Positions 1 through 64,000 of a stretch of DNA of 64,000 nucleotides are shown here, piece after piece (the first letter of the stretch is position 1; each line of letters starts with the position of its first letter). Position numbers and translations under genes: made by a program. This stretch comes from Terramyces sp. JEL0728 (taxonomy: Eukaryota > Chytridiomycota > Chytridiomycetes > Rhizophydiales > Terramycetaceae): contig JADIIU010000042.1 of NCBI GenBank assembly GCA_027603945.1, forward strand, positions 1-64,000. Direction: 5' to 3'. Under the pieces are notes generated by a model, which was not told where the DNA came from, ran no database searches, and saw only the letters and a program-made list of their open reading frames with translations.

Positions 1-2081
1 GTAGCAGCATCGTTCAATACCGCAATCAACAAAATAAGACGATCTGGAAGTGCAAAGTTGTAGACCAAGATAGAGATAAAGAAGAACAGCAAGAAGTGGA
101 TGGTGGATGCAATACGGTAGAGAGCATATGATCGCATACGTTGGAAAATAGCTCTGGAACACTTGATTCCATCGACAATAGTGGACAACCCTTCTGCAAG
201 CAATACAATATCGGCAGCAGAGCGAGCAGCTTCGGTACAGCCTTCTACTGCAATACCAACATTGGCTTTCTTCAAAGCCGGAGCATCATTGACACCATCA
301 CCAGTCATACCAACCAAGTATCCACGCTTTTGCAACAATTCAACCACTCTGTATTTGTGTTCTGGAATAACATGAGCGAAACCATCTGCCTTTTCACATC
401 TGTCAATAAGAGACTCCTCATCCAAAGTATTGTCAACCAACTTGTGAGCATCCAAGATAGTTCTTTGCATACCAAGACGGAAAGCGACTTCTTTTGCAAT
501 AATCTGTTGATCACCGGTAATCATCTTTACATTAACTCCCATATCCTCACATTCCTTAATAGTTGCACCAGAGTCTTCACGAGGAGGATCCAGCAATGAA
601 ATCAAACCAATCAATTCGAATTTTTCACACTCTTTATCACATGTTCGAGCTACTCCTAATGCCCGAAGACCACGACCAGCCAAGTCTATAATTGCTTTGC
701 TGCCAGTGTCATGGTCTCCGCACATTTTGATTATGACTTGTGGAGCACCTTTGACAACTCTAAATTGCTCTCCACTGTCCAACTTTGTCACTCTGGCTTC
801 GGTATATTTGCACGTAGGATTGAATGGGATGAAATTAGTGACTTTGTATCCAGGAATTTGATGGTCCTGGTCTGGTCTATCGCGCAAGAGTGGCACTTGT
901 TGTTGAGCAGCCTTTCTTATAGTGCTTTCAATAGGATCTTGAGCCCCGTGTTCCGAAGAAAAGAATGAATTTAGCAGTAAATCGTCGGAAGTGTATTTTT
1001 CACCTGTTCCCTGTAAGTTGTTTGTAGAGTTTCCTTTGTACGCCAAAAATGGTTTATCTAACGACAACTTGTTCATTGTCAAAGTTCCAGTTTTATCCGA
1101 GCAGAGAATGGACACGGAAGCAAGTTCTTCAATAGCAGTAAGACGTTTGACAATGACTTGTTTCTTTGCAAGTTCGGAAGCACCAACAGCCATAGTAACA
1201 GACATGACAGTTGGCAAACCAACGGGAATAGCAGCGATAGTGATAATGACGGTTTGCTTGAGAGAGTCGAGGAAAGAGTTACCCTTGGTAGTCATAGAGT
1301 CAATGAAGATAATGAGAGCCATAACAACAGTAATGATAACCAGGAAATCACCAATAGTTTTGATGACTTTTTGGAAGTGACCTTCTTCGTTAGTCATGGA
1401 AATCAAATTAGCAGCACGGCCAATGTAAGTGTGTACACCGGTTTTTACAACAGTAGCCAACATTTGGCCCTGTTTGACAATAGAAGAAGAGAATGCGATA
1501 TCTCCTTTATGCTTAGAAACAGGAAGGGATTCACCAGTCAATGCGGATTGATCGATTTGCAAATCATGTTCAACTGGTTCACCAGTAGCATCAATACCCA
1601 ACAGTCTGGCATCGGCTGGGACAATGTCGCCCAATCTGAGAATAATAATATCGCCAGGAACCAAGAGAGCAGCTTCGACTTCAACCAATTTACCATTTCT
1701 CCATGCTCTGGTCTTCAAAGCAAGAGTGTTCTTCAAGGCATCCAAAGCAGATTCTGCCTTGGCTTCTTCGTGGAAACCGATAACCGCATTCGCAATCAAT
1801 ACGAAAACTAATATTCCAAAATCTATCCAATCGCCCAACCAGCCGGATAAAATACAGGCAATTTCAAGCAAGTAAGAAATAGGTCCTAGAAAGTAACCGA
1901 GAAATTTCAGGTATGGGTTCACTTTTACTTCGGGTAATTCTAGTTTTAATAGCCACTAACCGTTCTTGCCAAACGCTGCTAGACGTTCATCTGCCTCCGC
2001 GTCTGTTAGACCTTTTGATGGATCTGTCTGAAGTAATTTTTCCAACTCTGGCTCGATTTCCTCCAACTCTTTCTCACCCAT
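1..2081 (-). CDS. PMA1: Plasma-membrane P-type H+-ATPase (P3A), C-terminus cut by window edge
   Basis: Proton pump that energises the plasma membrane. Read on the minus strand, the start is at 2081 and one 21-nt intron lies at 1940-1960. The frame then stays open to base 1, so the C-terminal membrane helices are missing. Visible in order: an acidic N-terminus (MGEKELEEIEPELEKLL), the first membrane helices with an FLGPISYLLEIA stretch, SALTGES in the actuator domain, the phosphorylation motif CSDKTGTLT (about 1078-1101), the N-domain, DPPRED, MTGDGVNDAPAL (about 280-312) and the start of the later helices (SYALYRIASTIHFLLFFF). The motif set and AIPVGLPTVMSVTMA favour the H+-ATPase class over Ca2+ or Na+ pumps. 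Whether an autoinhibitory C-tail exists cannot be seen. Confidence 0.93.
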
Positions 2082-2334
2082 TAACTTTTTTAGAGAAAAT
2101 TCAAAGCCTTGCTAAGATTCGCGTTTTGATGATGTAATACCAGCATGGCCAATACACATTGGGTGAATTAACCGACTAAAACCAGATAAGCTCTAAAAAT
2201 GAGGTTTTCAGAGTTTTTCAGAGCCAATTTCATTGTTAAACTATCCTAATTGCAGATATCTCACTGAACAAGAAGGATTTCTGCAAAAAAAGTTTTTGTC
2301 TTTCCACACAGAAATAGGACGAAATTTGAATACA

Positions 2335-3910
2335 ATGTGGGAACCAATAGATTCGATGCAGCTGCTTCAAATTGGAGTGGCAATCATCGCAGGACTAGGG
2401 ATTTGGAAGTACACTCAACCATCAAAGCGATCAAATGGTGAAACGAAGCGGTTATTATATCCAGGAGGACTGTACAATGATGGAAACACCTGCTTCATGA
2501 ACAGCGTAATTCAAGTAATTTCCATTAATATTAGTCATTAGTGTCAATGCCTTCACTTATTCAATTTCTGGAGGAAATCGACTACGACAATGCAAAAGTA
2601 ACTTCAGCAGTGTTGTATTTAGCAGATGGTACAGTCACAGCTAACTTAGCATTGAAATTTGATCATGGAAAACGAGCGCTCCGTCCGTACGTTCTCACTT
2701 CTGCCTTGTCTGGACAAGGAAATAGACACTTGCTGGGATATCAGCAACAAGATGCTCAAGAATTTTTCCAGCATGTGTCCAGTTTGATCTCAGTGGAAGG
2801 ACAAAAGAGAACCAGAATGTCATTGGATATCTTTGCGCCAGTTGATGCTGGACTAAAGTACTACTATGCTGGAAAGGAATGCAGTATGAATAGGTTGTCT
2901 CATGGAAAAAGTCCATTAACTGGATTGCTCGCGAGTAGAATTACGTGCATGCAATGCGGCTACAAAGTATTTCAACCTAATTTTAGAGCCCTATGAAGCA
3001 TGACACATTCGACAACCTTTCCTTGACGATTCCAGCCCAGTCAGGAGTTAGTCTCAAAAGATTATTAAGAAATTACACATCTCCAGAAATTATACAAGGG
3101 TTCATATGCGATAAATGTTCAATGCTTGCCACCAAGAAATCTCTGCAAAAGCTGCAATCAAAACAGCCGAACGAATCGCAGAAAACACCTTCGGCAAAGT
3201 CAGATACTATGAAAGCAAAGAAGAAGAAGAAAAAAAAGAATTCCGCTAAAGCGATTTCCAATATTCCCGCAATTCCTTTGACAATGGATAGAGAAAGTCA
3301 GCTAAAGTTTATTACTAGTGCGATTTCTTTAGAAAATTTTGAAATTGAATTTGTAACTATTGTCTGACCTTAGCCTAAAGAAATCGAAAAAACCAAAATC
3401 TACGCTGCTGTTACAAAGCAAATCTCAATTGAAAATACTCCAAAGTGCCTTTGTTTGCATATGCAGCGGTCAATGTACCTTCCCTCGGGCCATCTCATCA
3501 AAAATAATGCTGCAGTAGTATTTGAAGACACGTTGGATATAACTGATATGATTGTACCACAGATACCCTTGAAAGAGTCTTTAAAATCCCTGCCAGTCAA
3601 AACAACAGCCAGCAGTAGCTCTGACACGTTTCCTGGAGTAGAAATAGTCAAAGAAGTTGCCGATAACATCATAAAGCCGAAATTACAATTTAAATATGAA
3701 TTAGTTGCAGTTATTTTACACTACGGCCACCACGAAGCCGGTCATTTCATTACATTACGCAAGATTAAACACACTACTGAAAAGGGAACAAAAGATATTT
3801 GGTTTAGAATATCGGATGCGACAATCGATCGTATTACGGACGTGGAGAACGATGTATTTTCGCATGGAAGCCAGTACGCATATATGATATTCTATGAACG
3901 CATTAAATAA
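2335..3910 (+). CDS. USP30: Membrane-anchored ubiquitin hydrolase, USP30/Ubp16 type
   Basis: Cysteine deubiquitinase of the USP (C19) family, likely tethered to the mitochondrial outer membrane. Four exons are joined by introns at 2515-2534 (20 nt), 2967-2986 (20) and 3353-3373 (21), giving 504 aa, close to human USP30. Near the N-terminus is one membrane helix (LLQIGVAIIAGLGIWKY). The Cys box is NDGNTCFMNSVIQ, the His box is HHEAGHFITLR, and CxxC pairs (CMQC, CDKC) form the usual zinc fingers. Splicing restores SPMKHDTFDNLSLTIP, typical of this subfamily. An odd feature is a very lysine-rich insert (about 3208-3250) inside the catalytic domain. The upstream in-frame TTG at 2233 was not used as start. 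The role in removing ubiquitin from mitochondria is inferred from the family. Confidence 0.9.
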
Positions 3911-4020
3911 ATAATGTGCCAATTAAAAGTTTTGTATACGGGTAGCTGTATTTGCAAGCATTTCAAGTCTGCTTCGGTATATAATTTCCGAATTAAAGTT
4001 TACCTTTTTAACGCGTCGCC

Positions 4021-4617
4021 ATGGCAAAGGGAAAAGTTGCACAGTCAGCAAAGGCTAAATTGCCACCAAAAACGAAAGCAGCCAAAGCTACAAAGAAGAT
4101 TGCGTCGCCTACTAAAAGTACTTTTTGCTTAATCTAGTGTCAACGCGTTCAACTGCATCGAAAGCTCCATCCACAAAAGGTAATCGAAATTCACTCTAGT
4201 TAAAGTGCAAAAGAGTCCCGCAAAGCAAATCGAAAGGGCAGCAAAGAAGGACGCAAAAGTAGAGACTAAAAAGGAGGCTAAAGGAACTAAAAAGACATTT
4301 GTTGCAAAAACAAGTTCAAAAGCGTCTGTAAAGAAGGCTGCACCTCCAAAGGAAGAATCAAAGGCTGCATCCCCAAAGGAAAAGAAAGTTTCACCAAAGA
4401 AATCTCCAGTAAAGAATGCCAAAGCTGAATCTCCAAAAGCAAAATCCCCAGCCAAAAAGACTACTGTCCAAAAAGTAAAGTCTGGACGTGTCGCCAAGAA
4501 AACCGCTCCTCCAATGGCTACAAGAAGCAGCTCGCGTGGAGGTAACAAGGATTAACGATAGGAAAAGTACTAAAAGTAGTAAACCAAGTAAAGGCAAAGG
4601 GAAAATCAAAAAAATAA
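4021..4617 (+). CDS. Lysine-rich linker-histone-tail-like chromatin protein
   Basis: Short, very basic protein of 178 aa made of K, A, S and P, with repeated SPKK/SPAKK/SPKAKSPAKK motifs like the C-terminal tail of histone H1. Three introns: 4118-4137, 4180-4199 and 4542-4561, all 20 nt. The last is supported by its shape (GTAA, TTAAC, TAG) and by a spliced tail ending KAKGKSKK. If it is retained, the protein ends earlier, at GGNKD. No winged-helix globular domain of H1 is visible, so this resembles the tail-only H1 of some protists. DNA compaction is an inference from composition. It could instead be another basic nuclear or nucleolar protein. It is convergent with the next gene, 65 bp away. 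Confidence 0.7.
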
Positions 4618-4682
4618 TAAACGGGACTCCTCCATATTTCCACCTTTATTATACAACTAATCCTATTATTTTGCTTTAAATC

Positions 4683-5886
4683 TTAAAGTGTTTTGTATCT
4701 GGATTCATGATCTGAAGATGATGGAGGATATTCATCTTCTGCAGCGGTTGCAACCGCATCCTCGGGCCAAGTTTGTTCGGGATTATTATCTGATTTAGGT
4801 TCTTCTTGTATATAATTAGGGTCGTATGGAACAGGGATCATGGGGTAAGGAGGTAGCATATAATAATTAGGATAAGGTGCTGGGGAATTGCCCCATGAAA
4901 GTCGGACGTTGGAGCCACCTACAGTTATTGACTATTACCAATATTAACACCAGCCAATTGCTGAATGGACATTTCAGCACTGGAATGATACTGGAATGAT
5001 ACAAATCCACACCTCATGCCAGGTGGAATTTTTACGTTTAATATCTCGCCAAATGGAGAGAAATGTCTATAATTAGCGTGAAATACGAGTAAAGCTCTTC
5101 TTCGGTTACATTTGGAGCTAATCCGCCTACGAATACAGTTGTATTGTTAGGATCGTTCCAATGTGGAGTATAACCGTAGGGATAAGGAGCAGGATACTGC
5201 TTTCCTTGAATAGGAGAAGTAGGACTCAAAGGCACCATGCCGAGTCTATTCTTTGGTGTTGCTACAGATACTCTAATTGGTCTAGATCCGCTATTGTTAT
5301 CACAAATTACCATATTTTCCCCTTCATTTCTACCATCGCATTTTGCTGTTCTTTTTCATCGCTGAATCGAACGAATCCGTATCCTTTCGATAATCCGGTA
5401 TTTGTGTCAGCAACAACTTTTGCCGATCTTACAGAGTTATATTTCGATTGAAAGAGGGTCTATGTTAGTAGAAAGTACCAAAAGCATCAAGTCGGTAACT
5501 TCCGAAGACAAATCTCCAACGAATACAGAGTATTCCGGCCCCGTCTGAGGCAGTCCGCTTTGTTAAATGGAGTCTTACCTGAAGATTCCGCTGATCCCAC
5601 CTGTAGCCCAGTTCAGTTTCAAAGTTCGGTTGGTTCCTGGAATCAAAGTACCATTCATATTATTCAAACAGTTTTGTGCCGATTCGTGAGTTGAAAAATC
5701 GACAAAACAGTAACCAGCAGACTGGTGAGTGTACTTGTCTCTGATAAGCTTTACATTCACAGTTTCGCCAGTCAGTGTGTACCTAACTTAGATTCGCTAA
5801 TACCAAGCCTGGCGAATAAATCCTTCGTCCATCCATATGTCCAAATCCCCCATATAGATGGTGGTCTTGTTGTGGTTTGTAGTCAT
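4683..5886 (-). CDS. Three-RRM RNA-binding protein, Nam8/TRNAU1AP type
   Basis: Cytoplasmic or nuclear RNA-binding protein of 360 aa. Six introns are removed (forward coordinates 5783-5803, 5558-5578, 5460-5478, 5291-5310, 5067-5086, 4919-4938; 19-21 nt each). RRM1 has TTIYMGDLDIWMDE and AGYCFVDF, RRM2 has YSVFVGDLSSEVTD and KGYGFVRF, and RRM3 has TTVFVGGLAPNVTEEELYSH and CGFVSF. Linkers such as SRPIRVSVATPKNR and the third RRM opening with NTTVFVGGL are typical of the Nam8/TIA1-like/Secp43 group. The C-terminal 70 residues are rich in P, Y, D and E. The group works in U1-snRNP-linked splicing or mRNA control; which role applies here is not shown. With so many tiny introns in this genome, a 5' splice-site helper would be plausible, but that is speculation. 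Confidence 0.88.
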
Positions 5887-6327
5887 ATAGGTAGGATTAG
5901 CTCTGGTCAAATTTAAGCCTCGTTTTAAATTGACCAATCAAATACGAGCATCCAAATTTGGCAGGGTAGGTAGTCTGTGCCACAAAAAAATCGAACTGAC
6001 TCATCCAAAAAATAGCAATAGATCAATCGAATTTAGGACAACTGTCTAGATCGTAGTGTCTAGCCAGCCGCACTTTGGTTTATTTTCAACTTGTGCAGCT
6101 CCAAGTTTGATTTCTGTTTATCGTCCATGTGAAATTTTAATTTAATTTTCCACCACACTGACGCATGTTTTTTATGCAATAAGGAAAATAAGTCAGCGAC
6201 TGAGATTAATTAAATCTAGATTGATCTTTGCAGCTGCTAGATTTTTGCACAGTTGAAGCCTTCAAAAATCATGGCGCCTCTGCTTTCGTCCATGAGGTGA
6301 AATCCTTTTTTTCTCGATTTTTTTGCA
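5887..6327. other. Divergent intergenic region
   Basis: This 441-bp gap separates the starts of the minus-strand RNA-binding protein and the plus-strand surface protein and must hold both promoters. A short ATG-led frame near 6270 stops after nine codons. I see no repeat, RNA gene or conserved coding frame. Confidence 0.5.
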
Positions 6328-7438
6328 ATGAAGTATTTGCTGATTGATCTATTGATTGGAACAGCAAATGCCTACATTTACTTTGCTCAAACGCACAACG
6401 ACCCTAGCTGCACCCAGTCGTACAGTGTTGATCAGTTGGCCAACCTGTACTACTTGACTTCGGTATTTAAACAAACTGTTACATCTAATGGCAATCCAGG
6501 TCCAGTCAATGGAGATATAGGGAATGGCCCGCCGCCAACTCCGCTAGCACAACGACCACCACCTTTGGCAAATGGATCGCCACCACCAGTTAAAGTTTCA
6601 ATGGGATGCTACCCTTCAATTACAAATGCTGGATATTTTGCATATTTCTTGTTGGATTCTCAAAACACCCTTAGTTATTATGACAAATGTACATTTGGTG
6701 ATTGTTCAACTGGATGCAATTTAATTGCTTCCTCCCCATATACGGACAATAGTGCAAGTTCTGCGAACTGTCTCGCCCAGAGTTATGTCCCTGCCGTGTC
6801 TCTAACCAAAAGGTATTTTTTTCTAATCCAGCTATCGCCAGAAATTTTACAATGCTGGAGTGAGCTGCAATGGAACGGTAGTGTATTATGTTGATGTTCC
6901 AATTTATGATTCATGTACTGCGGTTGGTTCAGGATATGCAATTTCAAGTATGGATGGAGATACGGTAACTCAAAGTCTATGCTCCGACAGTGCGTGTACG
7001 AGCTGCAAAACATCAAGCTCCATCAAACCATGGCAATTCAAAAAAGCTTGCAGCCAAGTTCAAGATGCAAATGGATTGCCATTGTTTAGTACCATAGGAA
7101 TGATGGTAGTCAATGGCGTTGAGCAGACTCCAGTGCTTAATCAAACTACACCAACCTCGTCTGCATCTGCAGCGGCTACTTCATCAAGTGATTCATCGTC
7201 ATCTGGAGCTAGCGTAATAATTATTAGTGTAGTAGTTGGATCTGCAATCATCCTGCTTTTTGCGATCGCGTTATTATCTGTATTTTACTTTAAAAAGAAA
7301 TCAAAAAGCAAGTTGGATAAAAAGTTTGAATCCGTTACAATGCTACCTTCCGAGCCAACTTCAGTAATTTCTGGGATGGACAGAGGAACATATCTCATGT
7401 ACTTGGATTCAGTTGACGAAAATGCAAAGCATACTTGA
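6328..7438 (+). CDS. Cys-rich single-pass surface protein, tandem copy A
   Basis: Family not recognised. Two exons (19-nt intron at 6813-6831) give 363 aa. Order: signal peptide (KYLLIDLLIGTANA), an N-terminal segment, a Pro-rich stretch with PPP motifs, a cysteine-rich ectodomain (many C in GCYPS, DKC, DCSTGC, CSDSACTSC), an S/T/A-rich stalk, one strong membrane helix (SVIIISVVVGSAIILLFAIA), a basic stop-transfer KKKSKSK, and a short cytoplasmic tail with SGMDRGT followed by YLMYLD. The next gene has the same architecture and the same tail motif, so they are tandem duplicates. A cell-surface receptor or adhesin is an inference from topology only. Confidence 0.85.
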
Positions 7439-7744
7439 TTTTTTAGAATACATATTTTCTTGTTATTAGGTTTCATTCTGCTGGTAGTTGATTTCATGGT
7501 TATAATCAGATAAATGATATACCATAATGAACTTTTGGCCGAATTATGCTATCGCAAGATATTTGAAAGGCTTGTCTAGTGCAGCGATATTGATTTGTTG
7601 AAACCCAGCTAAAGTCCGAATCAGCCCAATACTTTGTTCGGAGCTTAAGCGATTGGTAAGGTGATTGAGCTGAATATGCTCTTGTCTGTTAATCACGAGT
7701 TGTCTTTAAAGCACAGATCACTCGGAAAAAAATTGAGATCCAAA
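7439..7744. other. Intergenic gap between tandem paralogs
   Basis: About 306 bp between the two tandem surface-protein genes. The reading frame of the downstream gene is open back to about 7661, but its first ATG is at 7745. I see no other feature. Confidence 0.4.
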
Positions 7745-8871
7745 ATGTCAATAGTATTTTTGCTCGTTAGACTAATAGCAGCAGATGTTTTCATTGCAGT
7801 AAATTCACCAGATTGCTGGCCAAGTCCGTCTTTGTCATCCAAAAATGCTGATCTATTTGCCAATTTCTATTATATTAGCGCTCCCACCATGGCAGGGTCA
7901 ACAACTAAACCAATTGCGCCGTTATTAAAGAGACAGAATGGAAATGGAAGACCGCCACCAACTGGGAGCGGATTGCCAGCTAATGGGCCTCCTCCCGCTC
8001 AAAGTGGTCTACCTGCTGGTCAAGGACAAGGAGGGTTACCACCACCAGTTACTATAGGGTGTTTCCCTTCTGTAACCTCCCTTGGTACTTACTCTAATTG
8101 GCAAAATACAACTTCAGGGGTAGGGTTTTATGACCAATGTACAACTGTAACTTGCGATACTGGATGCAAAGCGGTTTCTACCAGTTCCAACAAATGCGGA
8201 TCACCTTACCAAGTGGCTAACCCAAATCTCTCCTCCAGGTAATTGTTTCTAACTCTAGTTTAATTCAGGGCTATTTCAAACGAATGGATTCTACTTGTTC
8301 AACCACAACTGCCTGGAAAATGCTCATTCCCGTTTATCAACAGTGCACTTCTTTATCAAATGGGCTGTATGGAATATCAAGTATCACAAAAACAACTGTT
8401 ACTCAGGGATTGTGCTCTGATAGCAAATGCTCCAGCTGTTTGCAATCATCCTCGATTAAGGCTTGGGCTATTCAATCCACATGTTCAAATGTAGTGGATT
8501 CTACTGGCAGCTTTATCTACAATTCAATTGGGATCCTAAATTTATCAAACAATGAAAGCCCAAGTTCTTCTAATAGTACTCTGACTTCGCAAACTAACCC
8601 TGCCTCAACTGAAAACAACACATCTGGTGGCTCCAGTGGGATGTCCAACGTAGCAATTGTAGTTGTGGCTATATCTGTCGTAATTTTCTTATGCTCTGCG
8701 CTCCTTTTGGTATACTTTTACGACATTAGAGGTAAGAGAAAGGCGAGAGAGGCTGCCGAACTGGAACTGGAGGAATTCCCACTTCAACAATCTGAGCCAT
8801 CTTCTTATGTTTCTGGGATGGATAGAGGCACTTACTTGATGTATTTAGACCGAGTTGACCGTGAAAAGTAG
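7745..8871 (+). CDS. Cys-rich single-pass surface protein, tandem copy B
   Basis: Paralog of the gene directly upstream, 368 aa after removal of a 20-nt intron at 8239-8258, which sits at the same place in the protein as the intron of copy A (after the second Cys block). Start ATG at 7745 is chosen because it opens a signal peptide (SIVFLLVRLIAADVFIAV). Then come a G/P-rich linker (NGRPPPTGSGLPANGPPP), the Cys-rich ectodomain (GCFPSV, DQCTTVTCDTGC, CSDSKCSSC), an S/T/N-rich stalk, a membrane helix (VAIVVVAISVVIFLCSALLL) and a tail ending SGMDRGT then YLMYLDRVD. Sequence between the copies is well diverged outside the cysteines and tail, so the duplication is not recent. Function unknown. Confidence 0.85.
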
Positions 8872-9051
8872 ATTATATGATAAATCGTGTGTTTAGCTTA
8901 TTTGTCCTTTCTTTTGCTGATATTTGATTGGCAAAGTGATCGCATTTGCATAATTGCACAGATGAGTTGGCACAGAATCTACTGATGTCAGACCTCCCTT
9001 ATACAGAAAGTAGATGATACACATTTGATTTATTAATTACAGTGAAACGAG

Positions 9052-11355
9052 TTATTCTTTTTCAAAGTCATCCGTTGGCGTGATTTGAGACACTTTTCGA
9101 CGCTGCAATAACTTTCGAACTGTTATGATTTGTTTCTTTGGTCCAAGAAGCAACTGTGGCAGTTCATCGTTCATCAATTCAAATGTGGTGCCATAATAGA
9201 CCTTATTCTCGCCAATCTTTTTCAAAAGATCTTCGTCAAAAGTATCCAGAGTGGAAGCTGAACCAGCAAATATTTTATCTCCATATTTATGGATATCATG
9301 CGCAAACCGTACATTTGAATTCAATGTATGACTCGCCAGAGAAGTTGCAGTATCTAAGCCAAATATCAAGTAGATCCACCAAATATGAAGTAGAACTGCT
9401 ACTCCAAGTATGATTACGACCACTTGCACTGAAGTGATAAGCGCTGGATGTCCATATAAATAGCCTGCACCATGGTATGCAAAGTACTCGCATTTTGCCG
9501 TCTGGGTTGAATCGTACTGCAAAACCAAGTAATGCGCTAGAATTAGCAAAATCTACCAGCACTCCCCATTGCCGCGGCTATTCCTTTCCACATAATGCTA
9601 TCGTGATAGAGTCCATCTGGTAAAGTAGCCCATTGCAATAGATTACAGAAACTTGCACCTTGGCTCGAATAAAAAGTAGTAGAGTTGAAGATCAAATCAA
9701 TCAATGGATGAAAATAACTTGCAAGGTTCCACTTGTCGGCTGTGATTAAAGTAAATTACTATTTGTGTATTGGAGAAACTCTCTTAAATAGCGGTTCTTG
9801 TTTGTATCCAATGTTACCGAAGCATTTCCAACAGTAACTTTCAAAACATTTTGCACTGCTACCATTTCCCATTCATCTGATTGGAATGAATTGTCGGTCG
9901 TTGCTTCAAAAAATTGGATATCAAAGGTACAATCTTGCATATAACCGTTAACATCGTCAATAATGCTATTATCCAAGACCATGCTACCCTGTGGAACATA
10001 TACTTTTAATGTTCCGTAGATAGAGTTATTGAACTGAGTGCTACTTGTCAAGAAGAATTTAGTCTCAGCATATGCAACTGGTGCCGAGTATGCCTGGAAA
10101 CATTCCACTCCGATACCATATCCTACACCATCTCCTTCCAGGGAAAACTGGCTGTAAGGATTAATCAAAGGCCACGCACTCCATCCTCCAATTAGACCGT
10201 CTTCCAATGGAATTCCATAAGAATACACAAGGGCCAAATCTGTATCACCTTGCAAAAAGTTTCCTACATCAGCAATGACATTTGACGGATCAGGGTAGGT
10301 AGCAGGAATACACTCATCGACAGTAACAACAGAAGATAATTCAGTCCATTCAAAATAATACGCCGTTACCAAAATTAACACTGGCACCGCAAACCCAATG
10401 AATTTGATACATGTCCGTATTTGATATCCAGGTGCTGCTGCTGATAAGGCTCCGGTCGCTAATGCATTCAATGTACATCCATGCGATGTCAACTGACTAG
10501 CCAGAATCCATTTATGAATCACATTTAAAATGCTATTGGTAGACACGAAAACCATATGTCCTGCCAGTGTAAATGTAATATGATAGACTAGATTATAATT
10601 AAACTACTATTGTAATACGAAAAGCTCGGCAGTGCTCGTCCCGGCACTATAAATGTAGAAACAATCACAAACAGCACCAAAGCGAAAAAGACAACCAGGT
10701 TGAACAGCAGGGACGATGTAATGGAATGAAAATAAAATCTGATTTTTCGAAAAAATAAACTTTCATAGATTTTGATCCATTGGTTGTAAATTGATTTGAA
10801 GAATTTCCCTTGAGCATTGAGCGACGAATGACTTGAAACATTATCATCACTTTTGCCTTGTCCCATTCCATTGGAGCCTTTGAGTGAAGCCTTATATCCC
10901 AATTCAATTTGGCTGTCATAATCAATCTTGTCTTTCACGTTTGAATGTGTGTCGACATCTTCCGCATCGTCTTCATCGTACGGCCTACTAGTTTTGGTTT
11001 TTGGGTGATTTGAATTTGGAACGTTAATAGTTGCTTTTGACTTGTGGTGTGGAGTTGTATTTTTATCCAGCATCTGAAATGATGGAGATTTTTTGAGAAT
11101 TGAAGGAAACGATGGTACTCGTTCAGCCTACATTAGCCACTATGTACAAGTAAATTGTGTTGTGCTATTTTGTCTGACGGTTTAGCAAGAGGCTCGATTG
11201 CAGTCTACAGGTTATATGGATTTTACATTCGGACGCGGTCTACTTTCTAAAATTTTACTAATGGGATCCAATAATCTGCTATTTTGCTCTGTAACCAATG
11301 CTGGCTTCACCAAACTATCCTGGCTAGGTGTTTCTTCCCTCGAGTTATCTGCCAT
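9052..11355 (-). CDS. Large uncharacterised multi-pass membrane protein
   Basis: Product unrecognised. Six exons give 733 aa; introns at 11205-11226 (22 nt), 11128-11147, 10588-10607, 9740-9759 and 9537-9556 (20 nt each). The start at 11355 (MADNSREETPSQDSLVKP) was found only after splicing. The more obvious ATG at 11073 is internal. The first roughly 180 residues are polar, with an acidic run (YDEDDAEDVD). A first membrane helix follows (LLFNLVVFFALVLFVIVSTF), then a second (CIKFIGFAVPVLILVTAYYF), a long domain rich in aromatic residues and N-glycosylation-like sites (FNNSIYG, GNASV), a last helix (VQVVVIILGVAVLLHIWW) and a charged C-tail. The topology suggests a large loop outside the cytosol. 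No transporter or enzyme motif is evident. Confidence 0.8.
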
Positions 11356-11415
11356 CGCGAAAAGAATTATGTGATGTAATTTGAATTTGGGACCAACGTT
11401 GAAGATAAGACGGGA

Positions 11416-11685
11416 TTATAAATGAGGTACACTAGCTGAAGGGCTATCAGATATTCGTAGTATTTCTTTTATTACAGCTCGTGCCGCTTTCTTGATGCTG
11501 CAGATCGGCTCTAACATAGTGCTGCAGAATAGCTGTACAACTATGCTGCAAGGCAATCTGTTGTTTGCTTCTATCGGTATTACCAAACCCAACATATATT
11601 TTTCGTTACAGGAAGGCTTCAAGATTCTCAACATGACATCACTTTGACTTTGATACGCAGGAAATGAGATATGTAACACTTTCAT
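11416..11685 (-). CDS. Small protein, possibly KEOPS subunit Pcc1/LAGE3-like
   Basis: Single-exon frame of 89 aa squeezed between its neighbours (60 bp to one, 46 bp to the other), the spacing expected of a real gene here. The pattern LHISFPAYQSQSDVMLRILK, then a middle strand with NNRL, then a helix ending KEILRI, resembles the strand-helix-strand-strand-helix fold of Pcc1 (about 88 aa in yeast), which helps make the t6A modification of tRNA. The match is by pattern and length only, not by diagnostic residues, so the name is tentative. Confidence 0.4.
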   Translation of the reverse strand: MKVLHISFPAYQSQSDVMLRILKPSCNEKYMLGLVIPIEANNRLPCSIVVQLFCSTMLEPICSIKKAARAVIKEILRISDSPSASVPHL

Positions 11686-11731
11686 TGTATGACATTATGT
11701 ATACCCAAAAAGATTTATTAAAAGAAGCATA

Positions 11732-13522
11732 TTATTGTTCAGCCATCATTTCGTTTTGTTCAATCTGTTGTTGAGCACTTGATCCTGGAGCACCTTTTCT
11801 GCTTACACCACTAACGATATCGTCAACACGGAGTAACAAGCAAGCACTTTCAATCGCAGTTTTCAAAGTTTGCGATTTGACTGCATAAGGTTCCCACACA
11901 CCATAGGAGTGCATGTCGACAATTTTACCGTTGGTGCCATCAATGCCCCATGCGGTTTCTTTGGCAGAGTGTTTAGCGCGCAATTCAGTCAAAGTCTTGA
12001 TAGCGTTACCGCCGCAGTTTTGAACCAAAGTACGTGGAATGACTTGCAAAGAGTTTGCAACTGCCTTGTAAAGCAATGGATTTACACCTTCCAAAACCTT
12101 TGCTTTTTCAACCAAGCCGGCTGACACGGCCATTTCGCTGGCACCACCACCTACGATTAACAGAAACTTTACCTGGGCACAATAGTGGTTCAAATAACAC
12201 ATTGCGGGCAACAGCCATCGCATCTTGCAAGTTTCTGTCAATTTCTTGAAGAATATCTTTACTTGGACCACGCAAAAGGATAGTACAACTCTTTGGGTTC
12301 TTGCACTCAACCAAGTAAGTAAAGTATTCATCCCCAATCTTTCTGATTTCAAATAATCCACATTCGGTGCCAACATCTGACTCTTTTAATTCTTCAGGTC
12401 TGTTAACAATAGTAGCTCCAGTTGCTCTAGCAATACGGAAATTGTCCATCTTCTTTGTGCGTCTAATTGCAGTAATGTTTGCTTTCATCAAGTAGTGTTG
12501 CGCAATATCTGACACACCCTTTTCAGTGAAAACTATATCTGGTTTAACCCTGATAATATCATCACACAACTGCTTGACTTGCTCTTCTTCAATTTCCAAC
12601 AAACGGGCCCAGTGAGATTCATCAGTAACTTCTACGTTGGTTTGCGATTCCCCTTTTTTGTATTCAAGCGGACAATCTAATAAAACAATTCTAGGGTTTA
12701 CAATTCTTCTTCTCATTTTTGGGTGAGTAACATCCTTGTTGATCATAATTCCGTCAAGTACTTTACATTCTTCGACAGTACCACCTGGAATCTAACGTTA
12801 GGCTTGTTCTATTAGGAGATCTATTGCAGATCTAGGGAATTTCCGATCTCTCGCTTACCTTTTCAACACGGGCATATCTCTTGATATCAATTTCCTTTTT
12901 GCCATTCTTTTCCATAATGACAGTCTTTACGGCTTCGTAAGCTAATCCGCACATGAGATCACTCCACGAAGAAACCATTTTGGTGCCAATAGAAGCCTTG
13001 ATCAATTTAATCATTTCAGATTTTTCATTAATATTAATTGGGACAGAGATACTCTTCAAGATTTCCAAACCGTCTTCAAGCGCTCTTTTGAATGAAGAGA
13101 TAATAATAGTAGGATGGATTTGGCGATCAAGGAAAGGCAAGGCACTGGACAACACTTCACCAGCTAGCAATTAATTAAATGTACCTAAAATAATAACTGA
13201 TGTGGTTCCATCACCTACTTCTTCGTCCTGGGTTCTTGACAATTCAATCATTGATTTAGCAGCCGGGTGAGCAACTTCACATTCTCTTAAAATGGCATTC
13301 CCGTCGTTGGTCAACACGATGCCACCCATAGGATCAAGCAACATTTTCAACATTGCTCGTGGCCCAAGACAAGATCTAATGATATCTGCGATGGTCTATA
13401 TTAATCAAGGGATACTTTGGCTGCTTGGATGTTGGAAAGTTGAGCTTTGTGGCCGCTTTGTCTTTCCATATTTGTATCTATGTTAAGAACTTCCTACTCA
13501 TTACAATAACATTAGGATTCAT
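11732..13522 (-). CDS. CCT3: Chaperonin CCT/TRiC subunit gamma
   Basis: Subunit of the cytosolic chaperonin that folds actin and tubulin. Introns at 13478-13497 (20 nt), 13396-13415 (20), 13164-13184 (21), 12792-12858 (67) and 12151-12172 (22) give 546 aa, equal to the usual family length. The N-terminus reads MNTNMERQSGHKAQ. The nucleotide loop is present (DPMGGIVLTNDGNAILREC, EEVGDGTTSVIIL), followed by KKGESQT and CGGNAIKTLTELRAKH, which mark the gamma subunit. The 67-nt intron is exceptional for this genome; its position is fixed because the flanks must read RYARVEK then IPGGTVEECKVL. Confidence 0.95.
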
Positions 13523-13713
13523 TTTTAGATCTTGAAGGAATTTTTCGTTTTCTCTCCTTTTCTACAAGCCTTAACGAGCCAGCCCTTGGATTAATCGGAC
13601 AGTGACGGTACTTTTGATTAATCTGGCAGTATCGTTTGCCCGCATCGTCCTCAACGCTATTAACCAGTCCAAAAGACAACCAAATATTTGCTGGCTTCTC
13701 TGAAAATTATTTA

Positions 13714-14360
13714 TTAAATCATATATAGCATCAAATACAAGAGTGGCATTCCAGGGATTATAGCACTGTTTGTAGCTGGCGGAAATTTGTCCGGATAAAC
13801 TTGGTACGAGGTACTTTGCAGCAAGGAGAATTGCAGTTTCTGTGGATAAGGCCATCCATCAGGTGTACAAGAAACTACAGTTCCAACCCCGTATAAATTA
13901 TTAGTGTCGATATTGTCCGGCATTACTAGGACCTGCTGTTAATTACAGTTACTTCATATTGCCCAGGGACTGCGTTTGAAATGGTACCGTTAACAGAATT
14001 AGTTTTGCCAGTTTTAGTTAGGAAAGTCCAGGCTGTAGCGCCGTGTTGCCTGTAGTACAAGTAAACACTGTTCTTTGGATATGCCGAATCATACTGGCCT
14101 GTGTAAGACCAAGTGAAATTAATTGGTCGGTCCGTGTAACTATAAGTCCCACCTTGGTCTCCAGGTGAATTGATTACCGTGGTACCATAAGTTGATGGAT
14201 TGCAGTTATCTGGTGTTGTTGAACAAATTTGAGAGAATGCATCGCAGGTTGAATTCCCACTGGTAGTTGAATTGCCTCCACTTGAACTACCTCCATTGGA
14301 ATTGCCTCCATTTTGGGCAAATACAGTCAACACAATACCAATAAGCAATAAATAATTCAT
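13714..14360 (-). CDS. Secreted, probably GPI-anchored protein, DUF7137-like (copy A)
   Basis: Protein of 208 aa with one 20-nt intron (13933-13952). It has a signal peptide (MNYLLLIGIVLTVFAQ), a G/S/N-rich linker, a domain with YSYTDRPINFTWSYTGQY and YLYYRQHG, then CTPDGWPYPQKLQFSLLQ, and a short hydrophobic C-end (IIPGMPLLYLMLYMI) like a GPI signal. It is clearly related to the gene at 17929-18693, which keeps NYPKRSMNFYYRQ and VADGWPY. The core resembles the fungal DUF7137 beta-sandwich secreted family; this link is from memory of the pattern and is tentative. A wall or surface role is inferred. Confidence 0.75.
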
Positions 14361-14592
14361 AGTCTATTTTTTAAGTTAGTTTTTGGGAAATTCAAAAAAC
14401 GGTCAATCAGGTTGGCGTGGTTTGCGCCTTTTGGTTGAGCCTTTGAGTTTGACACTAAGGGAATCAATGAAATCAATGAATCGCAAAAAACAGCATTCTG
14501 TTAAGCTTTGGATCGTTCCTGTGGTCTCATTAACCAGTGAACTGCAGACACTCGCTCATTAACAAGCTGTTGCGAAATCCGCGCTTTGAAAT

Positions 14593-15676
14593 TCAATTTT
14601 TATATTCCTGTTCAAGTTTTTCAACAATTGAAGCAGCAGGCATAGTCTCTCTTCCGCCTAGTAACCCAACAGCCTGGTCAGCCCACACAATAAACAAATC
14701 TGGATTGTTGTTTTTCGTTGCACGGCCAAAGATATCTCTTGCATAGAAATTCCATGGAATACTTTCAACATGTCCATTAAGGTTCCATAAGGCAGACATT
14801 TCATTGTAAAATCTGTTGGGAAGCATTCTTGCAGGCCTGCCAGTGAAAATTCTGGTCAAGACAGTGCTAGATTCCGGGGTGGCATTATAGATTGCTTTTC
14901 TGTGGGCATCTGGTGTAGAGCATTCTGCACTAGTGAGAAACAATGATCCAATTGATACACCATCTGCACCTGCTTGCAGAGCTAATTTAATCGCGCTACC
15001 AGTAGTAATTCCTCCAGCAGCTACCAATGGAATCTTTAACTGTTTCTTTGCTAATTGAACAAGTGTAAATAACCCAACTTGCCCATATTCAGGCAAATTG
15101 CAAGAAGTTCGATGACCACCAGCTTCAACACCTTGCAAAATAACTGCATCTACCCCTGCCTTTTCTAATTCCACTGCTTCATGAATAGTAGTCGCAGAAC
15201 CCAATATTTTGATCCCAACCGCACACAGTTTATCGACAATGTCGTTTGTAGGAATACCAAATGTAAATACTACAGCTGATACTTTTTCATCAATGGCGAT
15301 TTGCAGTTGTTCTAAAACTTGCTGCTTGTAACTATTCGCTGTAGGAGCCGGCGGATCCAAAGGCAATCCCAATTCCTTGCGATATTCGTTCAATTTTTGT
15401 GCAATTGAATTCGGTACGGCTGGCTGATTTTTAATCAAGTGTTCTGGTAGTATAAAAATATTAACTCCAAATGGTTTGGATGTTTGTGATTTTATGGATC
15501 TGATTGATTCTTTCATTCGGGCTGGCTCTTCTGGTGCGAGAACACCAAGCATGCCAGCATTAGAAGTAGCAGCAACTAATTTCCATCCGGAATAGTTAAA
15601 CATGGGAGCTAATTAGTTTATTCTTACCTTGGATCCAAGGTAATTCGGTATTCAGCAATTTTGCGAGTCGAGTCAT
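14593..15676 (-). CDS. Nitronate monooxygenase (2-nitropropane dioxygenase family)
   Basis: FMN-dependent flavoenzyme that oxidises alkyl nitronates and protects against propionate-3-nitronate. One 19-nt intron (15609-15627) joins LNTELPWIQ to APMFNYSGWKLVAATSNAGM; the product is 354 aa, the normal length. TIM-barrel landmarks are KPFGVNIFI, the FMN loop LQGVEAGGHRTS, VAAGGI and GADGVSIGSLFLTS. The start at 15676 (MTRLAKLLNT) is chosen by family length. The frame is also open upstream with an ATG at 15931, which would add an 85-residue extension unlike the family; this is reported separately. Confidence 0.88.
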
Positions 15677-16027
15677 GTTTTGGTTTTGGTGGAAAAATAA
15701 TCTTGTAGATTCTGTGGTTTCAATTAAGTGAGACTTGAGTTTATTCGTATGATTGCGCCATAGTAAATTTTGTTCATTGGATATAGACACTCTAGATGGC
15801 TGATTGTTTTCAAAACCAGCTAGGCAAATGCTGGTGATATCAGGAGCAAACAACTCAAATATTAACAAGATAACTTGTTCCAAGCGTTCTAAATTGTTTG
15901 GTGATAACTTGGAAACCGGACTATAATTCATCTCGGTGTAACAAAACAGGTTGAGTGGATTGGTGATTGGTGCGGGACGGTTACACAAACCAAAGTACAA
16001 AAGGTCAGGAAAGCAAACAAATTTGCA
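15677..16027. other. Divergent gap containing an open upstream frame
   Basis: About 351 bp between the nitronate monooxygenase and the thioredoxin-fold gene. The minus frame in phase with the monooxygenase has no stop here and an ATG at 15931, giving LSPNNLERLEQVILLIFELF and further protein-like sequence. It may be an N-terminal extension, a separate small exon or chance. Confidence 0.35.
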
Positions 16028-17758
16028 ATGGCTGAATCCAAACCAGGCGTTGTTTGCGTTGGCAGTGTATGTTGCATCGAAGAGCCTCCTATACAAGAGC
16101 CTCCTTACAAAAAAGCAGATTGGATGTCGCCCCTGCTGTATAGCGAACTCAACTTTGAAGTATTCAACCTTGCACCTGCAGATTTAAAGACCATTGTTTT
16201 GATTGTATTCTACAAACCTGACGATGATTTAGCGGAATTGAAAAGCAAACTTGCTGAACTGATGGAATACTATGGGGATTTGGGCGAATATCTCACAATC
16301 AATTTGCAACCACGAAAGGAAAATACAATGGAAAATTCACTGGAATATTCACTGGATATCAAAGAGTATTATGAAGATTTGGGATACCTGGAGACTCCCT
16401 CCGTTGTTGCAATTATGAATAGAGATATCGCTCACGTTGGACCATTGAAGGATTTGGCTGAATTGGAACAATACGGAGACAACATCAAAAAGTACTTTGC
16501 GCTAATTTAGGTATCCATTCATGCAAAGAGGGTTTGTGAGTCCAGTTATTGGTAAGCCAATACCAGACGTTACAAACGCAAACAATTATGTTGGATATGT
16601 CTGTGATGAGCCATTAAACAAAATTTTGATTTACTTTTGGGCTACGTGGTGTTCTCCGTGTCTTGGTAATCCATACTAAAAATAGACACTCTGATGAAAG
16701 GCAAAGAATTAAAATCCCAGTTAAACGAGCTGGGATACTCTTTCTTGCCAATTAATATTGACCAAAGAAGCCAGGGATTCAAAGCGGATATGAATGTGGT
16801 CAAGCAAGCAATTGAAAAATACGAATTTGACAAGTCTGTTGATTATATGGTTGACATGGAAGATACCTTCCATTCTCTTGTAAAAGAATCTCAATTCTAT
16901 GGCCTCCCATGTTGTATTTTAGTCAAAGATGGAATAATTAAATTCATGGGGATGAAGGAAGATACTTTGGCTCATTTGAAAGAAGTGGAAAGACAGGAAC
17001 ATAAAGCACAAGCTGCACGAGTGCACCAACTAGTTGATCAAAAGTTTGAGTTTGAATCATTTGGATTGGACAGGCAAGCTTATTCATTCCACGTCTTTAG
17101 TTTTGGTGTTCTTGCAGACCACAGACTGTTGCAGGAGCTGCAAGAATATTACTTGGAGAAGGGCAACTGCACTGTATATACAGTTGGCCATGAAATTCAG
17201 GGTATTCCATATTTACCTTCAAACGCCGAGCATTCATTCAGTGATACTATTATCACGGTATTTCTAGATCGAATTGCGTACATTGGTCCTTTAACTGAAC
17301 AAAAAGTTAATGATTTCAAACAAACCGCACTCCATATGCAGATGATGGCATGTTTCCGCCGTGGTTTCAGATCTCCATTATTAGGAGCTAAATTCCCAGA
17401 TATACTATCTGACCCTACAATCTATATTACTGGCACTGTACCAAGTGGTGATTTATGTCTCGTATGTTGGGCAATGTATGATCCTACCTGCATTCCGAAA
17501 ATTAAAGAATTTAGAGGAATAAAAGGCTATGAAACACTGTTGGTTAGTGTTGATGCAGAATCGGCTGGACTGAAACAGCGATTGAGCAAGTTCATTGTCA
17601 CCAATGGTCTTGCTGGTACAATTGTTGGTGATCTGAAGGATGAAATTCGCGTGTACGTCCAATCTTCAATGTATTTCATGAAGCCATGTATTATCTTGGT
17701 CAGGGACGGTTTGGTAGAGTTTGTTGGTGGTATAGATGATTTAACTGATCGGGAATAA
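16028..17758 (+). CDS. Multi-thioredoxin-fold protein with one CxxC centre
   Basis: Protein of 563 aa from three exons (introns 16492-16510, 19 nt; 16666-16685, 20 nt). It appears to contain about four thioredoxin-like units. The first has TIVLIVFYKPDDDLAELKSK with no cysteines. The second carries the intact redox motif FWATWCSPCLDTL, TlpA/thioredoxin style, followed by PCCILVKDGIIKFMG (the cis-Pro strand). The third is degenerate (AYSFHVFSFGVLADHRLLQE, with a DRIAYIGP strand). The fourth has CWAMYDPTC and PCIILVRDGLVEFVGG. A chain of one active and several inactive thioredoxin folds suggests a scaffold or a specialised reductase. There is no signal peptide, so it is likely cytosolic. I know no named family with exactly this layout. 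Confidence 0.8.
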
Positions 17759-17783
17759 ATACATTTTGTTTGCGAATTTGGTA

Positions 17784-17907
17784 GATCCATTAGAATACAC
17801 GCTCGTCTCTATGATCCATTAGAATACACGCTCGTCTCTATGATCCATTAGAATACACGCTCGTCTCTATGATCCATTAGAATACACGCTCACCTCTATG
17901 ATCCATA
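17784..17907. repeat. 29-bp minisatellite, four copies plus a partial fifth
   Basis: Four head-to-tail 29-bp units start at 17784, 17813, 17842 and 17871, each beginning GATCCATTAGAATACACGCT. Copies 1-3 are identical; copy 4 changes CGTCTC to CACCTC. A fifth partial unit begins at 17900. The array lies between two convergent genes, in both 3' ends. No protein frame runs through it and it is not palindromic. Confidence 0.97.
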
Positions 17908-17928
17908 GATAAAAAGGTACTAATTTAT

Positions 17929-18693
17929 TCAAAGCAAAAACAAGACAATAAAACCAATAAATACACTTAATTTCTGAGCACTGGATGTGTATGGTGGATA
18001 AGGGTCTTGGTAAGGTAAAAAGGTTTGTGGTTGTAATAAAGCAAAAGTGTTGAAAGTAGAGTAAGGCCATCCATCTGCTACACAAGATATCTTTGGTCCG
18101 ATTTGAGATTTTTGTGTTGGATCAACACCATCAGTCAAAGCCAATACCTATCATTAGTCCAGTTCAGAGATTAATCATATCGCAATGATTGGAGCGATCG
18201 TTTAAAGGTACTTACATCATAGTTTCCAGGTGTTACATCTGTTAATTGCAACATAATAGTAGTTGTTCCCTTGGTAGCATTACCCCATGCGGTCCATGGA
18301 TTATTAGTACCAGTTTGCCTGTAATAGAAATTCATTGATCTCTTTGGATAACTTGTTAATAAAGTCTTACTTTGGATTTGAGGTAGCAGTAAATGTATAA
18401 GTAATATTGATTGGATTACCCGTGAAATAATAAGTAGTAGAGTTTGGTGAAGCGATTAATACCAGACCGGTTGTTTGTGCCTGATCACACTGTACGTTTG
18501 GACATATTTGTTCTGCAGGATCGCATCCGTCAGAAGAGGAACTGCTACCACTTCCACTGTTTCCACTTCCGCTGGTGCTATTTCCCGAGCCAGTAGTGCT
18601 TCCTGCTGATCCAGTGGTCGATCCTGACGATCCTGTTGTTTGAGCACTGATCCCTACGATAGACGATAGTATTGCTACCAACAAGAATTTCAT
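17929..18693 (-). CDS. Secreted, probably GPI-anchored protein, DUF7137-like (copy B)
   Basis: Paralog of the gene at 13714-14360, 225 aa. Introns at 18352-18370 (19 nt) and 18148-18215 (68 nt, one of only two long introns seen). Signal peptide MKFLLVAILSSIVGISAQ; then a low-complexity G/S/T linker; a core with NPINITYTFTATSNPNYPKR and MNFYYRQTG; CVADGWPYSTFNTFALLQ; and a hydrophobic C-end (VFIGFIVLFLL) that fits a GPI signal. Coding length after splicing is a multiple of three, which supports the long intron. Its function is unknown; a surface or wall role is inferred. Confidence 0.75.
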
Positions 18694-19024
18694 GATTTGT
18701 TCAAAAGAGAAAAAATCGAATTTTTACTTTAGGTTGCTAGCCACAAATACAGTGTTGGTTTGGGGTGGAAAAACTAATAATGTGCAACGTAAATAAATAA
18801 TTCGCGATATAAATAACCGGTAGCTTATTTCTAGCGAGTATCTCTCGGTTTCCCAATTTATCTTATTGATGCATTTGTGATCTGTGCATTCGGATATTGC
18901 TAAATAAAAATGCATGATAATTAGAATTTCCACGAAATCCAACGAATCCTAGGTATCAGCAGCACGCAAGTTATCCACCAAGGATTTCCCCCGCTGTTGC
19001 AAATTATCTTTTCGAAATTTCTCA
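18694..19024. other. Divergent intergenic region
   Basis: About 331 bp between the start of the secreted-protein gene (minus) and the BORCS8-like gene (plus). It must carry both promoters. I see no repeat or coding frame in it. Confidence 0.4.
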
Positions 19025-19350
19025 ATGTTCAAGCCAAAGCGGATGGAAACAGTACACAAAGAGACGGTGTCAAATTCCGACAAAGCTGTTGCTTCGCTCT
19101 CCTACCTTCTACTTACCTTGTCCAACGACACTTCACTCGCGCTTTACAGAATTCAAGATCACAGCAACAACAAAATAAAGAAGATAGTATTAGAGATAGT
19201 AATGGGTATTTAATCTAGAAAGAAACAAAGGAAATTAATAAGAGCGTAGAACAGAGCGTGTTGGATGCTCGTGAGTGTCTGGAAATTGTTTCTGGAATGA
19301 GCAGAGTTGGATTTGCAAAAAGCATGGAAATGATTCAGCAGGTGTTGTAA
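19025..19350 (+). CDS. BORCS8: BORC complex subunit 8-like protein
   Basis: Small helical protein, 101 aa from two exons (20-nt intron 19199-19218). ASLSYLLLTLSNDTSLALYR followed by IQDH matches the BORCS8 signature region (family: vLANEPSvaLYrlQEHv), and a long helix follows (KETKEINKSVEQSVLDAREC). BORC couples lysosomes to kinesin through Arl8. An alternative 3' end is possible: a 51-nt intron at 19342-19392 would replace the last two residues with ANDFAPWERKDLREYGLL, ending at 19449. The usual small-intron rule argues against it, but the extra exon reads like protein. Confidence 0.65.
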
Positions 19351-19534
19351 ATAAATGTGACGGATTGTACAAAACATTTCTGTTTTCATTAGGCTAATGA
19401 CTTTGCTCCTTGGGAACGGAAAGATCTACGCGAGTATGGGCTGCTCTGAAACTGTGATCTTGCATGCCTTCAAACTTACGCTGCCTACTGTTGTAGCCTG
19501 GGAACCCAAACACAGAATTTCAAATGAAATTTAT

Positions 19535-22500
19535 TCATGAATCAGTGTTCAAAACAAGACACACGCCTTGTAAGACCCAGTGACTAATATGATCACTGGT
19601 AGACAAATCAGCATCAAATACCCAGCCGACACCAGCAGCGTTTCTTCTTAATTGGGTGGTATAAACAGGCGTTCTAAAGGTATTCACCAATTTCAATCTG
19701 TGTGATTCAATAGGGATTATTCTAAGAATAGGCAACTCTTGTACTAGTCTACCCCCTGATTCTAATCTAACCAAGTTTCCTTTTTTGACATCCCATCCTG
19801 CACCTTCCAAGTACAATCCTTGAATGTAGCAGCCTGAAGCTAAACGCTCGGTTATTTCTTTTGGATCAGTAAAGTTAGTCACTTGGGTGTACAGGGTGGA
19901 TCTATCTAACGGCCATAAATTCTTTCGGCAAGTAGTTTGAACTAGAGCAGTGATATAGGCTTCAGGGACTTGTAATCCAGATAGCCATATTACCAGCGGC
20001 TCTCCATTCTTTATCCATGACGAATACTGTTGGTATCTTTTTTCGAAATGGATCATCCACCCACCCAATCCTTTTTCTGTTTGTGGAGCCAAGGCTCTCC
20101 ATGAATTTGGTAATATGCCATTAAAGAGAGCATTAGCAAGTTCATCCAGCTTAGCGCTCATTCCAATTTCACCCTTCAAGGCTCTTCGCAGATCTTTTAA
20201 TGAACTGACCATTCTTTCCACAAGCATATTCCATCTTTCTAATTCTTGCAATAATACTACTTGTGTTGGTGATGGAGTTCCGATAGATTTTGCTATTCTT
20301 GGGATATCAAATGGCGCTGGAAGTTTGACTTGGACATCAGATGCAATGTTGGCAATAAAATCTTCTCTGCTGATACCACCAGCTCCATCAGAAGTTCTTG
20401 GTTGCAAAGATACCAGCTGACTCCACATATCTTTGACTGCATTTGTCAAATAGCCAATTTCTGCATCGGGGTGTAGACCGAATACATCTGGGGAGTTGGT
20501 CAATGGCAACACATCTATACTTGTGATATAATCATCTCTTGATCCCACCATAGGAACCTTGTATTGGATTTGATTGTTGGCAAAGAAAAAGAATGGCTGG
20601 AAAGTGTCGAAAATGAAATCACCCAAGTATTCTTCAAGGTAGCACATCAAAATGCGTCTGTCATAATCGTCAGTAACTCTCCCTCCATATATAGTTTCAC
20701 CAATCAAATAACGAAGAGTAGTCCATGGGATTTTACCTTCTTTAGAAGAAGCTGTCTTGTTCAGATATGTTCTCAAGATACTTGTCGACACTCTGAAATC
20801 GGATTCGTTGAAATCTAAATTAATAATTGTGTACCGTATTTTACACTCCATCCCAATTTACCATATTTGCCGCGCTCTTGCACTACCGCGTGGAAGAATG
20901 CCAGCACATAAACTAGGGGTCTGAATGCTTCGTGGTTACAGTCTGCCAAAACATCTTCAGTGAGTTTAAAGTAGCTGCTTCTGATATTTAGTTTTAATCC
21001 GTTTGGCGGTTCAGTTACAACTTTTAGTGATTTTTGCAGTATTCCAATTGGGAAGCCTTCAGTCGGTTCGGTAGTGAGCCATAATCTAAAATCTTTGTGT
21101 GGTTTATCAATCTTTTCCAGTGTTTTCTCCAGAGTTCTTAGCCAAGCTACTAGCAAGTGGCAGTTTTGTAACATTAGCCATTGTCCTCTTGCAACAGCAG
21201 TTTCAAGCAACTGTAGCGCAATTGGAGCCTGTCCTTGACCCAACGACAAGAACTTTAATCTCGAACCACCAAAGCCTAAATTCTCGGCTAATTTTTGCAA
21301 ATCGCTTTGTGGGTCTGCACCAGGACTAAGAATAAACACTACAGGGCTTGTTGGCGACGATTGATCAAAGATATTCTTGTAGTTGATAACTGGTGGCATA
21401 ACGTATTTTTCTCCTACATTATGAATAACAAAGTTTGTAACGGCATTGTAAACTCTATCAATCCTAAAGCATCTTAAGAGACATAGCTGCTGGAAAAGCG
21501 ACAGTCTCTCCGAGTAATCCATTGGAAGCGGTGCAGTTTCTGGTGCATCCAGTTTGGCCCAGGTTTTCCATAACACTTCATTTGCTTTCAAATGTGTGGG
21601 GAGCATACCAAAGTTTGAATTGATAGTAGCCAGTTTGAGTAAATCTTTCCATCCTTGATCCATCAACCAACTAAATGGTTTTGGTGTTACAGGCTGTTCA
21701 AGTGAAATGTCTCCCTTGAGGAAAAAGTTGAGTTCGTTTGGATCAATTTGGCCTTCCACCTGAAGCAGTTTAATAGTCATTTGGAAGGAAAACATCAGTT
21801 TGTGCTTTTCAAAAAGACCAGTGCAAGCATAATTATATACAGAGTACTTTAACGTATCCTTAATCTTTACCAGTCGCTTTTGTAGTACAGGATCGGGTTT
21901 ACTTCTATGCAAGGATGAAACAAAGACCTCCAAAAATGCAGTCAAAGAATATTCGTACATTGGGTTAATAGTCGATAGTTCAGCCAGAACAAAGAACAGA
22001 ACAGCACCGCATGTTGCAGCCGGCCGGTACCCGTCTCTAGATATCTCTACTTCTTGAGAGGTTTGATTGGCTAGAATAAGTTTGCCCGCTATTTCTGTTG
22101 CTTTTGATTTGGTGTCTTCCAAAGTTTTAATCAAATCAACATTGTCCAGCATGAGACCTACATTACCAATAAATAACCTGTAGATGACGCCAGTTCTCGA
22201 AGTAGCGTGTCTTCAAAGTTTTTGAGCAATGCTTTTGTTTCGCTCATTTCGACAACTAGTCGTTCTCTTTGTTCTTCCAATTCTTTCCTTTCATTTCCTA
22301 CCACCACGTTTAATAGTTGGTCGCTCAATCCCTTAAACGTGACACTATAGTTGATAATCATTGCAGAACCAAATAATTTAGGAGAATAAGTTGGGTTTGC
22401 TAATCGGGAAACCAGGTAGAGTCTGAAGTTTGGATCAAAGTCAACTTCTTTATCTCCCAAAACAATAAACTTTCTTGGGCCAACAATTCTGACATTCTTT

Positions 22501-25500
22501 TCAAGCAAATTGTCTATTACAGGGTCAATATATTCATCTACGTCTTCAAACAGGAATGGGAATCCATATGTCATGGCCATTTCTAATTGCTTGATGAAAT
22601 CCGGATCGTTAAACGTTGAAACTTTGAGGTTATTTGGCCCCTCCTTCTTTTTAATCCAATTGAGAGCTTGCTGTTGCGGATCGATACACAGCGGGAACCT
22701 CGATGCTTTTGTCGTCAATATACCATTTTGGATTGATAATTCATCTGCAGGAAGTCCTTCTTGAGCCCACTTGCTCAATTCTATATCTGTTACTAGAATT
22801 TTTTCAACCTTGAAATTTGTGCTAATTGGAACTTGTTTTTCAGTTAAATCTTTCAGCCATCGTTTGTAGATGAGTTCGTTTCTTAGTTCCCAATTGAATG
22901 CACCCGTGTAACTAAGGAATCCGGAAACTAGTAGACAGTCGCCTAGCAGCTGCGTTCTTTGCTCTTTCAGCAGTATCAAGTCTTTGCCCCAACGCACTCT
23001 TTCCGAGCCAAGACCTGACACCAGCTTATCTGCTGCAATTAATCTACGTTCCATCACTTCTGCCATTTCCTTTAATTCTATTTGCTCCGCTTTGGCGGTG
23101 TGGAAATCTCGCTGAAGAGTCTCTAGCTCTGTGCTTAAGTTTTTCAGCTCCTTGGTCAACTTTGCAAATTCATGTTTGGAAAGAGCCAAGTTCTTTTCCA
23201 AAGAAGCAACGGCTGCACGCTTTGGAGCAATCTGCTTTGCAACATTACAATAGCCAACAACAGCCAATACAAAGGTCAACAAACCTGCACCGGCGCTGGA
23301 AATTTCTTGCATCCTGGATACCGAAACATCCATTTCACGCAATATGTTTTTGACCAACTTGATTTGATTCGATGAAATGGCATCGACATCCAGACTTTGC
23401 AAAGAAGATTTAAAGTCACTTTGGGACATCATAGCCTTTGCACTCTTCCATGAAACATCCTTTATATTCTTAATTACGCAAATACATTCGCAAACTTTTT
23501 GTACCTCCTTTGGTGGTTTGGCGAACGATCGGATTTCGGTAATTTCGGAAGAAGAAAGATTTGCAAGCGCAAGACGAGCTTGTTCCAAGGCAGGAAGAGC
23601 CTCGGCCAGAGCTGCTTCGGCTTCTTCTTTGTCTTTTGCGATTTGAATTAGCTGTGCATCCAATTCAATCTCTTTCTTCTCTGCCAAAGATTTCTTTTCT
23701 TCTGCCACGGTAGTGTTGGAGGTAATAACTTCGAGTAGCTTGTTGCAGGCCTCAGTCTTGTTTTTCACCGCGATATTCTGTTCTGCCAGTTGTTTGTTTA
23801 ACACTTCCAACTGCTGAGAGGATTCTTCAAGTTTTTCCAAGCCAGACTCCAATCTGGCGCACAGTTTTCCATTTAAATCCCTATTGTCCTGCAAAAGCTT
23901 GTTGTATGTACTGATATAATCCAAGTAATTCTTTGGAGTAACGTAATTTGCTCTTCGGTATTTTTGTAGGAATTCCAAACTAAAAACCCCAACAGAAAGA
24001 TGAACTCCAACCATATGTGTTACAATAGCACTTCTATTTTCTTGAGGAATCCCTTCGTCTTTCAAGAATGCGTTTGCAACAGAGTATAGCGCCTGCTCTG
24101 GCCACGGAGGGAACCAGTCGATCATTGTATTGTTAACTAAGCCCGGGAAGGAACGACACCTTTCCCTGAGCTTATCTCCCTGAGGAGACATGCACAGCAC
24201 AATATGAAGATTATCTGCGCACTTGTTGACAAAATATTGCCACATAACTTCTTTTGTTTGCGCTAATCCAAGTTTGGTTACTTCATCTCGAACAGACGAT
24301 AACACAGCATCTTTTTCATCATCTGCATATAACGCGGGAACGCTTCCAGTTGTCAACATATTGTTTATCAATTCCAAGAATCCTTCTTGGACAACATGGC
24401 CATCTGTGAACATAAATACCATTTTCTTTCCAGAACCTAACATGCCGTACAGAGTTTTAAGGTTTTCTCTAAACTCTGCTTCTCCGTACCCCCTGCTTAG
24501 AGTGATTTCGAAAACTTGATACCCGGCGGTAAACGATGCGAGCCTCGTTAAAGACTGCTTTCCGGATCCACCAACACCAACCAACAAAGCGTGTCCCCTG
24601 TTTAGTCTAATTACCCTGTGGATCCTCGTTAAATGGTCTAAAGCATCTTCGAAAAGCACTAGATTCATCCTGTTGAACTTTTCATTGTATTCTTCCAGAA
24701 TTTCAAGGAAAATGGATCGCACTGCTGCAAAATCAAGTAGATCTTCGTATAAACGGGCAGCTTCTTCTTGCAGTGCATGTCTGAAATCTCCAAATAGTAT
24801 TGGATTCTTTGTGATATAATCTTCATTTGCTTCGAAATTATCCAATACCAATCTGTTAATCAACTTGTTGACATATTCCTTGTCCTGTTCAGTCACCAGT
24901 CGATCATGGAAGACTCGCAAAGATTCATTCCTCCATAACCGCACGAATTGCCTGGATTTTTCAAAGTGGTCTGGGGTAGCCAAACAAATCCCTTCATATA
25001 TTCTAGAAATATCCCTTAGGTTGAAAATATAATGGAATTTACTAGGGGTGGGCATCAAGTTCTTTGAAATTTCATAGAATAGCTGCAATGTGAGCTGTGT
25101 AAGTTTGGAGGCACACTTTTGAACATCTTCAGAGAATATGGAGGTTTGCCCTTCCAGAATACTTGAATAAATTCGGAGCAAACTGATATCTTTTGGGAAA
25201 GTAATGTTAAACACTGCAAACAAAGCTGCAAATCTAGGGTCGATTTCACTTCTGCCGCCACCAGGTGTACCCATAGCCGACAGGAATTGGCAATCTTTCA
25301 AATATTTCCAATTGAGTTCTTTTCCTCTGTCATACAACCCTCCCTTTTCAATTAGCAGCTTTAACAAAGCGATAGGCTGCTGGGTACCATATGTATCTTT
25401 TGCCGGCATATTCAAGTCATCTATAAACACCAATAACCTTTTTCCACCGGCTGGCCCATAGGTATCTTTAGTTCTCTTCTCAACGTTGGCTTCCATGTTT

Positions 25501-28500
25501 CTCTGAACATCCAAAGAGCTTGTTCTCGATGAAAAGTTGATATTCAACACAATGTTCCTTTCAGCTGGGAGACTGCGCAAAAAGTTAGCGACTGTAACAG
25601 TTTTCGATGTTCCGACTTCCCCAACAAATAAGACTGGCTTTTTGTTTCTAACAAGCTTCTCCAAGAGCCAAGTATGACGAATAGTGTCCATGGTTGGCAC
25701 TAAAATTTTGTGGAATGGTGTTTGCCTGTTATGCTCGTATGGTGGAACATATTGGTTCCATGAAACCCACTTCAATTCATCCAAATCAAAAAAGTAGTCA
25801 TAGAGCGATTTATCGCTTCCTGGCAGTTGTCCCAAATTAATCGGCATATTTGTATTAACAAGAGGGTATTCTGATAATTTCTTTACAGCGTCAGAGAATT
25901 TTACGCGATCATCTTCAAGTATCGACGCACCTAGTGACCACACAATTGATTGAATAAATATATTCTCCATCACATTTTCTTGTGTAATAGCTTTACCATC
26001 ATTGAATTGACTTTCTATCAAGGAACAAAGCTGAACTACCAAACTGAGTGGATTGATTGGGATGACGCGTTTGAGCGGCTCCCCAATGAAACCTTCAAAC
26101 AAGCCCTCCATAATATATTCTGCTAGCGGATTAATGTATTTGTTAAAGAACTTTAGCATGCATTCAGTCTCTAGCTTTGAAGTCCTGGCATTAGCCCATT
26201 TTTGGAAATATGGAACATAACCCAAGTTCTTTGGATCCATGTACACCATACCACATCTTGATACAGTGGCAGGACTGGCATACTGCAAATCGCCTACTTC
26301 AAATAGCAATGAGGAGTGCTTTTGCAGTCTAATACGCTCTCCATTAGGTAAGGTCAGTAGACGATTGTCATCCATAACTGAATTCATGTTTTCAACCCAC
26401 ACAGCATCCACGTCGCCATCAAACACAATATATTTACGCTCTTTCTTATCTCCAATAGGCTTGTTCACTTCCCTAAAGATATTTGAGAGCAAGCCGTCGG
26501 TCCAGTCACGAGTAACAGGGTCCAGCACACCATACAATTCTGCAACGGAGACTGCCTTGGCATTTAATACGTAAAGCTTCGTAATTATTCCTAGCTTTGT
26601 TTGGGCTTTAGCGAGCGCATCAATAACAACTGATTTGCCACCGCCTGCAGGGCCAACCACCATAGACGTGTGTCTAGTGAGCATAGTTTCGTATAACTGA
26701 ATTACTTTGTCAACTTGTTCTGGAACTATTAAATACTGTCCTTCTCTCAACACTTCTTCGACCGCATCATTGAAATTTGGATACCGAACCCTTGGACAGT
26801 CTAATCCTGGGAACAAATCTGAAATCAATCCAAGAAATAGGGGAACATCTTCAAACACGAATTTGGGCAAATTCATGTCACGAAGAGCTCTCATCAGCAC
26901 AACATCCTCGTTCAAGTCAGGAGACCCTCTTTTCAATGCTCCCGCCATAACCAAAACAGATTTAAGGGCACGAAGGCCAAAATCATAGTGGTTTTGTTTT
27001 GAGAGCTGTCCTTTTGCAAGTTTGTAAAGCACAACCATCTTCTTTGCCAAGCTCTTTGCCAGAGTGAATCCTTCAGAGAATAGCATGATTTCACATATGA
27101 GTTCCAAATCTGGGACTGCCATCACAACAGGTCTAAACAAGGCTTTCAGATTATCTGGCAGTTCTGTTCTTCCAGCATATCCAGGATTCATTGTAATGAA
27201 TATGCCCGTCTTCTTATCCAAAGAAATTTCGTGCCCTTCAAATTGGAATCTCTTCAACCCGGTCACCAGCGCATTTTGGATTGTTTTGATTTGCGCAGAT
27301 ATGACCGATAATACTGCCAATTCGATTCTGTTGAACTCGTCAAAACATCCCCACGCACCGGTTTGGACCAGTCCGGCAAATATTTTGCCCATTGCTTGAT
27401 AATCCATGCCTTCACCACAGTTGGTTACCATACACAAAAGCCCGAGTGCTTTTGCTAGGTCCTTTACAGTTTCTGTTTTACCAGTTCCGGCAGGACCAGC
27501 AGGAGCCCCGCCCAGTTTCATTGATAGAGCTAACGTGAGAGTCAGGTAGCAGCGGTCCGTCAATGGTGTGATGACAAGACGCCCATTGAGACCCATGTAT
27601 TCGTAACCATATTCGAATGTTCCGTTAGCCTGAACTGCCAACAATTCATCCACTTCTCTGTCCCAGTAAAACTAGAATTAATTTCATTTACTCTTAACTG
27701 CGACTCCCATTCAAATTCGTTTGCGTCCATGATAGAGTCTCTTACAAATCGATCTACAATATCTCTTGCATGCACATCGACAATTATTTGTGAATTGATT
27801 TTTCTTCTTTCGTTTGGAGGTAAATCTGATCGAACATTTACGACGAGCTGTTCCAGCTGATCACCCAGCGTTTTGGAGTATTTTTTCATTGCAAGTTTGT
27901 TGCCAGACTTTATCTTTTGGAATACATCTTCAACTTCCCAAGTCCACCAAACCTGAGCGCCAGCCAACCCCACCATACCAAGATAAGTTTGGAGCCACAA
28001 AAGTCTGTCCATTGACGCGTAGTGGTAAATAGCTTCCTTTGTAATAGTCCTATTGGACCTTTTCATTTCCGCCTCGACAACAGTCATCCACTCTTCTACT
28101 CTACCTTCAATTTGAGCAGGTTTTCGGAAGGCAAGCACTTCACCTTCGGACGACGACATTCCCACAACGAATTTCTCCAGTTTTCCAGTTCCGAAATTGA
28201 GCTTTAGAACATTGTCAAACATTTTGATGATGTGTTCTTGGACATTTTTAGGGTCGTGGCTTCCCAAGATAGATAACAATTCTTCATCTGATATGAAAAA
28301 GAATCTAGGAAAGGCATTTCTCTTTGATTGCAAGTAATCTGAAAGCGACTTTTGGCATGCTTCTAAATCTTCTGACAGACCCTGTAGCAATTCCAGTCTG
28401 CCTTCAGCATTACAGGCTTCGACTACTAGGTTATGTTTAGCGGTTTCTGCCATCAACTTTTTGAAAGATTTGTCAATCCTATCAAACTTTGCAGCTTCTT

Positions 28501-31500
28501 CGGGCAATTGCATTCTGATATCTCCAGCCCCGATAAATATGGATTCCAAATACATCCATTTTCTTTGAACCACCATCCAAACGTCTGCTACCTCACCAAT
28601 TCTTGACAAGATTTTTTCCCATTGCTGCACGGCAGGAAGAAAGGCAGTGACAAACCTTGAGGCCGCCATAGATTGTAACGACATTGCATTATCGTCTAAT
28701 GTGGTGGTGATTTCATCGATTGCGCCTAGGATAAATCCTCGATCGTCAGTTCCCTTCATATATTTTACAACAACAAATTTCAAATTTCTCCAGGTATTTT
28801 CCACTTCTTTGATGGCATTTTCGATGCTCAGCTCCTTCATTGCCCCACCTACTATATCGCCAATCTTTTCTGCGTGGTCTGCAAGATTCATAGAGAACAG
28901 CTTTTCTAATGTAAATGTTTCTGGATTCATATCAAATGTTTTACCAGTAATTTCCATAAGTTTTTTCCAGTGCCTCTCTCTCAAAGCTTCATTTTTCAAA
29001 TCTGCAAATAGTGGGATAGAATCTTTGAAGGTGATGATTTTTTCTGCTACTGCATTGTAAGGAGGAAGCTGTTTAAGATCTTTCGGCAGTTTCTTGAGGC
29101 GGAGGGTAAATGTTTCAATCCCCTTGTTTAGCACAGAAATATCCAAATTAATCCATAATGTGCTGGACCAGCCTACAATAGCTGCTTTTACATCGCTAAA
29201 CAAGTTGTAAATCAAGTCCAAATCACGGAGCTGGTGTTCAATTTCAAACAGCTCTGGGTAGGAAGAAATAGAAATATTGAATAGTTTTTCAGCACGGACC
29301 AGGTTTTCTCTGATTCCAGAAAATTTGACGATTTTTTCGTGCGATTCTTTAAGTGAAATCAATCCCTTGTCCATATCCAGGTTTATTGCACCAGGTCCAT
29401 TTACAATAAACTCTTCTTTAAACGCATGTACTGTTTTCTTGAACTGTTTCACTTGCTCTTGAGTTTGGATCGAGAACTTTTCTTTAACTGGAATCAGTTT
29501 GTGGTCGGTAACTTTAGCCATGGCAATCATGTCTTCCCACCGCTGGGGAAGGCATTCAGATCTTTGATGCTCTTGTTCATTTATAGGTAATCTGTACATT
29601 TTCAAAGTTCTATATGACTCAATAATATTTCTGTACAGCAATTCAACTTCTTCTGACGCATTATTGATATCAGCGATTACATTCAGCACGAATGTTAGAT
29701 CATCAAGGGATTGAGGGTTGCGCGTAATGTCCTTTTCATATTGTTTAAATCGGGTTTCAAGTAGATTTAGGTTGTCAAGACACACCATGTTCAAGTTATT
29801 TCCAATACAAGACACCCAACTGTTGGCTTCAGTCAAAATTGCCTGTTGGAGCGGATGGGCAACAACTCTGATGAATTCAATATCCTTCGAAGCGGTTTGA
29901 TTTTCAACATCTTGCGCTAATTTATAGTAAAACATGAGCTTTTCATCATAGTGTATAGGAGTTGGTTTCTTCTGAGCAAATTTTTCAAGAGTAACTCCTT
30001 TGTCAACTTTCCACAACGGACGATATTTCCTCCAAGTATCAATCCATTTATGAACTTCGCCAAATGTTCTATTTACAGTCATACTAAGCTGATTGATCAG
30101 TGACACGATATGAGGATTCCCGACAAGGTCGCTGTGGAATGTGAAAGCAACCAGCTCTTCGTCGTCACTTACTTTTTGTGGTGGGGTAATAATACAAGTT
30201 CCGTTCATCCATCGATGAAATAGTTTGGTAGAGTCGACGATAGAGCGGACAAATTTGAATATCATTTTATGAATTTCTTGAGACATTGGGGAAATAATAA
30301 TCTCAGGGGCTGACAATGAAGCTGTAACTTTAAATATTGGCTCGGTTCGCGATTTTCTACTTTGCTTCTTTCCTTTTGGCTTGCCGACTCCAACAGAAAG
30401 ATACCCTTCTAATATTTGAAGATTATTGAGGACCATCTAAATTAATTACAAATACATAGGTCAATCCTGCAAATATTTTCTTTTCCCAAAAGGCGTAGTA
30501 TTCTTTCAGCATTTTGCTGTTGCCAGTGTTGGTATTTGCCACCAAGGACTCTGTCTTCATCAAAAGCGGGCCAATACTTCGGTAGTTTGCAACCATCGTT
30601 TCCAATAGAGCAGCTTTATGACGGTTGATTAAATCGAAATATTCATGGGCATCGATTATTTCTGTTTTTGGAGGCTCCACCAGTAAGATTGCATTTGCAA
30701 TTTGATCTATCGCGCGACTGATATTGGAAGAATTTTTTCTGGTTTGGTTGACCAACGAGGATAATTTGTTAATTTCCATGTTACACCGTTGAATAAATTC
30801 TGGGATTCCCAAAGAATTCCAATTCAAACGGGTAAATCCAGGCTTCATAACTCTTCGCAGCTCATTGATGTGTGCGCCAAATAGTTTTCTTTCAGAAGAA
30901 TCCAATGGATCCATTACGGCTTTATATGATTTAATCATAGTATTCAAATTTTCGACAAGGTGGTAGTATTTTTCCTCTTGAAGGGCAACATTTAAAGCAG
31001 CTTCAGGCACAGAAAGATTCATTTTATCAAGATATTTTGTTTCTTTGATAATATCCTTCAATTCTGGTCTGAAGTTTACACTGATATTATCCCCGACAGT
31101 GGTGACCGCACTCGCATTGGCCTGCTGATCTCTTGTTAAGATATGGTTTTTGAGAAGCTGGAGAGAGTTTGCTTCCACAGAAATACACCATTGATGGTAA
31201 TACTAGAGTTAATTGAAGTTTTACTTGCTCTTCATACGCTCTCATTGATTTTGCAACAGCAAGGTATTTCTTTGTTACAGCCCTACCCTGGTCACTTGCA
31301 ACCATTTCCTGTAAAGATTGGAACCGCACAATTGTTTTTTTGATCCTATCAAACAAGGAATGGCTCCATGCTATCGCTCCGGCAACCTTTGGTTGGTTTT
31401 TGGAGCAAGGTGGATTGTCTTTGTGTTTTTTGAATATATCTTCAATGATGTCCACTTCTCTTGCATATTGATCCAAAATTTCGTACCATTTACCCATCAA

Positions 31501-33594
31501 CTGTTTGTTGATTGATTCTCGTGACTTTATATTTTTGATATTTTGCAGCAGATCAAATGCGCCTTCCGCAGATCTCAATTTCTTAAACGATGCGTCGATA
31601 AACTGCTTTGCCATTTCTTCGATTTGAATAATCTGCTCTCTAAATCTGCCCATTACACCTTCCCAGGCATTTTGGTGTCTTTTATCGAAAATGTCAAATG
31701 GAATGGTTTCAAACGGAACAATCAATGCCTCTACTCGTTTGATGACTTCGTCAATCGCTTGAGGATCCCCAGTAACAGCCTTTAATTCGGGCCCAAAGAT
31801 GGAGTAAAATTGATCCATAACTTCGGCAATTTCGAATAAATCGCCACATCTTAGCGACATGTAATTGGTAAGCTCAAACAGCTTTTTTCGATCGAATTCC
31901 CATCTCTGATCTCTTCCAGACTGTTCGATTCGTTCTCGGACTTGGAAATACGTTGCACTCCATTTTTCAAGTAGTGATTTAGCGTCTAAAATCTTTTTCT
32001 TTGTCTCTAACGATGGCTCGCGCAGAATTGTTTGAATGTTTACAGTGTTGGCAACCTTGTTTGAAATCTCCCAAGCAATTCTGCTCATTAACGGCACCAT
32101 TCTTTCATCGCGATTATAGTGTCTGGAAATGATCCACACCATGCGGATTGCATTCATCAAAGACATTAAGGAATCCTAAAGTTAGCATGTTGTACTTCAA
32201 CGCTTGCTAAACTTCCGATTACAATATTTTTAAAGTGTCTTTCAAGTGTGCTCAAGAACTTTACGTTGTCCTTTGTTTCAGAGTACACTTTGTTGAGCTC
32301 TGAAAGCTGGAATTCCAAGGAAGATGAGCATGGCACTTTGGCCATATTCAGCGCTTTCACTATCTTGTGGACGATAGGAAGGTTAAGCTGTTCATATAAG
32401 GTGGAAAGTGAAGCACTTCTGTCTCTCCAATATTCAATTTCGGCAAGCGGGCCCTATCGTTATTTTATATTACGTTTCCAAATGGAACTTTTTTAGAGTC
32501 TTTACTCAACGCTCCAGAAACAGTTTCAATCCATTCTTCGGCTAGAGTTTCGAGTCTTTTGACTATATCCTTATCTTGAATCACTTGAATAGGTTCCAGC
32601 ACATTCAATTCCGTCAACTCATCTGGAATTTTGAGTCTAGTCTCTCCAGCCACTTGTTGAACGGTGTGGTTGATGTGACTGGCAAATCGCTGCATTGTGA
32701 TTAGTAGTTCAGCTTTCAGCTCTTCGTTCCTGGAATTTCCTTGGTCATTTTGCTCTTGTCCATCACCCGACAGTTCTTTTTCTTCTTGAAAAACACTGAT
32801 ATCCATATTTCCAAGTAATGGGATTATGATGTCTTCTAGAACTTGCTCCAACATAATTAATGCTTGATTTGAAAACAGACCGATTTCCAAATGGCTTGAA
32901 AGTACGTCGTCTGCACTTGCCTGAGAAGATACCTGTGGAATTGGCCCTTGAGCATTCTTCATAAAAAAGATGGCGTTGGACTCTATTACATTTTCAGGAA
33001 TGTTTTGTACCGCCAAGAAGAGTGAGATAGCTTCGTACACCATAAATTTTGGGTCTGCAGCGTATATTTCGGTTTTAGTTGGATTTGTGGTATTCTATTA
33101 TTAATAAAAGTTACTATTATCTCTGCACTCTTTGTTACTTGTTCTTCACTTTTATTTTCAGGGTTAATTTCGGTGGTAGTGTCTTTTGCTTCGGTTGATT
33201 GAACTTTGGCTTGAACTGGTTCGTCTCCATCCTTATTTTCTATAGTAGTGACTTCTACAGAATCCTGGGTGTTGGTATCCGCTGTTTGCGGTAGTTCAAC
33301 CTTTACAGTTACTTTTTCTGTCCAGAATAAAAGTGCGGTGTTTGTTTTTAGAGTGTCGTCCAGAAAATCCATTAGTATCTGTAAATTTTCATTATTATTT
33401 CTTGCTAGACAATCTTTGAAAAGGTCTATCTTTTCGTTTTCGTTATAATTTGGCAGTTTTTCACAAATCTCTGTTGCAGATTCAAGTTCTGCTGCCAAGC
33501 CGTTTTCTACTTTTCGCTTTATCCAAGCAATGCGTTCGTCGTTGTATGGTTTAGAAGGCAACACCGCGTGTGATATTGCCTTTGTTTCTGACAT
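19535..33594 (-). CDS. DNAH10: Axonemal inner-arm dynein heavy chain, DNAH10 (I1 beta) type
   Basis: Motor of the ciliary inner dynein arm. Nine exons, introns at 33095-33114, 32454-32473, 32176-32195, 31203-31224, 30437-30455, 27672-27691, 22158-22177 and 20815-20834 (19-22 nt) give 4632 aa, full length. N-terminal tail with [16 protein letters not shown] and the linker; AAA1 P-loop [19 protein letters not shown] near residue 1990; AAA2 GPAGGGKS near 2270; AAA3 GEVGTSKT near 2615; AAA4 [16 protein letters not shown] near 2965; the microtubule-binding stalk; AAA5-6; C-terminal domain. Stretches such as [18 protein letters not shown] and [20 protein letters not shown] match DNAH10 rather than cytoplasmic dynein. 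It shows the organism builds a motile cilium. Confidence 0.96.
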
Positions 33595-33741
33595 TCCTAT
33601 GGTTGTTTGTAATTAAAAACAGAAAAATAACGCGTCTTGAACAGCGTGACGAAATTCTGGTGATTCATCTGAGACATGAAAGCACTCTATAGGCTTGAGC
33701 TGATTAAAGCGAACAAACTAGCGCGTTATCAACAGGGTTTA

Positions 33742-35487
33742 TTACTTTACATATTGTCTGGCTTCTTCAACTTTTTCTGACCGCCTGCTCGCTGGTATTT
33801 TTTCGGTTTCCAAAGACTTTTGTGTACGAGAATTTATGGAGAAGTGTAAATCTTTCTTGATCTGGCTTATAGTATGCCGGTCTCTTTCTTTCCGGATGGT
33901 GTTTTGCTTAATCTTTGCAATTTGAGCCTTGATAAACTTTTGCTCGGCTGACAGGACCAGCCTCTTTCTCACCACTAAGATGTAATACAGGACAGAGAGC
34001 ACTAATTGAATTCCGAGTATGTACAATAAGATGGTATTATTGGCATTCGCTGAAAAGCATCCTCCGATACTTAGAACGGCAAGGAATATTCCTACGATTG
34101 GAATAACATACGAGAGCAAAGTGCTCAAAGCAAATGATCTTTTTAGCTGGGGGGATGTGATACGTAAAATCAAATACGAAATAAACGTGAAAATCCCAGC
34201 AATCAATCCATAGAATGCTGACCCAAAAACCAGAAAACTTCCAACTGGTGTAGACCCCAGCAAAAATGTAACTACTATCATTCCATATGATGCAATTGCT
34301 GATCCAACAATCGCATATATTGGTGTGCCATATGCAAACGAATCCATTCTCTCCGGCTGGTGCGTTAGCGAAAGATAAGTAGGAAAATACCCTCCTCTGC
34401 TAAGGGCGTACATCATTCTTATGCAGCCCATCATGCATCCTAAAGTTGAAACTGTTATTCCAAAAGACATTATCCATTGAAAAAACAATCCAAACATTGA
34501 ATTTGGATCAATGGAATAATTGTTGAATATTAAATCATTTAATGGATAAATTGCTGATTGAAGATCCGCGATCCCAGGTTGGCAGCCGACCAGAGTTAAA
34601 CCAATACATGAAAGTACAGTTAAAACTCCAAATCCTGACAATATACTGGCTGAAGTTGTCGATTCCCCATCATCAACTTCCTCTGCCAGGTTTGGAGTGC
34701 ATTCAATTCCAATGTAGAGCCAAATTCCGTATGGGATGGATTGAAATATTCCTGTCATGCCGTTTGTAAGAAACGGGCTGGTATCCAATCCATAATTGTC
34801 CAATAATGTTCCTAGGTGAAACTTTGGAAGCAGCATCAAGAATACAATCAAAATCAGACAGACAGAAATAATTGATAGGACAAATACTACCCTAAAGTAC
34901 AATTTCAAGTCAGTCGCGATTGCCGAGCACACGACCACCACAATCAAGTTGACAAAATACTGATAGTATTCGAGTTGCTGACTATTAATCCTTAGCAATG
35001 TCATGTAAAAGCTCCCGACAACCAATGCTGTCTGAGAATACAATAATAAAAACTGCATAAATACAGTAAACCCTACAATGTAAGCAAACACGTTTCCCAT
35101 GGTAGCCGCAACAAAAGTCAATAATCCGCCTGAAAATGGCATCGCGGTGGATAATTCTGCCAAGCACAACAACACACACCAATAATACACATTTGAGAGT
35201 ACTGCCGCCACTACCAGCGAGCCCCATCCATTAACTAATCCCAGGTTCCATGCAGAATATTCTCCGCTTACGACTGTCGCAATTGCAAAGAATGTCAAAT
35301 ATGGTTTTGAAATCCATGAAGGATGCAACACTCGCTGTGCAAAATAATTTTCATCCACTTTAATCAGCCTAAAGTTAAATAGGCGTGAGTGTAGATTTTT
35401 GATGAAAAGCATTATCCCTTGAAGTTTGGTCATTGTAAAGATTTTCGCGCGACAGTCTATACGCGAGCTGGATATCATGCAATTCAT
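33742..35487 (-). CDS. APC-superfamily permease, ethanolamine/amino-acid transporter type
   Basis: Single-exon gene of 581 aa with about 12 membrane helices, likely a plasma-membrane proton-coupled importer. It has LAELSTAMPFSGGLLTFVAA, typical of the APC family helix 2, and IPYGIWLYIGIECTPNLAEE, which is close to the ethanolamine permease branch (EutP/Eat, 'IEgvP.aAEE'). N- and C-tails are basic and cytosolic. The start is uncertain: ATG codons at 35487 and 35433 (MTKLQGIML) are both possible, and the second is nearer the conserved part. Substrate cannot be read from the sequence. Confidence 0.88.
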   Translation of the reverse strand: MNCMISSSRIDCRAKIFTMTKLQGIMLFIKNLHSRLFNFRLIKVDENYFAQRVLHPSWISKPYLTFFAIATVVSGEYSAWNLGLVNGWGSLVVAAVLSNVYYWCVLLCLAELSTAMPFSGGLLTFVAATMGNVFAYIVGFTVFMQFLLLYSQTALVVGSFYMTLLRINSQQLEYYQYFVNLIVVVVCSAIATDLKLYFRVVFVLSIISVCLILIVFLMLLPKFHLGTLLDNYGLDTSPFLTNGMTGIFQSIPYGIWLYIGIECTPNLAEEVDDGESTTSASILSGFGVLTVLSCIGLTLVGCQPGIADLQSAIYPLNDLIFNNYSIDPNSMFGLFFQWIMSFGITVSTLGCMMGCIRMMYALSRGGYFPTYLSLTHQPERMDSFAYGTPIYAIVGSAIASYGMIVVTFLLGSTPVGSFLVFGSAFYGLIAGIFTFISYLILRITSPQLKRSFALSTLLSYVIPIVGIFLAVLSIGGCFSANANNTILLYILGIQLVLSVLYYILVVRKRLVLSAEQKFIKAQIAKIKQNTIRKERDRHTISQIKKDLHFSINSRTQKSLETEKIPASRRSEKVEEARQYVK

Positions 35488-35875
35488 TCAAAGGTTTGGA
35501 ATAGATGGCCTTGCTATCGTACCAGTATCCTGGTTTACTGCCTGGGGTTTCGCAATTCAATCAGATTGGAACAAGCCCTCGGATGGGACATTGTCAACTG
35601 TTCATTGTCATACTAGGCTGTTCCCCGCCAATTTGAGCGGCGCATAAATCGAATACAAATTGGGATATAATAATGGAAGCTAGTTTGCAATTTGAAGGCT
35701 ATATCTTAATGGCTCTTTCAAGCATACAAAATCAGAGAGTTTCCATTCCGGGATTGGCTGTGCTGAGTTCTCTTCTAAATTTTCCATTGTGCTGTGAATT
35801 CCTTGTGTTTCCAAAAAGAAATGTTTCGGGAACTGACCCAACTATAAATGGATAAAAGTACATAAGCTATCTTCA
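35488..35875. other. Intergenic region, permease to secreted peptide
   Basis: 388 bp upstream of the permease. A 60-codon plus-strand frame at 35673-35855 has no recognisable features and I do not call it a gene. Confidence 0.35.
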
Positions 35876-36055
35876 ATGTTCAAAGTACTTTTGTTGGCTG
35901 CTTCTCTGGTTGCTTATCCCGACAGGGTAATGGTTGGAAATGGCCATGTGTGTGGTGGAGATACTTTATTCGTTTGCGGGCCAAGATTCAAATGTTTCTA
36001 TCCTTCGAAAACGCCAGGGGTAACTGGGACTTGCCATATCTTTGTTGGCCCTTAA
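35876..36055 (+). CDS. Tiny secreted cysteine-rich peptide
   Basis: 59-aa frame in the gap between the permease and URC4. It opens with a hydrophobic signal-like segment (MFKVLLLAASLVA) and then a mature part of about 45 residues with four cysteines (HVCGGDTLFVCG, RFKCFYPSKTPGVTGTCH). The Cys spacing and PGVTGTC ending resemble small secreted fungal peptides. No intron is needed. It overlaps nothing on either strand. Function is unknown; short length makes a chance frame possible, but signal peptide plus even cysteine spacing is a good sign. Confidence 0.5.
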   Translation: MFKVLLLAASLVAYPDRVMVGNGHVCGGDTLFVCGPRFKCFYPSKTPGVTGTCHIFVGP

Positions 36056-36144
36056 TAAAGAAATACACCCCCTTGTATTTGATTCAATGGTATTGCTCAT
36101 CAAGCAGATTTATACGCTTCAATGGTCAAGTGATTTCAGTTTAT

Positions 36145-37455
36145 TTAAAATACTGTGCCGTCAGAGATGATTTCAATAGGAGGACCCTTTGTATCGCTTC
36201 TTTTCTTTGCTGCTACTTCACGTCCTGCTTTCCAAGTGCCAGCTTCGAGCACTTTTGCCAGTGGAAGTTGCTCTGCTGTCATATTCAATTTCTCTCGGAC
36301 CAAAACAGCGGTCTTGTCAAGAAGGGGAATAGTGAGCGCTCTCCATTCAATAATTACGTCATCATAAACTTGGAATTTAGGAATAGTTCCTTTTGGGACA
36401 GATGCGAGAATATGCTTCTTCAATGTCAAAACACCCATATCTACGAAAAGACCCCCATTTCTGTATTCTGGCAATCCTGTCATTTTCTCTACGCCGGCGA
36501 AGTGAATTCTTGCAAGCAAAAGGGGTTCCATAAGTGAGTAAGTAAGCCATTGTGATAATTTGTGGAAAGTAACCAATGTTTCAGATCCTGGCCAAGCTTG
36601 CAGAGAGTTTGGTGAGAGCTTTGAAACAAGTTCAAGCGCTTTGCATGGCCATACATCTCCCAGAGAAGATCCTCCTAATTTAGTTCTAGTATCTGGCCAA
36701 ACCCCGCTAAATCCAATTACAACTACGTGCCACAAACTATCAATGGCTACTTGATGAATTCCATCCACTAATTTAGTCGTAGGATGATGAATCAGATAAT
36801 CCAAAAGATTTCCAGGCCTGAACACACCGTCTCTTGCAAAGAAATCCGGAAATTTAAGTAAGGTTGATCCAAGTCTTTGCAGCAAGGTACATCTCCCTTC
36901 CAATCCTACAAGAGGGTTGCTGTCAGTAACCTGGAAGATTTGGCCCAGCTTTTCCACAGTAATGTTTTGCAGCCCGGTAGAATCGCATTGGTAAGGATTG
37001 CTTGAAGAAGATAGCCCGCCTTGCAGGAATAAATCCAATGATGCAATACCAAGGCCCTCTGAGCGGTTGTATGTTCCGCTGTCATTAGTGTATTTCCAAT
37101 TTGCTCCAGCTCCAGCATCTAATAAGACTGAAGTGACAAACAGATCTAATAACCTGCGCACACACTCTAGCTCATCAATTCCACTTTCTTTCCAAGTTTT
37201 GAGCAGGTCCCCAATGCGATCCAGAGTTCTGTTGAATACAGGAGATGCTTCAAAATGTCGCCATCTTGAATGGGGAGGAATATCAGAAGGTGACTTGTAA
37301 TCCCTTTTGATTAAATCGCAAACCAAATCAGCTACTGCAGGGAGCTTTGATAAATCGATATCAAAATTCTGCAAGCATTCGGGATGGGAAATAATCAAAT
37401 TTGTTCGAAGACGAATTGAATCCAAGGACTTGATGTGGTCGATTGTTGATTGCAT
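36145..37455 (-). CDS. URC4: Uracil catabolism protein 4 (DUF1688)
   Basis: Intronless gene, 436 aa, full length for the family. The N-terminus has CLQNFDIDLSKLPAVADLVC and PPHSRWRHFEASP, the hallmark of DUF1688; later FPDFFARDGVFRPGNLLDYL and GVWPDTRTKLGGSSLGDVW. URC4 is essential in the fungal URC pathway that uses uracil as nitrogen source (established in the yeast Lachancea kluyveri); its exact reaction is not settled in what I know. URC1 and uracil phosphoribosyltransferase lie within 4 kb, which supports the role. Confidence 0.93.
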   Translation of the reverse strand: MQSTIDHIKSLDSIRLRTNLIISHPECLQNFDIDLSKLPAVADLVCDLIKRDYKSPSDIPPHSRWRHFEASPVFNRTLDRIGDLLKTWKESGIDELECVRRLLDLFVTSVLLDAGAGANWKYTNDSGTYNRSEGLGIASLDLFLQGGLSSSSNPYQCDSTGLQNITVEKLGQIFQVTDSNPLVGLEGRCTLLQRLGSTLLKFPDFFARDGVFRPGNLLDYLIHHPTTKLVDGIHQVAIDSLWHVVVIGFSGVWPDTRTKLGGSSLGDVWPCKALELVSKLSPNSLQAWPGSETLVTFHKLSQWLTYSLMEPLLLARIHFAGVEKMTGLPEYRNGGLFVDMGVLTLKKHILASVPKGTIPKFQVYDDVIIEWRALTIPLLDKTAVLVREKLNMTAEQLPLAKVLEAGTWKAGREVAAKKRSDTKGPPIEIISDGTVF

Positions 37456-37606
37456 TTGTTAAATTGCGGGGAAAACGCAAAGCGCCGCCTGACCACGGAG
37501 CTTCTCAAAGAGGAAATATACAAAGACGGAAGAGCGCACTATGGCAATACAAGGCCCCCACTCGTTAACAGCCAATTGGGCAATCCCGCAGATCCATAAT
37601 GTTTTA

Positions 37607-38288
37607 TTAGCCTTTAAGTGGGTAGTACAGTGAAAGATAGGCCATTCTGCGGCAGGCCTTCTTATCTGTAAAAATGTCGTGCTTTCCAATTAAATCTTTC
37701 AAGTTAAGCATTTGCTCTGCATTTTCAGCATCTCTCTAGTAATTAGGAATGCTCACCATCTTCAGCCAATTGCTTTTATCCAGGGCAAACTTGTTATCGT
37801 TGGCAACATGCCTTCCGATCGCATAATTAATGCTGTACACCGTTGGGCCAGGCGAATCATAACAGGAGTTCTGTGTCAATAGGGGCTACCTTTTTCCATC
37901 GCATGTCATTCTTCCTTTCCAGCGTATTAAAGGTTTCTCTGGTTGATGTGCATCGAGAATCTATCAAATCTAGAAATGTTTTGGTTTCGTATTGGCCAGC
38001 CCCGGGAATCTGTTTTAAAACCAACTTACATCACTCGTGTAATTTGGAAATCTAATTGATTTGACAACTCCAACACCCAGCTTGGAAGTAGGCTTCAGCA
38101 GTGTCTTTGCTGCCAATGTATCCTTGTTTAATATCAACGGTACATTACTAAGGTCATAGCTCCCTGGGCCTATTTTATTGGTCGCGCTTGTAAATGTCTA
38201 CGTGAGATACCGAATACTCTGAATCTTTGAGACCTTGGCCCTTGATATTTGGCTAATGTAAAAATATCTGCCTACCTTCGCTGGACAT
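37607..38288 (-). CDS. Sperm-tail PG-rich repeat (STPGR/ODF3-like) protein
   Basis: Six short exons give 192 aa; introns 38253-38275 (23 nt), 38198-38217, 38010-38029 (20), 37871-37889 (19) and 37736-37756 (21). Unspliced, no long frame exists, so the gene is easy to miss. It carries PG-rich motifs: NKIGPGSYDLSNVP, IPGAGQYETKTFLDL, YDSPGPTVYSINYAIG. The first exon codes only MSSEA. The ending KKACRRMAYLSLYYPLKG is well formed. STPGR proteins bind axonemal or cortical microtubules (ODF3, STPG, microtubule inner proteins), fitting a flagellated cell. It sits inside the URC cluster between URC4 and URC1. Confidence 0.78.
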
Positions 38289-38358
38289 TTTGGAAAATCC
38301 ATTCCGCTTTATTTACACATATAAACACAAATTTATGAATTCAAAAGATTTATTAGAA

Positions 38359-39963
38359 TTAGTGATTGATGTCATCCCAGGTTCTGCCTTTAATATTTTC
38401 AAGATTAGGAGGTTCTACTGATTTGGCTGAAGTTGCTGAAAAGTATCCTGAAGCAATCTTTGCGTCAATTTCGACCTGGCTGTCTGGAGGCAGCATATCT
38501 GGGGGGATCTCGACTCTTTCTAAAATGGATATTCCAGACCCAACAATTGCATCGTATTTCTATCATTAGTCGAATGTTACCATATTACTCATACTGATCA
38601 TTCGATCAATCTTTTGAATTCCTAACCAGTGAAGAACATCAGGCATTGTTGCCTGGAAGCGCATATCTTTGACACCAGCAACGTTTTCTGTTCGGAGGAA
38701 ATAGTTTGCAGCAGTATCACCGCCTTCTGCTCTCTTTCTTGCGTTGTACACCAAATACTTTGTAACTTCTCCCAACGCTCTTCCCTCTTTACGGAAATAA
38801 ACAATTAAACCCACACCGCCTTCTTGTGCTTGTCTAACGCATTCAGCAATACCGTAAATGAGATACGGTCTGCAGGTACAAATGTCGGATCCAAATACAT
38901 CAGATCCATTACATTCGTCATGAACCCTGACTGTCAGTTTTTTGGTAGGATCGGAAATAAAAGATGGTGGCCCAAAGATGTAAATGGAAAGCCCGCCAAT
39001 TGGAGGCAAGAATACCTTTAGATCTCCTCTGGTAATCAATTCGGGATACATGCCACCGGTATCTTCGAACAGAGCACGTCTTAAGGAAATTTCATCCACT
39101 CCAAATCGTTTGGCAATACCTGGCAAATACCATACTGGTTCCACAGCACCTTTAGTCACCATTAACTGCCCTTTCTTGTCCAGGACGATTTTCCCATCAA
39201 TCTTCAAGCTCCCATCTCTGACCATTGATTCAATTTCAGCTAATTGCATATGGGCTTTAGTTAACGCAATCGTTGGACGCATATCTAGCCCTTCCTTGAG
39301 TTTATTTGCGAATGCCTCTTGAACTAAATGCCCCCAGGGATCCATAGAAACAATTTTCATTGGATCAAACCTATCATTAATACCAATCACCATGATTTGT
39401 TTGGAGGCACATTGAATACTGGCTCAGTATTTACTAAATTTGGTTTGTGGTTTGCATCCAATTGTCCCATAGCTACAGCAAGAGCTCTATAGATTGAATA
39501 TGCCCCGCCATGGGCTCCGATAGCGTTTCTTAATGGCAAAGACTGCGGGTGTCTTGAAGCGACAATTGGCCCTCTTGAAGCGGCATCTTCGGCACCCCAG
39601 TTCAATGGGATTGGGTTTACTTTAGAGTTTCCAGGATAGGTGGTTAAAATAATTCTATCAGGATATGGACTCTTGGTGGTTTTTGGAGGAGTGGCAAGAA
39701 CAGCAGTTTCACGGCTACCAAATGAAGATCTCTTTGATACTGTCTGTTGTACAGCTTCCAAGTTTAACGGTTCAGGAATACCTACATTTAAAGACAATTA
39801 CTTGCTTGGTGAATCTTGAAAGTTGGCGAAGGTGGGGCAATGCTGTTTTTCAGGATGGTTAGCTCAGCACGGGTTTCTTTTTGATATTCATCAAGCTATC
39901 GTTAATCAAAGTTACTCTGGATGACAAATTGTTGATTGCGTCGACGACTGGTTTGAGATCCAT
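38359..39963 (-). CDS. URC1: Uracil catabolism protein 1 (GTP cyclohydrolase II-like)
   Basis: Protein of 507 aa. Introns 39896-39915, 39782-39801, 39371-39390 (20 nt each) and 38560-38580 (21 nt). The first two exons (MDLKPVVDAINNLSSR, LDEYQKETRAELTILKNSIA) were recovered only by splicing; they add a short helical N-terminus. The core has the GTP cyclohydrolase II zinc region DECNGSDVFGSDICTCRPYL and the catalytic stretch FRKEGRALGEVTKYLVYNAR. The C-end reads KYDAIVGSGISILERVEIPP and GRTWDDINH. In the fungal URC pathway this GCHII paralog acts early in uracil degradation, after UPRT-linked activation. Confidence 0.93.
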
Positions 39964-40562
39964 TTTGCGGTGCTGGAGAAAAATGAAAAAGCGAACGGCA
40001 TTTGTCATGGGTACCGCAATCGCTCTAATTAGGGGTCTTGATTCTTGGTGCAACATGCGCACCGTGCCAATAGGCTAGTATACATGCAGGACATTGGAAA
40101 CCCTGAGTGCCCATGGCAGTCCAGAAGGCAGTCTTTTAAACGCTCCTTCTCCTTCTCAAGGAAACAAGACGAATTCAAAAATGAAAATCCCAAGTTAATT
40201 CTGTTCACGTGCACCTGCCACCAAGCCAATTTGTAAACTAAAGGAACCTTACCACTGGCGATAAATGCAAATAAGTGGCAATACTGGAAGCACATATATG
40301 CTCTATATGCCACCGGCCATCCTTAGGGATTATTTCTCCAGTTTTACGAAGCAAATAGTTTAGAAAATGAAATTTCAGATATGGAGGGTGGGGCTATTGA
40401 TACGGCGTATGTTGTGACAGTGGCCTTAATAATGAGCAGCAATTCATGTTTTAACAGAACCAGTAAATTGCGGCCAAAATATGGGGTTTCCGATCCAATT
40501 TGAAAGGTGGCTTTGCACCCGCTTTTGTTCAGCTCTGAAATCAACTTTCCAACTCAACAAAA
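39964..40562. other. Unresolved divergent region between URC1 and UPRT
   Basis: 599 bp between two divergent gene starts, unusually long here. The minus strand has a 94-codon cysteine-containing frame at 40029-40313 (LEKEKERLKDCLLDCHGHSG) and, upstream, a non-ATG frame at 40344-40544 (ISFSKLF at its end). They could be exons of one gene, but I cannot find splice sites of normal size joining them and recognise no family. The region may simply be the promoter and 5' leader of both genes. Confidence 0.3.
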
Positions 40563-41256
40563 ATGGGACAGATCAGAGTCATTAATCATCCAATATTCCT
40601 CGAGAAATTGTCAAGCGTCCGTGAAGAAAGTCTCAATTCAAAAGAATTCAGGAATTTGATTGGCGAATTGACTCTCATTCTTGGCATCACTGCGACTGAA
40701 AGGCTAGATGTTGTCACTACAAAACAATTGCAGACCCCAATTGGCCCCTACACAGGAATTAAATTGAAAGATCAAATCGGAGTCTTCCCTATTTTGAGAG
40801 CGGGTCAGGGAATGGTTGACTGTAACTTTTTATTAACATCAGCATTCTTGACTTTACTACCTGGTGCCAAAGTCCATCACTTGGGTTTGTTCCGTGATAA
40901 GGTAAGCGATCTTGACCGTAGACCACCCTCTTGCCTGTTGAATACTACAACAAACTCCCTTCTGAATGCAAACTGGATGTTGGGTTCATTGTCGACCCCA
41001 TGATTGCAACTGCCGGTATTGGATGTCTAATCTAGGTACCGCTGTAGCTGCTGTAAACATTCTAAAAGATTGGGGATTAAAGAAGATTGTATTTTGTTCC
41101 ATTCTTGTTTCCAAATCAGGCGTGGAAGCATTACAACATGCTCATCCGGATATTGACATTATTGTCGGTCATATTGACGAGGAATTGACTGATAAAGGTT
41201 ACATCTACCCTGGGTTGGGCGATGCCGGTGATCGTTTATTCAATACTTTACATTAA
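40563..41256 (+). CDS. FUR1: Uracil phosphoribosyltransferase
   Basis: Converts uracil and PRPP to UMP; the same activity is URC6 in the URC pathway. Three exons (introns 40902-40921 and 41016-41035, both 20 nt) give 217 aa, normal length. The N-terminus IRVINHPIFLEKLSSVREES, FPILRAGQGM, the PRPP-binding VDPMIATAGTAVAAVNILKD (restored by splicing) and the C-terminal YPGLGDAGDRLF are all present. The gene is divergent from URC1, 600 bp apart, so shared control is possible. Confidence 0.97.
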
Positions 41257-41320
41257 TAAAGTCCGCAATAATTGAAATTATACATGTATTAGCTTTTTTA
41301 TTCTGAAAATTAATTTCCCA

Positions 41321-43658
41321 ATGGAAACTGAAGATGACTCAGATCTCGAATTCGATAATTCAGAATTGAGTGAAAATTTAAAAATTGACCACGGAATCCG
41401 TCCACTATGGATAAATGAAGATAATCGCATTATACTAGAAGGTTATTAGGGTTTAACCCCAAGCATTCAGTCCAATACATCAAGAAGCAGAAGATTTACT
41501 GCTAGCAATAGCCGAACCAATATCAAGACCTGCAAGAATTCACGAATATAAACTCACTACATATTCGTTATATGCGGCAGTGTCTGTTGGATTAGATGGG
41601 GACACAATTATTGAGGGGCTAGATAAACTCTGCAAGACTGCAATCCCTCATTCGGTAATACAATTCATCAAGTCTTCCACTTCATGTTACGGGAAAGTTC
41701 GTTTAATCCTGATAGAAAATCGATATTTTGTGGAGTGTGCTGAGGATGAATTGCTAAACAGGCTATTGGACGATTCGGATATAAAGCTAATACTGGAAAG
41801 GAATATGGCAAATGAAGATGTTGCAGTTCAGCCTGATAATCCTGAATTGCTGCCCATTGACTTATTTTCAGTATTTGACAGTGATATCTATTTGGAAGAT
41901 GAATTGGGAGAGAATGACGAAATACACCCACAAAAATCAGAATCAATACATACTTTTGAATGTCTATTAGAAAAGATTAGATTAGAAAGAAAATTTGAAA
42001 TCGAAAAGAATGATGTGGAAACCTTGAAAAAGAAATGCGCAGATTTATCGTATCCAATGTTGGAGGAATACGATTTCCACGCAGACACCTTCAACCCGCA
42101 CTTGGATTTGGGTAATCAAACGTCTAACAAAGATTTAAAGCCCAACGCAAAACTAAGGTCTTACCAAGAGAGAAGTCTAGGGAAGATGTTTGGTAACGGA
42201 AGAGCACGATCTGGAATTATAGTCCTACCGTGTGGGGCCGGCAAGACGTTGGTAGGCGTTACAGCTGCCTGTACCATAAAAAAAAGTTGCTTAGTCCTAT
42301 GTAATTCTAGGTAAATAGTATCTTATACATTAGCTTGAGTGTTGAGCAATGGACACGAGAATTTAAATACTGGACTACAATAAAGGATACTGATATTGCA
42401 AAATTCTCTTCCGAGTGCAAACAGCCATTTGAACGGGACTCTGGAGTGCTAATATCGACATACACCATGTTGACACACAGTGGTGCGCGTGCGTATGATG
42501 CACAACAGATGCTCGATTTCATAAAATCTAGAGAGTGGGGATTTCTGCTGATGGACGAGGTTCATGTGGTTCCAGCAGGTATGTATGGCAACTAAGTAGA
42601 TATGTTCAAAAAAACACTTACAATAATTTCCTCACATGCCAAGCTAGGATTAACAGCGACTTTGGTTAGAGAAGATGAAAAAATTCACAATTTGAACTGG
42701 CTCATAGGTCCAAAGTTATTTGAAGCGAATTGGATGGAGCTGGCGTCGCTTGGTTATATTGCAAATGTTCAGGTACTCATTTCATAATGAAAGTGCAGCG
42801 AAGTTTGGTGTGACATGACAAAACCATTTTATCGAGAATATCTTCGGCAACCATACAGGTAATAAAAATTAACTTTAGGAAGAGGCAACTGCTATATACA
42901 ATGAATCCAAATAAAATCAAAGCGTGTCAGTATTTGATTGCCGTGCATGAGGCAATGGTAGAATGCAGCTTATTATAGGGAGACAAAATCATTGTATTTT
43001 CGGACAATGTTTTTGCGCTTAAAGTATTTTTGGATTAACTTAGCACTATGCAGAAAAACTACAAAAACCATATTTGTATGGAGGAACCTCGCAATCAGAG
43101 AGAATCAGACTTTTGCAACAGTTTAGATTTAATCCAGCGTTAAACACAATCTTTCTGAGTAAAATAGGCGATACTTCGATCGACATACCAGAAGCAACTT
43201 GTTTGATTCAGATATCTAGCCATTTTGGAAGTAGAAGACAGGAGGCACAAAGATTAGGACGGATTTTGAGACCAAAGAAAAATTGCAATACCAAAGTTAA
43301 CGCTTTCTTCTATACGTTAGTTTCTAAAGATACAGAAGAAATGTATTATGCAACAAAGCGACAACAATTTTTAATTGACCAAGGCTATGAATTTAAAATT
43401 ATCACAAATATTCAAGGAGTAGAAGACGGGGTTTATCAGCAATTACCCGAAGAATTGGCGCTGCTGAATACCGTTCTATTATCGCTGGAAACAGAGGAAA
43501 TTGAAAATGAAATAAGTGATGACGAGCTCCCTGCAATGCCATACACGATGTTGGAATCTAAGATATCCTCAATATCTGGAGGAGACGCAATGGCATACAT
43601 GGAATTCAGAGGAGGAACCAGTAGTGGAATGAGCCGAAAAGAAAGAAAGAAACTGTAA
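41321..43658 (+). CDS. ERCC3: TFIIH DNA translocase/helicase XPB
   Basis: ATP-driven translocase of TFIIH that opens promoters and acts in nucleotide excision repair. Eight exons, introns 41442-41463 (22 nt), 42311-42333 (23), 42579-42599 (21), 42773-42793 (21), 42859-42878 (20), 42958-42978 (21), 43024-43043 (20), give 729 aa. Landmarks: N-terminal [18 protein letters not shown], motif [13 protein letters not shown], motif [29 protein letters not shown], then [35 protein letters not shown] (motif VI) and [15 protein letters not shown]. It is slightly shorter than human XPB at the N-terminus. One of the most intron-dense genes here, yet all introns are about 20 nt. Confidence 0.96.
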
Positions 43659-45529
43659 CCATTATAAATAATGGAGCAGCGGCAATAAAAAAGTTGTATT
43701 AGTTAGAAATGTTAAAGTGCTAGTCTCCTCATTAATCTGTTTAAATTTTAATTAAGGAAAAGTATCAAAACAAATGCAATTTCAATAAAATTGGCATAGT
43801 TATTCCATGTCTTTCCTTGGTACTTGCTTGAATACTTCAAGAGTCAAAATTAGATATATAATGATTGTCTAGGAAGAGAATTACTCATTGGACAAAGCAT
43901 ATCAAAATTAGGTCCATCTCAGTATATTTTGTTGGAAATAGTTGAAATGCCAGCACTTGCAGTCTTTCAGAAATTTACGGCATTGGACTTTTTCAACTTG
44001 AACACTCGATGTGCTTTGCGATTTTGTTACCCATTGGTTGAGATTGGTAGAATTTCAACTACCGAAGCATATTTGGATCTGTTGTACAAATAAAATCGGA
44101 TATTCAATAGGAATCGACATCTATCCGTAACTAATTTATATTTATATTAACCAATTTTGCATACTCCATTTATCAATAATTTCGACATTTGGGAACTACA
44201 ATTTACGAGAAATGGTCATTTAGGATTTGATTCACTGACTTGGATAACGATTGGCACCACGTCTGCGCTTATTATTTTCAATTGTAAAAATCTGAGAGAG
44301 CACAGATGAAAATTAAACATTAATTTAGAAAGCTTAACTTCATTTTATACAGATGTAAATTTTAAAATACAACTCACAATTAGATTTCATTATCAACAGT
44401 GCTAATTCTAACAATGAGCATTTAACAACTTCTACTTTCAACACCTTGATTCGTTTTTATGGAAGTTTTTTTTAAATTTTTGGTTTGGACTTTAAATTGC
44501 GACTGAACACTTTCCAAAATAATGAATTTGTGATCATTTTAGTTTGCATTTTGATCGCTTAGTGCATAATTTAATAAAAATGGATGTATAGTATTATTTA
44601 ACTAGCAGCATCATTCACTGCAAAATTACCAAACTTACCAGAATGTGCTATCAAAAACAACTCCAATCGAAATTTATAATTAAGGGGTGTGAAGTGAATG
44701 TTGGAGCATAACTGTTCGCTTAAATAATCTACTTCCACGTTGAGATCGCAGCTGTAATAGCAATTATGAAAGGTAAAAAGGAACGCAACCTAACATAGAC
44801 TCATCCACCTGTGTATAATTGTTTGCTGGTTAAACTGCAACTTGTAAATTGACTTGAATCAAATATATTCTACTTTTGAAGTTTTAGAAACTCGATGCTT
44901 GCCAATAGTCGAAATTTGTGTTGAGATAGCTAGTTAATATTTGGATTAGAGAATGATATCTAATGATGACATTTGAAGGACATATTCTACACAAGGAATA
45001 GTTCTAACTTAATGAGGAGGCAAATATTATTGTTAGTCACATGTTGAACGAAGAACTACAAACTTGTGATGTGATGTTTGTGCAGACTAGAAATATATTA
45101 TTTCAAATGCCAATAAGTAGCAACCGTTATACAAAGAGAGCTTTCGTCTGTTTTATAATAGCGTGAATTCAATAGTGCGAACATTGCAGCAGTTCATGAT
45201 CGAATTTGATTTAATCATCCTGTCTGTCTTTTGTGTTTTGATCGATATTTCTAATACAATTGCTGCTTGCTCGGGGAACCTTGGTAAAGTCGTCACTACA
45301 TTCCAGCAATTAAGTTGCATTACTTACCTAGCTGATTTTTATTCAATATTGACATATGCGAAATTAAATAGTCCAAATCGCGTATTACAATGTTATTTAG
45401 CTCGTGTTTGTCTTTGAATTTGACAGTCACGTAACGTTATTTGTTGATCATCTGCAACCTAATTTTGACATGACACGTGAAATTTGTGCCTTATTTTACT
45501 TAATCGCGGAGAAAAAGTTGATCTCAATA
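43659..45529. other. Gene-poor AT-rich 1.9-kb interval
   Basis: By far the longest stretch without a convincing gene in the window. Both strands are dense with stops. I looked for tRNA (B-box), snRNA and repeat patterns and saw none that I can support. Two plus-strand frames exist (43947-44093 and 45163-45417) without recognisable features. It could hold a non-coding RNA, an origin or a decayed gene. Confidence 0.5.
43947..44093 (+). pseudogene. Possible short coding remnant
   Basis: 48-codon frame inside the gene-poor interval, with protein-like composition (LAVFQKFTALDFFNLNTRCA, then a TEAYLDLLYK end). It has no known domain, no neighbour exons that I can place, and may be a decayed exon or chance. 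Confidence 0.2.
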
Positions 45530-45969
45530 ATGGCAATCTTACCAAAGTCGTCAAACACAGCAATCGTCACATTGTCAAAATGGTCAACTGCTGCAAAAGA
45601 AAACCTCACACCTGTTGTTGTAGGAGCTAGAGATGTTGCAATTTCTTCATATCAAACCACTGTTAAAGTTTTAGACAGATACCCGCCATTAAAGGTATAT
45701 AACGTTTAAATTAGGCTTTTGTTGTATCCCTCGCGCTATTCTCATCAGTCCCGATAAGTTTCTTTCTCGGCTTTGCCGGAGTGAGCGGGGCTATTGTATT
45801 AGGTGTTGCTGGAACTGGCATTGTTCTAGTTCAAGGTACTTTGTTGGCATTTGGAGCCTTCTTTTTATTCTGGTGGTTACTTGGAGCTCTCTTCTTTGCA
45901 GGGTTAGCAACTTTCTGGTTCTCTGCTGGATACTTTGGCTTAAAGACCGCAAAGAAGCTTGCAGCTTAA
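45530..45969 (+). CDS. Hydrophobic hairpin protein, LDAF1/promethin or oleosin-like
   Basis: 139 aa from two exons (20-nt intron 45695-45714). The first third is amphipathic (SKWSTAAKENLTPVVVGARD, KVLDRYPPLK), then nearly 80 residues of unbroken hydrophobic sequence with Gly and Pro (VPISFFLGFAGVSGAIVLGV, GTLLAFGAFFLFWWLLGALF), ending in a short basic tail (KTAKKLAA). This profile fits lipid-droplet hairpin proteins of the promethin/LDAF1/Ldo group, which act with seipin at sites of droplet formation, but the family call rests on topology, not on a signature motif. Confidence 0.6.
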
Positions 45970-46058
45970 TTTCTTTATCTTTTCGACAAGAGCCTCATAA
46001 ATTAATCCTTTCATTTCGAATAAAGAATTTTATCAACATTTCGCAATTTGAGGGAGAA

Positions 46059-48423
46059 TTATTTATTAATAATGGAATCAATTTTTGATTGAATCTCATT
46101 TTCTAGGGCAGAAAAGCCATAGTCGTCCATCAAAATAATCTTGAAATGATCAATACAGTCTCTGACTGCACCAAGGAATTGCTTCACGTACTTTTGATCT
46201 TCATAAGTTGCCTTTTCTAGTACCAATCTGACGGAAAGAACAGACTTTAGCAATGTTTCCATGATAACCTGGATTGTTGTGGTGTAATTTTGGTTTGGGG
46301 TAGAGTAACTGTCCTTGTTGGAAACTTTAAGCGCACTTATAGCAGCAATCTTGACTTTAAAGTTCATGCTGTGCTCTGCAGCATCGTTTAACCCTTTATA
46401 GATTAAATCTGTGTAATTGATTCTACTGCCAATAGGAAATCCGGCGGAACTCAACATATTCTTAATACAATGACATGCATTCCATCTTATCTAACGTTAT
46501 ACCTGAATACTTTGAATGGTCCAGCCCCAATATTCTTCAGGACAGAATCAACCGCCTGACTTGCTAAATGTGCATTTTGTTGCCATAAACGGCCATCAAA
46601 TAATAATGCAACTAATCCTAAAGATCTGATGGCGTGTGTACGTACTTTTTCATGATCATTTGTACCAAGTATCGACACCCTGAACAGCTGGACAACAGTG
46701 TCTTGCAGGAAGTCCATTTTCAGTTCTACTAAATTGCCAATTGCCCAACATGCTCTAATTCGCACTTTCAAAGTGGAATCTTGAGACAGTATAATCAACT
46801 TTTCGCTAAAATCATGCAAAATTGAAATGTCCTTGGTTAACATCATTTACATTATTGATCTTTGGTATATGCACAAAAGCCCCAATTGTGCCGCAACAAG
46901 CAGCTCTAACTTCAGGATGGTCATCTCCAGTGTATGAGATGATGGTGGATAATAAGAACGCGTTTAATCTGTGAGGCATCTCTTGAATAAAAGCCATGGG
47001 TAACTGTCCAATAATTGTGCATGTTATAGTTCTTATTGCATAAAATTCATGGTGAAATAAAGTGCTAGTTTTTTCAATCAGATCAAACCAAAATTTGTAC
47101 GGCAATGCCACTGTATCATTAGCTGAATGACAAAATTGCTCTAGCGCTTTTAAACTCCCAACAATTAATAGCGTTTCGTCAGCCAGCGAATTAAACAATA
47201 CAGGACTAATGGAGCTCCAATTCTTCCACACCAACTCAGAACATGATTTTGACAAAGATCTGATCAAATCAAGTACTGCTACATACATATTTTTGTCACC
47301 CGGCTGCTTAATAACATCTAAGGCATATTTGATAATATTATTGTATTCTTCGTCACCGCTGTCGATTATTTCTGCCAGTGAACCCAGTATTTCAATAATA
47401 GCATGGTTTGTCGGCTGTTTTTGAATATAATTGAAGATTTCAGATATATAATCCTGATCTAAATTTCTAATCGGCGCATTTCTAACAAGCATATCCAGCA
47501 ACTAAGCATTAATAAGTAAGGACCTTGTACAGATGAGAGCAAACTTCGCTGTTTGATAGGTACAGGATCATTCGCAAAGTACTAGAAATTTGATTTGCTA
47601 ATGACTCTTGCAAAGAAGTGAACGAGGTTGGTTTGCTTGAATAGCTTGCAATTGAAAGGTACTTTTGCGAATCTTCATAAAAAGATATTAGTATTTTTAT
47701 CGCTTGAACCTTTGCATGATTATTCGGATGTGTAGTAATCAAATACAGTAGAGACTTGTCTTTGTAGTCAAAGAACTTAACCCAGTGAGCCTGCATCTGC
47801 TTCGGGCATTGTTTGGACAGGGCCAAGCAACAATTCAGAGCGTATACAACCTGTCTACTCTCTTTTCCAACTTCGTTATCTGATTCTGAGTCGGATTCCC
47901 AAGTGTTTTTAGGTTTTTCGTATATAATTTCCAGCAAACGTCCTAGAAAACTGAAACAGTCCTTTGCGATTGTCTTATTTTCGTTGATCAATAATATTAA
48001 ACTTTTCAGCGATACTGGGATTTCATTCTCCAGCTCGAGTTTGATTTTTCCAAGTAGTTTCGAGTCTTTTAATCCGATACAGCAATTACCTAAACAAACT
48101 ATCGCTAGCCTGCCAACTCTGCTCTTGCTTTTCAAGGAAATTAATTTGTTTATAAATCGTTCCTGATCCTTTATTTGGTTAATTCGATCATACACCAGTG
48201 TAGCAGTGAATTTCATGAGTTCTATCGAAGGATCGTCCAGCAGCAGTAATAACCTGACAAAATGGGAATTGTTGGTATTCAATTTACTGGTTTCTTCCAT
48301 AAAGTCCCTTTCTATCTGTCTTTTGTCTCTTTTAATCTGAGCACCAGGTTGGTGTTTCTGGAATTCCTCCACTGGTGATTGGCTCTCCTTGGAATGTTGT
48401 TCCTGGCTCGGTATCATTAGCAT
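46059..48423 (-). CDS. HEATR6: HEAT-repeat protein HEATR6-like
   Basis: 767-aa all-helical repeat protein. Introns 47502-47523 (22 nt), 46832-46850 (19) and 46491-46510 (20). The N-terminal half corresponds to the HEATR6 DUF region (KQMQAHWVKFFDYKDKSLLY, HAKVQAIKILISFYEDSQKY, LLDMLVRNAPIRNLDQDYI). The C-terminal half has HEAT units such as RIRACWAIGNLVELK, KVRTHAIRSLGLVA, IRWNACHCIKNML and KIAAISALKV. Human HEATR6 is longer (about 1180 aa). Molecular role is not known even in animals. The gene is divergent from LC8 with only 88 bp between start codons. Confidence 0.85.
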
Positions 48424-48802
<379 letters not shown>

Positions 48803-48942
48803 GCTAATATAATTTCTCTTTTGTAAATCTTGTGTTTCTTTTATGCGATAACCGTTTCTGAACAGCGATAGATTATTGAAATGCTCCACGCTGATTAGGA
48901 TTCCGCAGACCCTTGCCAATATTTTTCCTTTGCTATCACAAG

Positions 48943-49702
48943 ATGAATACAGTGGGGATATGTTCTCTGATGACTGCTTCATTTGTGGGCTCGTTTTACT
49001 TGTTTGGCTACGATGCAAGTCATAGGGATGATCCAAAAGTGATTGTGAATAGATTAAAGAGTTCAGTCTGTTCATGTATTTTGGGAGTTGGATTTAATTT
49101 GTACAGGGCAAAGGATATAAAATACACGCTGGATCTAATGGGATTTAATTTCAATATTTTACCTTCGATTGGAATATCATTGCTGCTTTCTGGAGCTTTG
49201 TTTCTGGGTCCATTGATAAATGAATACAGGAATTTCTCAATTCCAAACAGGATTACACTGAGTCAGCTAAGGGATTATATACTGGTAACAATTAATAATA
49301 CAGGGGCCGGCAATAGAAGAAATATTTTTTAGATCTTGCATGGTTCCCATAGCATTGCAGGAATATTCTCCATTTGCTTCGATATTTCTGTGCCCAATGT
49401 TTTTTGGAATTGCGCACTTGCACCATCTTATTGAACAACTCAGAAGAGGAGTAGAACCAAGGCGGGCGATACTGGTCGCGCTATTGCAATTCACCTACAC
49501 TAGTTTATTTGGTTTCTTTGCAACGTTCCTTTTGCTCAAATACAGTAATTGACTGGCTTACTTAGAAAATATCTTTGGTCCAATCGCTTCGCATATGTTT
49601 TGTAACTACATGGGATTCCCAGATATGCCGCAGACTACAAAAGATTGGATTGGATATGCAAGCGGGGTCTTAATATTTACTAGCCTATTTTTCATCTTAT
49701 AA
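48943..49702 (+). CDS. RCE1: CAAX prenyl protease 2 (RCE1)
   Basis: ER membrane endopeptidase that removes the -aaX tripeptide from farnesylated or geranylgeranylated proteins such as Ras. 239 aa; introns 49285-49303 (19 nt) and 49545-49565 (21 nt). After splicing the catalytic glutamates appear in [16 protein letters not shown], and the histidine motif is [13 protein letters not shown], followed by [20 protein letters not shown] and [16 protein letters not shown], all diagnostic. Several membrane helices. The start is the first ATG, since the earlier in-frame codon is TTG. Shorter than animal RCE1 at the N-terminus. Confidence 0.93.
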
Positions 49703-49820
49703 TAAAGCGATCTATTACATATGGGAACTCGGAGCAGTCAAAACTTTGTTTAGCTGGACAATTTATAATCCAATCTTATCCAATTGGTTGGACTTTTACT
49801 TTTTTAATCCAAAATCGCAA

Positions 49821-50854
49821 ATGTCAGACTTGGACAAGTTTCAAATTATTAATTCTAGACAAGTGCAGCAGTTATTAAGATGCGAAATACTACTAGAATC
49901 GCAAGTCAAAGAGCTATGTAACAAAGCAAGGGAAATCCTTGTGGAAGAAAGTAATGTTCAAAAAGTTGATGCACCAGTAACAGTAATGACCGTTTAACCA
50001 GATATGTGGAGATATTCATGGGCAATTTTTTGATTTGAAGGAACTATTGAAAGTGGGTGGAAAGTGTCCCGATACCAATTACTTGTTTCTGGGCGATTTT
50101 GTAGATCGCGGATTTTATAGTGTAGAAACGTTTCTATTGCTAGTAGCGCTAAAAGTACGATATCCTGATAGGGTAATTAATTTTTAATTAGATTACTTTG
50201 ATAAGGGGAAACCATGAATCAAGACAAATTACTCAAGTGTATGGATTTTATGACGAATGTCTGAGGAAATATGGATCGGTGAACGTATGGAGATATTGCT
50301 GTGAAATATTTGATTATTTGTCACTCTCTGCTATTATAGACGATAGGATTTTCTGCGTTCACGGTGGACTATCACCTTCGATTAATAATCTGGATCAAAT
50401 TAGAATCATTGACCGCAAACAGGAAGTTCCGCATGAAGGCGCGATGTGTGATCTGCTATGGTCCGATCCGGACGATATTGAAGGTTGGGGGCTGTCTCCC
50501 AGAGGCGCTGGATATCTGTTTGGCGGAGATGTTGTAGATACTGTAACCATTTTTAATTATAGTTTAATCATGCGAATAAAATAGAATTAATAGCACGAGC
50601 GCACCAGCTAGTAATGGAAGGGTACAAGCTAATGTTCAAGGATACCATTGTCACAGTTTGGTCGGCTCCAAACTATTGCTACAGGTGCATAGTGCTAACA
50701 TAGATGTGGAAATGTTGCAGCGATATTGGAATTAGATGAGCATTTAAACAGGAACTTTAAGATATTTGATGCTGCACCTCAAGTTACGCCTTGTTAACGT
50801 TAGGATTCTCGTGGAATGCCAGCAAAGAAAGCAATACCAGATTACTTTTTGTAA
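49821..50854 (+). CDS. PPP4C: Protein phosphatase 4 catalytic subunit
   Basis: Ser/Thr phosphatase (PPP family, yeast Pph3) acting in DNA-damage recovery and signalling. Six exons, introns 49983-50001, 50173-50191 (19 nt), 50543-50562 (20), 50685-50703 (19), 50783-50803 (21); 311 aa. Metal-site motifs are GDIHG, GDFVDRG and RGNHE, with VHGGLSP and [20 protein letters not shown]. It ends in DYFL, the methylated C-terminal tail of PP2A/PP4-type enzymes, and [20 protein letters not shown] and [20 protein letters not shown] favour PP4 over PP2A and PP6. Confidence 0.96.
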
Positions 50855-50918
50855 ATGAGAATAAAAATTAACTGCAATCATGGTTTATGGATTTATTCGG
50901 TGAATATTGTAATATTCT

Positions 50919-52062
50919 TTAGAACTGGTGGAGTGCAGCTGGAATTGCAATCCCAATGGCGATCAGGACAACCAATAACACCGCGATGCAGAGGATCCTC
51001 TAGAATTAACATTGGTAACCTTTCTGGTCTTTTTTTGTGTATGCAACGCTTTATCTAAGCTCTCAACTCCTTTCTCCACGTCCTTCACTGCGGTTTGTAC
51101 GTGTTTGTTTGAATTATCGATATATTCACCCTGTGCAACTACTAATACAGCCATGTCAACAAATAGTTGGTGTAATTCTTTTATGCTCGATTCAATTTTT
51201 AACACGTCCTTGTGCGTTCGGTTTATATCTTCCAGTGCATTTCTTGCCTCTGCTTTTTGGGCAGCATTATCTACTTTGTGCGAAAACATTTGTCCCTGAA
51301 TCATATTTTCAACTTCTGCAGGAGTTGCATTTGGTTTTGCGATTAGCGCCGATTTCTTCATTCTTTCAGTAAATTTGGTCTGATATTTTTCTTGTACATT
51401 CTTGTAATCTTCCAGTAATTGAACAAAATTTTTTACGAGTACTTCATACTAACTTAGCGCAATTATACCTGCGCCGTGCGTATTGCAAAGTTTGGATCGC
51501 TTGGTTTCAATTGCTTGGTTCCCCTTTCAATATCTTTTAGAGTTTCGCGGACATGAGTTTGAACAGATTTCAACTTGTCCATCTTTTTGTCCAGCTCTGC
51601 TGAAATTGCTTTTGTTAGTTCTATCTACCATCGCCTTGTTCATCGGAAATAACTTGCATGGATCTGTGGTGGATTTCCTCGATTTCGTCAATAAGAAACT
51701 TGATTGAGGTGAGCGATTCCTTGATATTTGCTACTTGTTCAAAGAATAATTCAATTGTTGGCGGGGCAGACACCTCTGGAACAACTTTCCCTTCTTTCTT
51801 TGGTTTCTTGCCGAAAACACTCTTTTTTCTTGTAACCTCTTTCTGATCTTTGTTTTCCTCGCCTTCCGCATTCAGCGATTCGTTCGACTGCGTAAGAAAA
51901 TTGTTACCTGGTTTGGTGTATTTACTTTGCTCTTTGACGTGAATTTTCGGAATAACGAGGGCGATTTCTTTGACTTTTCCTCTTCGATTTTTGGAACTTC
52001 CAAGGCTTCGTTCGACTCTGTTAATCTATCATTACTTGCAAGTCATTTATTCTGTCTCTCAT
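50919..52062 (-). CDS. Plasma-membrane syntaxin (Qa-SNARE), tandem copy A
   Basis: t-SNARE for exocytosis, syntaxin-1/Sso1 type, 347 aa. Introns 52016-52035, 51888-51907, 51609-51628, 51449-51468 and 51000-51019, all 20 nt. An N-terminal basic, disordered part (MRDRINDLQ, KKSPSLFRKFTSKSK) precedes the Habc bundle (ELFFEQVANIKESLTSIKFL), the SNARE motif (SIKELHQLFVDMAVLVVAQG, zero-layer Gln), KTRKR and a C-terminal anchor (ILCIAVLLVVLIAIGIAIPA) whose exon is joined by the last intron. It shares its start MRDR and exon plan with the next gene, a tandem duplicate. The long pre-Habc tail is unusual. Confidence 0.9.
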
Positions 52063-52164
52063 GGAAAATAAAATGGTAAACAAAACAAATACAAAAACCA
52101 TGAATCGCAACCATTTATTAATGAATTAAACATCGACTTAGAATATATGTAAACCCTCTGTGTG

Positions 52165-53244
52165 TTAGCGAATCTTACTTAATACTGAAGGCACCGCGAC
52201 ACAAACGGCAATAATTGCCACTATAAGGAATATGATAATACACATTTTCTAATTTAAGAGCCGGCTACCTTTCTAGTTTTCTTTTGTGTTTTTACTGCCT
52301 TGGTCAAGGCATTCACACCGGCTTCAGTGTCATTCACGGCGCTGTCTACGTGCACAGCGATCTGGTTGATCATTTCCCCTTGAGCAGCAACCATTACTGC
52401 CATATCCATAAAGAGCTGTTGTAGTTCCAAAATGCTTTTTTCGATTTTGACGACTTCTTTGTGTTTGTTTTGAATATCTTCCAAAGCCCTCTTTGCTTCC
52501 TGGCGTTGTCCGGTATTAACAATCTTGGTTAAATTGGATTATACCTGTTTGGCAAACATTTGTCCTTGTTCTCCATCTGTCATTTTTTCAATTTCTTCTT
52601 TGGTTGCGTTTGGTTTCACTCAAATAAGCTTGTAAATTACCAATTAATGCTTGCCGTTGCATTCGATCTTTGAATTTGGATTGATACATTTCTTGGATCT
52701 TTTTGTACTCGGTCATAACTTCGAGAAAGCTCTTCATCAATACCCCATGCTGTCGTTAGCCCTCAAATACTTGAGAAGTTCTAATAGAATTGTCTGTTGA
52801 AGTAGGATCTTTTTTTTGTAAGGATTTGTTTAAAGCATCCATTTCTCATGTTAATCCCACATACCTTTGAGCTTGTTTCTGACGTAGGTTGTTTGCTTAT
52901 TGGCTTTATCCATAGCACTGTCTAACTCTCTTGCGATTTCTAAACGAATTAAACTATAGTTACCAGCGCTTTCCTTTTCGCTCGTTACATTATTGAGCGT
53001 TCTGTCGTGAATAACTCGAATTTCTTCAACTGATATTTTGATAGTGGCAATACTCTCCTTTAAATTTGCAATTTCTTCAAAGAACTGATTCATTGTTGCT
53101 GCCGTATTGGTTGGAGATTCAACGGCTTTGTCTTTTCCCTTCTTTCCCTTTTTCTTTGAAGATTCATCTTCAACGGGCTCTCCGTTTGCAGGCTTGATAG
53201 ATTAATGAGTATCCTACTTGTAAATCTAGAGTTCTGTCTCTCAT
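52165..53244 (-). CDS. Plasma-membrane syntaxin (Qa-SNARE), tandem copy B
   Basis: Paralog of the neighbouring syntaxin, 316 aa. Introns 53193-53217 (25 nt), 52846-52865 (20), 52750-52770 (21), 52619-52640 (22), 52524-52544 (21) and 52249-52268 (20). Start MRDRTLDLQ, a Lys-rich linker (SSKKKGKKGKDK), Habc (NQFFEEIANLKESIATIKIS), TSQHGVLMKSFLEVMTEYKK, the SNARE motif (SILELQQLFMDMAVMVAAQG) and the anchor (MCIIIFLIVAIIAVCVAVP). Copies differ across most positions, so they probably serve different fusion steps or stages. Same strand, 102 bp apart. Confidence 0.9.
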
Positions 53245-53293
53245 AGAATCTGTTTTAAGCGCGAAAACTAAAACAAATTCGGACGCGTGGAGA

Positions 53294-56055
53294 ATGTTCA
53301 ATCGACACAGTAAAGATGGAGGAAAGAGTAAAACACCAAACCCACCGATAAATAATCATTCAAATACAGTTCATGCTCCATCTACAACTCCAATTCCTCA
53401 AAAAAATACAAAAGCAGATAATGTACTTTCATGTTAACTCTTCTAGACTGCAAATGTCGCTCCTAATGATTCGCAGATATCATTCGAAGCTAGCGACGCG
53501 GAACAAATGAAAGTTCTAGTAAGGTAACCTAAAGTAAACAGTCAGGGTTCGTCCTTTGAATGAAATGGAGAAACACCATCGCATAAACGCAAAACCAGCA
53601 GTAAGGGTAAACGATGATGGTAAAACAGTTCAAGTAAATCATTTGTAATGATAGCTATATAGCCCGGATGGCAAGATCTCTGTCATGTCTTTCAATCGAG
53701 TGTTTGATGAAGACAGCGACCAAAAAGTTATGTTTTCCGAGTCGGGAGTGACAGAGTTGATTCACCAAGCACTAAAAGGGTACGCAACAACGATATTTGC
53801 TTTTGGACAGACTGGAAGTGGCAAAACATTTACAATAACCGGACCTGATGAAACCACACCAGAAACTGTAGGAATAGTCCCAAGGGCTCTCAGCGGGATG
53901 TTTGAAGAAATAAAAAAGCAGAAATCGTCAAAGGCCATCTCAGATATTAGAATACAGGCGTCTTACCTTGAAATATACAATGAAAATGTTAAAATTATGT
54001 TGATAAGTAGGTTCTAGATTTGCTGAATCCTCAGAATTTTGGATTGCCAGTACGATGGACTGCCGAAAGAGGATTTTTTGTGGAGAGACTATTTGTAGTC
54101 GACTGCGATAACCTGGACGACTGCTTGGCTGTTTTAGAAGAAGGTCCCTTTGTATTAACGCAGGGATACGAAATAGAACCACAGGCAGTCATGATATGAA
54201 TGAGCATTCGTCAAGGAGTCATAGTTTATTGACAATTTATCTCGAAATTAGTGGATTTGACGATACAGACGGCCATGTGCAGCAAAGATATGGGAAAATA
54301 AGTTTTGTAGATTTAGCTGGAAGTGAAAGGGTTAAGGAATCAAAACCCACACTTGACACATTTAATGAAGCCCTGAGCATCAATAAATCCCTGCTTACGC
54401 TGGGAAAGTGCATATCTGCATTGGCGGATCCAAAAAAGACTGGTGGACATGTGCCATTCAGAGACTCTAAACTCACTAAACTTCTATCGGACTCTTTGGG
54501 TGGAAAAGGCTCGGCACTTATGATATCTTGTATTTCGCCATCGCTAACGAATTTTAACGAAACTCTAAAAACACTGCGATATGCTCAACAAGCGAGAAAG
54601 ATTACCAACAAGCCTTCAATTCAACTCGACCCACAAGAGGAATTGTTGGTAAATCTTAAAAAGGAGATAAAGGGATTAAAACAAGAAAATCAGAAGCTAC
54701 GCCAGCTTTTAGAAGGAGAGCCGCAGTTTTCTACAATACTGCATAAAATTATCAAAGAATCAGAGGAAAATTCAAACCTATACAAAAGCCGGCCGCCTTC
54801 GCCATTTTATTCCAGAAAGTCAACCCATCCCGAAAAGATAAACCCAGAAATAAGACTCAAAGACGTAAAGAAGTTACAAGAAAGGAATTCAAGAAGTGCC
54901 AAAACGGACAATCGGGTAGTTCATGAGCAAAAATTCAATCAGTCGTCAAAAGTAAATTCACAAAATAGGACAAGCTCAGTTCGAAGAAACTCTCTAAAAC
55001 TCCCAAATATTGGGAAAAGAGCTCCCTCAAGACAAGATGGTGCAAAAACCCCTTCAAAGCAGCGAGTTGATGAAATGAGGAAATCTTTTGCGCCAGCAGG
55101 TTATCCAGTAATCAAACCTTCCGCAAGACACACTAGAACCAAGACTGACGAGCCGGAAAGGTAATTCAACGATAACACAGGCCGCACAGAAAGGAATCCA
55201 AACCAGTAGTGGACAAATTCCTTTCAGAACAGGGTAAATCGATTGAACCTTTGCACAAAAAGAAGACTGTCGAGATTAAAACACCTGGAAATGAGCCTGC
55301 AACTTCAACTAAAGCACCAAAGACACCATATCCAAAAGAAAATGCGGGGGGAAATCCAAAGAAACAACGTGGTGTAAATGAAGAGCATATACAGCCAAAA
55401 TCACCAGAGCCAGCTACTTCAAAGATACAGCCAATATTGCCATCTTCAAAATCTAAATCACGAGAGCCATCGAAATCCAAGGCATTAGCTGACGCTACTT
55501 TACCAGAACATACAAAGAAAAAAGAGACAGAACCTTCCAATGCCAAGAACGTTTCGGAAAAAAGTAAATCCACAGAGCCTGCCAAACATAGAGTGACTGA
55601 TAACCCTAAAACATCTGAATCTGCAAATCCTAAAAAACTGGCCGAGAAATCAAAATCGCCTGTCGTAGCGGAATCCAATACAAACAAAACAGAACTTGCC
55701 AGGAAACCTGGAGCTAAATCCCAGACACCAGGCCCGAAATCACCAGAACCATCGAAAACAAACAGTGTGAAAAGAAACGCTAAATCACCAGAGCCATCCC
55801 AAAAAGAGACCAAACCAGCTGCCCAAAATACTAGGCAGAAAACAAAAGAAAAAGACTCAAAAATAACCCTACCTACAATATCAAAATCTCCCGAGCCAAA
55901 TAAATCAAAATCCCCAGATCCCAAAGAGTAAATTTTTCTAATTTAGAAAAGAGCTTAAATTACCAAAAACAGTAGAAAAAGAAGTAAATAGCCGTCACCA
56001 AACATTAAAAGAACTAAAAACCCTGGATAAAGAGATAGCAAAGCTAAAAAAGTAG
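53294..56055 (+). CDS. KIF12: Kinesin motor, KIF12 type, with KSPEP-repeat tail
   Basis: N-terminal microtubule motor, 870 aa. Introns 53423-53446 (24 nt), 53524-53545 (22), 53634-53654 (21), 53988-54010 (23), 54144-54163 (20), 55161-55180 (20), 55928-55946 (19). P-loop FGQTGSGKT, switch I NEHSSRSH, switch II DLAGSERV, then HVPFRDSKLTKLLSDSLGGK. The stretch LPVRWTAERGFFVERLFVVD parallels KIF12. A short coiled coil (about residues 400-430) is followed by a long disordered K/P/S/E tail with repeated KSPEPS-like motifs, candidates for proline-directed kinases, and a final helical exon (ELKTLDKEIAKLKK). Cargo is not evident. Confidence 0.88.
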
Positions 56056-56074
56056 TGTAAATAATAGAAACGTT

Positions 56075-58677
56075 TTAATATTTAATCTTCATTATTTCTA
56101 TAGTCGTTGGATCGTTAATCAGAGATCTGTATTTTTCTGAATATTTGAAATCTTTTAACAGCTCGTTGGAAATCTGTCTATAGTTTCGTTTTAGAATACG
56201 GATATATGCATGCAGCCCCATCCAGTATATTTCTTTTTTTGCCAGTTTGATTTTTGATCTTGTTTTTACGATTGCATATTGGTAATCGATGCTTTCTAGG
56301 ATAACCTTTACCATGAAATCCTTGTTGACGGTCAGGTAATGCAAATAAGAGCCAAATCGCATTGCACATATGATGAACGTTTGGTAAATATTCAGCAGAA
56401 TTGTTTTGGCAGAGTTTAGCTTGCAATCATAATACAGTGAATGGGCCCTGTTTTTCATATTTCTATATTAGCATCCATTACTGCAAGGTTTTGTTTAATA
56501 AAACCGTTCCTGGCGCTTTACTTGTATCTACAGAAAAAGTATACTTTAAATGCAAATCTTGGAATCTAGAGTAATCAGAAAGTACTTCTAGAGTACTGGA
56601 ATGGACAAGTAGTCCACACCAAGGAAACCAATCAGAATCAGAATGCTTGAATTCAAATCCATTTTTTGAATGTTTAAAATTCAAAAGTGTTTTTGAAGGA
56701 TTTACAGTCATTCCATATTCAGCAAACCCACTATGCATTAAATTACAAAACTCAATGACCTCTTGCTTATTTTTCGATACAAACAAGAAATCATCAACAT
56801 ATCTCATTAAACCATTCTTGAATTGCTGTAGTTTTTCATTCTCCATTTTCCCATAAAACAGGCTGCATTAAGAAAAAGTTACTTGCACAGCAAAGTAGAT
56901 AGAACCGATCCTTGGGGAATTCCTTGATGCTGTCGATAGCAGCTCCTGCCAATTTTTATTGTATGATTCAGCAAATGGGTAGTCAACAATTCCATTATTT
57001 TCTCTTTGGACTCGAATTGGTAATTTACAGCATCTACAAAAATAGAATCCTTGATATCTGAATTTAAAACAAAGTCATGGAAATCTTTGAAACTATTGGA
57101 ATCCATTGCTTCTCTCTTGTACTCGATTCTCTTGTTTATCAAACTGAATTTCCTAATCAAGTACTCTGGTTTCTTGAGGAAGCCTTCAATGATCTCCAAT
57201 AATAGTCGCTGATTGATTGTGTCAAAACATGCTTGGATATCAATCTTGCAAAAGTACAGTTTTTCAGGTATATCCGCCAGCGATTTCTTGATTGCCAATA
57301 GACGGTTAAAAATATCATTCTTTCCAAAACAGCTATTGCCAAAATCTTTGATATTTTCATTCTAAATTAAGTAAAAATACTTTTTCATAATTAAATATGC
57401 AAAATGCATTTTTTAGTATCTGGTTTAAACTTGTCTTGTAATTAAACTTTTGAATGTTCTTTTTACTTTGATTTACAATGATTCTTGCTCCATTTTGTTT
57501 TAGCAGCAATCTAACTGAGTGACTGGGTTGATAATCACAGCGGGAAAAGTTTGTTAGGCTGTACAATTTGTATTCCATCCTCTTCCAATCCGCGTATTTA
57601 ATGTAAATGAGTTTATTTTTCAAATAGCTGGTTTCTGTAACATAATAGTTTGCTTTCAACAAATTGATGACAAAGTGGTCACATAGCCAACTTGTAAAAG
57701 CAGAAAATAATTCTTGTTTTTTAATGAAATCAGTTGGTGCTTGTTTTCCCTCAGTCGACAGCCATTCAATTTCATTGAGTTTGATTCCATCAATAGAAAT
57801 CCTAGAGATTTGATACCTGGTGGAGTCTATTAGTCTATTGATTTGCTTGATAATCTTCACCTTGTTTCTCACAGATCCGAAAATACTGGTTGGAAATAAT
57901 CTTTTCATGACTGAATATACAAATAATTTGGGGTCATCATTCATTAATTCTTTGTAATTGATCTTTTCATGTCTATTTTCCAATCTGTTTACCAAATCTT
58001 TAACTTTTTCAAACCTCTTTTTCTTTTTGATTTTAAAAATGTTGAAATTAATGTTTGGTTTACAATTGATTTTGCCATTAGAAAAGGTAGGGTTACCATA
58101 TAGCACCCGTTGCCAATGGACGATGTTTCTTTGGTTTACTTTATCTGGAGGTGGTTTGTCTATCATCGGTGCAGCCTGATTGATTGGTATCTCCTTGTTT
58201 TGTGCAATTCTCTTGTACACATTGGTAAACGCTGGTCCGCATAATTGAAACACGTTTGTATTAACAGCAACGAAAATAGAGCAATTTAACAGCAGAAAGG
58301 TAAGATTATCCTGCCCAATCAAATGATATAATTCGCTCCATTCCTTGTTTTTCAAAATAGAAACCAGAGTATTCGGAAACCCAATTTCATAATGAATATT
58401 CCCAGTGGAGATGATTCCCCCCTTTCCGCACAAATTTGAGTATCCTAATTGTAGTATATTATCAGACTTGAGGAGCAGACCAATCACTCTATCGATAACC
58501 TATGTTAGTTGCAGCTACAGAGTGGTAATCGTCAAAGATCATTCTTTCCTGTTCATGAAATTCAACATAGCCAACAATGACATTTGCAAAATATTTATAA
58601 TAAAGAAAATCAGTGTTGATGTTGAATAATTGCGTGATTGGTTTTGTGTTTTTGAAATTTCCAGAGATTGTCTCCAT
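56075..58677 (-). CDS. TERT: Telomerase reverse transcriptase
   Basis: Catalytic subunit of telomerase, 841 aa. Introns 58500-58518 (19 nt), 57362-57380 (19), 56863-56882 (20) and 56463-56481 (19). Motifs in order: the N-terminal TEN-like region; T motif (FVINLLKANYYVTETSYLKN); motif 1-2 (SVRLLLKQNGARIIVNQSKK); motif A (LYFCKIDIQACFDTI); B' (HQGIPQGSVLSTLLCNLFYG, completed by splicing); C (MRYVDDFLFVSKN, catalytic Asp pair); D (YGMTVNPSKTLLNF); E (WCGLLVHS); and a C-terminal extension. The RNA-binding domain and LFYGKMEN favour TERT over retroelements. Compact compared with vertebrate TERT. Confidence 0.95.
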
Positions 58678-58878
58678 TTCTGGACAAAATCATAAATCAC
58701 TTTTATATCTCAAATATCGTAGCTCATAGCCAAGGATTGAATCCCTTCACCGTATTCTTATAGCGATCGTCGAGCCACTATTATGCGACCTGCTAAACTT
58801 GTGCAACGGACGCAAAAACCTTATACAAAATACTCTATTGAAAGCAATCCTCCTATCGTTGAAAGACAAATGATTATT

Positions 58879-59294
58879 TTATTTCTTGGATTTTTCATCC
58901 TTCTTCCCTTTCTTTGTACCACGGACTTTCTTGTCACGGTTCTTCTTTTCTTTACGTTGTTTAGAAGAGACAGTCTTCTTTTCTCCAAGACCATGACGGA
59001 TAAGTCTGTATTTTGGTTCAAACTTCTTTGCTGCATCAAGAGTGTCATAAACCAATGCAAATCCAGTTGATTTACCACCACCAAATGCGGTACGGAATCC
59101 AAATACAAATACATTCTACATTAAATATCAAATACTTCTGATTCAGATTTGTAAAGTTTAGCTAATTTATCACGGAGGTCTGCTTTTGAAACATTTGGAC
59201 GTCCTGGGTGAATTACATCGATAATCATTTGTCTGCGTTGCAATAGACGGTTAGTCAAGAATTTGCGAGTGCGAATGGTGACTGAATCAGACAT
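58879..59294 (-). CDS. RPS24: 40S ribosomal protein eS24
   Basis: Small-subunit ribosomal protein, 131 aa. A 20-nt intron (59116-59135) joins [10 protein letters not shown] to [20 protein letters not shown]. The N-terminus [20 protein letters not shown] and [16 protein letters not shown] are typical, and the tail is basic ([20 protein letters not shown]). It starts at 59294. The stop at 58879 is in a different frame from the longest unspliced frame, which is a shadow. Confidence 0.97.
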
Positions 59295-59747
59295 GATTGC
59301 TGTTTTGAAAAGTAAAGAAAGGGAGCGAGGATTTTGGTTCAAGAAGTTTTTTTTTCTTGAACGTCAGCCAATCAAATACAAATTCTCCGATCACGTGAAA
59401 AATTATATTCTTAAATTGCAGGCATAGTTGCAAATTAAGGAGTTTTACTTTGATCGTAACTAAAAATTCGATTATGGATTCATTTAGCGCAATACAATAT
59501 TTCAGGTACTGGGTATTCATCAAAAGTATCCGCAAATTGAGTCTTAACGGGACCTGTACAATAAATCGGTATTATGGCTGCTTTAGGGATATTAGCTCGT
59601 AACCAATGAGGTGGAATGCATGTTACAACGTAGATCCTTGTTGGCTAGATAATTGGGTCACAATTGTACTACCAGAAAGCGTGGAACGTCACAAAAGCAG
59701 GTGATTTGTTGCGGCAGCGAAGCGGGAAACTCTTTCTAAATCTCCAA

Positions 59748-61294
59748 ATGTCCACTATTACAAATTTCATCAGCAACGCTCATACTCCGGTCTCTGGAGA
59801 AACGTTGCCAGTTCAATCTCCTGGAACAGGCAAAACCATTGCCCATGTCCAGTTGTCTACTCAGGATCAAGTAAACAGTGCTGTTGAACAAGCTCACTCT
59901 GCTTTCTTGTCTTGGAGGTGATTTTCATTAATATAGTAATCGCACTGTAAAGGATCGTGTGCAATATCTCATTAGATTCCACCAGCTGGTAATTAAACAC
60001 AAGGATGAACTGGCAGATTTGATTGTCCTTGAGCACGGAAAAGTATTTAGACTTAATGTAGACCAAAGAAGAAGCCCTTGCTGAAATTGCCAAAGGAAAT
60101 GAAACCGTAGAATTCGCCATTTCATTACCACAGCTTATGCTAGGACATACCCTAGAAGTTTCCCGTGGAGTATATTGCCAGGATGTTAGAAGACCTCACG
60201 GTGTAGCGGTGTCCATTGTCCCATTTAGTACGTGATGTTAATTCAGATTTCCCTTTCATGGTTCCAATGTGGACTCTTCCTATCGCAATTGCTACAGGAA
60301 ATACATTTATCTTGAAGCCATCGGAGAAGGTGCCCTTGACTATGAATAAAACAATGGAATTGATCAAGGAGGCTGGATTCCCTGAAGGAGTGGTCAATAT
60401 TGTAAACGGAACTGCAAACACCGTGCAGTTACTCTGCGACCATCCTAAAACTAAAGCAGTTACTTTTGTTGGGACCTCTCATGTTGCAGAATTGCTATCT
60501 CACCGCTGCAGATTATTAAACAAGAGAATTATTGCTTTGGGAGGGGCTAAAAACCATTTGGTAGCTTCAAGAGACTGTAATATTGATATGGCTTCATCTG
60601 ATATCGTTGCTTCGTTTACAGGATGCAGTGGGCAGCGTTGCATGGCTGCTTCAGTCTTGCTGACTCTGGGAAAACAACCCGAGCTGCTGAATGCGATTGT
60701 TCAAAAAGCGAAAGCATTTGTACCTGGACAGGCAGGCAAAGGTGTAATGGGCCCAGTAATTGATCAAGTATCTAGAGATAAAATCATTGGCTATATCAAT
60801 GATAGCGAAAAGACTGGTGCCCAAATCCTGCTTGATGGTCGTACATGGCTGAAGGATGAAAAATTGGTAGCTACAGGAGGTTTCTGGGTCGGGCCAACCG
60901 TAGTTTTGCACAAAAATAAGCAAGATAAAGCTTTGCATGACGAAATCTTTGGTCCAGTTATCAGTATCTATGAATGTGAAAACCAAGAAGAAGCAATTGC
61001 TATGGAAAACGAAAATCCCTATGGAAATGCTGGTAGTTTTGTTTAACAATAGCATGTATCTATACAAACAGCGGTGCTATTGCTGATTGGTTTACAAAAA
61101 GATTCTCGGCTGGAATGATTGGAGTGAATATTGGTGTCCCTGTTCCAAGAGAGCCATTTTCATTCGGGGGTATCAACAGAAGCAAGTTTGGTGATTTTGA
61201 CATTACTGGCCATGGCGGCATGGAATTCTTTACTTCATCGCGAAAGACTACTACCAAGTGGGTCATTCCAAAGGAAGCAAACTGGATGAACTAA
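59748..61294 (+). CDS. ALDH6A1: Methylmalonate-semialdehyde dehydrogenase (acylating), ALDH6
   Basis: CoA-dependent aldehyde dehydrogenase of valine and pyrimidine breakdown, normally mitochondrial. 489 aa; introns 59918-59936, 60043-60061, 60228-60246 (19 nt) and 61033-61052 (20). It has FILKPSEKVPLTMNKTMELI, ALGGAKNHLVAS, the catalytic Cys in GCSGQRCMAAS and DEIFGPVISIYECEN. The first ATG is at the mature-protein position, so no mitochondrial presequence is visible. An upstream exon could exist around 59575-59660 but I could not place it. Its substrate link to thymine/uracil degradation is noteworthy given the URC genes in the same window, but distance makes this only suggestive. Confidence 0.9.
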
Positions 61295-61371
61295 TAAATA
61301 TCTATGCGCAAGCGATACCTGTCCCTAAGTATTGATAGCGACTTGACAAATGAGGATGAACATTTTATATA

Positions 61372-62802
61372 TTAATATGTACCAATAACGCCCTTCATCA
61401 CTTTGTACATCAACGAAGACAACTGATGAGGTTCGGTTTGATACAATGACATGATAGTGCTCATAGCTCCACAGGTAGCAATTACATCCAAATGAGGGAT
61501 GGGGATCAAAGCGCCGTTTTGAATCATTAAAGTATAAAGAGATTGCAAACCTTTTGGAAGGACATACATTGCTAATTCAGCTCTCTTTGGTTTCTGCTCA
61601 ATCAAGATTGATAATCCAGTGATAATTCCTAAATAATAGAACAGGTATTTTTCAACTTGTTTTGGGAAAAGCCCTCTATGCAAGCACAATCCAGTTTGAA
61701 ACATGTAAACGTAACTGGCGATGAAACTAGAAGATATGGCGGTGGATTTGATTATCCTTGCCAGAGATTGTAGTGGACTAGGTTAGTAATCATTTACTTT
61801 TCAATAACGGATTTGAACTTGAAGAGCAGAGTTGGGACAGCATTCAATGAAAAGTACACTGGTGACATTTCCAAAAAGGTCTTGTACCATACGCCAGCCT
61901 GATACTTGACACAGCTATTTTCTCTTGCATGAATTGCACTACAAGGCAAATGCGGAGCGATGCCATTGTTTTCCTTGATATATTCAAATAAGCTCTTTGT
62001 GTTTTCTGGCGTTGCATGAGTTTTTACCAATGCGGCTTTTAGCGCTTCAATATTTGCAGGGAAATATCCGGCTTGATTCCCTTTGGTATTTTCCCTGTTC
62101 AGCTCTACAATGACTTTTGGGACTCTGCCGTGCTGAACAATCCAGCTGTAATCTAATTTAATTTAAAACTACATTCTCTAGGGATTGTCTCTGGATGCAT
62201 CGTATATGCGTACATGATTGAGGCAACCGCGAGTGAGAATAATAGCGTGTCTCCGTGAGGCATAGAGAATAAGTTGCGCTGTTTAAGAGCGTTCTTTGCT
62301 CCTTGAAGAGCTCTCATTGAAAATTGTTGAGCAATCGCAACTCTGTTCTCTGGCGATTCAATCAGCACTGCTAACCCAGCAATTGCTCCGGCAAAAGCAC
62401 CATTGCGCTTTAGATTCTTTTTCGTTTTGAAATGTAGAATATTTGAAATCAATTTCCAGGTCAGAGAGAAACTAGCAATCATCTTTGCAAAGCGTTGGGT
62501 TTCAAATCCCATCGAAGCTTTCAAAGCACTGAATACCGTAGTCCTATGTAAATATTTGTGTACCTTCCGCGAAAGACTGCAATCAATCTAATGATAAAAG
62601 ATACACCCCCGCGAAGTAGGAAAGCAACAAAGAACGATCTTGAAGCTCCTTTGAGCGAATGCTTTATGATTTCCTGGATGTTTTTCCATTCTGGTGGTGT
62701 AACTGGGGGTGTTTTTTCTACCAGCTTTATGCTTTCGTCAGACAGCTGCTTTTCCACCGCTGGTTTATCCTTGCTGTCCTCGTTTCCCAGCTCTTTGGTC
62801 AT
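61372..62802 (-). CDS. TMEM135: TMEM135-like membrane protein
   Basis: 456-aa multi-pass protein. Introns 62544-62563, 62153-62172 and 61778-61797, all 20 nt. A polar N-terminus (KLVEKTPPVTPPEWKNIQEI) is followed by Gly-rich helices typical of the TMEM135 / Tim17-like family (FFVAFLLRGGVSFIIRLIAV, NGAFAGAIAGLAVLIESPEN), APHLPCSAIHARENSCVKYQ (family Cys-His block), a second helical repeat (YLFYYLGIITGLSILIEQKP) and SSLMYKVMKGVIG at the end. TMEM135 acts on mitochondrial dynamics and peroxisomal lipid/cholesterol handling; the precise role here is inferred. Confidence 0.85.
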
Positions 62803-62998
62803 CTAGGAAAAACTGCAAACCACCGTAATTTAACTTTGGTGGGCGGGAATGCGGCCAAATACAATGCAAGGTCTGATTTGAAGGATCTCAAGAATTATTC
62901 CATTACTCTCGGTAATCCTTCCAACCCGCTCGTCTTTATCGTAGGATTATTATTATCAAAAAGCCGAATTTGGATTTCATTTATTTGACAGCTCAAAC

Positions 62999-63324
62999 TT
63001 ATTGCTTCTTGACAGCTCCGTAGCTTTTCTTGACATCCACACTCTGTTGCTCCCAATTCTTTTTGCTCTGCTGTTAGATTGCCATTACCGAATCTGCATT
63101 GCTCTGGACGACCATCGACCGTAAATCTATGTGAGAGACAACTCACCTGCCATATTCTTTGGCATTTCCTTTGGTATTTCCGACTCTATGGTTTTTTGAT
63201 TCCCCCATCGCTGGTCTTTTTCCGACACGTTGTTTACGAAATTTGGGTCAGAATCCCACTCATCATCATTGCTATTTTGGACTACAGGGTTCGGTTTGTC
63301 TAGCGTTGCTGTTGCCTTCCACAT
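62999..63324 (-). CDS. Cortactin N-terminus-like mini-protein
   Basis: 94 aa; introns 63127-63146 (20 nt) and 63068-63088 (21 nt). The N-terminus MWKATATL followed by DDEWDSDPNFVNNVSEKDQR and WGNQKT matches the Arp2/3-binding acidic region of cortactin/HS1 (MWKA..[21 protein letters not shown]). After it come LRSMVVQSNAD and KKSYGAVKKQ, like the segment before the first cortactin repeat, but no actin-binding repeats or SH3 domain follow. So this would touch Arp2/3 without binding filaments, if functional. Divergent from the next gene with 222 bp between starts. Confidence 0.72.
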
Positions 63325-63546
63325 TTTGTTAATTTGTAAAAAACCATTGTGAGAATCAATGTTCTCTATTCGAACGCGGAAATGAAACTGTTATCCGCCG
63401 ATAGTTGTGCTGCCAAATCAATAAAATAATTGTATTGGATAGTCGCGGCTTCATTTATTCGTTCGAGTTGTTTTATCAGTTGGTTTCTATTTACCTGACA
63501 ATGGATTTTCATTGTCTGCTGTCAAAATTCCTTTCAAATTTACAAA

Positions 63547-64000
63547 ATGGAAGATATCATAGACATAAGGAAAGAGATTGGAAATCTGGTGTTTGAAGGA
63601 TCAGTTTTCAATGACACGCCAATCAAGCAATCGGATAATCTGGATTTTGTAATTATAATTTAAACATTAGTCGTCTACCCCGAGAGTTGTACTAAAAGGT
63701 ACTTTGAATATTAACAAAGAACTGGAAGATCCAGGCTCCTTATTTCCGTCGACAATGCACACAAAACCCACTTCAAACAACGATTTAACATTCCCATCTA
63801 GCGCAACTAGCGACAAGCGGTTCTCCACAATGATTCCAAACAGATCGAGAAACGGTTCGATTAATGAAATTGGGCCGGATATTCCCGAGGAACACAACAA
63901 CTCTGCGAGAAACAGTGTGGAAAATTTGAATGTAAAAAGCGGCTTTGGATCAATAGGCTCGCTAACGAATTTATTTAAAAAGAAATCAAAAGGTTTGTGT
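63547..64000 (+). CDS. Unknown protein, N-terminal part (cut by right edge)
   Basis: Starts MEDIIDIRKEIGNLVFEGSV. A 22-nt intron at 63649-63670 precedes SSTPRVVLKG. The sequence to the edge is Ser/Asn-rich and disordered (PTSNNDLTFPSSATSDKRFS, SGFGSIGSLTNLFKKKSKG), perhaps a regulatory N-tail before a domain outside the window. A second stretch, 63690-63710, has the form of a 21-nt intron, but it is a multiple of three with no stop, so both readings stay in frame. I do not recognise the gene. Confidence 0.6.

Follow-up and report, generated by a model that had tools for sequence, protein, structure and literature searches.

The window analyzed here is a 64,000-nucleotide stretch of a 104,134 bp contig from Terramyces sp. 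JEL0728, a chytrid fungus with a 15.0 Mb nuclear genome; the source is neither a nucleomorph nor a ciliate. Its genes include those for CCT3, XPB helicase, LC8 dynein light chain, a PP4/PP2A-type phosphatase, and a telomerase reverse transcriptase recognizable by its Pfam Telomerase_RBD, RVT_1, and TERT_C domains. These reading frames are interrupted by GT-AG segments, nearly all very short. The segments backed by homologues, together with three examples singled out in an initial annotation of the window, are as follows.

2515 to 2534, forward strand: 20 nt intron, example from the initial annotation.
12151 to 12172, reverse strand: 22 nt intron in CCT3; gapless in 9 of 9 relatives; matches the deposited protein.
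12792 to 12858, reverse strand: 67 nt intron in CCT3 with a GTAAG 5′ end, of the rare longer type; gapless in 9 of 9; matches the deposited protein.
13164 to 13184, reverse strand: 21 nt intron in CCT3; gapless in 9 of 9; matches the deposited protein.
13396 to 13415, reverse strand: 20 nt intron in CCT3; gapless in 7 of 9, the other 2 truncated there; matches the deposited protein.
13478 to 13497, reverse strand: 20 nt intron in CCT3; gapless in 6 of 9, the other 3 truncated there; matches the deposited protein.
27672 to 27691, reverse strand: 20 nt intron in a 4632-aa gene model, example from the initial annotation.
41442 to 41463, forward strand: 22 nt intron in XPB; gapless in 5 of 5 compared relatives.
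42112 to 42132, forward strand: 21 nt intron in XPB without a stop codon; the deposited protein keeps it as 7 aa, which are absent in 5 of 5 compared relatives.
42311 to 42333, forward strand: 23 nt intron in XPB; gapless in 4 of 5.
42579 to 42599, forward strand: 21 nt intron in XPB; gapless in 5 of 5.
42773 to 42793, forward strand: 21 nt intron in XPB; gapless in 4 of 5.
42859 to 42878, forward strand: 20 nt intron in XPB; gapless in 3 of 5.
42958 to 42978, forward strand: 21 nt intron in XPB; 3 of 5 relatives gapless within the stretch shown, while a fourth (P0122) spans the junction and lacks 5 aa ten residues on.
43024 to 43043, forward strand: 20 nt intron in XPB; gapless in 3 of 5.
48725 to 48745, forward strand: 21 nt intron in LC8; the spliced product is 89 aa and gapless over 1–89 to dynein light chain 2.
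49838 to 49858, forward strand: 21 nt intron in the PP4/PP2A-type phosphatase; junction ungapped against PP2A C.
49983 to 50001, forward strand: 19 nt intron in the same gene; junction ungapped.
50173 to 50191, forward strand: 19 nt intron in the same gene; junction ungapped.
50543 to 50562, forward strand: 20 nt intron in the same gene; junction ungapped.
50685 to 50703, forward strand: 19 nt intron in the same gene; junction ungapped.
50783 to 50803, forward strand: 21 nt intron in the same gene; frame returns to the conserved DYFL end, and a 2-residue gap in the PP2A alignment adjoins the junction.
56863 to 56882, reverse strand: 20 nt intron in the telomerase reverse transcriptase gene, example from the initial annotation.

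Homologues thus support 20 introns in CCT3, XPB, PP4, and LC8, and 19 of these are 19–23 nt long. The alignment is ungapped at 19 of the 20 junctions, either in at least three relatives or against a solved homologue. As expected of U2-type introns, removing the segments restores both the reading frame and the conserved protein in all four genes. Spliced CCT3 is identical to the deposited Terramyces protein at 546 of 546 residues, and the spliced phosphatase is a 304 aa protein that aligns to PP2A C. The initial annotation had already given LC8 its family length of 89 aa; this holds, since removal of one 21 nt intron yields a product that aligns without gaps to solved dynein light chains over residues 1–89. 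The deposited XPB model of JEL0728, besides retaining a 21 nt intron as coding sequence, lacks 75 residues found in relatives. One Boothiomyces model lacks 63 residues, with edges exactly at two of the XPB intron sites.

A refined gene finder called 122 introns in the window, 108 of them 19–23 nt long and 53 exactly 20 nt. The earlier count was 103 introns, about half of them 20 nt and 99 of them 19–23 nt. All three examples from that count begin with GT and end with AG on their own strands, and the gene finder recovered their exact ends. The remaining 14 calls in the window are 24, 28, 34, 40 (three times), 43, 67, 68, 70, 71, 99, 101, and 106 nt long, and we judge some of them to be wrong. 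The 101 nt call begins within the last LC8 codons, yet the LC8 stop ends at 48802, and we judged it a gene merger. We likewise judged the 106 nt call to fuse neighboring genes rather than to be a true intron. The PP4 gene begins at an ATG of its own, at 49821. For the 40 nt call at 42271, homologues place a 23 nt intron in its stead.

To the window we added 20 samples of 10 kb from 20 other contigs, for a total of 264 kb or 1.8% of the 15.0 Mb genome. Over these 21 contigs the refined gene finder, which wrongly merged some neighboring genes, predicted 458 introns in 127 of 145 gene models, with 411 of the 458 at 19–23 nt and a mode of 20 nt. Intron density is approximately 2 per kb of coding sequence in these nuclear genes. 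A mode of 20 nt across the sampled 264 kb places the introns in the ultra-short class (15–25 nt, narrow range), defined by a sharp mode below 30 nt across a genome. They are not of the Stentor size of 15 or 16 nt: one of the 458 is 16 nt long and none is 15 nt long. The initial annotation had called the short introns genome-wide from the window, and the sampled contigs strongly support real ultra-short GT-AG introns being spread over the genome.

The segments might instead be chance GT-AG matches picked to mend frame breaks that are really sequencing or assembly errors. The draft assembly consists of 231 contigs, with at least one near-identical duplicated stretch located on a single contig, which lends this idea something. 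However, errors would favor neither GT-AG ends, nor one length, nor a TAAY motif at a fixed distance from the end, and conserved blocks return once the segments are removed. A scan independent of reading frames and gene models, in which GTA...TAAY...YAG pairs were counted by length over the 264 kb, peaked at 20 nt (107 pairs) and gave 246 pairs at 19–22 nt. Reversing the sequence left 62 such pairs and resampling it with a first-order Markov model 21.4, while the other lengths averaged 10.4 pairs each. When the gene finder was given a flat length prior, 123 of 211 introns with GT-AG ends fell at 18–23 nt, compared to 7–29 introns for 30 decoy end pairs, a preference for GT-AG over other ends that is expected of U2-type introns. 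The decoys nearly matched GT-AG in the total number of introns (125–203 versus 211) and in total score (93–99% of the GT-AG score), so it is only the pile-up in length that separates them. A first flat-prior run, with lengths allowed up to 300 nt, produced many long introns that were absent from later runs.

Look-alikes within exons were also counted, in a comparison that the gene finder biases and in which other lengths were depleted as well as 19–22 nt. At the looser threshold there were 6 sense versus 24 antisense look-alikes at 19–22 nt, 22 versus 38 at 14–17 nt, and a mean per length of 3.6 versus 6.8 at 25–40 nt. At the stricter threshold the counts were 0 versus 9, 6 versus 6, and a mean of 0.8 versus 2.4, respectively.

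Near-identical copies also bear on the assembly-error explanation. In the L004/L005 pair the intron segments are kept in both copies and the two proteins are identical, which speaks against errors. Substitutions between copies fall at third codon positions in 15 of 15 and 50 of 72 cases, and there are two indels in introns and none in true coding sequence. Divergence is 6 of 471 sites in introns, 72 of 7130 in coding sequence, and 64 of 2221 in intergenic sequence, with 0 of 140 intron sites differing in the other pair. The introns are therefore evolving no faster than coding sequence, and what the copies say about the segments being non-coding comes from the two indels. Taken with the decoy and motif counts, we consider the error explanation extremely improbable.

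The short introns share a compact layout: GTA(A)TT at the start, then a U-rich stretch, then a branch site of the form (T/C)TAA(C/T), and finally 5–6 nt ending in YAG. In 344 of 376 short introns the putative branch A is preceded by 13.6 ± 1.1 nt and followed by 5.6 ± 1.0 nt. TAAY lies 4–7 nt from the 3′ end in 297 of 421 short introns, the other 124 having no exact TAAY there. This motif fits the branch-pairing stretch (GUAGUA) of the Terramyces U2 snRNA, which we found at 140 bits with that stretch unchanged. U2AF65, SF1, and Slu7 are also present, align along their usual domains, and look canonical.

That the segments are removed from RNA is itself something we infer, which leaves room for two other routes: excision from DNA, in the manner of ciliate internal eliminated sequences, or bypass by programmed frameshifting. 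Against both stand the GT...AG ends combined with a branch motif that suits the intact U2 pairing stretch, in a fungus that has SF1, U2AF65, Slu7, and U2. Frameshifting would also fail to remove the in-frame stops present in 77 of 105 predicted 21 nt introns, a figure raised by the gene finder's preference for stop-bearing introns. The chance that either route explains the segments seems to us close to negligible. We conclude, with a probability of about 0.95, that Terramyces nuclear genes carry U2-type spliceosomal introns cut down to their bare signals, nearly all 19–23 nt long with a mode of 20 nt.

The 5′ splice site may be what differs in these introns. G at +5 is scarce, occurring in 65 of 421 short introns (14.9% of the 376), while 47% of the 376 have T at +5 and 55% have T at +6. 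Alongside the short introns there are a few longer ones that begin with GTAAG, and one of these, the 67 nt intron of CCT3, is backed by homologues. Among TAAY-bearing introns, +5 G was found in 7 of 16 longer calls compared to 44 of 297 short introns (p = 0.007 by Fisher's test), a soft comparison given that several of the 16 are probably false, one demonstrably so from homologues. Recognition of the 5′ site could accordingly have been reworked, with U1 and/or U6 altered for GTAATT and two classes of intron, short GTAATT and longer GTAAG. In a fuller form of this idea, shrinkage to 20 nt in this chytrid lineage would have accompanied a rebuilt 5′ code (+5 G given up for U at +5/+6, and changed U1 and/or U6), a small set of introns of 45–68 nt would keep the ancestral GTAAG, and the splicing proteins would otherwise be standard.

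It fits this possibility that U2 was found and U1 and U6 were not. The consensus U1 5′ end is 5′-ACUUACCU and the U6 box is ACAGAGA. Rfam models, patterns, and one low-sensitivity DNA search gave no usable match to either RNA, in searches with only partly scored candidates and no eukaryotic control. Two Rfam U6 matches (27.4 and 26.9 bits against a cut-off of 44) were rejected because they lie inside a predicted protein gene that is itself interrupted by a 20/21 nt intron. The U6 core pattern had no matches; a gapped version had five, compared to four in the reversed control and none supported by Rfam; and a pattern for the 3′ half had one, which lacked Rfam support and looked coding by eye, compared to two in the reversed control. 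Nothing came from searching the DNA with the U6 consensus of Rfam, from the U1 model, or from a primer-type pattern for 18S rRNA.

Changed U1 or U6 would explain the misses by standard models and would give one fungus two 5′ splice-site classes. However, the searches were weak and uncontrolled, the tested proteins are ordinary, and we have not adopted a firm division into two intron classes because at least one longer call is wrong. A reworked 5′ site is unlikely on this evidence, and the fuller scenario is similarly doubtful. The initial annotation had held that the spliceosome must be adapted and had proposed a survey of its components. With U2 snRNA, U2AF65, SF1, and Slu7 all canonical, such adaptation is not established; the survey succeeded for U2AF65 and SF1, and for U1 and U6 it consists of low-power searches that found neither.

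For U2-type introns of this size, splicing would proceed along familiar lines. SF1 and the U2 snRNP would bind the branch site, and U1 followed by U6 the 5′ end. Branching at an A near position 14–15 would form a lariat loop of approximately 14–15 nt, and the AG located 5–6 nt past the branch A would serve as the 3′ splice site. A pyrimidine tract would not fit downstream of the branch site, so any U2AF65 taking part would have to touch the U-rich stretch that precedes this site or work via SF1 or U2AF35. Intron length would probably be limited from below by a minimum loop size and from above by loss of recognition or by deletion bias.

Ultra-short introns of this kind were known from some protists and from algal relics; by all sequence signs, they are present here in a fungus. 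Finding 20 nt introns in a fungus with a 15 Mb genome and ordinary U2, SF1, U2AF65, and Slu7 speaks against the idea that splicing them requires an extremely reduced genome or the loss of these factors. If transcripts confirm the introns, Terramyces, being related to well-studied fungi, would allow tests of how small the lariat loop can be and of whether a pyrimidine tract is needed. The faulty XPB models in Terramyces and Boothiomyces suggest that the public gene sets of the family should probably be re-annotated with a smaller minimum intron length, a view based on one gene compared in detail and set beside a deposited CCT3 that is right.

The initial annotation had compared these introns to those of nucleomorphs and Stentor, a set that omits mikrocytids, Paramecium, and Nyctotherus. 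Chlorarachniophyte nucleomorph introns are reported as 18–21 bp (PMC10245619), and Terramyces resembles them in having many introns in a narrow range around 20 nt. Unlike nucleomorphs, which are extremely reduced endosymbiont nuclei, it has a 15 Mb nuclear genome and its tested splicing factors are ordinary. Introns of Stentor coeruleus are 15–16 nt, with all major snRNAs and many splicing proteins found (PMC9505925). The two share GT-AG ends, AT-richness, a near-fixed branch A (position 10–11 in Stentor), and a 3′ tail of approximately 5 nt, but Terramyces introns are longer (mostly 19–23 nt), have the branch A near 14–15, vary more in length, and include a few longer members. Slu7 is present in Terramyces, whereas the Stentor protein list, as excerpted, includes neither SLU7 nor PRPF18.

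Mikrocytid parasites, with introns of 16–17 nt, likewise have very short and uniform introns. Their spliceosome is reduced, with 17–19 proteins found, and Mikrocytos mackini has 224 introns (PMC10245619), compared to 421 short introns predicted in 264 kb of Terramyces alone. Ciliates such as Paramecium and Nyctotherus have introns of approximately 25 bp (PMC5014332). The available text of the aphelid and sanchytrid genome papers gives no intron lengths. Typical fungal introns, such as those of Cryptococcus neoformans with a mean of 63 bp (PMC8476143), have the same GT-AG ends and branch motif, and the few Terramyces introns of 45–68 nt fall in their range. The great majority in Terramyces are about three times shorter.

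The short introns predicted in Terramyces were examined by three tests chosen against circularity, none of which assumes an intron length: a motif scan without gene models, a gene-finding dynamic programme and homology. The scan covered both strands of 264 kb (the window plus one 10-kb sample from each of 20 other contigs) for GTA with a downstream TAAC or TAAT whose branch A lies 4–7 nt before a YAG end, at total lengths of 12–60. It returned 67 matches at 19 nt, 107 at 20 nt, 47 at 21 nt and 25 at 22 nt, or 246 in sum, against a mean of 10.4 matches per length at other lengths (12–17 and 25–60). The reversed sequence showed no peak (62 matches at 19–22 nt, with a mean of 13.3 per length elsewhere), and in a first-order Markov resample these four lengths had 21.4 matches. 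The window by itself held 34 matches at 20 nt.

The dynamic programme was trained on long open frames only, and intron lengths between 10 and 100 all carried equal cost. With GT–AG ends, this flat prior led to the use of 211 introns, 123 of them at 18–23 nt and 54 at exactly 20 nt, while 30 other end-dinucleotide pairs used as decoys placed 7 to 29 introns at 18–23 nt. Since the decoys took 125–203 introns in all and nearly equalled GT–AG in total score, many single calls under the flat prior are due to chance; what sets GT–AG apart from the 30 decoy pairs is its pile-up at one length. A refined model that had learned the signals predicted 458 introns in 145 gene models over the 264 kb, with 411 at 19–23 nt (91 of 19 nt, 170 of 20, 105 of 21, 37 of 22 and 8 of 23). 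Within the window, 108 of its 122 introns were 19–23 nt, close to the initial annotation, which had counted 103 introns with 99 in that range and a mode at 20 nt; the three introns cited there as examples are located where stated, with GT at the start and AG at the end.

Four window genes, encoding CCT3, the XPB helicase, a PP4/PP2A-type phosphatase and the LC8 dynein light chain, supplied 20 introns with homologue comparison, 19 of them at 19–23 nt. Removal of the CCT3 introns (20, 20, 21, 67 and 22 nt) yields a protein identical at 546/546 residues to the one deposited for Terramyces sp. JEL0728. Of 9 relatives, 6, 7, 9, 9 and 9 are gapless at its five junctions in order, and the models that miss a junction are truncated. 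XPB, corrected against homologues, has introns of 22, 21, 23, 21, 21, 20, 21 and 20 nt and a product of 722 aa; each of the eight junctions is gapless in 3–5 of 5 compared relatives, and the exceptions are two Boothiomyces models without segments there. The phosphatase has introns of 21, 19, 19, 20, 19 and 21 nt and a PP2A alignment spanning residues 3–304, with five of six junctions ungapped and the sixth adjoining a 2-residue gap near the C-terminus. The earlier length of 89 aa for LC8 held: with one 21 nt intron removed, the product is 89 aa and aligns without gaps to a solved dynein light chain.

Two further window loci were annotated with Pfam. A telomerase reverse transcriptase gene at 56075–58677 has five predicted introns of 19–21 nt. 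Adjacent genes at 36145–41256 encode a DUF1688 protein, a GTP-cyclohydrolase-II-like protein and uracil phosphoribosyltransferase, a set that we take to resemble the fungal uracil catabolism (URC) set.

The deposited Terramyces XPB, at 654 aa, lacks four blocks present in relatives (21, 16, 23 and 15 aa), and these adjoin predicted tiny introns. It also retains a stop-less 21 nt intron as 7 aa; the first intron, of 22 nt, was removed correctly. The XPB model of Boothiomyces sp. JEL0866 is without 63 aa, a gap bounded exactly by two intron sites. This suggests, without being proof, that tiny introns of the same kind occur in Boothiomyces. Blocks are missing relative to relatives in deposited proteins P0121, P0122, P0123 and P0029 (Terramyces and Boothiomyces XPB, Kappamyces CCT3), at tiny-intron sites in the XPB models and not at a Terramyces intron site in Kappamyces CCT3.

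Near-identical copies bear on the reading frame. Two 3.1-kb copies, L004 (C199:4823) and L005 (C111:34941), are 98.9% identical. In the spliced frame, every one of their coding differences (15/15) is at a third codon position, and neither predicted protein differs between the copies. Two one-base indels lie in predicted introns, three further indels are intergenic and none is coding. Window positions 44246–54278 and C42:74001–84000 (L040) are 98.2% identical, with 50 of 72 coding differences at third positions. Their indels number 13, with 12 labelled intergenic and none intronic; a merged gene model put the remaining one, at 49793, in coding sequence, but the PP4 start codon at 49821 comes 28 nt after it. 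The third-position bias, together with indels outside coding sequence, indicates that the spliced frame is the translated frame.

In the window/L040 and L004/L005 pairs, respectively, substitutions were found at 6/471 and 0/140 intron sites, 72/7130 and 15/2220 coding sites, and 64/2221 and 5/732 intergenic sites. Substitutions in introns are no commoner than in coding sequence and rarer than between genes, a pattern one might expect were a 20 nt intron mostly signal. Direct non-coding evidence for introns from the copies consists of the two indels only. Each of the two genes in L004/L005 has one intron that differs in length between the copies (L004, 21 nt; L005, 20 nt). The window/L040 repeat, at least 10 kb present twice on one contig about 29.7 kb apart, represents either recent segmental duplication or the joining of two haplotypes within the contig.

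Short introns begin with GTA, with A at +3 in 89% and A, T and T next in 52, 47 and 55%; G at +5 occurs in only 15% (65/421 in a fuller count). With the chosen A as anchor, the branch site reads T/C-T-A-A-T/C, with percentages that are partly by construction, as the choice of A favours some letters. A branch A could be assigned in 344 of 376 short introns, at a distance of 13.6 ± 1.1 nt from the intron's first base and of 5.6 ± 1.0 nt from its end. The stretch between 5' site and branch is T-rich (40–59% T at positions 5–9 of 20 nt introns), and the few bases 3' of the branch leave no space for a pyrimidine tract.

Four predicted introns of 45–68 nt start with GTAAG and have TAAY as their branch site, close to the 3' end.

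Longer predicted introns with a GTAAG start and TAAY near the end
Window: 67 nt intron and 68 nt intron
L007, a further stretch of the genome: 45 nt intron
L018, a further stretch of the genome: 56 nt intron

The one with homologue support is the 67 nt CCT3 intron. G at +5 was found in 7 of 16 calls of at least 38 nt with a TAAY branch site, against 44/297 short calls with that site (Fisher p 0.007); as several of the 16 calls are doubtful, this difference is no more than a lead. A 42 nt call in L016 and a 40 nt call in L023 could each be two back-to-back introns (21 + 21 and 20 + 20 nt) with no exon between.

The initial annotation had held that the spliceosome must be adapted to such introns. 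This did not find support in the three proteins tested, U2AF65, SF1 and Slu7, which show no sign of a reduced or reworked set. U2AF65 (440 aa) matches its solved homologue in the N-terminal region, RRM1–RRM2 and UHM stretches, and the usual domains of SF1 and Slu7 (477 aa) align to solved homologues. All three genes have predicted 19–21 nt introns of their own; one predicted SF1 intron was 15 nt in one run and 48 nt in another. Slu7 is of interest because neither SLU7 nor PRPF18 is listed in the available portion of a Stentor survey (PMC9505925). U2 snRNA was found (140 bits), and its conserved branch-pairing stretch is present. U1 and U6 were not found in searches that scored part of the candidates without a eukaryotic control, which is not evidence of absence. 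Across the window and L006–L025 (264 kb), ARAGORN found no tRNA gene, and Rfam at gathering scores found one snoRNA only, snR75 in L021. In U2AF65 cluster P0241, the deposited Boothiomyces macroporosus model (578 aa) has an extra PF17136 domain; it may fuse two adjacent genes, since Terramyces (L037) has a distinct gene model immediately upstream of U2AF65.

Terramyces sp. JEL0728 belongs to the Chytridiomycota (Rhizophydiales, Terramycetaceae). No report of ultra-short introns in chytrids was found in the literature searched, coverage of which was partial, and an earlier mention is possible. Among known systems, introns are reported to be 15–16 nt in Stentor (PMC9505925), 16–17 nt in mikrocytids and 18–21 nt in chlorarachniophyte nucleomorphs (PMC10245619).
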